Assembly (NCBI GenBank): GCA_963693285.1
Contig: OY848921.1
Location: forward strand, 3,715,497-3,779,496
Direction of reading: 5' to 3'
DNA: 64,000 bases
From: Xestospongia muta
Taxonomy: Eukaryota; Porifera; Demospongiae; Haplosclerida; Petrosiidae
Notes under the pieces: generated by a model
Database searches by the model: none
The model's input: only the letters and a program-made list of their open reading frames with translations
Told to the model about the DNA's origin: nothing
Translations under genes and position numbers: made by a program
Shown: piece after piece, positions 1 to 64,000 of the stretch
How positions within the stretch are numbered: the stretch's first letter is position 1
How the letters are laid out: each line of letters opens with the position of its first letter

Positions 1-289
1 AAAAGAATTCACCATACTTTAAAAGAGCATATTCATTGCCATTTAAAGCAGGCATCGCCTTCTAAGGGTATAAGTTGGCACACTACATTTGCAGGTACTA
101 TGTCATCTTTTGTTAATTGTAACTACTACAATAATCAGTTTAATCTGTGTAGTTATTTTAGGAGTGTCCATATAACAACTTCTAGGAGATGATTAAACCA
201 CAAACATCTACATAATTACATGAATTTAATGACAGCGTTACATGCAAAATGTACAGTCATGTATAATAAAAACATATTTAAATACTTAC

Positions 290-388
290 ATCGTCAATGA
301 CATCCAGTGATGCACCAGCTTTAATAAGTGTATGAGCTGTTTCAGAATAGCCCCAGTAAGCAGCAAAGTGAAGAGGAGTTCTCTTGCT
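290..388 (-). CDS. Ankyrin-repeat exon of a gene that continues beyond the window
   Basis: On the minus strand a 99-nt open exon encodes one complete 33-residue ankyrin repeat with the signature TPLHFAAYWGYSETAHTLIKAG. It is bounded by an acceptor (tatgtag, at 389-393) and a donor (GAT then gtaagt, at 284-289). The 99-nt phase-0 exon is the same organisation as in the plus-strand ankyrin gene at the other end of the window. Ankyrin repeats are protein-binding scaffolds; nothing here says what this protein binds. The neighbouring exons were not found within 389-1000, so the rest of the gene probably lies to the left or across a long intron. Confidence 0.75.
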
Positions 389-748
389 CTACATAAAGGA
401 TATATCGGTATTTATGATCAATTCAATTTAGACTATACAGCTACATCTAATGATACATTAAAAACGATAGGTAAAACAATTCAATATCATTTCACTTATG
501 TGCATGGCTAGGTTAATACTCTATGTGTTGTTAGCAGTAGTATTCATTACAATGTCTGTCCTATTATGTGACACATCTTTCATCTAAAGATTTACAATAT
601 AGTCTAATAATAAAATACATGACAGTAAATAATACCAATTGATAATATGTCTAACTTTACACTGGTGTATTACAGCCCCTTCAGCTACAATATTCTCCAT
701 GTATGTTACTTCCACTTGGTATAGAGCTTATGGAGAAAAAGTACAAAA
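389..748. other. No gene seen
   Basis: AT-rich sequence with stops in all frames. It is presumably intron or intergenic DNA of the minus-strand ankyrin gene. Confidence 0.4.
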
Positions 749-873
749 CATTGGTCTAATATAAAATGACAAGGAAGGCAATCTTATCATATCTTTCATT
801 CAAAAGACAGCAACTATAGTGCTTGTACCATTAAAATTTGTATAAATAGCCTGGAATGCTATAACAGCGGACA
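749..873. repeat. 125-bp dispersed repeat, copy 1
   Basis: This block recurs almost unchanged at 4573-4697: both start cattggtctaatataaaa and end gctataacagcggaca. The second copy runs directly into a LINE tail. It may be a piece of a non-coding element carried with the tandem duplication; no coding potential is seen. Confidence 0.7.
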
Positions 874-1072
874 TACTTGATGATGATCAAGTGAAAGTAT
901 TTGATAAATACTTTGAATACACTTAAATAAAGAGCCAATTCACAACAAGAATATTTGATTATTTTAATTATAAAGATCCATAAATTCAAACAAACAACAT
1001 ATAGAGATGGCACAATATCCTTAAAAGATTTTTAAAAAATTTATGTCACGTCTTCCAAGTTTTAAAATTGTT

Positions 1073-3003
1073 CTAAAGAAAGCAGGCAACTAAACTAGAG
1101 ATAATGATTATCACAAAAACCTTTTCCATAGTAGTGACATTGGTAAGGTTTATCACCAGTGTGTATATGAAGATGCATTCGGAGATGACTGCTTTAATAA
1201 AATCCGCTTCCACAGTACTGACATTGTTAACTTCTATTACCAATGTGTATACGAATATGACTTTGCAGATTACTATTATTAATAAATCTTTTTCCACAGT
1301 ACTGATTGGTAAGGTTTATCACCAGTGTGTATACGAACATGAGTTCGGAGATGAATGTTTTGATTAAATCTTTTTCCACAGTACTGACATTGGTAAGGTT
1401 TATCACCAGTGTGTGTGTTAAGAGGATTCTTCAATGTTGACCGAGAAGAAAGTTTCTTTCCACAATAATCACAAATGTTATCTGGATTTCTAGTAAGCAG
1501 TTTATTGTTGGAAATGAGCTCATTTGTATGTCTTCTTCCTTTTACAATTAGCTCATGTTTACGAATGTGGTCTTGTAACTGATATAATTCACAAAAGCTT
1601 TCCTGACATTTTGGACAAGTAAAACATTGTGGATTAGCAGTAAGACCATTAGGATTATGTCGAAGATGCAAATCAAAATTAGATTTCAAAACAAAACTAC
1701 TTCCACAATTCTTGCAATTATAAACTTGATAATCGTCTAAAAATAGATAGTAAATTTTATTTCTGCCAAAAGAATTACCTTACCTTCTTCAAAACTAGCT
1801 GTAATCCCAAGTTCTCTTGCATATTGTTCACCATACCATACATAGAGTTCATTGCCAGGATAAATATGTTTGAATGAGCGATAATAGATATTACCATGAT
1901 ACTGAAAAGCAACTAAATTCTGTTCATCCTCATTGCGAGCACAGTTAACAAATCGTAACCAATTACTTTGCTTATCTGATTGACCATCAATATAATATGA
2001 CCCCTCTCTAAAACGCCTTACCTGAATAAATTAAAATAATTAATACTTTTTATTATATTATAACAGTACCTCACACATGTAGCTAGTATCCTCTTCCTTA
2101 GTGAGTTCTTCTTTTAACACTCTCCTTCCTTCATAAGGACCAAATCTAACTCCACGAGGTATAAACTGTGTAGCAAAAACACCCAGACCAGCATTGGGTA
2201 TCCTAGAAGGTTTAACAGTTAATTCAGCTGGAACAAATACAGTAGTGTATTGTAGAGATGCTTCATCATGACCACTAGAAGGATCTAGAGTCAGTAAAGG
2301 TCTTAGGATATTGTTCACTAACTGGGCACTGAGGTATATCACCTCTGAATTAAGAAAACAACATCAGTAATACCAAAATAATCCTTCACCTTCAAAATTT
2401 TCATATTCTTCAATATTATCATCTCCAAATAACTCAAAAAACTCATTAGACAAATTGCAATCAAGCCTCTCAAATGAAGGCTCCTCCTCCTCTACAGAAT
2501 GGCAATATTTCTTCTGTTGTGATTTTTGTTGCTTCAAGACTCTCGTACTTTCGTGATCCTATCATTGACAAGGATAGCCTAACATTACAGTTACATCAAA
2601 TACATACTACATGTTCTGCTGTATCACACAGAGGGACTTTCTCTGCAGTCTCAAACTACTGGAATTAAACATATGAAAAATGATGTCCGCTATTTAATGT
2701 ACAAGTTTATTACCTCTCGTGATATCATTTAGTTTTCTCTTCATCACACAAGTCTCTAGACTAGGTGTCCATTCATCTCCACTATCACTGCTACTATTAC
2801 TACAATAACTATACCGTCTTCTTCACCTTTTTCTAACTCTATTCTTTTTTTGGGACTTAACATCTAAACCTACACAATATTTATGGCTGTTTATTTATCT
2901 TGTAATAGTATTTACCTAAAGTTTTCATGAGGTCAATATTCTTTTCAACATTCTCTAGTCTTTTCTTCTCGTAGTCGCATAATTCCTGCACTACATCTGC
3001 CAT
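1073..3003 (-). pseudogene. PRDM9-like gene, copy A (broken)
   Basis: The copy has the same exon order as copy B: start ATG at 3003, then basic exon, linker exons, SET N-terminal exon (about 2066-2300), SET C-terminal exon (1784 to about 2020) and zinc-finger exon (from 1736 down). The 47-bp intron 1737-1783 has clean borders. Several lesions are visible. A deletion fuses exon 4 to the SET exon out of frame and removes the zinc knuckle. The end and donor of exon 3 are missing near 2385. A 2-bp deletion near 1304 shifts the finger array, so the frame ends after about two array fingers. Relic fingers continue to about 1073. The PR/SET core (PNAGLGVFATQFIPRG) and finger linkers ([14 protein letters not shown]) are still readable. 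It is almost certainly non-functional as a full-length protein. Confidence 0.85.
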
Positions 3004-3100
3004 TTTGAAAACTTCAGATTAATTTGTAAACTAGATCACTATTTCCGTTAAAATACTATCCTCTCCCACCAAAAGCTTATTGGTTTTTATCAAAAATAAA
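3004..3100 (-). promoter_or_regulatory. Putative promoter of copy A, conserved between copies
   Basis: The roughly 100 bp upstream of the start is shared with copies B, E and H. On the minus strand it has a CCAAT box (aaaaaccaataagc), a ggtgggagg block and a tagtatttt segment, then ttttcaaaATGGCAGATG. The conservation could simply reflect recent duplication. Confidence 0.3.
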
Positions 3101-3446
3101 ATTTATTAATAATGGCAATATATTTTTAGTTTAAAATTTACATAGTTAATTAACAAACGCCACCTTTTCTCCTCCTGACTCTCCTCAACAACATTGGCTA
3201 CACCTTTAGGAAGATTACTAATATAATATACCTTCAGTTGTTCTGGTGATAAATCTAGTGACAGTTCTCTAGATTCTTTAGTTACCTACTACATTATCTA
3301 CAACATCATTTTGAGTTTCGTCCTCTAGATCTTAAAATTTTCCAAAAATGGTCAATCTTTTCCTTTTACATATGCAAACTCTTCGTGTCTTCTTTAATGT
3401 CAATTTTTCTATCCTTGTGAATGTAAATCATCATTAATATTAATGA

Positions 3447-4400
3447 TTAAGGACATGAGTTTGGAATTTCCCTACCTTTAAAACTACTTAAAATCACAAG
3501 TTCTTTTGCATATTTTTCAACGTACCATACATAGAGTTCATTGCCAAGATAGTACACGATATATAAACTGTGTATCTTCAAGACACCCAGACCAGCATTG
3601 GGTACCTTAGAAGGTTTAACAATTAATTCAGCTAGAACTAATACAGTAGTATACTGTAGAGATTTTATATCATGACCACTAGAAGGAACTATAGTTAGTA
3701 AGGGTACATGATGAAACTTCTCACAGTCCATAATGAAAGTTGTAGAAGCAACCGTATTCATACTGAACTTACAAAGATATTCATCGTCATTAGATAGTTC
3801 ATCTTGTCTGTATTATTTTTGGTGACTTAATGTATTAAGATATTGTTCACTAACTAGGCACATCACCACTGAATTAAGAAACTATCATCAACAATACCGA
3901 TATAATCTAACTTACACATCTTCAATATGAAATCCTTCAAAGTCTTCATATTCTTCAAAATTATCATCCCCAAATAACTTGAAAAGTTATTAGACAACTT
4001 GCAATCAAAGCTCTCAAACGAAGCACCTCAACCTTTACAGGTTGGTGATATTTCTTCTGTTCTGATTTTTGCTGCTTCAAGACTCTCATAACTTGATGAT
4101 GATCCTAACATTGAGAGGGATAGCCCAATATTACTACTACTGGAACTAAACATAAAAAATGACATCTATATTTAATGTACAAGTTTATTACCTCTCGTGA
4201 TATCACTTGGTTTTCGCTTCACACAAGTCTCAAGAGCAGGTACCCATTCGTCTCCTCTATCACTGCTACTATTACTACAATTACTATACCATCTCCTTTT
4301 CCTAATTCTACTCTTGTTTTGAGACTTAACACCTTTACAATATTTATGACTGTTTATTTAGTGTGCAATTATATTTTACCTAAAGTTTTCATGGAATGTT
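3447..4400 (-). pseudogene. PRDM9-like fragment A', internally deleted, no finger array
   Basis: Reading the minus strand from 4400 down, relics appear of the basic exon (about 4190-4330), the acidic linker exon (about 3930-4110) and the knuckle/SET exon (about 3590-3730). The PNAGLGV segment is joined directly to the end of the second SET exon (ELYVWYVEKYAKELV, near 3500). The catalytic-motif WYG is changed to WYV and the finger exon is absent. The same deletion structure returns in fragment B' (8894-9040), so the deleted form existed before the last round of tandem duplication. Confidence 0.75.
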
Positions 4401-4572
4401 CGTTACATCTATAACCTAACCTGATTCTCCTCCCCAAAATGCACTCTATGGTATTTCCTACAACAACCATTTTAACTTGATTTCAATCAAGTTGTTATTA
4501 AGATCTGGAATTCCTTCCCAGTTGTCAACTTAGATGAGTCCCCACAACTGCTCAAAAGTTTTTTTATGGAAT

Positions 4573-4697
4573 CATTGGTCTAATATAAAATTACAGGGAA
4601 GGCAATCTTATTATATCTTTCATTCAAAAGACAGCAGCTATAGCATTTGTACCACTAAAATTTGTATAAATAGCTTGGAATGCTATAACAGCGGACA
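4573..4697. repeat. 125-bp dispersed repeat, copy 2
   Basis: Near-identical to 749-873. It ends where the LINE-derived coding tail begins. Confidence 0.7.
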
Positions 4698-4699
4698 CC

Positions 4700-5110
4700 T
4701 TCTCCTCCACTTCCTCCTACTCCTCAATCCAGTCTACCTTTTTCTTGGCCCCACCTTTCCCTCTACCTTCTCCTTTTTGTCAACCTTATCCCCTACCTCC
4801 TCAACATTATTACTCATCTCTTCTCTCAACTTTTAACCTTCCAACCCTCTCATCTTGTCACTATATTAAGTCTTATCTATAAAGTTAACAACCTCCTCTA
4901 TTTTCCTTCTGATATTTTCATTCACAAATTTCTGCCAAGTTATACTTCTTGTCACTTTGATCCTCTCACATTTATCATCCCTTTTTCCCATTCATCTGCT
5001 TCACAAAAACTTATTCGTCCCTTCTTTCTCTCTCTGTGGAATTCACTTCTTTATCATGTAAAATCTAGCTCATCTCTAATCACGTTTATATCACTTTTTG
5101 TGTTTCATCC
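4700..5110 (+). mobile_element. Non-LTR retrotransposon relic, C-terminus of the reverse-transcriptase ORF
   Basis: The plus-strand translation of about 4827-5100 gives a stretch ending FIIPFSHSSAS...RPFFLSLWNSL followed by about 20 residues. This is the characteristic C-terminal tail of CR1/L2/Jockey-type RT proteins, where a conserved FxxxxIRxWNSL motif closes the ORF. A related tail lies on the minus strand at 22600-22916. The polymerase motifs are missing, so only the 3' end was integrated or kept. The family assignment is from the tail only. Confidence 0.6.
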
Positions 5111-5329
5111 TCTACATCTTGAGATAATTCTATTGTCTTTATAGTTTGCTTGTCCTCTTTTTTAACTTCATTTCAGTTTATTAATACTCTTCTTGTCAAG
5201 AATATTTCAGTAAAATGATCTCAAATCATTATGTTTAGTGACATCATTCATTTCGATTGTAAGATTAACTTAATTACTTTTAACAAACATTATAACTAAC
5301 TTAGCAATTATTATAACTAACTTTCATCG

Positions 5330-5560
5330 GAGAGAGCCAGCTGTTGAGAGAGGCAAGCATCACTGGGTGATAAACGTTATACAGACACTGTGGAAGTTTA
5401 AATTTAGTGACAATCTTCAGCAATGATAAAAATCTCTATCATTGAACTGTTTTTCATATAGCATCTCCCTAGGATTAATTAGTAAGACTTGAAAACCTAG
5501 CTATAAACAGTTTATATCTACTGTAATTGTGTAATAACCACTGCTATCACTGATTAAAGT
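5330..5560 (-). pseudogene. Remnant of a cadherin-like beta-sandwich exon (inter-copy unit 1)
   Basis: A diverged copy of the coding-like block at 9060-9300. The surrounding sequence (ggagagagccagctgttgag) is shared with all inter-copy units. The frame is broken here. Confidence 0.4.
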
Positions 5561-5775
5561 GTTAACTTGACTTCACTTACTCCACTGTGTTAACTTGACT
5601 TCGCTTACTCCACTGGCTACAATGACACTGTACTCTGTGTAAGGGCAAGGAACTTTGGGACTACTTACCCAGGAGCTACTTTAACTTCTCTAGACCTGCA
5701 TTGTCGATTGTTTGTTACTATGGTAACTTAATAAAGTGAAAATAAATAATGATTAGGAAATATTAATTATTTTAG

Positions 5776-6167
<392 letters not shown>

Positions 6168-8449
6168 TTAACTTTTATTACCAATGTGTATACGAATATG
6201 ACTTTGAAGATTACCATTATTTCTAAATCCTTTTCCACAGTACTGACATTGGTAAGGTTTATCACCAGTGTGTATACGAACATGAGTTCGGAGATGACCG
6301 CTTTGATTAAATCTTTTTCCACAGTACTGACATTGGTAAGGTTTATCACCAGTATGTATACGAAGATGAGTTTGGAGATTACTATTATTAATAAATCCTT
6401 TTCCACAGTACTGACATTGGTAAGGTTTATCACCAATGTGCATACGAACATGAGTTCGGAGATGACTGTTTTGATTAAATCCTTTTCCACAGTACTGACA
6501 TTGGTAAGGTTTATAACCAGTGTGTAGGCGAAGATGAGCATGGAGATTACTATTATTACTAAATCCTTTTCCACAGTACTGACATTGGTAAGGTTTATCA
6601 CCAGTGTGTATATGAAGATGATTCTTCAATGATGACCTAGAAGAAAGTTTCTTTCCACAATAATCACAAATGTTATCTGGATTTCCAATAAGCAGTTTAT
6701 TGTTGGAAATGAGCTCATTTGTATGCCTTCTTCCTTTTACATCAATTAGCTCATGTTTACGAATGTGGTCTTGTAACTGATATAATTCACAAAAGCTTTC
6801 TTGACATTTTTGACAAGTGAAACATTGTGGATTAGCAGCAAGACAATTAGGATTATGTCGAAGATGCAAATCAAAATTAGATTTCAAAACAAAACTACTT
6901 CCACAATTCTTACAATTAGAAAGTTGATAATCGTCTAAAAATAGATAATAAATTTTATTTCTGCCAAAACAATTACCCTACCTTCTTCAAAACTAGCTGT
7001 AATCCCAAGTTCTCTTGCATATTGTTCACCATACCATACATAGAGTTCATTATCAGGATAAATATGTTTGAATGAGCGATAATAGATATTACCATGATAC
7101 TGAAAAGCAACTAAATTCTGTTCATCCTCATTGCGAGCACAGTTAACAAATCGTAACCAATTACTTTGCTTATCTGATTGACCATCAATATAATATGCCC
7201 CCTCTCCAAAACGCTTTATCTGAATTAATTAAAATAGTTAATACTTTTTATTATATTATAACAGTACCTCCCACATGTAGCTAGTATTATCTCCCTCAGT
7301 GAGCTCTTCTTTTAACACTCTCCTTCCTTCATAAGGACCAAATCTAACTCCACGAGGTATAAACTGTGTAGCAAAAACACCCAGACCAGCATTGGGTATC
7401 TTAGAAGGTTTAACAGTTAATTCAGCTGGAACAAATACAGTAGTGTATTGTAGAGATGCTTCATCATGACCACTAGAAGGATCTAGAGTCAGTAAGGGTC
7501 CATGAACAGGACAATCACCATGATGAAACTCCTCACAGTCCTCACAAACTAGTAATGAGAGTTGTAGAAGCAACTATATTAATACTTAACTTACAGAGAT
7601 ATTCATCTTCATCAGATAGTTCATCTTCTCTGTATTCTTTTTGGTGAGTTATTCTCTTAGGATATCGTTCACTAACTGGGCACTGAGGTATATCACCACT
7701 GAATTAAGAAAACAACATCAGTAATACCAAAATAATCCTACTTACATATCTTCAATATCAAAACCTTCAAAATCTTCATATTCTTCAATATTATCATCTC
7801 CAAATAACTCGAAAAACTCATTAGACAAATTGCAATCAAGCCTCTCAAATGAAGGCTCCTCCTCCTCTACAGAATGGCAATATTTCTTCTGTTGTGATTT
7901 TTGTTGCTTCAAGACTCTCGTACCTTCGTGATCCTAACATTGACAAGGATAGCTTAACATTACAGTTACATCAGATACATACTACATGTTCTGCTGTATC
8001 ACACAGAGGGACTTTCATTGCAGTCTCAACTACTGGAATTAAACATATGAAAAATGATGTCCGCTATTTAATTAGTCTCGTCCCCAGACCTACACGCAAG
8101 CTTAAAGCTTGCGTGTAGGTCTGGGGACGAGACTACTATGTAATGTACAAGTTTATTACCTCTCGTGATATCATTTAGTTTTCTCTTCATCACACAAGTC
8201 TCTAGACTAGGTGTCCATTCATCTCCACTATCACTGCTACTATTACTACAATAACTATATCGTCTTCTTCTCCTTTTTCTAACTCTATTATTTTTTTGGA
8301 ACTTAACGTCTAAACCAACACAATATTTATGACTGTTTATTTATCTTATAATAATATTTACCTAAAGTTTTCATGAGGTCAATATTCTTTTCAACATTCT
8401 CTAGTCTTCTCTTCTCGTAGTCGCATAATTCTTGCACTACATCTGCCAT
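6168..8449 (-). CDS. PRDM9-like PR/SET and C2H2 zinc-finger protein, copy B, eight exons, frame open
   Basis: Exons on the minus strand are 8362-8449, 8160-8315, 7983-8032, 7746-7933, 7595-7698, 7268-7548, 6982-7219 and 6168-6934. They total 1872 nt, so 623 residues plus stop. Residues 1-30 hold DYEKRRLENVEKNIDLMKTL, then a basic RKRRRR patch and an acidic linker. A zinc knuckle CEDC-x7-CPVH lies at 197-211, with the spacing of the PRDM9 knuckle. A PR/SET domain spans about 240-365 ([34 protein letters not shown]). Tyr352 matches the catalytic tyrosine of PRDM9 (H3K4/K36 methyltransferase). Two spaced zinc fingers and six tandem fingers follow. Oddities: the acceptor of exon 2 is TG instead of AG, with an in-frame AG 6 nt downstream (giving 621 residues); and PDNEL replaces PGNEL before the catalytic motif. 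Meiotic function is inferred from homology only. Confidence 0.85.
8073..8135. mobile_element. 63-bp perfect palindromic MITE with 9-bp target duplication
   Basis: Two perfect 31-bp arms (tagtctcgtccccagaccta...) flank a single central A at 8104. The flanks are ctatttaat (8064-8072) and ctatgtaat (8136-8144), 8 of 9 identical. Copy A shows the empty site (ctatttaatgtac, about 2690). It lies in the second intron of copy B. A 9-bp duplication is typical of Mutator-like elements; a related end (gggacgagacta) occurs near 52290. Confidence 0.85.
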
Positions 8450-8545
8450 TTTGAAAACTTCAGATAAACTTGTAAACTAGATCACTATTTCCGTTAAAAA
8501 TACTATCTCCTCCCACCAAAAGCTTATTGGTTTTTATCAAAAAAC
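8450..8545 (-). promoter_or_regulatory. Putative promoter of copy B
   Basis: On the minus strand, upstream of ATG 8449, the CCAAT box, ggtgggagg block and tagtatttttaa are retained as in copy A. The start context aaaATGG is strong. No transcription start can be placed from sequence alone. Confidence 0.3.
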
Positions 8546-8599
8546 AAATTTATTAATAATAGCAATATATTTTTAGTTAAAAATTTAGATGGTTAATTA

Positions 8600-8790
8600 A
8601 CAAACGTCACCTTTTCTCCTCCTGACTCTCCTCAACAACATTGGCTACACCTTTAGGAAGATTACTACTATGATCTACCTTCAGTTGTTCTGGTGATAAA
8701 TCTAGTGACAGTTCTCTAGATTCTTTAGTTATCTACTACATTATGTACAACATCATTTTGAGTTTCGTCCTTTAGATCTTAAAATTTTCC
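8600..8790 (-). pseudogene. Acidic coding-like remnant repeated between PRDM copies
   Basis: A minus-strand frame reads SRELSLDLSPEQLKVD and then NLPKGVANVVEESQEEKR, with an internal stop. Related frames occur at about 3160-3340, 17150-17230, 20440-20620, 25900-25990 and 32870-33060, some with the extension IELSQDVQDETENDDVDNVV. Conservation of frame across diverged copies suggests a former exon of a gene carried inside the tandem unit. It is not recognised. Confidence 0.4.
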
Positions 8791-8893
8791 AAAAATGGTC
8801 AATCTTTTCCTTTTACGTATGCAAACTCTTCGTGTCTTCTTTAATGTCAATTTTTCTATCATTATGAATGTAAATCATCATTAAAATTAATGA

Positions 8894-9040
8894 TTAAGAA
8901 CATGAGTTTAGAATTACCCTACCTTTAAAACTACTTGAAATCACAAGTTCTCTTGCATATTTTTCAACATACCATACATAGAGTTCATTGCCAAGATAGT
9001 ACACGAGGTATAAACTGTGTAGCTTCAAGACACCTAGACG
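8894..9040 (-). pseudogene. PRDM9-like fragment B' (SET remnant)
   Basis: It contains the end of the second SET exon (ELYVWYVEKYARELV) fused to a short piece of the first, with the same fusion as fragment A'. It breaks off at about 9037 against the cadherin-like remnant. Confidence 0.7.
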
Positions 9041-9059
9041 AGCAGTTTTATAACTAACT

Positions 9060-9300
9060 TTCATTAGAGAGAGCCAGCTGTTGAGAGAAGCAAACATTAC
9101 TGGTGATAAATGTTGTACAGACACTGTGTAAGTTTTAATTGAGTGACAATCTTCAACAGTGATAACAATCTCTATCACTGATGTAGTACCTACAGTTAAC
9201 TGAACTGTTTTACTTACAACAATATCCCTAGGATTAATTAGTAAGACTTGAAAACCTAGCTATAAACCATTTACACCTACTTTAATTGTATAATAAGCAC
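9060..9300 (-). pseudogene. Remnant of a cadherin-like beta-sandwich exon (inter-copy unit 2)
   Basis: The minus-strand frame gives INPRDIVVSKTVQLTVG, then TSVIEIVITVEDCHSIKTYT and VSVQHLSP. The ending V-x-D-x3-(S/T)KTYTVxVxRLSP resembles the last strand of the cadherin-like beta-sandwich domain (Pfam type PF12733). Copies at 17400-17640 (VTVEDCHSTKTYTVSVQRLS) and 26190-26400 keep the motif; weaker ones lie at 5330-5560, 20660-20800 and 33120-33240. The upstream frame has stops. It belongs to an unknown gene that was part of the duplicated unit, not to the PRDM protein as far as can be seen. Confidence 0.45.
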
Positions 9301-9499
9301 TGCTATCACTGTTTAGAGGTGTTAATTAGACTTCACTTACTCCACTGGCTACAGTGACACTGTACTCTGTGTCAGGGCAAGGAACTTTGGGACTAGTTAC
9401 CCAGGAGCTACTTTAACTTCTCTAGAATTTTATTGAGGATTGTTTGTTACTATGGTAACTTAATACAGTGATAATGAATAATGATTAGCAAAATAATTA

Positions 9500-11620
<2,121 letters not shown>

Positions 11621-11699
11621 GAAGGCAGTGTCTAGAGACCTGGTACATGTACTGAAAAATAATGCTTAAAGACCCAGTATTAAATCACATGACTAGAGT

Positions 11700-13260
11700 A
11701 CAGTGAGCAAGATGGCACTTATCAAGAAGCCTATTACACGTGAAAATGCCAACTCTGCTGAAGTTTTACTTTCTCAATTTTTGACTCCCTACGCATTACA
11801 ACATGTACAAAAGCAGTTATCATTGTGTAAGAATGTTGTTGTCAATACAGATGAAGATGGTACACACACAGTTACATCTGGTGAAGGTCCTATTGGTGGC
11901 ACACGTACATTACTAACTGATTCTTAATTAGGTAGTTTAACTGTCACAAGTAATTCTTGTCACTACAAGTTTACTAACATCATGAATCTTCCTTGTCATC
12001 ACATATTTGCTGTATGTGGTAAAGGTGGACTTCCATTGTTCTCAACAGTTAATGTCTCAAATAGATGGAGTATTTGCTATCTTAAAGTTTTTGAAAAAAA
12101 TGTAGTTGTGATGATTCTGTGAGTGATGAGTTATATCAGGTAGGTAAACATAATTATAATTGTGCAACGTGTATTGTATTATTTATGTGTAGATCAATAC
12201 TTTATCAACTGAAACTAGTCAAACAGTACTCTCTCAACATGGAAAATTTCATAAAGCTAAATCAATGATTGATAAACTTCCTCCACTAGCTTCTGAAGTT
12301 GATATGAGTGAATTTTCTCAGCAAATGAAGGTGCTTGAACAGCTACATGATATTTGGTTTCATGGTGGTAAAGCTATTGTGAATGTGGATAAACAATTAA
12401 TGGATAAAAATGTATTTGATGACGATGAAGGTAAAAGATAGGTTATGATTAATGTCATTCTTTCATTTAAATCAGAAAATCTTGAGAAACTTTATCAGTT
12501 GTGTGTGGATGAGACGGAAATTCAGGATTCCACTCAAATTACACATGATGTAAAAAGCTCTTAGTTTAATGAGTTGAATATAGATGCTGGAGTTGATAAT
12601 AGTGAAGAAAATGATGACGTTTTATGTGGTAATAGTCAGAATGAAGGTATAACTTGAATTATATAGTTGTATATTACATATTACATAATACATTCAGTGT
12701 CATGTGTATTCATACAAAAAAAGTTTCCTCCTAAAATGAAGAAAAGAGGAAGACCAAAAGGGATCAGAAAAAACAGTTATTGGTCTTCCTAAAAAAAGGT
12801 CAACAAACCAGATGCATTTTTTAAAAAAAATACCAATTGACAGGGAAAAAGGTAAATCTAAAAGTTATCTTGTTACTAATATTATTCATGTGTTAGCTAT
12901 TTTGCTATGGTTTGTGGATACAGTAATTGTAGAAGCCGCTATTTCTAGAAGAATCCTCATTGATGAAATTCATATTGAGACTAAACCTGAAAAGCTTACA
13001 GCTCCTTTTATTGATGAAAATGTATACTTAGAAGTTTGTAAAAAATATTACACAAGAAATGGCTGGCTAGCCTTAAAATATGTCATCAAGACAATCAAAT
13101 CTAATCCAATTTACTATTGTGGAAGCTGTACAAAGAGTATTGATGAAGAAACTGAAAACTCTATACAATGTGATAATTGTTTTATATGGTATCATTTTGG
13201 GTGTATAAATTTAATTAGAAAGCCCAAGTCTCACGTCTGGTTTTGTCGTTCATGTTATTA
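11700..13260 (+). pseudogene. MULE/ZSWIM-type protein: C-terminal half with SWIM and PHD fingers
   Basis: The frame from 11703 reads LTPYALQHVQKQLSL, then after an in-frame TAA (about 11925) a SWIM-like zinc motif CHYKF-x5-NLPCHHIFAV-x6-GLPLFS. Following exons (acceptor tgtgtag at about 12190; donors at about 12433 and 12645) encode a linker with KMKKRGRPKG, an AT-hook-like motif. A 1-nt insertion near 12765 precedes the last part. The 3' end is a PHD finger YYCGSC-x12-CDNCFIWYHFGC-x13-WFCRSC (about 13110-13258). The architecture matches the C-terminus of SWIM-containing Mutator-like transposases; the DDE core is absent. At least three disabling changes are seen. It interrupts copy C and probably removed its first exon. 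Confidence 0.7.
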
Positions 13261-13270
13261 ATTGATTCAT

Positions 13271-14764
13271 TATAGATACTACACGACATGGATGTGAAAC
13301 TAGGCCGAACCAGATGTCCACATGCGTTTTACACCGGAAATACATAATAAACGTATTGTTCCTAAACATAGAATATGACGTAAGTGATCTCAAAGCATGA
13401 AATAACGTGACTAATGTGAAAGAATTATTAACTTCAGTGAATTGTGGCTTGATAAGTGTCTATATCTTATCTTAGTCATTATTTCCAATTGTCTATTCCT
13501 TTGTGTGTGTTCTAGAACTTCTTTGTGTGTGTTTATGTATGTATATATATATATTGATGTTTTGTTCTTGCTAAGAGAGTCGGATTAAACTCTATCTATT
13601 TAGTATCAAGGATATGACATATACGTCTATGAATGTACACAGTCGAAAAATTCTTGAAGGTGTTTTAGCATTGGACGAGTTTAAAATAGCTACACCAAGA
13701 AGTAGGAAAGTTGTAGAGAATGTGAAGACCATGAGTTTCTTAAATAATTCCAAATTCAGTACTTCACCAATACATGACAAAGCTGGTAGGTAATTAGCAG
13801 CTTTTCCATGAATGAATAGTTTCCAAGAGAGACATTTAATACTAATGATCTTGTTATGACAAATGGCTCTATATCAGGGAGGGTGTCTCTCCATACTAGT
13901 GTGAATAAAGATATATCTTCCTCATTCTGTAGTACTATCCACTCTTGAGAAAGTGTTTTTACTTCCTCTAGCTTGAAATGGTTCCTGAATTGAAACATGA
14001 CAAAATTATCACAGGAACACATACATGTAACATACAGTAACAAGAGGATTGTGAGCCATTCATATTGTGCGCAAGTGTCTTTTAGAAACACATCCTATGT
14101 GCTTTTTTCTCTGCAGTCTTTTAGGTTTCTAAAAAAGTAAAGGTTATGTGATGTCACACTTCTTTATCTTCAATAAATGATGACATTTTGGAAATAAATT
14201 TCTTGCTTATTTGAAACATCTACAACCTAATTTTTTGACTAATGCACACTATTACACATTGGAAATACACTGCCAATCTTAAAACTTGTAAGAAAAGTAT
14301 ACTTCTTGCAATAAATTGGCCATAAAATTGGCACTCAAGTTTTATTAAATATCGTATATCTCTGCTATACTTCCATTTACGTCAACAAAGCAAAAACTAA
14401 TTCATGGAGGTGGCTGTGAACTTTCTCTCAATATAAGCTTTGCTATGATCTAACACACAGTGGTCGAGAAAAATTGGCCAAACCGTTATTTTTAACCAAT
14501 ATTTTATATTAAAACATATCTGTGACAAAAATTAAGCTTAAAAATATTTTTGAAAATATTTTCTAAAACCTTAATTATATGTCATATCGTAAATGACTAG
14601 AAAGCTTCTACAATATCCAACAATTACTAAAATAACACCATTTACTTACCACACTCGCCATCTTTACCTGTAAAACGCATAGAGACAAACGGAAATGACG
14701 TTTATGCATATACTTTATATTAGCATCCGGTGGAGTTTCACATCATGTCGTGTAGTATCTATGG
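13271..14764. mobile_element. TIR-flanked non-autonomous element, about 1.5 kb
   Basis: The left end (tagatactacacgacat then ggatgtgaaact, 13273-13300) is the inverted complement of the right end (agtttcacatcatgtcgtgtagtatcta, 14733-14762), with about one mismatch. The adjacent 9-mers tgattcatt and ggtttcatt agree at 7 of 9 positions, a possible eroded target duplication. Weak open frames inside (13592-14091, minus strand) resemble nothing known. It may be a deletion derivative mobilised by a MULE, but this is inference. Confidence 0.6.
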
Positions 14765-15129
14765 TTTCATTGAAAATATGAGATTACAAACCCCGTCTTG
14801 CCGTTTATGTACGTATATTATTCTGCAGAACGGCTAGCAACTGCGAATATTTTATTGGTTTTTATCAAAAATAAATTTATTAATAACAATAATATATTTT
14901 TTAGTTAAACATTTAGACAGTTTACTCATCATCAGTTGAAATTGTAGGTTGTGATGGTTACTCCACTAATTACAATGACACTGTAGTTTGTTAAAGGGCT
15001 CTAGACCTTTGGGACTAGTTGCCCTGGAGCTACTTTAATATCTCTAAATCTATATTGTTCATTGTTTGTGTAGTGTTGTTGCTATAGTAATTAAATAAAG
15101 TCTAATGTAAATGATTAACAAAAAAAATT

Positions 15130-17150
<2,021 letters not shown>

Positions 17151-17399
17151 ACTCTTCTCAACAAAATTGGCTACACTTTCAGGAAATCTGGTGTGAGTTC
17201 TCTAGACTCTTTAATTAGTATCTACTACATTATCTACCAAATCCTTTGTCCTCTTTGTTTTTACTTTTATTTCAGTTTACTATTGCTCTCCTTGTCAAGA
17301 ATATTGACTCAAATCATTTTGTTTACTGATATTTTTCATTTCATTTTGTTAGATTAACTTAAATATTTTTAACAACCATTATAACTAACTTATCAATTA

Positions 17400-17640
17400 T
17401 TATAACTAACTTTCATTGGTGAGAGCCAGCTGATACATCTAGTTGATACTGGGTGATAAACGTTGTACAGACACTGTGTAAGTTTTAGTTGAGTGACAAT
17501 CTTCAACAGTGACAACAATCTTTATCACTGATGTAGTACCTTCAGTTAACTAAACTGTTTTACATGCAGGATCCCTTAGGATTGGTAAGGCTTCAAAAGT
17601 CTAGCTAGAAACAATTAACACCTACTTTAATTGGATAAGA
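17400..17640 (-). pseudogene. Remnant of a cadherin-like beta-sandwich exon (inter-copy unit 3)
   Basis: The best-preserved end motif of the family, TVEDCHSTKTYTVSVQRLSP, is here, although the upstream frame contains stops. See 9060-9300. Confidence 0.45.
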
Positions 17641-17850
17641 AGCACCGCTATCACTGGTTAGAGGTGTTAACTTGACTTCCACTAATTACAGTGACACTGT
17701 AGTTTGTTAAAAGGCTCTAGACCTTTGGGACTAGTTGCCCTGGAGCTACTTTAATATCTCTAGATCTGTATAGTTCATTGTTTGTGTAATGTTGTTGCTA
17801 TAGTAATTTAATAAAGTGTAATATAAATGATTAACAAAAAATTAATTATT

Positions 17851-17917
17851 TTAGATAAATATAAAGATGAGTTTGGAGATTATTATTACTACTAAATCCT
17901 TTTCCACAGTACTGACA
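17851..17917 (-). pseudogene. Last zinc finger of copy E, beyond the stop
   Basis: After the TAA that ends copy E (CAA at the same position in other units) one more finger continues in frame: [16 protein letters not shown], then a terminal LK and TAA. Copy E therefore lost only its final finger. Confidence 0.7.
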
Positions 17918-18520
17918 TTAGTAAGGTTTATCTTCAGTGTGTATACGAATATGAGTTTTGAGATTACTGCTTTGATTAAATACTTTTCCACAGTACTGAC
18001 ATTGGTAAGGTTTATCACCAGTGTGTATACGAAGATGTTTTTGGAGATTACCGCTTTGATAAAATCCTTTCCCACAGTACTGACATCGGTAAGGTTTATC
18101 ACCAGTGTGTATACGAACATGATTTTGAAGATCATAATTACGACGAAATCCTTTTCCACAGTACTGACATTGGTGACGTTTATCACCAGTGTGTATACGA
18201 ACATGATTTTGAAGATCATAATTACGACAAAATCCTTTTCCACAGTACTGACATTGGTGAGGTTTATCACCAGTGTGTATATGAAGATGAGCTTGGAGAT
18301 TAACCTTTTTACAAAATCCTTTTCTACAGAACTGACATTGGTAAGGTTTATCACCAGTGTGTATACGAAGATGAACTTGGAGATTATAATTTTGACGAAA
18401 TTCTTTTCCACAAAACTGACATTGGTAAGAGTTATCACTAGTGTGTATACGAAGATGTCTCCTCAATGATGACTGAGAAGAAAGTTTCTTTCCACAATAA
18501 TCACAAATGTTATCTGGATT
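17918..18520 (-). repeat. 84-bp zinc-finger minisatellite of copy E
   Basis: Seven tandem 84-bp units encode fingers whose predicted contact residues (helix -1, 2, 3, 6) are SSSR, QYNV, KVNA, RYDN, RYDN, QGNK and QSNT, while the framework is nearly constant. Because 84 is a multiple of 3, the antisense and alternative frames are also open, so long overlapping ORFs here are by-products. Two adjacent units (RYDN, RYDN) look like a recent duplication. Confidence 0.85.
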
Positions 18521-20215
18521 TCCAAATAGCAGTTTATTGTTGGAAATGAGCCCATTCGTATGTCTTCTTCCTTTTAAATCAATTAGCTCATGTTTACGAA
18601 TGTGGTCTTGTAACTGGTATAATTCACAAAAGTTTTCTTGACATTTTTGACAAGTAAAACATTGTGGATTAGCAGCAAGACAATTAGAATTATGTCGAAG
18701 ATGCAAATCAAAATTAGATTTGAACACAAAACTACTTCCACAATTTTTACAATTATAAAGTTGATAATCGTCTAAAAATAGATAGTAAATTTTATTTTTG
18801 CCAAAACAATTACCCTACCTTCTTCAAAACTAGCTGTAATCCCAAGATCTCTTGCATATTGTTCACCATACCATACATAGAGTTCATTACCAGGATAAAT
18901 ATGTTTGTATGAGCGATAATAGATATTACCATGATACTGAAAAGCAACTAAATTCTGTTCATCCTCATTGCGAGCACAGTTAACAAATCGTAACCAATTA
19001 CTTTGCTTATCTGATTGACCATCAATATAATATGATCCCTCTCTAAAACGTCTTACCTGAACAAATTAAAATAATTAATACTTTTTATTATATTATTACA
19101 GTACCTCCCACATGTAGCTAGTATCCTCTTCCTTAGTGAGTTCTTCTTTTAACACTCTCCTTCCTTCATAAGGACCAAATCTAACTCCACGAGGTATAAA
19201 CTGTGTAGCAAAAACACCCAGACCAGCATTGGGTATCTTCGAAGGCTTAACAGTTAATTCAGCTGGAACAAATACAGTAGTGTATTGTAGAGATGTTTCA
19301 TCATGACCACTAGAAGGATCTAGAGTCAGTAAGGGTCCATGAACAGGACAGTCACCATGATGAGATTCCTCACACACATCACAAACTAGTAACCAAAGTT
19401 GTATAAGTAAATATATTTATATTATACTTACAAAGATATTCATCTTCATCAGATAATTCATCTTCTCTGTATTCTTTTTGGTGACTTAATCTCTGAGAAT
19501 ATCGTTCACTAACTGGGACCTTAGGTACATCACCACTGTATTAAGAAAACAACATCAGCAATACTGATATAATCTAACTTACACATCTTCAATATCAAAT
19601 CCTTCAAAGTCTTTATATTCTTCAATATTATCACCTCCGAATAACTCAAAAAACTCATTAGACAACTTGCAATCAATGCTTTCAAATGAAGGCTCCTCCC
19701 CTTCTACAGGTTGGTAACATTTCTTCTGTTGTGGTTTTTGTCGCTTCAAGACTCTTGTAACTTGATGATCCTAACATTGAGAGAGATAGCCCAACATTAC
19801 ACTTAAATCAAATATATATTTACCACATGTTCTGCTGTATCACACAGATGGACTCTCACTGCACTCTCAACTACTGGAACTAAACATAAAAGAATGACGT
19901 CTACATTTAATTTACAAGTTGATTACCTCTCGTGATATGATTTCGTTTTCTCTTCATCACACAAGTCTCTAGACTAGGTGTCCATTCATCTCCACTATCA
20001 CTGCTACTATTACTACAATTACTATATTGTCTTCTTCTCCTTTTTCTAACTCTACTCTTTTTTTGAGACTTAACATCTAAACCTACACAATATTTATACT
20101 GTTTATTTATATTGTAATACTATTTACCTAAAGTTTTAATGAGCTCAATATTCTTTTTAATATTCTCTAGTCTTTTCTTCTCATAGTCGCATAATTCTTG
20201 CACTACATCTGCCAT
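17918..20215 (-). CDS. PRDM9-like PR/SET and C2H2 zinc-finger protein, copy E, eight exons, intact
   Basis: Exons are 20128-20215, 19927-20082, 19824-19873, 19583-19770, 19432-19535, 19105-19385, 18819-19056 and 17918-18771. They total 1959 nt, so 652 residues plus stop, and all introns have GT/AG borders. The N-terminal module has DYEKKRLENI and a basic RKRRRR patch, a likely nuclear signal. The zinc knuckle CDVC-x7-CPVH spans 197-211. The PR/SET domain (about 240-365) keeps [18 protein letters not shown] and [10 protein letters not shown] with the catalytic tyrosine at about 352. Two spaced fingers precede seven tandem 28-residue fingers with TGDKPYQCQ linkers. The family trimethylates H3K4 and H3K36 at sites chosen by the fingers. 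This is the best-preserved copy. No KRAB domain is seen. The meiotic role is inferred. Confidence 0.9.
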
Positions 20216-20300
20216 TTTGAAAACTTCAGACTAGCTTGTAAACTAGACCACTGTTTCCGTTAAAAATACTAGCCCCTCCCACTAAATGTTTGTTGTTTTT
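20216..20300 (-). promoter_or_regulatory. Putative promoter of copy E
   Basis: Homologous to the copy B flank. A gtgggaggggc box and tagtatttttaacgg are kept, but the CCAAT box of copies A and B is changed. The start context is aaaATGG. Confidence 0.3.
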
Positions 20301-20989
20301 TTCAAAAATAGAATTTGTTATTAATAATAATATTTTTTAGTTAAAAATTTAGATGGTTTAATCATCATCTGTTGAAATTGTAGGTTGTGACAGTTATTTA
20401 GCAGACACAGCAATATCTTCATTTGTTCTTTTAGCAAAAAACGTTGTCTTCTCCTCTTGACTCTCCTCCAACATTGGCTATACTTTCAGGAAGATTATCA
20501 CTATGATCTATTTTGAGTTTTTTCATCATGTTCAGATGATAAATCTGGTGACAGTTCTCTAGATTCTTTAGTACATCATTTTGAATTTCATCCTTTATAT
20601 ACATCTTGATATATTCCTATTGTCTTCATAATCTCTTTGTCCTCTTTTGTTTTTACTTTCATTTCAGTTATATTAACTGAACTGTTTTACTTGTAGCATC
20701 TCTTTAGAATTGGTAAGACTTCAAATGTCTAGCTAGAAACAAATTAACACCTACTTTAATTGTATAAGAAGCACAGTTATCACTGGTTAGAGGTGTTAAG
20801 TTGATTTCACTTACTTTACTAACTACATTCACACTGTATTTTGTTAAAGGGCTCTAGAACTTTAGGACTAGTTGCCCTGGAGCTACTTTAATATCTCTAG
20901 ATCTGTATTGTTCATTGTTTGTATCATGTTGTTGCTATAGTAATTTAATAAAGTGTAATTGTAAATGATTAGCAAAAACAATTATTTAT

Positions 20990-21870
20990 TTTAGATAAAT
21001 ATGAAGATGAGTTTGGTGATTACTTTTACTACAAACTCCTTTTCCACAGTGCTGACATTGGTAAGGTTTATCACCAGTGTGTATACGAAGATGTTTATGG
21101 AAATTACAATTATCACCAAGTCTTTTTCCATAGTACTAACATTGGTAAGGTCTATCACCAGTGTATATACAAAGATGATTTTAGAGTTCAGTAAGGGTCC
21201 ATAAAAAGGACATCACCATGATGAAACCTCTCACAGTCCTCAGAAACTAGTAACGAAAGTTGTAGGAGCAACCATATTTATACTAAACTTACAGATATGT
21301 TCATCTTCATCAGATAGTTCATCTCCTATGTATTCTTTTTGGTGACTTAATCTATTAGAATATCATTCACTAACTGGACACTGAGGTACATCACCACTGT
21401 ATTAAGAAAACAACATCAGCAATACTGATATAATCTAATGTTGTTATTATGATAGCTTAATAAAGCACAGTAAAGAAATTGTAACCAATAACTCTGCTTA
21501 TCTGATTGACCATCAATATAATATGAGACTTTTTATATAATACTTTTTATTATATTATTATATTTTCATTATATTATTACAGTACCTCTCAATACTGATA
21601 TAATATAACTTACACATCTTCAATATCAAATCCTTCAAAGTCTTCATATTCTTCAATATTATCATCTCCAAATAACTCAAATCATCATTAGACAACTTGC
21701 AATCAATGCTCTCAAATGAAGGCTCCTCCCCTCTATGGTTGGTAATATTTCTTCTGCTGTGGTTTTTGTTGCTTCAAGACTCTCATAACTTCATGTTTCT
21801 TTTCAACATTCTCTAGGCCTCTCTTCTCATAGTCCCATTATTCTTACAATACATCAGCCTGCCACGCAAT
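20990..21870 (-). pseudogene. PRDM9-like gene, copy F (large deletion)
   Basis: Only two fingers remain (21001-21190). They are joined directly to the knuckle region (gggtccat...aaactag, about 21195-21250), so the whole SET domain is gone. Linker exons, a displaced piece of the second SET exon (about 21470-21530) and a relic first exon (about 21795-21863) follow. A second repeat with the same two-finger fusion occurs as copy I (33420-34740), so F and I descend from one rearranged ancestor. Confidence 0.8.
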
Positions 21871-21924
21871 ATTTGATCCTACGCTATTTTTTGTCCTTGG
21901 ACCAAAAATGCTAGTTCATTTTTA

Positions 21925-22248
21925 CAGAAGCCGCAGACGGACACTCCAATTCCCATTTCCTATACCTTCCACGCACCTTCGTACGGAAGCGAAAGGCGGG
22001 GATCCAATTCCAATTCTACTTACCATCGCTCAATGAAGTGAAGCGCGGAGCGCGAGCACCGCTAGCTGTTTCTTAGAATGGAGCGAAGCGACATGTTTTC
22101 TATTAGGGTGGGACTATAGGATTTTAGTTGTTAGATATTTCATCGAAAGAAAGAAAATAGAACTGGAATTGGGATATTTTCAGAAAACTTCAAAGCAGAG
22201 TATATGAAATTCGAAGTAGAATTGGATGTCCGCCATCAGCTTCCGTAC
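21925..22248. mobile_element. Foldback/MITE element, about 320 bp
   Basis: The left end cagaagccgcagacggacac is inverted at the right end (ttggatgtccgccatcagcttccg). It belongs to the same family as the palindrome at 24483-25087. The flank before it (gaccaaaaatgctag) has an element-free counterpart in copy I near 34734. Confidence 0.6.
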
Positions 22249-22255
22249 CTTTGCA

Positions 22256-22263
22256 TATTATTA

Positions 22264-22304
<41 letters not shown>
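22256..22304. repeat. (ATT)n microsatellite
   Basis: About fifteen ATT units lie exactly at the 3' end of the minus-strand LINE. This is probably the LINE's microsatellite tail. Confidence 0.8.
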
Positions 22305-22306
<2 letters not shown>

Positions 22307-24484
22307 TGGCTTTACAGTCCAGAAATAAAAGATAGAATAAATAAAATGAGTTTAAGTGATAAGACGTTTGAGATGCACTGAGGGTCTGTTGTATCAAGTA
22401 CAAGCAGCCGTGGATAATGTCAGTGTAAGTCTAAGTCTGGTATATTACTAGTCGTGGAAAATAGGAGGAGAATGAGTACTGAAACATTTGGAACAAGGAG
22501 AAAGATAGTGGTAAGAACACGGATTTGAGGAGTGAAAATTGGACCAGAAGAGGTTAATAATAGTGTTTTGAGAGGGTTGACTGATAAGGTCAGGTCCAGA
22601 GGAGGGAGAGAGTTCCAAAGACGTGGGAATCTAATAAAATAGAAGTGACTGCCATTGTTGGTAAGAGTAGATGAATAGACTAATTTTTAATGGAATGAGC
22701 TTCTAGTGTTACCTTAGTGAAGTGGAGATAATGGAGGATGTTGAAGTTTCTGAATGGATTTTTAATGCTGTTAATGAAGAACAAGATGTCATTGAGTTTA
22801 AAACGATACGTTAGTGGAAGGAGATAAAGTGTTTGGAGTTGATACTTGTAGTCCGAATCATACTCATTTAATATAAATTTTGTAGCCCGTCTCTGTATTT
22901 GTTTTAATGATTGCATGTCTTTGAGGAGGTGGGGTCACCAAATTTGCGAACAATAGCTAAGTTGGGATCTAATGAGACTAATGTAAAGTAGTTTCTTGGC
23001 AGATTGTGAATTTATAGAGGAAAATTAATGCTAAGTAGACCTAGTAGTTTGTAGGCTCGAGTACTGGTTGTAGTGGTTGTTCCAGGAGAGGTTGCTAGAG
23101 ATGATGATTCCAATGTCTTTGTGATGACTGTGCAAGGAAATGGTGTTATTATCTACATGGTAGCTATATGTTGTGTAAGGAGAATGACTGTGAAAGGAGA
23201 TTTGTACAAATTTGAGAACATTGATGAGAAGGTGGTTGTTGTTGCTTCAGTTCTAGAGAGATGAGAGATCGAGTTGGAAGTAAGTACAGTCATCATGATT
23301 CTAGATACATTTGAAACATTTGGTGTCATCTGCAAACGAGAGTAGTTCAGAGAATAAGACAGTGGAAATGAGGTCATTAATATAGATCAGTAAAAGTAAT
23401 GGGCCCAAGATACTACCCTGGGGGACCCCAGAGAGTACTGGTAGGAAATTGGAGGAGTGTTGGTTGATAGAAACACATTGTTTTCTAAATGTAAGGTAGG
23501 CTTTAAACCACAGCCAGAGGTTAACATTTATCCCACAAGACCAGAACTTAATGAGTAGGTTATTATGGGGGACACTGTCAAATGCTTTACAGAAGTCCAG
23601 GTAGACGGAATCCAACTGGCATTTGTTATAAAATGATAATATAATGTTGTGAATGAAAATGAGAAGCTGTTGTAGTGACGATTGACCACAAAGGAAATCA
23701 AATTGTGACTGAGGTATGGAAGGAATGATGAAGTCAATTATTTTATTGAAGATGATGAGCTCAAGTACTTTGGATATGATACATAGTAGGGATATTGGTC
23801 TGTAGTTCTTCACTGAGAACCAGTCACCAGATTTGAAAATGGGGGTTACTGAGTGAGTGGTCCAGTCTGATGGAAGGTAGTGATGATGAAGTGAGAGGTT
23901 GAATAGATGGTTGATGGGTTGATGTAAAGCAACAGCATTAGCCTTAAGAACTAAGGGGCTAATGTTGTCAATACCCATAGCTTTGTTTGAGTCAAAGGAG
24001 ATAAGGGTCGTGTAGACATCAAGTTCAGTTATTTTGATACTATAAGGGAAGGTGAAACTGAATGGAGATCATCCATAGATGGTAGCTCAACAGAACTTGA
24101 GGTGAAGACTGAATGAAAGTACTGGTTGAACAAAGTGGCTTTCTCTAGGTCAGACAGAGTGCTGAGAGAGTCTAGGTAAACAGTAGGAGGAATTGAATTG
24201 TGTTTGGTGAGGTTTCTGATATGTTGGAAGACTTTAGGTCTGCAGTTCGATGAATAGTTGAAGATGAGAGAGGCTTTGTAGTTAGATTTAGTTTGGTGGA
24301 TATCATAATCGAGAGATGTTTCCAGGTTAGAGATGTTAATTTGTTTAGAAGGTGTTGGGTGAATGCAGTGAGAGCGTCTCAAAGATTTGAGACAGTTGAT
24401 ATTGTGCCTGATGGTATAGGAGAACCACTTGGGGTGGGGGTTGGGGTGGAGATATACAGTTGGTACAAAGAGATCAACAGCTAT
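22256..24484 (-). mobile_element. Non-LTR retrotransposon (CR1/L2/Jockey-like), 5'-truncated, decayed
   Basis: The minus strand reads RT motifs in order: VTPIFKSGDWFSVKNYRPIS, YLDFCKAFDSVPH (motif A, 23560-23620), LSGVPQGSILGPLLLLIYIN (motif B) and FADDTKCF (catalytic motif C, about 23310). After a stop the frame resumes through SAKKLLYISLIRSQLSYCSQ, QRRATKFILNEYDSDYKYQL and the WNSLP-type tail near 22620. The endonuclease domain is missing, so the copy begins inside ORF2 at about 24440. Stops near 22985, 23200 and 23300 make it inactive. It abuts the palindrome at 24484 and ends in (ATT)n. Confidence 0.85.
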
Positions 24485-25087
24485 TAAAAAATTCCAATCA
24501 AGAACCTATTTGATGAGTTTAATTTCTTATTGCTAATTCCATTTTTGGCAAGAGCGAGTACCACGAGCCGTCTCTTAGAATCAAAAGTCATGGAGATGTT
24601 TCCAGTTTGGTTGGGTTTCGGATTTTGGTTGTATATTGGAATTTGAACCCATCAACTACATCTTTAATTGGAATATAAGATAAATTTAATTGGAATATAA
24701 GATAAATTTAATTGGAATATAAGGTGTGCAGAACAAAATTGAAAACTGGAATAGGAATGTCTGACTGAGGCTTACAGAAGCCTCAGACGGACATTCCTAT
24801 TCCTATTTCCAATTTCTTCTGCTCACATTAAATTCCAATTAAACGCACCTTACATTCCAATTAAAGGTACAGTTGATGAGTTCCAATTCCAATATACAAC
24901 TAAAATCAGGAACCCAACACAACTGGAAACATCTCGCTGACACTTGATTCTAAGAGACGGCTCGTGGTACTCGTGCTTCGGGTTTATTAAGTAACAAGAA
25001 AAGACTAGAAACAGTGCACGTGGCAAAAATGGAAACAGGAATAAGAAATTGAACTCATCAAATGGGTCATTAATTGGAATTTTTTAA
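24483..25087. repeat. Long palindrome of two inverted MITE copies
   Basis: The left arm 24483-24773 is the inverted complement of 24778-25087, around the spacer acag. The arms meet at gaggctt-acag-aagcctc. The outer ends are ttaaaaaattccaat and its inverse. The right arm carries about 20 extra bp. The terminal motif (cctcagacggacattcc) is shared with 21925 and with the end near 25148. Confidence 0.8.
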
Positions 25088-25149
25088 TACGCGAATGTCC
25101 GTGGAAGATATAGGAAATAGGAATTAGAATGTCTGTCTGAGGCTTCCGT

Positions 25150-25890
25150 ATACGTAGAGGCTTCCTTTATCCCACCGTCCAATTTTGTATCCGGGTGCGT
25201 CGCTATTTTTCCTAACTGAACAAAGAGTCCTTTGCCACACAAAATAACTGATCAAAGTCTTTTTGGCACAGAATATATTGTTCCGAGACTTACGTTACTG
25301 TTCAGAGATTCACACTTGTCAAGATTAAGCTGGACAAAGAAGGTATGGCTGAGGGAAACGATCTAAATGAAGCTTTTCTTTATGTGGAATGATGTTAAAG
25401 AGGTGGTAAGTTTGTTTAAAATATAGTGTTGTTTTATATCAACACAGGTAGGTTACTAATTGTAATGAATGTCAGAGGATGCATGCAAGTCTCGAAGAGG
25501 TCATCAAAAAAGACTATCCATTTGGTTCTGTGACAATTGTGATAAAAGTTCTGTATAATGTTCTAGTTTAGTTTAAATTTATGACAGTTTTTGAAACATA
25601 CTAGTATTATTGGCCCTGTAACATAGACAAATTGATAATCATGATATCCTAGAATATTATTATTATAAAATGAAATATAACAAGTTATATATTTTATAGA
25701 CTAAAATATAACAAGCCATTTTATTATCCTAAGATAAACTATTGCAAGCCATTTATTATCCTAGGATAAAATATTGTAAGTAAAACGTTTTTATCCTAGG
25801 ATAATTTTTTTGTTGGTAGGACAAAACCTGCACCAATATTTTATCCTAGAATAAAACAATTCTGCAATATTTTATCAGGTGGGACAAATT
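25150..25890. other. No gene seen; several palindromic ttatcctaggataa motifs
   Basis: Between 25680 and 25870 the 14-mer ttatcctaggataa and close variants (ttatcctaagataa, ttttatcctagaataaaa) recur about five times among short A/T spacers. The rest has stops in all frames. Confidence 0.5.
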
Positions 25891-26440
25891 TTAGATAGTT
25901 CTCTAGACTTAGTATCTACAACATTATCCACATCATCATTTTCAGTTTCATCCTGTACATCTTGAGATAATTCTATTGTTTTTATACTTTGTTTGTCCTA
26001 TTTTGTTTTTACTTTCACTTCTGTTTTGCTATTACTTTTCTGTCAAGAATATATTGATATTGGGTCAAATCATTTTGTTTAGTGACATCATTTCTATTGT
26101 AAGATTAACATAATAATTAAATTTAACAATCATTATAACTAATTTAGCAATCCTTATAACTAAATTTCATTGGAGGGAGCCAGCTGAGAGAGGCAAGCAT
26201 TACTGAGTGATAAACGTTGTATAGACACTGTGTTTTAATTGAGTGACAATCTTCAACAGTGACAACAATCTCTATCACTGATGTAGTACCTTCAGTTAAC
26301 TAAACTGTTTTACATGCAGGATCCCTTAGCATTGGTAAGACTTCAAAACTCTAGTTAGAAACAATTAACACCTACTTTAATTGTATAAAAAGCATAATTA
26401 TCACTCGTTATAGGGGTTAAGTGACTTCACTTACTCCACT
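25890..26440 (-). pseudogene. Inter-copy unit with acidic and cadherin-like remnants
   Basis: The minus strand reads the cadherin-like end (about 26190-26400) and then IELSQDVQDETENDDVDNVV (about 25900-25990) with an open frame between stops. It is homologous to the DNA between PRDM copies. It shows that the duplicated unit reached this side of the LINE insertion. Confidence 0.45.
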
Positions 26441-26986
26441 ATATAATTAATTATAATAACTATATAATTAATTATAATTATATTAACAAATGTTCTATTA
26501 TAACAATTATTATTATTAAAATAATAATCAAGTATTGTCTTTTTGCGATTTTAGGCAGCTATACAGCCACTGCGGTTCTGATAAAAACCTTTTAACAAAG
26601 AAGAAAGACTAAGAATATCTAGAACTATTTGTCATCAGACCTATCAGTAGCCTCTTGATGCTGGTACATGAAACTCCTGTGGCATCAGGGGTTCGTTTAA
26701 GAGGTCCTTGAGTCTGTTGACGCCTGCTGACTTCCTCGAAATAGCCATAGACATTCGCAACAACCTATTTTGTTTGTGATTCAATCTTTTTTACTCTGCA
26801 TTTTCACGACCACGAGAGAAAACGTGGTTTGTTCGCATGACATTCACGTGAACAAACAATGAATAATATTAAAATGTACTCAGCGCTAATTGCACTTGAT
26901 TAGGTGAGAAAATACCTCATCTTACATTCCATGCATACAACACCTTTTTTTTAATTAAGGGCCCAACTCAACTTGGACATACTATA
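26440..26986 (-). mobile_element. TIR DNA transposon fragment, same family as 30205-31148
   Basis: The right end ccaactcaacttggacatac followed by tata is the terminal repeat. The internal sequence matches the inverse of 30205 to about 30840 (cctcttgatgctgg, gaacaaacaatgaat). The left terminus is missing. Confidence 0.75.
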
Positions 26987-27149
26987 GTGACAGTGACACT
27001 GTATTCTGTTACACAGCACTAGAACTTTGGGACTAGTTGCTCTGGAACTACTTCAATATCTCTAAATATGCATTGTTCATTGTTTGTATAGTGTTGTTGC
27101 TATAGTAATTTAATAATATATAATGTAAATGATTAGCAAAACAATTAAA

Positions 27150-28205
<1,056 letters not shown>

Positions 28206-28371
28206 GTTGTATAAATAATTATGCTGAAAAATTTGAGGATAACATTTGATACTACAGTGTTGACATGAACAATGAATTTGTTACTACACTATATATATTC
28301 TTGTACCATTGAAATTCTACCCATGATTGTCAATCAAAGAAGTATCAAAACCTTGTCACAATATGGATAAC

Positions 28372-28830
28372 TAATAAGAACAAATAGACTTTTAACATCA
28401 TTACCAGATGAAATCATTGACAACACCATTAATGATGTGAAGCATTATTTCACTGATCATACCTGGTATGAATTACTACAGAGAGATATATCTAAATATC
28501 CAATGTAAAGAATTATTTTATTTGTTTCTTGGTATGGTAAAAGAATGTATAAATTAAACATGTTTTGTCTTTCTATAACCTTTGATCCAACATACAATTA
28601 CCACAATTTTACTTACATTAAATAGGAACTTCGTTAACATCAAACATCCTCCCACTTTTGAATGGTATTGTATTACGTGCTTAACATCTAAGAAGACCAG
28701 ACAAAACTCATCAAAACGTCTAACACAATTCATACAATGATAACTTCATTAACAGACGACCTTACCTTGAATTTACTTCATTATAATAATATAAAGCAAT
28801 ACACAGTAGATGATTATGAATGTTCATGTG
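28372..28830 (+). pseudogene. Coding-like remnant, unrecognised
   Basis: A plus-strand frame reads RLLTSLPDEIIDN, then VKHYFTDHTWYELLQRDISK, and meets a possible donor (ccaat/gtaaag, about 28505). After an acceptor (attaaatag, about 28625) it continues HPPTFEWYCITCLTSKKTR, with a zinc-ligand-like WYCxxC. A further open stretch (LTLNLLHYNNIKQYTVDDYE) ends at about 28838. The family is not known; WYCxxC could be the end of a PHD-like finger. Confidence 0.35.
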
Positions 28831-28927
28831 ATGACTAGTTTTCACGTGATAGACCAAAACAATCAAATGAATTATTAACATTAAGTAGCTTCATTCTGTG
28901 ACTAGCCGCTTTGGGATTGTTGCTGAA

Positions 28928-29892
28928 ATGGAGTTCTTACCTTCTAACTCACTTTCCAATCATTGCAATGGATCTTTTACTAAGAGTCAAATGAACCATT
29001 TGTTGATAGCAATGACAAGTACTAGTGCTGTATCAACTCTAATGTGTATTGTAACAAGCATTAGTTCTTTCTCGAAAGTTATACAAATATTTTGTTTACC
29101 GATTAACAATTTACCAAGTTGTGGCTGCGTTATTGTTTAGTATGACTGAATGTCTGGTTGTATTAAATATGAACTATAGAAGCAGTCTATTTTATTCCAT
29201 TACCTGCAAGACAACAGCTTTTCTTATCCAATATACAATGTGGGTAAAACTTCTATTTACATTGTGTCTAGTCTTTCATATGTTTTGTCTGGCTGTGTGT
29301 TTGAAAAATTTTGTGAAACTAGATGTCATCTACATTTTGCTGTCTGTGCTGTTTCCTTTACTTCATGTCTGGATTCCATTTATTCACAACTCATATGGCA
29401 TAGCAAATGCATGGTGTTGGATACGAAATTGGAATGACAACTGTCCTAATAGCAAGTACAAGGAAGGAATTATAGAACAATTTGTATTGTGGTATGGACC
29501 TCTTTTTGTATCTCTTATTGTCTGTTTCTTTATGGTTATTGCCACCATTTTTATTTTAATTCATAGAGCTTGTAGATACCATGAAGCAGAGGCTGAACCA
29601 CTGATGATTAGCCAAGAACAAAATCGTAACAAGACTGCTTTAAAACAACTCCTACCATTGCTGGCATATCCAATTGTATTCTATATGTTAGTTCTCTTTC
29701 CCATGCATGGTTGATCGTATCTATGGAGCTATATCTTCACATAGCAGCTATAACTTAGCAATGGTTCATTTAGTTACAAATGGGCTGTCGGGATTTTTCT
29801 CTAGACTAGCACTTCTAATTCATGTCACATTTCTACGAAAATCTCATTATCAGAAGCATCACCGTTCCGTTCCTCTGTCAACGGAGCAGTAG
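28928..29892 (+). pseudogene. Seven-transmembrane receptor (cAMP-receptor/GPR157-like GPCR), two frameshifts
   Basis: A single exon starts at ATG 28928 (MEFLPSNSLSNHCNGSF, a glycosylation-type N-terminus). Seven hydrophobic segments can be read: TM1 in the first frame, TM2-TM6 from about 29075 to 29700 in a second (YQVVAALLFSMTECLVVL opens TM2), and TM7 (NGLSGFFSRLALLIHV) back in another. An extracellular loop has NAWCWIRNWNDNC, typical of this family's loop 2 cysteine. Breaks are a 1-nt indel at about 29062-29073 and a 4-bp tandem duplication CATGCATG at 29702-29709. Removing either would restore continuity, so decay is young or these are assembly errors. Confidence 0.75.
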
Positions 29893-30204
29893 CAGATACA
29901 AATATTTACACAAGATATAGCTCTTTTCTTTTCCTGAGCTTGTACATCATTTGCCAGGAAATATTGCTTAAGCCTCTCTGCATAAGATAACCAGGTCTCT
30001 TTTCCCAGAGTAAATTCTCCTACAGAACCATGAGTTGCCTTTGAAGTTTTACCCTCGTCGCCAATTGTGATGTCCTGATCACTTTATTACACTGACCAAA
30101 ACTATCATGAACAACTAACAAAGAGGTCAACTTAAATACATGTAGAACAATTGAGGCTAATTTACACATTAACAAAAGATATACAAGAGAAAGGACAATG
30201 TAAC
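29893..30204. other. No gene seen
   Basis: Non-coding stretch between the receptor pseudogene and the TIR element. Confidence 0.4.
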
Positions 30205-31148
30205 TATAGTATGTCCAAGTTGAGAAGAGCCCCTTATTAAAAAAAAGGTGTTTTATACATGGATGTAAGGTGAGGTATTTCCTCACTTAATCATAATCAA
30301 TTAGCGCGAAGTGCATTTTAATTGTATTCATTATTTGTTCACGTGAATATCATGGAAGCAAACCACGTTTTCTCTCGTGTTAGTAAGGGTGCTTCTTGGT
30401 GTAACTTGACTGATGATGTAACAACATGTACTATGATGACATCGCTATGTGTCATAGAGTTAATAATGTTAGGTTTGGTTTAGAGTTTAGGCGATGTCAT
30501 CATATATGATGACATCACTATGTGTCATTTCATTATGATGCCATCATAGTCAAGTTACACCAAGAACCACCCCCCAATGGGAAGAGACTGAAGACTCAAA
30601 CAAAGCAGGTTTTTGTGCATGTCTATGACTATTTCAAGGTACTCAACAAGTGCAAACGTACTCAAGGACCTCTTTAAAGTACAGCTAATGCCACAGGACT
30701 TTCATGTACCAGCATCAAGAGGCTACAGAAAGAGAGAGTCTTCCTTCTTTATTAAATGTTTTTTTTCAGAACCATGGTGGCTTAATAGCTGCCTTAAATC
30801 GCAAAAGACTATACCTGATTATTATTTTTTTATAATAATAATAGTCATAAGAAATTAGAATTGTAATTTTCAATTTCCTCGTGACACATGGCTGACTTCT
30901 TGAGGTGAAAATTGTTATTCGTTAAATCCTCGAAAGTGTGTAATTTGAAGTATGACGAAGGTATGCCATTGAAAATGTATGGAGTTTTTTAGTTTGCTAC
31001 TTTCTCGTAGCACTGGACAGCCAAATTTTATATATAAAATGCAAGTTTGCAAGCTGAATCGATTGGTTCAAGTTCCATGTAGATAGCATGTAAAACGGCA
31101 AAGTTATTTACATGTCTGGGTGGCTCTTCTCAACTCGGACATACTATA
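30205..31148. mobile_element. 944-bp TIR DNA transposon, non-autonomous
   Basis: Terminal inverted repeats of 27 bp: 30205-30231 (tatagtatgtccaagttgag plus aagagcc) and 31122-31148, one mismatch. The flanking TA pairs would fit a TA target duplication as in Tc1/mariner elements, but the ends are themselves TA-rich. No transposase frame is present. Relatives lie at 26440-26986 and 63101-64000. Confidence 0.8.
30387..30573. mobile_element. Hairpin MITE nested in the TIR transposon
   Basis: The left arm gggtgcttcttggtgtaact (30387 on) is inverted at caagttacaccaagaaccac (to 30573). Within it gatgtcatcatatatgatgacatc forms a second stem. It lacks a counterpart in the other transposon copies seen here. 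Confidence 0.7.
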
Positions 31149-31467
31149 TAACAAAGTATAAATATGCTAATAAGAAGCAATTAACAAAATTATAATTGTA
31201 TAATCCTAAATTTACACTATTTAACACATCTAAAGTTAGTTTACCACAAATGAAAAGTAATTCTAATAGATTACTTTATACTGTATTACTTTATTAAGCT
31301 AACATCTGTAGCAAGTAAACTCCTAAGTAAAAAAGCAAGCAAAATAAAAAATGAAGGTACTATAATAATCATAATTGAAATACAGAGTAAATTTCATTCG
31401 TCGTTTTCAGAATCTGTTCCCTCAGGTTCATATTCAGTTATGGCAATAGTAGATGTAATGCTATCCT

Positions 31468-31930
31468 ATAAAAGATTATATCAATACACTCGCCTTCCCT
31501 TTGGAGTCCACTCAGCACCAGCAATCTTTCAGCAAACAATAGAAGGCATTTTGAGAGGTATTAAGAATGTGGCTGTCTATATTGACGATATTCTCATTAC
31601 AGATGTCAGAAGAAGAGCGCCTGCAAACATTGGACAAAGTGTTGAGTCGACTAGAAGTAGAGGGGATGCGGCTAAAGCGAGACTGGTGCGCCTTTATGCT
31701 CTCAAGGGTTGAATACCTTGGGCATGTCATAACAGCTGAAGGGCTACACCTAGCTGAAGACAAAATACGAGCTATTTTGAAAGCTCCGGCTCCCGACAAT
31801 GTGGCAATTTACGTTCATTTATTGGTCTAGTGAACTATTATGGAAAGTTCCTTCATCAACTATCTACAATGTTAGCACCACTTTACACTCTATTACAAAA
31901 GAATATGAAATGGTTTTGGGGACCAGATCA
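31468..31930 (+). mobile_element. Ty3/Gypsy reverse-transcriptase fragment
   Basis: The plus strand reads LYQYTRLPFGVHSAPAIFQQ and VAVYIDDILIT (catalytic YIDD, about 31580). It then shifts by one base to LSRLEVEGMRLKRDWCAFML and VEYLGHVITAEGL, and shifts again to FIGLVNYYGKFLHQLSTMLA ending KWFWGPDQ. These are consecutive Gypsy RT segments with two frameshifts. LTRs, protease, RNase H core and integrase are missing. It joins the SET exon of copy H directly at 31930/31931. Confidence 0.85.
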
Positions 31931-32650
31931 ACTAAATTCTGTTCATCTTCATTGCGAGCACAGTTAACAAATCGTAACCAATTACTTTGCTTATCTGATT
32001 GACCATCAATATAATATGACCCCTCTCTAAAACGCCTTACCTGAACAAATTAAAATAATTAATACTTTTTATTATATTATTAACTCAAAAAACTCATTAG
32101 ACAACTTGCAATCAATGCTTTCAAATGAAGGCTCCTTCCCTTCTACAGGTTGGTAACATTTCTTCTGCTGTGGTTTTTGTTGCCTCAAGACTCTAGTAAC
32201 TTGATGATCCTAACATTGAGAGGGATAGCCCAACATTACACTTACATCAAATACTTACCATATGTTCTGCTGTATCTCTCAGAGGGACTCTCACTGCACT
32301 CTCAACTACTGGAACTAAACATAAGAGAATGATGTCCACATTTAATTTACAAGTTGATTACCTCTCATGATATCATTTGGTTTTCTCTTCATCACACAAG
32401 TCTCTAGACTAGGTGTCCATTCATCTCCACTATCACTGCTACTATTACTACAATTACTATATCGTCTTCTTCTCCTTTTTCTAACTCTACTCTTTTTTTG
32501 CGACTTAACATCTAAACCTACACAATATTTATACTGTTTATTTATCTTGTAATAGTATTTACCTAAAGTTTTCATGATCTCAATATTCTTTTCAATATTC
32601 TCTAGTCTTTTCTTCTCATAGTCGCATAATTCTTGCACTACACCTGCCAT
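31931..32650 (-). pseudogene. PRDM9-like gene, copy H (5' part only)
   Basis: From ATG 32650 the first exon (MAGVVQELCDYEKKRLENIE), basic exon, short exon and acidic linker exon are intact in sequence. The linker then breaks at about 32090 into a fragment of the second SET exon (31931-32045), with the knuckle, SET N-terminal half and fingers gone. Here the first intron is 45 nt and happens to be open in frame; in other copies its length differs, which argues that it is an intron. Confidence 0.8.
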
Positions 32651-33419
32651 TTTGAAAACTTCAGACTAGCTTGTAAACTAGACCACTATTTCCGTTAAAA
32701 ATACTAGCCCCTCCCACAAAAGTTTGTTGTTTTTTTCAAAAATAGAATTTGTTATTAATAATAATATTTTTAAGTAAAAAATTTAGATGGTTTAATCATC
32801 ATCTGTTGAAATTGTAGGTTTTGATAGTTATTAAGCAGACATAGCAATATCTTCATTTGTTTATTTAGCAAAAAACGTTGTCTTCTCCTCTTGACTCTCC
32901 TCCAACATTGGCTACACTTTCAGTAAGATTATCACTATGAACTATTTTGAGTTTTTTCATCATGTTCAGATGATAAATCTGGTGACAGTTCTCTAGATTC
33001 TTTAGTATCTACTACATTATCTACAATATCATTTTGAATTTCATCCTCTATATACATCTTGAGATAATTCTATTGTCTTTATAATTTCTTTGTCCTCTTT
33101 TGTTTTTACTTTCATTTCCGTTATATTAACTGAACTGTTTTTCTTGTAGCATCTCTTTAGGATTGGTAAGACTTCAAATGTCTAGCTAGAAACAAATTAA
33201 CACCTGCTTTCATCGTATAAGAAGCACAGTTATCACTGGTTACAGGCGTTAAGTTGATTTCACTTACTTCACTAACTACATTGACACTGTATTTTGTTAA
33301 TGGGCTCTAGAACTTTAGGACTAGTTGCCCTGGAGCTACTTTAATATCTCTAGATCTGTACTGTTCATTGTTTGTATAGTGTTGTTGCTATAGTAATTTA
33401 ATAAAAACAATCAATTATT

Positions 33420-34740
33420 TTAGATAAATATGAAGATGAGTTTGGTGATTACTTTTACTACAAAATCCTTTTCCACAGTGCTGACATTGGTAAGGTTTAT
33501 TACCAGTGTGTATACGAAGATATGTATGGAAATTACCATTATCACCAAGTCTTTTTCCATAGTACTAACATTGGTAAGGTTTATCACCAGTGTGTATACG
33601 AAGAAGAATTTAGAGTTCAGTAAGGGTCCATGAAAAGGACAGTCACCATGATGAAACTTCTCACAGTCCTCACAAACTAGTAACAAAAGTTGTAGAAGTA
33701 ACCATATTCATACTGAACTTACAGAGATATTAATCTTCATCAGATAGTTCATCTTCTCTGTATTCTTTCTGGTGACTTCATGTCTTAGAATACCATTCGC
33801 TGACTGGACACTGAGAAACATCACCACTGTATAAAGAAAACAACATCAGCAATACTGATATAATCTAATGTTGTTATTATGATAACTTAATAAATCACAG
33901 TAAAGAAGTCCTAACCAATTACTCTGCTTATCCGATTGACCATCAATATAATATGACACTTTATATAATACTTTTTATTATATTATTACAGTACCTCCCA
34001 CATGTAGCTAGTATCTTCTCCCTCAGTGAGCTCTTCTTTTAACACTCTCCTTCCCTCATAAGGACCAAATCTAACTCCACGAGGTATAAACTGTGTTGCA
34101 TAAACACCCAGAGCAGCATGGGTATTTTAGAAGGTTTAACAATTAATTCAGCTAGAACAAATACAGTAGTGTATTGTAGAGATGCTTCATCATGATCACT
34201 AGAAGGATCTAGAGTTAGTAAGGATCGCCATGATGAAATTTCTCAATTATCACAAACTAGTAACAAAAGTTGGAGAAGTAACGATATTCATACTGAACTT
34301 ACAGAGATATTCATCTTCATCAGATAGTTCATCTTCTCTGTATTCTTTTTGGTAACTTAATCTATGAGGATATCATTCACTAACTGGACATCACCACTGT
34401 ATTAAGAAAACAACATCAGCAATACTGATATAATCTAACTTACACATCTCCGATATCAAATCCTTCAAAGTCTTCATATTCTTCAATATTATCATCTCCA
34501 AATAACTCAAAGAAAACATTAGACAACTTGCAATCAAGGCTCTCAAATGAAGGCTCCTCCCCCTCTAGAGGTTGGTAATATTTCTTCTGCTGTGGTTTTT
34601 GTTGTTCAAGACTCTCGTAACTTCACGATTCTTTTCAACATTCTCTAGGCTTCTCTTCTCATAGTCCCATTATTCTTACAATACATCAGCCTGCCATGCA
34701 ATATTTGATCCTACACTGTTCTTTGTCCTAGGACCAAAAA
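33420..34740 (-). pseudogene. PRDM9-like gene, copy I (large deletion)
   Basis: Two fingers (33430-33610) fused to the knuckle (CEDCEKFHHGDCPFHGPL, about 33620-33680) reproduce the rearrangement of copy F. A second set of exons follows: a short piece of the second SET exon (about 33900-33960), a first SET exon with indels (33990-34230), a linker exon (34440-34600) and a relic first exon (about 34610-34700). It is non-functional. Confidence 0.8.
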
Positions 34741-34927
34741 TGCTAGCAGTTTTTATGGAATCCCCTTTATGCAGCGAGATGACAATGAACTTTGACCTCA
34801 CGTGACGACAAAAGTAGGCAGGACTGACTAACAGATATCTATTATCACTTTTATTATTATAACAATTGTTGTGCTGGTGAAAATTTACAGTTAACTCAAG
34901 TCAGTGACATATAAGTGTTCTCTTCAT

Positions 34928-37900
34928 TCAGCTCGTTGGATTTACTTGGCATTTACCAGAAATCTGAGTGCATTTTTTTAGTTTACAGCATTGCTTCCGT
35001 TTCCCTGGCCCTCCATATTTTGACTTGTCTTTACAAAATACACAAATGCCACAATCATGTGTCTGCTTACAACCTGTACAAGTTCCACACCTTTTTCTCT
35101 TCATCCCTAAATTTTCAAACACATGGATTTGACAAGTATATAATTTATTCCATTACACCCATATACCTGGTTTAGTATATATACATTCTTTATAATCGAA
35201 TGTTACTTCTGTTATATTTTTGTCATTAGTTAGTTCATCTAAAATTCTCATCCTCTCTTCTTTGTTGGCATGGCTATACAGATGGGTATTAATTAGTTAT
35301 GGACTAATAAAGACTCAGTGGTTGTACATGTTGTAACTAACCGTAGTACATTCCCTTTTTTTCTTCCAGGTGCTTTCCCAGTTTGTTTAAATCGCCACTG
35401 ATGTTCCATATTTTTGTATGGTGCAATATTCTCTCCTTGAAACTCTGTTGAAGGCACCATTGAGTTTGATGATGAGGCTGCTTTGCATGTGAGTACTGCA
35501 CTGTGTAAAAGTGAATTGATGTGAGGTAGGAAGCTATGAACAAATGTGTTCTCCATAGTCACAGTTTCTTCCAACTGTTTCAAGTACAACTGAAATGTCT
35601 GAAGTTGGATTGATGGGTCTATACAAGTGCAGATGTAATGATAATTATAAGTAAATAAACATGCACTATACAATATGTAAACATGTACATACATACATTA
35701 ATTGAATTGACAAAATTAATAAATCAATAAAAGGGTCACTTTTTTACCTGTGGTGGGATTTCGTAAACTTTCAGCGAACTCAAGATTGTCATCAAAATCA
35801 GAGCCACTTGACAGGTGCTCATGAGTGTTAGATGTACACAATGATTCATATTGAAAATCTTTGTCTAGGTCATTAGTCTCTAGTAATCGAATGGTATGTA
35901 CTCGATGAATGTGTTTACAAAGATGACCATTTTTATAGTCATAACACAGCTGATCACACTCGTACATATGGTAGCATAGTTTCTTGCACTCACTCATGGT
36001 ACATATTAAATTTGACTCAGTGCATTCAGTACATAGATCCATTTTCGCCCTTATAATATAACCATCTGAATTTTTTCCTGATACACTAGGGACATGCCAT
36101 GTGTTTGAATCTACTCTCTTCAATACAAAATTATACTTTTAAAGCAAAAAACCATAATGACAATGATACCTGTACTTTTTCTGCAGGGATAAGCATCCCA
36201 TTCTGGTGACGATTGCATTCATCCGTCTGAGTAGTTGGAAGCTGTACTTTTTTCATGTAATTAAAAAAATTATCTTCTTCTATCTACTCTCCTATTAACG
36301 TTTCCATGTAAGTAAGAGGTTTTCAGCTTGTTGTGAAAGCTATACAATCATTTTAAATCCAACACACAATTCATGTATATTATATGTATACCTTTCCAAG
36401 TACATATTTGTATCTGTGTCAGCATATTGGAAGCAACGATAACATTTAGCCCACTTCTCTGCATATTTAGTGAAATAGAGATAAAATTTGTTCAAATCTT
36501 CATAATCTTACTAACCTGGTCTACTTAAGTAATATTGTTTAAAGTATTCAATGAACATTGGTTCCTCTTTTATCCAGTACCGAACAAATTGATCTATCAG
36601 TTCAGTAAATTTGTCCAAACTGAGCTCTTCAAGTAGAATGCACAGTGTTTGGTAAATTTTGACTTGATTTTCAGGAACACAACTCCTTATATGATTCCTC
36701 CATGACCTAAAAATGAAAACCATGTTAATGTAAAACAATGTAAAACAAGTTCACCTGTGCACATGCCAGTGACAGAGTAAATGTTTGAGGGTTGTTCCAA
36801 ACACGAGGCTTGCTGCATTCCAACCAGTATTATCTGTTCAATTAAAAACCAAAAATAATTTTTACCAATAGCATGTAATCAACCATCGTCTGTCATCAGT
36901 ACTGATACTAATGAATCTGGAGACTGCTTCTTAATACTTTGTAGGAACAATTCCACAACCTCAGTAGTTTCTTGATCTGATATGCACCAAGCAATAGGCT
37001 GTCCTATATACATACAAGCAGTATATGAATCAAATGTGATTTCAGTGTATTTAAGCTTTAACCTTGACTGAACTCATCCACAACAATACATGTGATCAAC
37101 TTGAACCGGTAGGCGTTAGTGCCATGGGTGGCATCTATACACAAGATCTTACTACTGTACCTTCTGTACAGTTTCATTTGGAATTCTGTTTGAATAGCTA
37201 GGACAAATGAATCACTAGCAAGAGTAGGATATTCAGGCATAACCATGCCTTGTTGCTTGTAAACTAGAACAGGATTAAAAGGCTCCATTTCTAGCTCTCG
37301 TACAATCATATCAACTGATGTTGCATCATTCTCATGTCTCTTCACTTGGTTGTCTTGCACAGAACGCTTGATGTTTCGAATGTCTTGAGTTGATAGAAAA
37401 TGTTTTCGTGAAACTGTTTGGTCAAAATCTTGTCTGTTAACTCGATGGCCAACATTCTCTCTCACATCTAAACAAAATCACATTGTGTGATTAAATAGTA
37501 AAATAAATATTTATAATTATACATACCTTCCAATATCCGTTGGGAAGAAATGCCTTTGTTAACCTTTCCAGCCACTTCCTCTTTAACACGTTTTGGTAAT
37601 GGTAGGTGTGGGATTTCCTTAGGCCCAAGGTCATGATTAGTATGAGCTGTAATATAAGTCACCTCCACATGGTGGTCATGGTACTCATCAACATACATTC
37701 GAGACAAACAAACAGCATTAAGTTTACGTGTAGGTTTTTGATGGGGCCTCTTTTTGTCTGTTTTTCTTTGTGAAGGATTGCCCCAATACTCTCCATCTCG
37801 GCAGCAGGAAAAATAATAGGTGGTTTTTATAGCTAAAGAAAAAATATAATAATTATCCATGAAAATGATTGAGTCTATATCTTATATGTACCATCGTTCA

Positions 37901-38010
37901 ATTTTGGTTTGTAAAACGATTGTCGTTGAACATAGGTAGTATATGTATCCTCCTCCTCTAACTCTTTCCACTTGTAATATTGCTGAATTGAGTCAAACTT
38001 GAGGAGTTTT
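34928..38010 (-). mobile_element. Mutator-like transposase gene with SWIM and C-terminal CXXC zinc finger
   Basis: Minus-strand exons include 37893-38010, 37527-37832, 37063-37466, about 36890-37003, 36780-36836, 36519-36712, about 35740-36120, 35340-35600 and 34928-35105. The DDE core shows ILCIDATHGTNAYRFKL (first Asp, about 37120) and LVSVLMTDDG (second Asp, about 36895), then the LCHWHV motif. A SWIM finger reads CYHMYECDQLCYDY and NGHLCKHIHRVH (about 35900-35960). The last exon encodes CGTCTGC-x4-DCGICVFC-x4-KYGG-x6-CC-x4-C, all eight cysteines of a CXXC domain, a family that binds unmethylated CpG. One in-frame stop near 36288 and the lost 5' end suggest a dead copy. Terminal repeats were not found. 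Confidence 0.75.
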
Positions 38011-38014
38011 GTGC

Positions 38015-38539
38015 CTCTTCTCTAAAGCATGGTCACGAGCATTTACAATTAAAAATATTGTGTCAAGTTTTAAAGTAACAGGGGTTTTTCCATTCAACAG
38101 ATCAGTTACTGCAACACACTTTTTAGATAAGAAGGAATCAGAGGAAAACTTTTCTCTTTTTAAGCCAGACATTCTTGCACAAAAAACTGGTTTAGCATAT
38201 ATTCCGTTGTATAGCCCCTCTGTTAGGCGTTCAAAACAGGCTATGATTACCAGTACTCCGCGTCAACCTTCACATGATACAGCACTTGGTGATTCTTGTT
38301 TTGATACTTCAGGTTTAAGGCATGCTACATCCATCATGGAAAGGTCATACTCTGATTCTAACTTGTATGAAAGGCACTTTCGAGAAAGCTCATTACCTAC
38401 TAAGTCAACATCCACTGTTAAAAGCTTTTTAGTTCCGATTATGTCTCCAAGCAAAATGAAGACTAAAAGAGGAAAGTCAGCAGGTGTAGTTCTCACTAGC
38501 CGTCATAACCTACAAAAAAGCAAATGGAGGCTCAGTTAA
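38015..38539 (+). pseudogene. pogo-type transposase, C-terminal fragment
   Basis: The plus-strand frame SKAWSRAFTIKNIVSSFKVT then GVFPFNRS is the closing part of the DDE domain in pogo/Jerky-like transposases, followed by a Ser-rich tail. The catalytic part is missing because the fragment starts at the junction with the oppositely oriented MULE. After a frame change it runs into a charged segment (EERKRFREDKKK) that precedes the exon array. Confidence 0.65.
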
Positions 38540-38632
38540 AAGAAGAACGGAAGAGATTCAGAGAAGATAAGAAAAAATGTGGAAAATGTGTGAAAAGGAA
38601 GGGTTAGTCAAAAGCAAATGCGACTCACATTA

Positions 38633-39930
38633 TTTTGTTTTAGAGTTTTTACAGTCAGAAGCACAGCTCTCTGAGATGCAGCCTAAACAGATGAGAAGTA
38701 GGAAGAAATGTGTGTTAATTATTATCATAGCTTTATTACTTTGTTGTAGAGTTTTTACAGTCTGAAGCAGAGTCCTCTGAGCCTGAGATGCAGCCTAAAC
38801 AGACAAAGAGCAATAAGAAATGTGTGTTACTTGTTAACTTAGATTTATTACATTGTTGTAGAGTTTTACAGTCTGAATCAGATCTCTCTGATTCTGAGAT
38901 GCAGCCTAAACAGACGAGGGGTAGAAAGAAAGGTGTGTTAATTATTATCATAACTTTATTAGTTTGTTGTAGAGTTTTTACAGTCTGAAGTAGAGTTCTC
39001 TGAACCTGAGGTGCAGCCTAAACAGAGGAGGAGCAGGACGAAAGGTGTGTTAATTATTAACATAGCTTTATTACTTTGTTGTAGAGTTTATAGTGTCCAA
39101 AGCAGATCTCTCTGAGCCTGAGATGCAGCCTATACAGAGGAGGAGCAGAAAGAAAGGTGTGTTAATTATTAACATAGCTTTATTACTTTGTTGTAGAGTT
39201 TTTAGAGTCCAAAGCAAATCTCTCTGAGCCTGATATGCAGCCTATACAGACGAGGAGGAGAAAGAAAGGTGTGTTAATTATTAATATGGCTTTATTACTT
39301 TGTTGTAGAGTTTTTACAGTCTGAAGCAGAGTTCTCTGAACCTGAGATGCAGACTAAACAGACGAGGAGCAAGAAGAAAAGTGTGTTAATTATTAACATA
39401 GCTTTATTACTTTGTTGTAGAGTTTTTAGTGTCCAAAGCAGATCTTTCTGAGCCTGAGATGCAGCCTATACAGAGGAGGAGCAGAAAGAAAGGTGTGTTA
39501 ATTATTAACATAGCTTTGTTACTTTGTTGTAGTGTTTTTAGAGTCCAAAGCAGATCTCTCTGAGCCTGAGATGCAGCCTAAACAGAGGAGGAGGAGAAAG
39601 AAAGGTGTGTTAATTATTAACATAGCTTTGTTACTTTGTTGTAGAGTTTTTAGAGTCCAAAGCAGATCTCTCTGAGCCTGAGATGCAGCCTAAACAGAGG
39701 AGGAGCAGAAAGAAAGGTGTGTTAATTATTAACATAACTTTATTACTTTGTTGTAGCGTTTTTAGAGTCCAAAGCAGATCTCTCTGAGCCTGAGATGCAG
39801 CCTATACAGAGGAGGAGCAGGAAGAAAGGTGTGTTAATTATTATCATACCTTTATTACTTTGTTGTAGAGTTATTACAAGTCTGAAGCAGATCTCTCTGA
39901 GCTTCAATTTGTAGAGAAGTGCCCCAGAGA
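38633..39930 (+). repeat. Array of 11 tandem exon-like units (72-nt exon, 40-nt intron)
   Basis: Each 112-bp unit has an acceptor (tttgttgtag), a 72-nt block and a donor (AAAG then gtgtgttaatt). Joined in phase, each block encodes 24 residues, EFLESKADLSEPEMQPKQ then RRSRKK, an acidic-then-basic repeat. Unit cores lie near 38679, 38790, 38900, 39010, 39122, 39234, 39347, 39460, 39570, 39685 and 39799; a twelfth at 39880 is degenerate. The first unit lacks two codons in frame, the third is one base short, and the first two end in T, which would make a stop on joining. Most others keep phase. Confidence 0.8.
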
Positions 39931-39998
39931 CAAAAACAAAGGTGTCAACTTATAGTATTTCTTCTAATGCAGACATATATTGTTGATGTTTTTCATAG

Positions 39999-40836
39999 AT
40001 GTTTGGTGGATTAAGGAACTCAACCTTTACATCGCAGATAAAGAGTGTATTGAGAATGGTTCTGAAGTTTTGGATAATGTGATTAATGCTGCACAGACAT
40101 TATTGAAGCATCAATTTCCTCACATCATTGGATTCCAAAATACACTGTTGGGTTATAGTGTTAAGTTTTTGTCAATATCTAATGTTCCTGCTGTTCAGAT
40201 ACTTCACACAGGTACATGTATAATTAGTAGTATTGTTATTGTTATAACTTAGTAATTATGTTGAGCAAACTATAGTAACTTGTTTTGCTGGGAAGGTTTA
40301 ATGTCACATGATCTGTACTCAGGGTTCATGTTTTGGTATAATTTATTACTATACGATCAAATCACTGGATATGTACTTGTTGTCAGAAACCTGGATTTGT
40401 TGAAGTGATGGATAGTTTGGCATTATTTTTTACTCTAACAGAATCTGCAGTCCTTCAAATTTCAAAAATATATTCTTTTTCGCTGTCTAATTTGAGAGTG
40501 CAAGTGCGTTCAGTGCAACAACAGGAAAGTTGTTATGACTGTGGTCCATTCTCAATTGCTACAGCAATAGAAGTATGCTTTGGAAACAATCCTGAACTGG
40601 CCACTTTTGATCAATGAAAGATGCGTGGCCTCCTCATTGAATGTTTTGAAGAAAGAAAATTGTCATTGTTCCCTAAAATTGTAAAAGAGTATATTCCTCG
40701 TCCTTCAAGACGCCTTCATGTCATTAAACTATTTTGTCTGTGTTATATGCATGGAGAGTATGATGTTATGATGATCTTGTGTGATAAGTGTCATAAATGG
40801 TTTCATTGTTTGTATCAATCCCACAGAAGTTCCTGA
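39999..40836 (+). pseudogene. Ulp1-like cysteine protease with PHD finger (decayed)
   Basis: The exon 39999-40210 encodes VWWIKELNLYIADKE and HQFPHIIGFQNTLLGYSV, the N-terminal part of a C48-type SUMO-protease fold as found in sponge transposon genes. The C-terminal part (40405-40617) has VEVMDSLALF (catalytic Asp) and VQQQESCYDCGPFSIATAIE (catalytic Cys). The histidine exon in between is not readable. An in-frame TGA follows FDQ at 40618. The frame continues to a PHD-like end LFCLCYMHGEYDVMMILCDK then CHKWFHC. It may form one chimeric transcription unit with the preceding array, but this is inference. Confidence 0.65.
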
Positions 40837-41340
40837 TGACATGTTATTAATTAGTACTTTTTGTGTTATGTAACGTCTAATTACATTTTTGAACTTCAAA
40901 AATAAGTCTTCAAAAATAAGTGTGATTGTCACAGTCACCTTAGAGTATTACCACGTGTGTCCTAAATTTGATCACGTCATACACATTTTTTGTCATCTTC
41001 CTATTCTTAAATATACAATGTTTCAAGGCTCTGGTTTGGACGCATGAAAGAGCAATGATGGAAGGCTTATATTGTGGAATTTAGTGGCAATTCTTTATCT
41101 CAAGGCTATTTGGAAGCTTGCGGACAAAGATTGATAGTAATGTCCAAAGAACGCCAAGTTCGGGCAGTGTTGGTTTTGTAGCTGTAAAACCTACGTATCA
41201 AAAGATTGCAACCTGGTATTTTGTATGCTAGCAGTATATGTATGGTACTATTTGTGTGTGTATAATCAGCATCCAGGAGTCTGTTGTTCACGAGATATAA
41301 GTGTCCGAAAATTGATTCGTCCGACTATCGGTCAGTTACT
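40837..41340. other. No gene seen
   Basis: Spacer between the protease relic and the truncated 3' end of the BEL/Pao element. No LTR was recognised here. Confidence 0.4.
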
Positions 41341-42290
41341 CTAGTGGTCAGTTCTTCAAAACTCAGTGGAACAGCTCCAATAACTTTCTTCAAAATTGTT
41401 TTCAGACTCTTGACTGCAGCCTCCTAGATTCCTCCAAAGTGAGGTGCCCGATCAGGAATGAATTTCCATTGAATTGCTTGAGACGAACAGAAATTACTGA
41501 CAGCTTCCAGAGTTTTCCTTTCTTGTATGAATTCAGTGAGATTCTTCAGTTCTCGATCTGCTCCCATGAAGTTAGTACCATGATCACTCATAATGGTTTT
41601 TGGTTTGCCGCAGTGGGGGGATGAAACATCGTAAGCAGGATAGAAATGCATCAGTTGTTAGATCTGATACAACTTCAATGTGGACAGCCTTAACAGACAT
41701 GGCAACAAAAACACAAATATAAGCTTTGACAATAATGGGCTTATGTTTTGGACCACTTTTAATCTTGATAGGTCCAGCATAGTCTATACCAACAATAGTA
41801 AACACAATACCTGGATGAGATGGTGTAATCCTTTTGGTAGGTAGCTTTCCTATTTTCTGAGATTGTGGTTTGACGGATTCTCGATGACAGGAAATACAAC
41901 CATGAGTAATAGACCAAACATGTCTACAGATGCTAATAATATGAAATTTTCGATTTAACAATGCTATCACTAATGTGGGTCCAGCGTGTAATAGTCGATG
42001 ATGTTCATGACTAATGATAAGTTGTGTTAGTTGATAACTTCCATGTAAAATCACAGAATATCTCTGAGGATAGGATAACTCACAGTTGGCTTGACGCCCA
42101 CTTAGACAAACTAGTCCAACCTCATCGATAAATGGGTTCAGCGATCATAGACAACTACTAGCAGGGAGACTTCTTTCATTCTCTAACATCTCTAACTCTG
42201 GAAAACAGCTCTTTTGAGAATACCTGATCTAATAATTTTCAGCATACGTCAACTCTTCTGCTGATAAACAAACCGCAGCATTAGAGTAGG
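41340..42290 (-). mobile_element. BEL/Pao retrotransposon, integrase part
   Basis: The minus strand reads the integrase zinc region (LTQLIISHEHHRLLHAGPT, HVWSITHGCISCHRE) and catalytic core (FTIVGIDYAGPIKIKSG, VKAVHIEVVSDLTTDAFL, MSDHGTNFMGA, FIPDRAPHFGGI). A TAG lies in the N-terminal part near 42235 and a frame change near 41625. The element breaks off at about 41340 before any LTR. Its other half resumes at about 46610, beyond a 4.3-kb inserted block. Confidence 0.85.
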
Positions 42291-42294
42291 CAGG

Positions 42295-42665
42295 GGTATT
42301 ATGGGACAGTTGCTATTATGAGACACTTTATCTGTTGAGTGTCTAATTAAGCTGAAAAGAAACTTACTTGGATCGTTGTTATTTCACAAGAAAGATGTCC
42401 TTATTCGACCAACAGAAAAATTATAATAAACAATAACAGAGTCTAATTATAATTGACTAGATTAATTGACCACACCCAGTGCACATGTTCACAGATCTAT
42501 CTCCTTCATCTTGTAGTCTTCTCCAGTGGATTATCACCCAAGTTATCACCTCCATTCATTTGTCACGATTGCTCCTTCACTTACTCTCTCTATATTCACT
42601 TTTCTCCTAGTAAGCTGCCTATAGAGGTTATGCAGTGGGAGGAGCTGAATGACGTGTAACCGTTA
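42295..42665. other. Left part of the block inserted in BEL/Pao; no gene seen
   Basis: Non-coding sequence between the integrase fragment and the THAP-DDE relic; it probably includes the upstream region of that relic. Confidence 0.35.
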
Positions 42666-43043
42666 TCCACCATTTTGAGTGGCAAAAGGAAAACATAAAA
42701 GCTGTTGTGCTGTAGGCTGTACTAATCGTTACACAAAAGGCTTTCCACAAGGTGTGATCACGTTTATATCTAAAGGATGGGGAGGTAGGACTTCAGATGT
42801 ACATCTGACAGAAAACTGGTATTTTGGAGAACCTACTACCAGGTAATATGTATACATGATAGTGCTGGCCTTTACTTTGCTGTAGTGAAACTACCTCCTT
42901 TTACTCGAGGAAAAAAACAGCTGAGCAAAGCTGATGTGGATTTCTCTTGTCAACTATCTCATGTCTGTATTGATGTCGAAAGAGTAATTGGCCTAGTCAG
43001 GCAAAAATATACTATCTTACAGTCAACAGTTCATTATGTGTAA
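42666..43043 (+). pseudogene. THAP/DDE_Tnp_4 transposase, internally deleted
   Basis: A THAP-type start [16 protein letters not shown] is fused to the middle of a DDE domain ([20 protein letters not shown]). After a 44-bp intron (acceptor tttgctgtag, about 42892) comes the C-terminal DDE part VKLPPFTRGKKQLSKADVDF then ERVIGLVRQKY. The LPPFTRGKKQL and ERxIG motifs are characteristic of THAP-associated Harbinger-like transposases. The catalytic aspartates are lost with the deletion. Confidence 0.65.
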
Positions 43044-43130
43044 TGAGGAGGAAGACACTAGCACTGTAAATAAAGTAGTTGTTGTTTGTTGTGTATTGTG
43101 CAATTCCTGTGAATCAATCGTTTCATTTAA

Positions 43131-44152
43131 TTAAATTATAATAATGTATGTTATCAAACAACAGTAATCTTTAAAATAATTATTATTAAAACAACATCCT
43201 AGTGCCTTTTTGGTTTTCTCCTCCAGGCATGTTGTGTGAAACCATTGTATACAACAATCGTTATTGTTACAACAGATCATTAATTTCCCATATTCCTCTT
43301 TCCTACAGTAGCACCATAACATCTCCACATGCACATTCTTCAACTTGTTCATCTCCTGTTGATGAAATTGATGCTACTGGCTCCCTAGTGTACCACGTGC
43401 CCAATAGCTCCGGAAGAACACCAAGCTTTATAAACTGCTTGCATTTCTTTAAAGCTATAGTGATAAATGGTTCATCTAGATATAGCTGCTGTATTATAAG
43501 GGCATCCTGTGTCCATACTACAAAGTCACAATAATGAGCATGGCAAAACTTCAGTTTTGCCTGAAATTGAAAGTAATAAGCATGGTACACATTCAATTCA
43601 GTGTGAACTCCTCGTCACCTCTATTTATTAGGCAAAAAGAGGATTCATTTGTTGTTTCAAGAAATGATTTTGTTACAGCATGAATATGGACGTTTCACCT
43701 CCAGAACACCCTTGCCACGACATTCACCTTGACTTTGCCAACAGGTGATGCACCCATGAATGGGTATGTTACATCTACTGCTAATCCACTTTTCGAAATG
43801 GTGAGTGTTTCACGCATCCAATTGCAAAGTAGGTACCAGGATAGGCCTGTAATGGAAAGACATTAATGTTTTCAACCCAACCATTAACATAGAAGTTATA
43901 TGTATCTAGGCTTTTGTAGGAAAGACTCTCGCCAGTATAGACACTAGGAGTTTCAATAAGAAAGTTATAAATATCGGGATACTTGACTTGTGGCCAATCG
44001 TACCAGTCCACATAGATTTCCTGTCCATGATGATACATCAAGTATGGATCCTCTAATGCACCAAGCTTCTCCATCTTCTCCCTGTAGCGTTGCTTGGCAG
44101 TGTCATCCAACTCGTAGTAGTATGAGGAATACATTGGTGTTTCATGTTGCAT
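43131..44152 (-). pseudogene. YqaJ-type exonuclease/PHD gene, internally deleted
   Basis: From 44152 on the minus strand the N-terminal part reads YYYELDDTAKQRYREKMEKL, QVKYPDIYNFLIETPSVYTG and TYNFYVNGWVENINV. At 43303-43596 the YqaJ-like recombinase segment appears (YYFQFQAKLKFCHAHYCDFV), then a PHD finger WCYCRKEEYGKLMICC with CIQWFHTTCL. The SWIM region and the front of the nuclease core expected between them are absent. Genes of this N-term/SWIM/YqaJ/PHD layout are abundant in sponges and cnidarians (family memory). It lies inside the BEL/Pao element. Confidence 0.65.
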
Positions 44153-44323
44153 AGTACCTGGCTAATCTGGCTTCAGATGCTGCCACTCTTGTGTATGAAC
44201 ATGCTTTTGCCACTCAAGATGGCACCCTAGCAACAGTTGCTATTTATTATTACATTTAGTGACGTCAGTCCATAAGCTCTATTTTATTACAAGTTTATAT
44301 GTATATATAATTATATGTAGTTA

Positions 44324-46347
44324 ATGGCGTGTAGGCAAAAATGGTCTGCGCAGTCAATGGAGCAGGCCGTTGCAAGCGTTAAGGATGAAGGTACAGGATT
44401 GAGGCAAGTGTCCAGACTATATAATGTACCAGTAGAGATGTTACGCAGAAGAGTGAATGGGTGCGTCGAAATGGATTGCAGACCTGGTCCAGCAACAGTA
44501 CTTTTGAAGGAGGAGGAGGACCAGATTTATGATTATTTGTTAGAAATGTGTGAGATGGGATTTGGTATCAGCAGGGAAACAGTTATGAGAATTGCTTTTT
44601 TATTGCCGAAAAAACAGGCAAGAAACACCCATTTACGGGAGAGATGGCCGGGCGTGCATCATATAAAGGATTTCGAAAGTGTTACCCAAGTCTTATGATC
44701 TGCACTCCCCAGCTCTTATCTTACAGTCGTGCCATTGCAGGTAACCCAGATGGGATAAGAAATTTTTTTGAGAAATTGCGAGGTATGTTTTGTAGACTGA
44801 ATTTGCTATCAAAGCCCACACAAGTGTACAATGCTGACGAAACAGGCATTTCAATCGTGCATAAGCCAGGTAAAGTGCTGGCTGAAGTAGGACACAAACA
44901 TGTTTACTCAATTGTACCTGCTGAGAAAGGGAAAACTCATACGATACTTGCATGTACATCTGCCTTAGGTTATGTACTACCACCATTGATGATATTTCCT
45001 CATAAAAGTTTGGTACCAGACAAATTGAAAACTGGTGCTGTGCCCAATACACTATTTTCAAATAGTCCCAGTGGCTGGATTACTTCTGATATTTTCTTAT
45101 GAGTGGCTACAGTTTTTTTTTCAAAGAGCATCCCTCCTACAAAGCCTTTTCTCTTAATTGTTGATGGACATGCATCACATATGTCCATTGAGGCAATAGA
45201 GTTTGCAAAGAGTAACGACATACACGTCTTGTGTTTACCATCACATACAACTCATATCCTCCAACCACTTGATATTGGAGTTCTCAAATCTTTCAAATCG
45301 CATTTTTCAAGAGCATGTACCAAGTTTATGGCTGATAATCCTGGATGGGTCATCACAACTGATGTATTAGCTTTCATCATTGCAGAAGCATGGCCACATT
45401 CATTTACACAACTCAAAATAATGAGCGGTTTCAGGAAATCTGGTCTATTTCCACTCAACCCCAGTATGGTGGATGGTTGTTGCATAGCTCCTTCTAAAGT
45501 ATTTCAGCCTCAGATACCAGTTAATCCTCCATCTGTTAATGCCGAGTCCCCAGCAACTGAGGGAAATAATGAAGATAGCTTGGACACTGAATCATCTGAT
45601 TTAAGCCATTCTTCAGAGGTTGAACTATTCACAGCAAACAGGAAAAACTGTTTGCAAAACGGTTCGAAGAAGGATATGACCTCAAGGACCCACAGTTTGT
45701 TGCATGGATGAAAATCAACCATGCTGACTGGTGTTAATCAGTTGATAGACATTTATCAGTTTCATCCACTGTTGGACTGTCCGAATCGTCTAATACAGAG
45801 TCAGGCTCTATTTCTAAACCATCACCGTCTTCAGATGTTGTGAATGAAATACTTGTACTGCCATCATCCATCCTTCAAAGCACAAGGAAAGAAGAGCATT
45901 GAATAGTGAAGCTGTTTGCGTCACGGACATGCTAGATAAACCGAAATTGAAAGAGATGAAAAAAGCTGAAGAGAAAGAACAGGCGGAAGAAAAGGGAAGA
46001 GAGCGAGAGCAAAAAAAAAAGGCAGAGCAATTAGAAGAGAAAAGGAAGGAAAGAGAAGAAAAAAGAAAGAAGAGAGAAAACGAAAAGAGGAGGAGATGAA
46101 GAGAGAGGAGGAGAAGAAGAGAAAAGAAGAAGAAAAGAAGAAATGAAGTGAGAAGAAGCAAATGAATAATGATGGAGCAGCGAAAGATATAATTGACGTT
46201 TGCTCTAAATGTGGAGTTTGATATGGTGATACAGACTCTTCATGGATATGTTGTGATAGGTGTAACTGTTGGTTAGACTTTAGGTGTTCTGGTCTAAAAA
46301 GTGAGAAGAAACTACCTTCTAAATTTATCTGTCCAGATTGCAAGTGA
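44324..46347 (+). mobile_element. pogo-type transposase with C-terminal PHD-like finger (frameshifted)
   Basis: The N-terminal helix-turn-helix (WSAQSMEQAVASVKDEGTGL, then RQVSRLYNVP) is followed after a 1-nt shift near 44600 by GEMAGRASYKGFRKCYP and the DDE catalytic motifs YNADETGISI, FLLIVDGHASHMS and HTTHILQPLDIGVLKSF. A T inserted near 45099 is compensated by a lost T in the T-run at 45112-45120, leaving a TGA between. Further shifts follow, then a Lys/Glu-rich coil (45930-46100) and a degenerate PHD finger SKCGV...WICCDRCNCWLDFRC then FICPDC (46200-46344), where the usual His is Asp. Inactive now. Confidence 0.8.
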
Positions 46348-46609
46348 TAAGTCTTATTTTTTGATTAATAATGGATTGCAAAACCTGTCTCATAAGTGTC
46401 TCATAACTCACACCTCATCTCATAAATAGTGCATTCACATATGATCCCATTCAATATTAATGCAGCAGTATTATAAGTTCTTCTGCCAAATTTTTATAGT
46501 CTTTGTAAGTACAGGAATTCAAGTCTTAGTGGTGCAAATTAGAAAAGAAAATTCTACTGTCTTCATGTATTAGCAAGCTCATAAAGTTATGTGTCTCCTA
46601 CACTTCTCT

Positions 46610-49600
46610 ACACTTCTTTTGACAACATCTAACAAATTGGATAACCTATGCAGTGATTCGTTTTAAATGGTGGTAGTCAGAATATCGATCTAATGGAATG
46701 ATAGGTAACTCAGTCTGGATACTCGACTGATAACACACTTCTTCAACACAATCATTTGTAAAAGAAACAGCTGAAATTTGACGTTGTTTTGGCCACTCCA
46801 ACGATGGCCAAAGTAACCATTTTGCACTGGACCACCAAATATTGTGCTTAACCAGCTCTGTTGGAAATATTCCTCGAGATGCACAGTCAGCAGGATTCTC
46901 AACTCCATTTACCTGCCGCCATCTCTCAGGTGGTAACAGATCCATCATTACTGATATCCTGTTGCCGACAAAGTGATTAAACCATCGCAGATTGCCCTTC
47001 AGTCAATCCAGCACTATTGTGCTATCAGACCAAGCGAACACTCTTGAAGATGATATCTATAGTACTTCTCTCACATGATGGAGAATTTTCGTAAGGAGGT
47101 TTGCTCCACAAAGTTCTAAACATGGGATTGTCAACCTCTTGATAGGATCAACACTTTGTTTTTGCCAATACCAAGGAGGTATGTACTTTGTCATCAGAGT
47201 CAGCCATTCGAATGTAGACAACATCAGCAAATGCATCCTCTCAAGCATCACAAAATCCATGCAACTGAAGTTCCCTTATCGTAGCATTTTTGGGAAAGTA
47301 ATAACGATCGATGAGTTTTTTGATAGATATTACAACTCTGTTCTCCAGCGTAACCATTCTTTGGTGATGTTTGGTGGTATTTCTTGATCCCAATCCACTC
47401 CTGATTCCCATACTCTCTGCAACAATATTTTAACCTTTACAATGGTAGGTGAAAACCATCCTGATACATCATATGTTTTTGCAATATCTGATACAAATCC
47501 TCATTTGGTGACCTTGTCACATTGAGACAGTTTGTTGACTGTTATTCGAAGCTGATCAAGTCTTGAATTCCACTCTATCCCAAGTGTTTTTGTATAACCT
47601 GGTGATTCCATAATTGAGAGAACGTTCTGTGAATCTCATAACTAAGGATTTATTTGTTCTACAACAGAAAGAAAGTTAGAATTCCACCTCCTCAAAAGAA
47701 ATCCTCCTTTAGCAAATAAAGTCTGTAACTATTTCTGCAAAGTGATGGCTTCATCTATTGAGTCAGCACCTGTCAGGCCATCATCAACATAGAATGATGT
47801 TAACACTGCTTTAGCTGCCAGTGGAAATTCACTAATGTGATCAATTGCATTTTGTCGCACAGCCAGGTTAGCTGCAAATGGAGAAGCAGACACTCCAAAT
47901 GTAATATGTGTCATATGATAGTCTCAAAGGGTTTATTTAGATTACATCTCCACATGAGTTGATAATAGTCACGATCAGATTCGATGAGTTCCACTGCACG
48001 ATACATCTGACTAACGTCAGTAGTTAGAACAATTCTATGTAAACAAAATCGTAACAGTATGTCAACTAAACATGAGTGAACTGTAGGACCAACAGGAAGG
48101 GTATCGTTAAGTGATATGCCAGTCATCGATTTAGCTGAAGTGTCAAACACTGCTCGAACTTTAGTCGTTGTACTTGATTCTTTCTGAATAATGTGCATTG
48201 GAAGATAGAAAACTTCTGATGGAGTTTTCTTCAGGTCTGCCACTGGAATAGGTTCACCATGGCCTGCATCAAAATACTCGTTGATGACATTGTTATTCTG
48301 CTTGGAAAGTCCTTTTACTGATAGTGAATTCTCTAAATGTAAGAATTTTCTTACTGCTTGAGATCTAGATTCTCTGATAACTGGTGCGTTCTCTTTGCGT
48401 GGTAACGGAAAGACAAATCGTCCACTGGAGGAGCGAGAATGATGTCTTTCAAAATGCTTAATGACAGTTTGTTCCTCCCTTGACCAGCAGTTAGTATCTA
48501 CTTGGTGTGGGGATTCTTCATTTTCCCAGAATCTCTTGAAGATATTATCTGGCATTGTTGTAATATGATGTGATACAATTTTGGTGCCTTGACCATTTGC
48601 ATCACCGGCAATTATCCAACCAAATTTTGTTTCAATACCAACAGGAGAGTTGACTGGACCAACCCGCCGACCATGTAACAAAACTTGTGTGAACACGTCT
48701 ACACCCAACAAAACATCGATTCGGGCTGCTGTTCTAAATTCTGGATCCACTAGTTCCAGGTCAGACAAATGATTCCATTGACTGTCGAACAGAATGTGAT
48801 GGTGAGGTAATTCACATGTCACCTTGGGAAGAACTACAGCATTTACAGCAATTTTATCACTTGGTGATTGAATTGGAGATGTAAAAGTTGGTACTAGCTT
48901 TGATATGTGAATTGTGAGACATTCCACCCACACCTGTAATTGTTATGTTGTAGTGAGACCAAGGAAGGTACAGACTTTGAGACAATTGGTCAGAGATGAA
49001 TGATGCTGATGATGCCGAGTCAAGTAGTGCTCAAGCGACAACACATGAACCTTCAAATGAGTGAATCAGCACACGATATGTCATTAGTAGTGATTGTGAC
49101 CTGAGACCTGTGGTGGCATGAGAATTAACTAGATTTGGTTGTTGGTTTCTAATACTGTTATCTTTGCTAGGGTCATAGTGCAACAAAGTGTGATGTTGTC
49201 CATGACATTTCATGCAACAATGTACAGATTTACACTGATGTGCGTAATGACCAGCTTGGAAACAATTGTTACATTAGTTATGAGTTTCAATACTGAAAGC
49301 TTATCCTCATGTTGCAATTCTTTGAACTTAATACAATTAAATAGCAGATGCTGCTCTGGCTTACATAAGACATACACTGGCATTTCAGAGTTATCTGTGG
49401 TGGTAACAAAAGATGGGGTTTGCCAGCATGGAAATTCTTTTTCAGTTCACCCTTTGGTGATTTTGTAGTGGAAATCTCTGAGGCTTGTGCCTGAAGATTT
49501 ATGAAGTCTAACAGTTCCTGGTAGTGTGGTACTGATGTAGCCGCTTGGCTGTGTTTCTGCCATTAAAACATAGTTGTTGTATCTAATTTGAGTTCAATGA

Positions 49601-50633
49601 CAGAGGTAATGAATGGGTCTGATGACTCACATTCGATTGCCTTCAATGTTCTAATGTGTTGTAACAGTGTGTAGTGAAGTCGACATAACTCGTTCCTATC
49701 TCCAGTCTTCAACGGTGGTGCTTCTAAGATAATTTGCACATGTGTTTGGCGAATCAACCGTGGTCAGTCATACTGAGATTTTAGACAACTAATAGCTTCT
49801 GCGTAACAGTCACCTGATTGAGACAATCCCTTGATTGAACGCTTATTGTTACCATCTTTGAGTGCTTGCTGAAGGTAAACGAGCTCTTCAGCTTCTGACA
49901 GGTTAGTGTGATGATGTAGTGATATACAAAACTGGTCCCAGAAGGTTTGCCAATGGAGAATATTTCCATCAAAACTTGGTACATCTATCTTTGGTAATTT
50001 GATTCCTTCACATGTTGGGGTTGATGTAGTGTAGGAGAATTGTTCTCTAGCAACCTTTTTACAACTAACGAACAATCAAAGAGCTTCTGTGCGAGTTCAG
50101 TTTGTTGTATAGACAGTTCTTCATCTTCCGGTTTGTCTGAGTTCAACACTGACTAGTAGATATCATCTAGTTCCACTTTGAATGTATTTAATTGTTCATC
50201 ATATAACCGGATCAAACAGACATCATCATAAGAGGTTAGTTTGCTAACTGCTTCATTAACAGAAGTGACTTTCTTATCCAAGTGTTCCAGTCTCCTCCCA
50301 GCGGCCTTTGTCACTAGGATTTTGTCTTGTAGGATTGAAGCATTGATTAATCAATTCAAACGAGTTAACAAATCGAGAACTTTGTCTTCATGACTGTTGA
50401 GAACACCTTGCTACGCGTCTACGTATTCTTCATCAAGCAATTCGACGATGGAGACGTGGTGTTTCTTGAATTCCGTGTCTGCACTGTCTACCTTTTCCTT
50501 GAGTGTACATGCCCTATCCACAATCCCTGGATTCATCTTTCATAGCTAAAGCCTCTGTGATCTTCTTTTGTAATCTTGTGATAGAGGCACGTGCTACTCT
50601 TCTCCTTCTTCTCAGGTTGATCAACTGTGCCAT
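46610..50633 (-). mobile_element. BEL/Pao retrotransposon, gag, protease, reverse transcriptase and RNase H
   Basis: The start ATG at 50633 opens a gag with NLRRRRRVARASITRLQKKI. DUF1759-type gag follows (KLPKIDVPSFDGNILHWQTF, 49764-50075). The aspartyl protease active site reads ALLDSASSASFISDQL (about 48980-49025) and continues RIDVLLGVDVFTQVLLHGRR. The RT has VRAVFDTSAKS, IVLTTDVSQMYRAVEL and the catalytic SFYVDDGLTGADS (about 47780). RNase H and linker end near 46610 (VNGVENPADCASRGIFPTEL). Stops and shifts (for example TGA at 49764-49766 and breaks near 47910, 47725 and 47400) show it is dead. No LTR was recognised on either side. Confidence 0.85.
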
Positions 50634-50639
50634 TGGAGC

Positions 50640-52347
50640 AGTTGATAACTAGTTTAGTATGCAATATAGAGTGTAAGGACCAGCTATCCGGTTCGGTGGA
50701 CCAATGAAGAAGCGTTGTCTTCAGGATTACAACAGATCTAATTTTTTACTAACAAAACATATGCTCAAATCAAAATTAACTAGTGTTAATAACTAGTGTT
50801 AATAATTACAAAATGATTAACGTGTCCTAGATCTATACAATACCTTAAGAATGGAATATAAATACTCTAAGAAGTAAATCATATCATATTCTAGCAACTA
50901 CTTGTTTCACTTCTATAGCTGTACAATTTAACTATTTTAATTGTTCAAAATTGGTAGGTAATTAAATATATAAGCATATAAAGTGACAAATAACATGATT
51001 CTTTCAAGCTCTTACAAGCAAAGACATGTAAAGAAGGTTATTATTATCATTGTTATTATTATTAATAAAACATTACAAAGATATGTTAATTGAAAGATCA
51101 ATATTCAAGAGATATAGGCTTTAATTTGATAAGTTGACTTTGAAGGTCTGTAACAGTTATTGCTATCAGATAATCCTGAAATGATTAGTAGTATTAGGAG
51201 TACTGGTGGATAGACAATTAGAACATGGACAGGAAATGTATCATGTGCAGGAGATCTCATGATCAGTGTTGTATGAATTTAGAATGTAGTTCTACAATAT
51301 GAGATAAACTTGATTCTTAAATCCAGAAATAGAGAGATTAAGAGATTACAATGACTCTGTTGAAATAAAGTGTCTAATTGAGTTAAGATGTGGTATTTGA
51401 GGGTCTATAGATGTTAGTTTGATCAAGAGCAGCAGATTGAGTATCAATAGTAATGGAGATGATGATGATAATATAATGACTGATTTGGAAATATCTGGAG
51501 GATCTTTAAATTTATTAGTTTTAATTATAATGAGTAGAGTAAGGATTCTGGCCATAGAATGAAGAGAAGAATTAATGAACATGTTGGCCTGCCATATGAG
51601 AATTATAGTCTATAGATTAGATGAGCATATGTACCCAACTTACCTGGTAGCTCTACATTGTAGTCATTCAATGATCCAAGAATCCTGAGTGAGGTGTGGT
51701 CTCCAGACTCGCAGGTAGTTAACTAATAATGGTAATTAGATAGGGCTTTTTGAAGTTTACATTGCTGTAAAGAACTGTGCACTTTATCAAATCAATAGAA
51801 TATACTAAAAGGTTTAGGAAAGATGTTAGAGCTGTCCACAGTGGGTTTTAGCTGGTAACAAATGTTTGAAAATACCAATGGCATCATCAAGATGGTTCAT
51901 ACATAATGCAGGTGAAGTGATAGAGTTGTTTGTATGAACATTAGTCAATGTATAGAAACTGTCATCTCATCATACTTTATAGACAGCATAATAATATTGT
52001 GTAATTGAAACATATAAATATGAGTATTCACTAGTTGTTCAAGTTGAGTTTGAAACTACATTCAGTGTTATAACTCAGGCTAGGAATGAACTAGTGAGAA
52101 ATGGTTTGGACTATTTAATAGATCTTGCAACTCTGCAAATTGTCTACTAAACTAGAGTTTTATCTATTAAGTACTGAAATAGAAATAACACATAAAATGA
52201 GTGGCATCTCCGTATTGAAGCTTGACCTATGTAACTGCCCGAGTGCCATCTGGTCTGCGAGGGAAAGCCAGCCCGGGGGTGTGGCTGTCGGGGGACGAGA
52301 CTATATGTTTGAATTGACTCTAATTAAAGCGCAATATAGGCGGTAAA
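50640..52347. other. Intergenic stretch between BEL/Pao gag and the ankyrin gene
   Basis: No credible gene. It would hold the 5' LTR of the BEL/Pao element, but no second LTR copy is available for comparison. Near 52270-52300 the motif gggacgagactata matches the end of the MITE at 8073-8135, so a diverged relative may lie at about 52200-52300, just upstream of the ankyrin gene start. Confidence 0.4.
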
Positions 52348-55300
52348 ATGAGTGAGAGGAAGACTTCTCCTTTTATTGAAGGCTTCTCTCCTAGCAAGCA
52401 ATATCGGGAAGATGATTCGAGTAACTCCCAAAGAGAAAATTCAGACTCAGAGAACGAGTTTGTTGAGATACCAGAACCTGATTCAGGTAACTCTCAAAGA
52501 GAAAACCCAGACTCAGAGAATGAGCTTGTTGAGATGTCAGAACCTGATTCAAGTAACTCTCAAACAGAAACTTCAGAGTCAGAGGAGTCAGATCCTGAGG
52601 TTTGTATAGACTAGATACTTTTCATTGTACACTTAAGTACTTACCCATTAATATTATGACATTAGAAAACATCCACAGAAACACCAAAGTTCTCCAATAT
52701 TCTGATTGTTTATTAGATTACTTAGTATTAAAAATACTGTTTTAGACACTGTGTTTTACCATTTGATGACAGTAACTTCTAACAGTTAACATTTAGATAG
52801 CAGTAAGTTACCAGACTACCAGTAAATGTTATATGATATCAATATGTACCAGTAGTATATGATACCACTGAATACCTGTATGTAACAGTATGTACTTGTA
52901 TAGTGTTGTACTATGATGATATTAAGGGGAGGGGAATATTTAGGAAAACTGCTTAAGATCAAATTTGATTTACCGCAGATTTACCACAGAATCATTTAGA
53001 GTCAATTATAGTGACTTCAATTTATGAATAAAGTCATTATCACATTACAACATGCTTATTAATTATTTCATTCTTCATCATGTCTAAAGATCTCTTAGTT
53101 ATAGTAGATTTATCAAGTGCTACTAAAGAGGCAGTATGATAATTTGACTATATAACTATAAATATACAATCAATAAATTGGTTGCAATATATTGGTACAT
53201 TCTATTTTTGTGTATACTACTGTGTAGGGATTATGTAACTGCTATAAGACTTAAAACATTGACTCTGATTAATTTGTGGGTGGGTCTATCTGTAGTGTAG
53301 TCCTTCATAACAAGTGATGTTAGTACTTACTATTATTTTCAAATCATATATGGAATGACAATGTTAGTCTGATAATTTATGAAATATTGTTTTTTGATGT
53401 GTGTATATCAAAGGTACTACTTGTACTATTATTGTCATACATGTGGTTCTATTAATGTCTATTTTTAAAATAAACTGTGTACTATTTTTATATATAAATT
53501 ATATATTTTTTATATTTATTATAAGATATGAAGTAGTTTGCTTTAGGCCTGACATATAATATTAAGTTGGAATTATTCTCAATTTATAACTATCTAATGG
53601 ATCTTTTTGACATTGTAGTCAAGTATTTTATTACTAAATATTTTGCATGCAATTGAATGGAAGAAATAGTTTTTGGGTGAATTTTTACGCTGCAAGATAT
53701 CATTTAATGAAATTGACTACAAATTCTATTCATAATTTTTTTATTGATGGTAAACTGATCATACAATAAATAATAATTTTTTTCCATAGAATTATAATCT
53801 AGTTGAATTAATTAAGAAAGGTGACTTGTTGGGAGTTAAAGATGTTCTTTTAAGAGGAGCTGATGTAAATACTAGTGATCATGTAAGTTAATTATGTACA
53901 TTTAAATTTATGGTACATAAACAAAACAGAATGTCTACAATTTTAGTTTCTATCTGTTATCTATATGATACTATTGTGTTACATTATTAAACAAGGAAAC
54001 TGTTTGATAAAGACATTATTAGATATTTATTACTTTATTGTTAGTATTTAATGATATTTTACAATTTATAGTTTGTTTGCTTTACAATAGAATGGATGGA
54101 CAGCCCTTCATTATGCAAGTTATAAAGGACATGTACATGTGGTTGAAGTATTACTTAACCATGGAGCTGATATCAATGTTGTTACTAAGGTAATTCAGTT
54201 AGTGTATTTTACACTGTAGTTCATAATTTTTTGGTTTTGTTCATGAATGTTTGTAATCTATTTTAATCTGTGTAACATTACAATGTTCCATACTGAACTT
54301 TGTCTGTTCAGTTACTTCATTTTGAAAAATGTCCTTTACATAGTCCAGATAGTCATGATTTTCATCTTGTTGTCTTTACATAGTATCTTAAGGAAAATGT
54401 TATTTATCTTTCAAGGGCCATTTTAGTTGAATTTAACCAGTTTGATGTAATGAAGCAGTGCGAAGACACTTTAGAAATGTGTTCAACACAAACACTTAAT
54501 TAATAATGCTGTGCTTGATCATGGGCACTTCTTTACTTTTTACTACTAAGAACATAATATCTTCAATCTTCTAGTATGATTTTAGTCTTTAAGCACAAAC
54601 ACTGAGCCCTTTATAGCATAATGTTTACAGGTCTTCAAAGCATTAGAAAAAGTGTATTAGTTAGCTAAACTGTAAAACTCTTGAGTGTTGGTGCCATCTT
54701 GTTAGAGAATGTAGTATAATAATGTCTAAATGTATAAGATTTGTCTGTAGTACTTTTATTTAATTTATGTTTTATTTTACTCTATGTTTATGGTGCTGTG
54801 ATTACTTGTCATCTTAATGTGTCCTTTAAAATATAATAGTCGGTAAGTGTGATATAATAGTATAATTTCTAAGATTATGTAGTTAAATGTTGTCATTTTA
54901 TTTACTACATTATTGTTTATTTCTCTACATTTACGGTGCTATGAATACTTATGATCTTGATGTGTCCTTCAAAATATAATAGCCGGTAAGTGTGATATAA
55001 TGTAGTATAATATCTAAGTGTATATAGTACAGTGTTGTCATTTTTTACTACATTATTGTTTTTTTCTCTACATTTATGGTGCTCTGAATACTTATGATCT
55101 TGATGTGTCCTTGAAAATATAATAGTTTGTAAGTGTGATATAATGTAGTATAATTTCTAAGTTTATATAGTACAGTGTTGTCATTTTATTTATTACATTA
55201 TATTTTTTTCTCTACATTTATGGTGCTATGAATACTTATGATCTTGATGTGTCCTTCAAAATATAATAGTTTGTAAGTTTGATATAATGTAGTATAATTT

Positions 55301-58300
55301 CTAAGTTTATATAGTATAGTGTTGTCATTTTATTTATTACATTATATTTTTTTCTCTACATTTATGGTGCTATGAATACTTATGATCTTGATGTGTCCTT
55401 CAAAATATAATAGCAGGTAAGTTTGATATAATGTAGTATAATTTCTAAGTTTATATAGTATAGTGTTGTCATTTTATTTATTACATTATATTTTTTTCTC
55501 TACATTTATGGTGCTATGAATACTTATGATCTTGATGTGTCCTTCAAAATATAATAGCAGGTAAGTTTGATATAATGTAGTATAATTTCTAAGTTTATAT
55601 AGTACAGTGTTGTCATTTTATTTATTACATTATATTTTTTTCTCTACATTTATGGTGCTATGAATACTTATGATCTTGATGTGTCCTTGAAAATATAATA
55701 GTTTGTAAGTTTGATATAATGTAGTATAATTTCTAAGTTTATATAGTATAGTGTTGTCATTTTATTTATTACATTATATTTTTTTCTCTACATTTATGGT
55801 GCTATGAATACTTATGATCTTGATGTGTCCTTCAAAATATAATAGCCGGTAAGTGTGATATAATATAGTATAATTTCTAAGTTTATATAGTACAGTGTTG
55901 TCATTTTATTTATTACATTATTGTTTTTTCTCTACATTTACGGTGCTATGAATACTTATGATCTTGATGTGTCCTTGAAAATATAATAGCCGGTAAGTTT
56001 GATATAATGTAGTATAATTTCTAAGTTTATATAGTACAGTGTTGTCATTTTATTTATTACATTATTGTTTTTTCTCTACATTTACGGTGCTATGAATACT
56101 TATGATCTTTATGTGTCCTTGAAAATATAATAGCCGGTAAGTGTGATATAATGTAGTATAATATCTAAGTTTATATAGTACAGTGTTGTCATTTTATTTA
56201 TTACATTATATTTTTTTCTCTACATTTATGGTGCTATGAATACTTATGATCTTGATGTGTCCTTGAAAATATAATAGCGGGTAAGTTTGATATAATGTAG
56301 TATAATATCTAAGTTTATATAGTACAGTGTTGTCATTTTATTTATTACATTATATTTTTTTCTCTACATTTATGGTGCTATGAATACTTATGATCTTGAT
56401 GTGTCCTTCAAAATATAATAGCAGGTAAGTTTGATATAATGTAGTATAATTTCTAAGTTTATATAGTGCAGTGTTGTCATTTTGTTTATTACATTATATT
56501 TTTTTCTCTACATTTATGGTGCTATGAATACTTATGATCTTGATATCTCCTTCAAAATATAATAGTCGGTAAGTGTGATATAATATAGTATAATTTCTAA
56601 GTTTATATAATACAGTGTTGTCATTTTATTTATTACATTATTGTTTTTCTCTACATTTACGGTGCTATGAATACTTATGATCCTTCAAAATATAATAGTC
56701 GGTAAGTGTGATATAATATAGTATAATTTCTAAGTTTATATAATACAGTGTTGTCATTTTATTTATTACATTATTGTTTTTCTCTAGATTTACGGTGCTA
56801 TGAATACTTATGATCTTGATGTGTCCTTCAAAATATAATAGCCGGTAAGTTTGATATGATGTAGTATAATTTCTAAGTCTCTTTAGTAGTATGATGTTGT
56901 TATTTTACATCTGTTTTGGTATATTTTCCTAATATATGTAAATGTATTATCTTATTGTTTTCAGGAAGGATCTACTCCAGTCATGTTAGCAGTAATGAAT
57001 GGACACAAAGATGTTGCATTGCTTTTAATACAGAAAGGAGCCAATCTAGACCATGTTAACAATGTAAGTGTTCACATACTTATCTTATATTATGAACTAT
57101 GTATAACTGAAAGTTAAAAAGCAAGTTATTTGTTCTTAAAAGACTGTCATTATGTGTTATATAAAGGTTCAATTGTTTTTGATATAATAACGATAATATG
57201 ATACAAAGGTCTTATCATAATTTGATAAAAAGTGATAAATGTTCCTTTCATTACTTGTACATCAATTAGTTTTCTAATTAACGTCACTAGAGACCAAGAG
57301 ATGATGAAACGTCTTGTTTTTCATAATTGTTTCAATGACCAGTTGAGGAGCACATATAAATGTAGTAGTAAAGCTTATAATGTAAAGTGATAAGTTGTTG
57401 AGTTTTAAGTTGTTCTATTGCAATAGAAAATAGAGAAACAGTGTTTGTCATAGAAATTATAAATATTTGTAATCTACTTCCTATTGTTGAATATCAGTAT
57501 AGGTATTTGTATGTTGAGGTAATGACTTGTACATAGTATCTGTTTGTCCATTAATATCTAATGTTGATTATTAATGGACTATTTTATCTGTTTACTAACT
57601 GTTGTTTTTACAACAGTTAATGAGATTATTTAAGTCTTGTTTTCCATCCTTTTGTCTCATTTGTATGCTTATTGATAAAGTTAACAAGTATACAATTTAA
57701 AGGTTATCATTGTTTATTTTATAAATATAGACAGAAAAGTAACACTATTTTATTACATGTAATTAACAGACATATATGATGATAGATATTGCAGTGTATT
57801 AGTCAATAATATATCAGGAAGTCATCTATATGAAAGTACAAAAGTGACAATAGTTAACAGATAAGTTAACATAAAGAGCTATATGTTCCTAGGTCCTAGG
57901 ACTGGTTGTTTGATAGTATAGACCTAATTCCAAATAATTTTATGTTTGTGTCTTGTTAAACAGTCTGGTTTATACACTACATGTACCATACATTTATAAT
58001 ATTATTATTATGTACACAATGTATGACTGTAGTATGTTTTACATGACATAGTGGACAGATAGAAACAGTTTATTGTGATCAGTATATGTTTATACAATTA
58101 GTTTAGACGTTAGTAATGATATTTTACAATTTACAGTTTGTTTGTTTTACAATAGGATGGATGGACAGCCCTTCATTATGCAAGTGATGAAGGAGATGTA
58201 CATGTTGTTGAAGTATTAGTTAACCATGGAGCTGATATCAATGTTGTTACTAAGGTAATTCAGTTAGTGTATTGTACACTGTAGTTCATAATTTTTTGGT

Positions 58301-61300
58301 TTTGTTCATGAATGTTTGTAATCTATTTTAATCTGTGTAACATTACAATGTTCCATACTGAAGTTTATCTGTTCAGTTACTTCATTTTGAAAAATGTCCT
58401 TTACATAGTCCAGATAGTCATGATTTTCATCTTGTTGTCTTTACATAGTATCTTAAGGAAAACGTTATTTATCTTTCAAGGGCCATTTTAGTTCAATTTA
58501 ACCAGTTTGATGTAATGAAGCAGGGCGAAGACACTTTAGAAAAGTGTTCAACACAAACACTTAATTAATAATGCTGTGCTTGATCATGGACACTTCTTTA
58601 CTTTTTACTACTAAGAACATAATATCTTCAATCTTCTAGTATGATTTTAGTCTTTAAGCACAAGCACTGAGCCCTTTATAGCATAATGTTTACAGGTCTT
58701 CAAAGCATTAGAAAAAGTGCTTTAGTTAGCTAAACTGTAAAAACTCTTGAGTGTTGGTGCCATCTTGTTAGAGAATGTAATATAATAATGTCTAAATGTA
58801 TAACATTTGTCTGTAGTACTTTTATTTAATTTATGTTTTATTTTACTCTATGTTTATGGTGCTGTGATTATTTGTCATCTTAATGTGTCCTTTAAAATAT
58901 AATAGCCGGTAAGTGTGATATAATGTAGTATAATTTTTAAGATTATGTAGTTAAATGTTGTCATTTTATTTACTACATTATTGTTTATTTCTCTACATTT
59001 ACGGTGCTATGAAAACTTATGATCTTGATGTGTCCTTTAAAATATAATAGTTTGTAAGTGTGATATAATGTAGTATAATTTCTAAGATTATGTAGTTAAA
59101 TGTTGTCATTTTATTTACTACATTATTGTTTATTTCTCTACATTTACGGTGCTGTGAATACTTATGATCTTGATGTGTCCTTCAAAATATAATAGCGGGT
59201 AAGTTTGATATAAGGTAGTATAATTTCTAAGTTTATATAGTACAGTGTTGTCATTTTTTACTACATTATTGTTTATTTCTCTACATTTATGGTGGTATGA
59301 ATACTTATGATCTTCATGTGTCCTTGAAAATATAATAGTTTGTAAGTGTGATATAATGTAGTATAATTTCTAAGTTTATATAGTACAGTGTTGTCATTTT
59401 ATTTATTACATTATATTTTTTTCTCTACATTTATGGTGCTATGAATACTTATGATCTTGATGTGTCCTTCAAAATATAATAGCGGGTAAGTTTGATATAA
59501 TGTAGTATAATTTCTAAGTTTATATAGTACAGTGTTGTCATTTTTTTTATTACATTATTGTTTTTTCTCTACATTTACGGTGCTATGAATACTTATGATC
59601 TTGATGTGTCCTTCAAAATATAATAGCGGGTAAGTTTGATATAATGTAGTATAATTTCTAAGTTTATATAGTACAGCGTTGTCATTTTATTTATTACATT
59701 ATTGTTTTCTCTACATTTATGGTGCTATGAATCTTATGATCTTGATGTGTCCTTCAAAATATAATAGTTTGTAAGTTTTATATAATGTAGTATAATTTCT
59801 AAGTTTATATAGTACAGTGTTGTCATTTTATTTATTACATTATATTTTTTTCTCTACATTTATGGTGCTATGAATACTTATGATCTTGATGTGTCCTTCA
59901 AAATATAATAGCCGGTAAGTGTGATATAATGTAGTATAATTTCTAAGTTTATATAGTACAGTGTTGTCATTTTATTTATTACATTATTGTTTTCTCTACA
60001 TTTATGGTGCTATGAATCTTATGATCTTGATGTGTCCTTCAAAATATAATAGTTTGTAAGTTTGATATAATGTAGTATAATTTCTAAGTTTATATAGTAC
60101 AGTGTTGTCATTTTATTTATTACATTATATTTTTTTCTCTACATTTATGGTGCTATGAATACTTATGATCTTGATGTGTCCTTCAAAATATAATAGCGGG
60201 TAAGTGTGATATAATGTAGTATAATTTCTAAGTTTATATAGTACAATGTTGTCATTTTTTACTACATTATTTTTTTTTTCTCTACATTTATGGTGCTATG
60301 AATACTTATGATCTTGATGTGTCCTTCAAAATATAATAATTTGTAAGTTTGATATAATGTAGTATAATTTCTAAGTTTATATAGTGCAGTGTTGTCATTT
60401 TATTTATTACATTATTGTTTTTTCTCTACATTTATGATGTTATGAATACTTATGATCTTGATGTGTCCTTTAAAATATAATAGTCGGTAAGTGTGATATA
60501 ATAGTATAATTTTCAAGATTATATAGTACAATATTGTAATTATATTTACTACATTATTGTTTATTTCTCCACATTTACGGTGCTCTGAATACTTATGATT
60601 TTGATATGTCCTTCAAAATATAATAGCCGGTAAGTTTGATGTGATGTAGTATAATTTCTTAGTCTATTTAGTAGTATGATGTTGTTATTTTATGTGTTTT
60701 GGTATATTTTCCTTATATATATAAATGTATTATCTTAATGTTTTCAGGAAGGATCTACTCCAGTCATGTTAGCAGTAATGAATGGACACAAAGATGTTGT
60801 ATTTCTTTTAATGCAGAAAGGAGCCAATCTAGACCATGTTAACAATGTAAGTGTTCACATACTTATCTTATATTATGAACTATGTATAACTGAAAGTTAA
60901 AAAGCAAGTTATTTGTTCTTAAAAGACTGTCATTATGTGTTATATAAAGGTTCAATTGTTTTTGATATAATAATGATAATATGATACAAAGGTCTTATCA
61001 TAATTTGATAACAAGTGATAAATGTTCCTTTCATTACTTGTACATCTATTAGTTTTCCATTTAATGTCACTAGAGACCAAGAGATGATGAAACGTCTTGT
61101 TTTTCATAATTGTTTCAATGACCAGTTGAGGAGCGCATATAAATGTAGTAGTAAAGCTTATAATGTAAAGTGATAACTTGTTGAGTTTTAAGTTGTTCTA
61201 TTGCAATAGAGAACAGTGTTTGTCATAGAAATTATAAATATTTGTAATCTACTTCCTATTGTTGAATATCAGTATAGATATTTGTATGTTGAGGTAATGA

Positions 61301-63042
61301 CTTGTACATAGTATCTGTTTGTCCATTAATATCTAATGTTGATTATTAATAGACTATTTTATCTGTTTACTAACTGTTGTTTTTACAACAGTTAATGAGA
61401 TTATTTAAGTCTTGTTTTCCATCCTTTTGTCTCATTTGTATGCTTATTGATAAAGTTAACAAGTATACAATTTAAAGGTTGTCATTGTTTATTTTATAAA
61501 TATAGACAAAAAAGTAACACTATTTTATTACATGTAATTAACAGACATATATGATGATAGATATTGCAGTGTATTAGTCAATAATATATCAGGAAGTCAT
61601 CTATATGAAAGTACAAAAGTGACAGTAGTTAACAGATAACTTAACATAAAGAGCTATATGTTCCTAGGTCCTAGGACTGATGGTTTGATAGTATAGACCT
61701 AATTCCAAATAATTTTATGTTTGTGTCTTGTTAAACAGTCTGGTTTTTACACTACATGTACAGTACAGATAGAAACAGTTTATTGTGATTAGAATATGTT
61801 TGTACAATTAGTTTAGACGTTAGTAATGATATTTTACATGTACAGTTTGTTTGTTTTACAATAGGATGGATGGACAGCCCTTCATTATGCAAGTGATGAA
61901 GGACATGTACATGTTGTTGAAGTATTAGTTAACCATGGAGCTGATATCAATGTTGTTACTAAGGTAATTCAGTTAGTGTATTTTACATTGTAGTTCATAA
62001 TTTTTTGGTTTTGTTCATGAATGTTTGTAATCTATTTTAATCTGTGTAACATTACAATGTTCCATACTGAACTTTGTTTGTTCAGTTACTTCATTTTGAA
62101 AAATGTCCTTTACATAGTCCAGATAGTCATGATTTTCATCTTGTTGTCTTTATGTAGTATCTTAAGGAAAACATTATTTTTCTATCAAGGGCCATTTTAG
62201 TTCAATTTAACCAGTTTGATGTAATGAAACATGGAGAAAACACTTTAGAAAAGTGTTCAACACAAACACTTAATTAATAATGCTGTGCTTGATCATGGAC
62301 ACTTCTTTACTTTTTACTACTAAGAACATAATAACTTCAATCTTCTAGTATGATTTTAGTCTTTAAGCATAAGCACTGAGCCCTTTTTAACATAATGTTT
62401 ACAGGTCTTCAAAGCATTAGAAAAAGTGCTTTAGTTAGCTAAACTGTAAAAACGTCTTTGATTTTGTATGAATGTATCACAATTTGTTAAGAAGTCCATC
62501 ACAGAACTAGTTTAGAACTAGTCTTCAAGTTAGCAATAATCCAATCCTTTTAAGCAGCAGCACAGTATCATCAAAATAATCTGCCCAAATTTTACAATAG
62601 TTTTATTTTTATTTCATGTTGGAATAAATTTAAGCTAACTGGATGTGATTTGGAAAATTGCTAAGATTAATACATATTAAACCTGGAGTTAAGGTATATA
62701 ACCATTGATAAATAGGAAATATCAAAGATTAAATGTCAATGAATGTAATAAGGTAATAGTAGTTGTAGAAAGTTTGTTTTATGTTTGAAGTAACTCATGT
62801 CCACCTTTTATTTACTGCGTTACATCATATATTGAAGTATGCTTATGCCATTGCTTCTAACCTCCTTTTCATATACTTATAACTGGTAATATTATAATAA
62901 TCATTAACCTTTGGTATTATAATTATGATTTCTTGTTATATAGACCTACAAAACTATTCTCTACATATCATGTTATAATGGTCATGATAAGATTGTTCAA
63001 GTTCTTCTAGATGTTGGTATGAATGTGAATGTTCCAGATAAG
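52348..63042 (+). CDS. Ankyrin-repeat protein gene, eight exons, possibly continuing to the right
   Basis: Exons: 52348-52599 (ATG context aaaATGAGT), 53790-53882, 54091-54189, 56965-57063, 58156-58254, 60748-60846, 61865-61963 and 62944-63042. All junctions are phase 0 with GT/AG borders. Exon 1 encodes a Ser/Glu-rich acidic head with three imperfect SNSQRENPDSENE-type repeats. Exon 2 gives a capping ankyrin half (LVELIKKGDLLGVKDVLLRG). Exons 3-8 give one 33-residue ankyrin repeat each (NGWTALHYASYKGHVHVVEV, STPVMLAVMNGHKDV). Exons 3, 5 and 7 are near-copies, as are exons 4 and 6. Joined length is 939 nt, 313 codons without stop; the donor after exon 8 (gttagc) implies more exons outside the window. 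Likely a scaffold protein; the partner is unknown. Confidence 0.85.
54780..56880 (+). repeat. 144-bp minisatellite, 15 units, in ankyrin intron 3
   Basis: Unit core: acatttatggtgctatgaat, acttatgatcttgatgtgtc, ...aaaatataatag-NNN-gtaagt. The three bases NNN are TCG, CCG, TTT, CAG or CGG. Periods run 141-145 bp, with one shortened unit of 133 bp (56563-56696). Units become more diverged at both ends of the array, as expected when exchange is concentrated in the middle. Confidence 0.9.
57064..58155 (+). other. Ankyrin gene intron 4, duplicated as intron 6
   Basis: Non-coding; near-identical to 60847-61864 except for small indels, including about 70 bp missing from the second copy near 61760 (the second copy lacks the gtaccatacatttataatat segment). 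Confidence 0.6.
58840..60660 (+). repeat. 144-bp minisatellite, 13 units, in ankyrin intron 5
   Basis: Same unit as at 54780-56880, with cores at about 58904, 59046, 59190, 59335, 59480, 59624, 59764, 59909, 60050, 60194, 60338, 60480 and 60624. One unit has lost the acceptor-like AG (aataa, 60336). The order of NNN variants differs from the first array. Confidence 0.9.
61964..62943 (+). other. Ankyrin gene intron 7, no minisatellite
   Basis: The first 490 bp match introns 3 and 5; the rest is unique AT-rich sequence leading to exon 8. Confidence 0.6.
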
Positions 63043-63100
63043 GTTAGCAACATATTAGTAGTATATATTAGTAATTATAGCTGTCCATAATTTATAACAC

Positions 63101-64000
63101 TATACTCTGTCCAAGTTCAGTTGAGCTACCCAGACATGTTAATATCTTTGTCGTTTTACGTGCTATTCACATAATACTTGCACCAATCAATTCAGCTTGC
63201 AAATTTGCAATTTATATATAAAATTTGGCTATCAGTGCTACAAGAAAGTAGCGAACTATAAAACTCCATACATTTTTAATGGCATGCCTTCATCATACTT
63301 TAAATTACACACCTTCGAATAACACTTTTCACCTTGAGAATTCAGCCGTGTGTTACGTGACAATTCAAAATTACAGTTCTAATTATATGAACAGATGTTC
63401 TATTATAACAATTATCACTATTAAAATAGTAATGAGGTATTGTCTTTTGCAATTTAAGGCAGCTATAAAGCTACCGTGTTTCTTTAACAAAGGAGGAAAA
63501 CTGATTATTCCTAGAATCTCTTTATTGGAGTTGAAAAAGCAGCTCCACCAGTGTCAACTTTCTCTTTCTATAGCCTCTTGATGCTGGCACATGAATCTCC
63601 TGTGGCATCAGCAGTTCATTTAAGAGGTCCTTGAGTATGTTGACATTTGCAACAACCTCTTTTGTTTGTGACCTCAGTCTCTTTTCCCTTTAGCTTGCAA
63701 ATTTGCAATTTATATATAAAATTTGGCTATCTAGTGGTACAAGAAAGTAGCAAACTATAAAACTCCATCCATTTTTAATGGCATACCTTCATCATACTTT
63801 AAATTACACACCTTCGAATAACACTTTTCCCCTTGAGAATTCAAAGTGTTTCTATATCAAAGGAGGAAAACGGATTATTCCTAGAATGTCTTTATTGGAG
63901 TTGAAAAAGCAGCTCCACCAGTGTCAACTTTCTCTTTCTATAGCCTCTTGATGCTGGCACATGAACCTCCTGTGACATCAGCAGTTCATTTAAGAGGTCC
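63101..64000 (-). mobile_element. TIR DNA transposon copy with internal partial duplication, runs off the window
   Basis: It starts with an eroded terminal repeat (tatactctgtccaagttcag) and matches the inverse of 30205-31148. The segment 63195-63600 (agcttgcaaatttgcaattt onward) is repeated from about 63692, with a deletion inside the second copy. No coding potential is seen. It sits just after ankyrin exon 8, probably in the next intron. Confidence 0.75.

Follow-up and report, generated by a model that had tools for sequence, protein, structure and literature searches.

A multigene PRDM9 family with a shared zinc-finger pool in the sponge Xestospongia muta, a candidate repertoire for hotspot specificity

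PRDM9 is the gene that sets where chromosomes recombine in mammals, and recombination directed by it has been studied mainly in vertebrates. A stretch of 64,000 nucleotides from the sponge Xestospongia muta (contig OY848921.1, hereafter the window) carries repeated PRDM9-type units on the minus strand, at about positions 1073-34740, in the order N-terminus, zinc knuckle, PR/SET, spaced finger and an array of 84-bp finger repeats. These units raise the question of whether they are indeed PRDM9 genes, and whether many such copies might together maintain hotspot specificity.

The sequence-only reading had counted nine copies in this full order plus two fragments. The repetition itself stands, but nine full copies is an overcount: exon searches recovered 13 exon chains in 1073-34740, and a complete eight-exon open frame is found in copies B and E only, the same two copies for which open frames had been claimed. 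In both, the stop falls within the array, and finger sequence is present beyond it. The remaining 11 of the 13 chains are broken or partial, eight of them, beyond copies A, C and D, being partial copies or fragments. The window cluster is a mostly decayed part of a larger family. Pieces of reverse transcriptase also lie between the window copies. The features are as follows:

1098..3003, minus strand: copy A (3003-1785), with exons 1-4, exon 7 and a piece of exon 6, array broken, without a complete frame; the exon searches recognised neither exon 5 nor the beginning of exon 6
3477..4330, minus strand: fragment between A and B, with pieces of exons 2 and 4-7
6168..8449, minus strand: copy B, almost certainly a PRDM9 co-orthologue, complete eight-exon open frame of 621 aa, seven introns all GT-AG, array truncated by a stop; exons 8449-8362, 8309-8160, 8032-7983, 7933-7746, 7698-7595, 7548-7268, 7219-6982, 6934-6168
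8924..9010, minus strand: small fragment of exon 7
9511..11605, minus strand: copy C, exons 3-8, exon 6 split over two frames; exons 1-2 not found in the exon searches
15137..17147, minus strand: copy D, exons 3-8; the exon searches found no exons 1-2
17918..20215, minus strand: copy E, again almost certainly a PRDM9 co-orthologue, complete eight-exon open frame of 654 aa, seven introns all GT-AG, array truncated by a stop; exons 20215-20128, 20082-19927, 19879-19824, 19770-19583, 19535-19432, 19385-19105, 19056-18819, 18771-17918
21294..21858, minus strand: fragment F, pieces of exons 1, 4, 5 and 7 in two chains
27159..28199, minus strand: copy G, array preceded by exon 7 and the last part of exon 6; 5' part not found in the exon searches
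31930..34690, minus strand: copies H and I, incomplete and split over three chains (one with exons 1-4 and a piece of exon 7, one with exon 5 and a piece of exon 6, one with exons 1 and 4-6 in part together with a piece of exon 7)

In copy E the domains lie as follows:

20128..20215, minus strand: exon 1, half-KRAB motif, corresponding by profile comparison to the C-terminal half of the KRAB-A box
19432..19535, minus strand: exon 5, block in the SSXRD position, immediately 5' of the zinc knuckle
19105..19385, minus strand: exon 6, zinc knuckle and first half of PR/SET
18819..19056, minus strand: exon 7, second half of PR/SET, including C321, Y341 and Y357
17918..18771, minus strand: exon 8, spaced finger and C2H2 array of 84-bp repeats

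The PR/SET domain places these units with PRDM9. Its best matches within the window reach E values down to 2.6e-39, and copy E matches Pfam PR at 8.5e-45 and PRDM9 of the PDB at 2.4e-42. Compared with the PRDM proteins of the PDB, the domain scored highest against PRDM9 and far lower against the others (bit scores of 134.1 for PRDM9, 98.8 for PRDM14, 94.9 for PRDM12 and 68.5 for PRDM11). A PR/SET tree was considered, of 46 rows, with nine of the 26 copies from this genome and with PRDM12, PRDM14 and the genome's own C6 gene as outgroup, PRDM11 and other PRDMs being compared by score only. The Xestospongia copies group together (100/97) as sister to Amphimedon (96/86), with the sponges at 95/95, and all PRDM9 rows are separated from PRDM14, PRDM12 and the C6 gene at 97/97. 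A grouping of the PR/SET domains with another PRDM subfamily, named in advance as evidence against a PRDM9-like identity, was not seen: they group with PRDM9, apart from PRDM12 and PRDM14. The tree and the protein matches also bear out the idea, formed from the letters, of a non-bilaterian genome.

The domain retains most of its presumed catalytic residues. C321, Y341 and Y357 are conserved in 26 of 26 copies and Y276 in 21, with phenylalanine in the other five; C321 is counted among the catalytic residues, and the tyrosines were located in the mouse row by counting. The zinc knuckle 5' of SET and the spaced finger 3' of it are both present. The three catalytic tyrosines are named in Baker 2017 (PMC5519329). 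Orthology to PRDM9 is nearly certain, and the predicted methyltransferase function is likely.

At the N-terminus, the units had been described as PRDM9 minus KRAB. Pfam called neither KRAB nor SSXRD on copy E, and a full absence of KRAB was initially accepted on that basis; this was dropped once the N-terminal motif aligned with the second, C-terminal half of the vertebrate PRDM9 KRAB box (hhalign 98.1%). The half-KRAB profile, built from sponges and cnidarians, hits vertebrate PRDM9 N-termini at KRAB, so that "minus KRAB" is too strong, although the first half of the box was not seen in the N-terminus. Known partners of the PRDM9 KRAB domain are CXXC1 and EWSR1. A canonical KRAB box, of the TRIM28-binding kind, was not recognised in the sequence of copy E or of the genome. 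Pfam KRAB gave three weak matches genome-wide (E up to 1), none of them in the PRDM9 clusters; by eye none was KRAB-like, and the half-KRAB profile had no match there. A word-limited database search with the Nematostella N-terminus recovered only itself (22 candidates); WDR76 was considered as a candidate relative of the motif. The block in the SSXRD position matches lancelet (1.9e-12) and two sharks only at 0.026, with no match below 0.05 to mammalian proteins carrying Pfam SSXRD (P0070, P0073). An SSXRD search of the genome gave no match, its controls being equally silent.

Taken genome-wide, the family forms three clusters with 32 full-exon copies in all, of which 27 are open and five broken; the bulk lies outside the window, in C5 (0.787-0.880 Mb) and C1 (14.66-14.70 Mb). 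In 24 of the copies there are both an ATG and six or more C2H2 fingers. The 27 open models (mean 692 codons) have no in-frame stop, against a mean of 73 in their two other frames; together with PR/SET matches down to the E value given above, this indicates that the repeated PRDM9-type units are not due to chance. Eleven of the open models end within the array or otherwise before the family's own terminus. Mean synonymous divergence between copies is about 0.13 over the knuckle and SET, where pN/pS is 0.45, indicative of purifying selection (a range of 0.45-0.60 lies above strong constraint).

The C2H2 array is encoded by a single last exon. The 26 arrays hold 25 distinct strings of contact residues. 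Across the full set of fingers, pN/pS is 1.41-1.44 at contact codons and 0.58-0.76 at the other positions; in eight recent pairs the two values are 1.55 and 0.67. The proposed birth-and-death cluster is real, and its fingers are diversifying. Vertebrate PRDM9 would lead one to expect concerted evolution within arrays, but a shuffling test did not show it: fingers of one array resemble each other no more than they resemble fingers from other arrays of the cluster, with an identity of 0.839 within arrays and 0.841 after shuffling within the cluster, and 422 of 500 shuffles reached the observed value.

We also computed Baker's P, the within-array share of diversity at contact sites, after dropping arrays with fewer than four tandem fingers (4 of 11 fetched controls, 2 of 27 own). 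The median is 0.337 in 25 own arrays versus 0.346 in seven control arrays taken from this genome (p 0.25 by Mann-Whitney test); tried as a mark of hotspot function, P did not set the own arrays above the controls. In Baker 2017, complete PRDM9 orthologues span 0.331-1.0 and partial ones 0.158-0.331, with one at 0.524 (PMC5519329), which sets our median at the bottom of the complete range and just above nearly all partial orthologues. Of two control C2H2 clusters, one on C4 has a contact pN/pS of 3.34, above our family, and one on C1 has 0.65, below it. The concentration of diversity at contact residues does not set the family apart from the few other C2H2 arrays examined in this genome, and therefore by itself is no proof of a hotspot role.

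Possible partners of such a role are encoded in the same genome: two zf-CW matches, each with a PWWP downstream (hand-joined exons), that is, ZCWPW-type genes, a SPO11-type domain, a weak MEI4-like match (a piece) and a weak DMC1-like match at a locus on C10. These observations lead to the hypothesis that PRDM9 co-orthologues, expanded within one sponge lineage, serve hotspot specificity as a repertoire of paralogues, for which we see an even chance. Mechanistically, different copies would bind different DNA sequences in germ cells, and the PR/SET domain would trimethylate H3K4 and H3K36 at the bound sites. In turn, the two ZCWPW-type proteins would read the marks, and the marked sites would be used for SPO11 breaks. 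Specificity would then be kept by paralogues that swap fingers and die by decay, not by alleles of a single gene. Control of hotspots by the copies is plausible.

The main competitor to this hypothesis, and one we hold somewhat less probable than an even split, is a mixture in which one or a few copies direct recombination while most others are recent, neutrally drifting duplicates heading for decay. The five broken full-exon models, the 11 partial window chains and the 11 open models with early ends all suit it, as do near-identical copies (a C1 pair at 99.95%) and a pN/pS of 0.45-0.60, which exceeds that of strong constraint. Against it, the synonymous divergence of about 0.13 means that there has been time for stops to accumulate, yet 27 of 32 copies are open. 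Inflation of copy number by haplotypes or expanded repeats in the assembly is very improbable: the C1 pair, identical at that level over 3729 bp, could be read that way, but the next closest pairs stand at 97.7% and 97.5%, and copies are ordered on single contigs, with C5a starts 2.6-7.3 kb apart.

A rather doubtful alternative, just behind the mixture, holds that these are PRDM9-derived C2H2 proteins expanded to recognise transposons or other repeats, as KRAB zinc-finger regulators do, with no part in break placement. Tandem duplication and diversifying contacts are typical of such families, as described for KRAB-ZNFs in PMC6116924, a second C2H2 cluster of this genome shows the same contact pattern, and reverse transcriptase lies between window copies; on the other hand, the catalytic PR/SET residues and purifying selection are retained, H3K4me3 and H3K36me3 are generally known not to be silencing marks, and no canonical KRAB was found by Pfam on copy E or genome-wide.

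PRDM9 occurs here as a multigene repertoire with a shared finger pool; among the papers listed by our literature searches, no title or abstract opening dealt with a sponge PRDM9 cluster or a sponge KRAB piece. The repertoire, the ZCWPW-type genes and the half-KRAB make testable the age of PRDM9-directed recombination, the origin of KRAB, and whether many loci can counter hotspot erosion. In its boldest form, which we offer only tentatively and consider unlikely as a whole, the hypothesis sees, at the base of the animals, a PRDM9 system of many genes: more than 20 paralogues on two contigs, most with full catalytic residues and drawing on a shared finger pool, would jointly specify recombination sites via an ancestral half-KRAB and ZCWPW readers. 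If true, turnover of paralogues, not of alleles, would answer the Red Queen of hotspot erosion, and both the KRAB module and PRDM9-directed recombination would be older than the divergence of sponges from other animals.

Among known systems, KRAB zinc-finger clusters are alike in tandem birth and death and in diversifying contacts, while the sponge family differs in its apparently catalytic PR/SET and in having no full KRAB box. PRDM9-like genes of other sponges and of a cnidarian (Amphimedon P0001, Halichondria P0004, Dysidea P0002, P0003 and P0006, Ephydatia P0005, Nematostella P0012) share the PR/SET and the pre-knuckle block, and P0002, P0003, P0004, P0005 and P0012 also the half-KRAB motif; it was not seen in Dysidea P0006, and the Amphimedon record starts at the knuckle. 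The other sponge species have at least one to three rows each among the 120 of 170 matches listed, against 27 open copies here.

Lineage-specific duplication of PRDM9 is also found in catfish and cattle, with fewer copies than in the sponge: Baker 2017 (PMC5519329) gives eight for Ictalurus, without KRAB and SSXRD and with P of 0.18-0.32, and for cattle three in a table and six in the text. With vertebrate PRDM9 itself (KRAB-SSXRD-PR/SET-C2H2 array) the family shares the PR/SET group, zinc knuckle, catalytic residues, spaced finger, last-exon array of 84-bp repeats and ZCWPW-type genes in the genome. It differs in that KRAB is recognisable in its second half only, in that the SSXRD position holds a block uncalled by Pfam, and in having more than 20 open copies, with fingers common to several loci.

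Most of the PRDM9 family lies outside the window. The window is G000:C5:3715497-3779496 in a genome of 158.0 Mb (28 contigs). An exon-by-exon search with exons 1-7 of copy E, examining six regions, recovered 64 exon chains; the window accounts for 13, the adjoining part of its cluster (C5b) for 8, a second cluster on contig C5 (C5a) for 33, C1 for 8, and C2 and C6 for one each. A PR-domain profile gave 64 matches genome-wide, located as follows:

C5 0.787-0.880 Mb: PR-domain matches by profile (C5a)
C5 3.68-3.75 Mb: PR-domain matches by profile, the window's cluster with C5b included
C1 14.66-14.70 Mb: PR-domain matches by profile
C2: single PR-domain match, with the second PR/SET exon split over two frames
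C6: PR-domain match by profile, in a different PRDM gene

The sequence-only reading had counted nine copies and two fragments in the window. Copies B (621 aa) and E (654 aa) are indeed complete, with eight exons and GT-AG introns of 45-127 bp, while the other 11 of the 13 chains proved to be partial or fragments. The same window holds further features:

12740-13261, + strand: PHD finger ending an open frame, between copies C and D
23301-24068 and 31254-31712: reverse transcriptase pieces amid the PRDM9 copies
29055-29714: open frame containing several hydrophobic segments, seven-helix-receptor-like by eye; no Pfam match
38629-39902: 112-bp tandem repeat, 11.4 copies, 88% match
44321-45711: open frames, DDE transposase-like by eye; no Pfam match for 44554-45102, the sole piece submitted
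54754-60673: large, AT-rich satellite of about 41 copies with a period of 144/285 bp

Across the family, exons 1, 2, 4, 5, 6 and 7 (numbered after copy E) are all present in 32 of the 64 chains; exon 3, searched with the exons of copy E, went undetected in the majority of C5a and C1 copies. In 27 of these 32 the reading frame runs uninterrupted as far as a last-exon stop (window 2, C5b 2, C5a 18, C1 5). An ATG starts 26 of the 27 open models, and 24 combine it with a total of six or more C2H2 fingers. Sixteen of the 27 continue past the last finger to the terminus characteristic of the family, 15 of them with an ATG; copies B and E end short of it. One open C1 model (14669119), which lacks the ATG and part of SET, was excluded from the residue, tree, N-terminal and SET pN/pS counts, leaving 26 rows, and in the open C5a model 873135 a stretch of exon 4 is out of register with the other copies.

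In the tree of copies, the window cluster adjoins 878222 (100/98), the last gene of C5a, which likewise has a recognised exon 3. The C1 cluster falls within the diversity of C5a, joined to four of its copies (88/91). Within G000:C1:14667871-14699096, PRDM9 exon chains recur at a 24,851-bp offset and one copy pair is 99.95% identical over 3729 bp; this repeat is either a very recent duplication or an assembly artefact.

The proposed grouping of the PR/SET domains with PRDM9 was borne out. A tree of 46 rows (9 of the 26 copies, 33 of the 120 rows listed from the database, 3 from PDB and the C6 gene) sets every PRDM9 row apart, at 97/97, from PRDM14, PRDM12 and the C6 gene, with a short C6 row and long C6 and PRDM12 branches, and places our copies sister to Amphimedon (96/86). 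Comparison with solved structures ranks PRDM9 highest (134.1 bits), followed by PRDM14 (98.8), PRDM12 (94.9), PRDM2 and PRDM1 (both 80.5), PRDM5 (75.3) and PRDM11 (68.5). The best database relatives among the matches listed are sponges: Amphimedon queenslandica (62% identity), Halichondria panicea (61%) and Dysidea avara (54%). By its place on the tree the genome is that of a sponge closer to Amphimedon than to the other sponges included, and 62% identity sets it apart from A. queenslandica itself. The copies are, in our judgement, almost certainly PRDM9 orthologues. The C6 gene (L031, G000:C6:1606974-1607228) is another member of the PRDM family; of the solved structures PRDM14 is its closest match, slightly ahead of PRDM11 and PRDM12.

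The catalytic tyrosines Y276, Y341 and Y357 are named in Baker 2017 (PMC5519329); their places on the mouse PRDM9 row, and C321, were assigned by counting. C321, Y341 and Y357 are retained in 26 of 26 copies and Y276 in 21; phenylalanine replaces Y276 in the other five, four from C1 and one from C5b. We judge the copies very likely to be active methyltransferases. All four C1 copies examined carry the phenylalanine, which might alter methylation specificity of the whole cluster.

The DNA-contact positions of the fingers are diversified. Across 202 array fingers, positions -1, 2, 3 and 6 hold 43% of the diversity over 21 positions (even share, 19%), with pN/pS of 1.41 against 0.58 at the other 17; restricting the count to 185 full-length fingers gives 1.44 and 0.76. 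Simple pairwise counts, made with no tree, give 0.45 for knuckle plus SET and 0.60 for the N-terminus. Eight chosen recent pairs, two copies each occurring in two pairs, show a nonsynonymous density of 0.162 at contacts versus 0.041 elsewhere and pN/pS of 1.55 versus 0.67, a signal to which finger exchange may contribute. Among 26 arrays there are 25 different contact strings. Fingers within an array are no more alike than those of different arrays (0.839 for internal fingers versus 0.841 when shuffled within the cluster; 422 of 500 shuffles reach the observed likeness).

Two comparisons count against these arrays being distinctive. Baker's P (median 0.337, range 0.288-0.656, over the 25 of 27 arrays that have four or more fingers in tandem) is not above that of the controls, 7 of 11 fetched C2H2 arrays (0.346; Mann-Whitney p 0.25), and control-cluster pN/pS is 3.34 at contacts and 0.41 elsewhere on C4, and 0.65 and 0.51 on C1; the control arrays, chosen as strong finger-profile matches, may be fast-evolving themselves. 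The C4 cluster (L033-L037, G000:C4:10426100-10477500) is a separate set of 40 C2H2 fingers whose contact diversification exceeds that of the PRDM9 arrays, and is possibly a KRAB-ZNF-like sponge family.

Candidate partner genes are also present. Scoring of 24 of 24 candidates gave two zf-CW matches in the genome, both followed by PWWP (exons joined by hand); for the C8 gene, the sole one compared with PDB, the best match to the CW part is ZCWPW1. In vertebrates, ZCWPW1/2 presence is coupled to that of PRDM9 (excerpts of PMC8892340). A SPO11-type domain (38.8 bits), one MEI4 piece (26 bits, barely above the 25-bit cut-off), a C10 locus whose exon matches number five for DMC1 and three for RAD51, and a C9 locus better fitting RAD51 complete the set; SPO11-type, MEI4 and DMC1-like genes are to be expected wherever animals reproduce sexually, and their presence is no specific sign of PRDM9 control.

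What the sequence itself shows is the arrangement of domains, the open frames, the catalytic residues, the diversification of the fingers and the presence of reader-type genes. Mechanistically, the copies would bind copy-specific DNA motifs and trimethylate H3K4 and H3K36, ZCWPW would read these marks, and break placement would follow. The half-KRAB, an N-terminal motif matching the C-terminal half of the vertebrate PRDM9 KRAB-A box, matters here because vertebrate PRDM9 seems to need its KRAB for directing breaks, and the fingers of partial orthologues evolve slowly (Baker 2017, PMC5519329; Cavassim 2022). If it does the work of KRAB, our copies count as nearly complete PRDM9. We give an even chance that one or more of the copies act in hotspot control.

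Among the papers listed in our literature searches on PRDM9 in sponges and cnidarians, on PRDM9 duplication and on the origin of KRAB, we found no PRDM9 repertoire this large, no shared finger pool, no sponge ZCWPW-type genes beside PRDM9 and no half-KRAB in sponges and cnidarians. Several PRDM9 copies are already known in vertebrates, catfish having eight in Baker's table (excerpts of PMC5519329), and concerted finger evolution is known in Nematostella, Lottia and Capitella (excerpts of PMC2779102).
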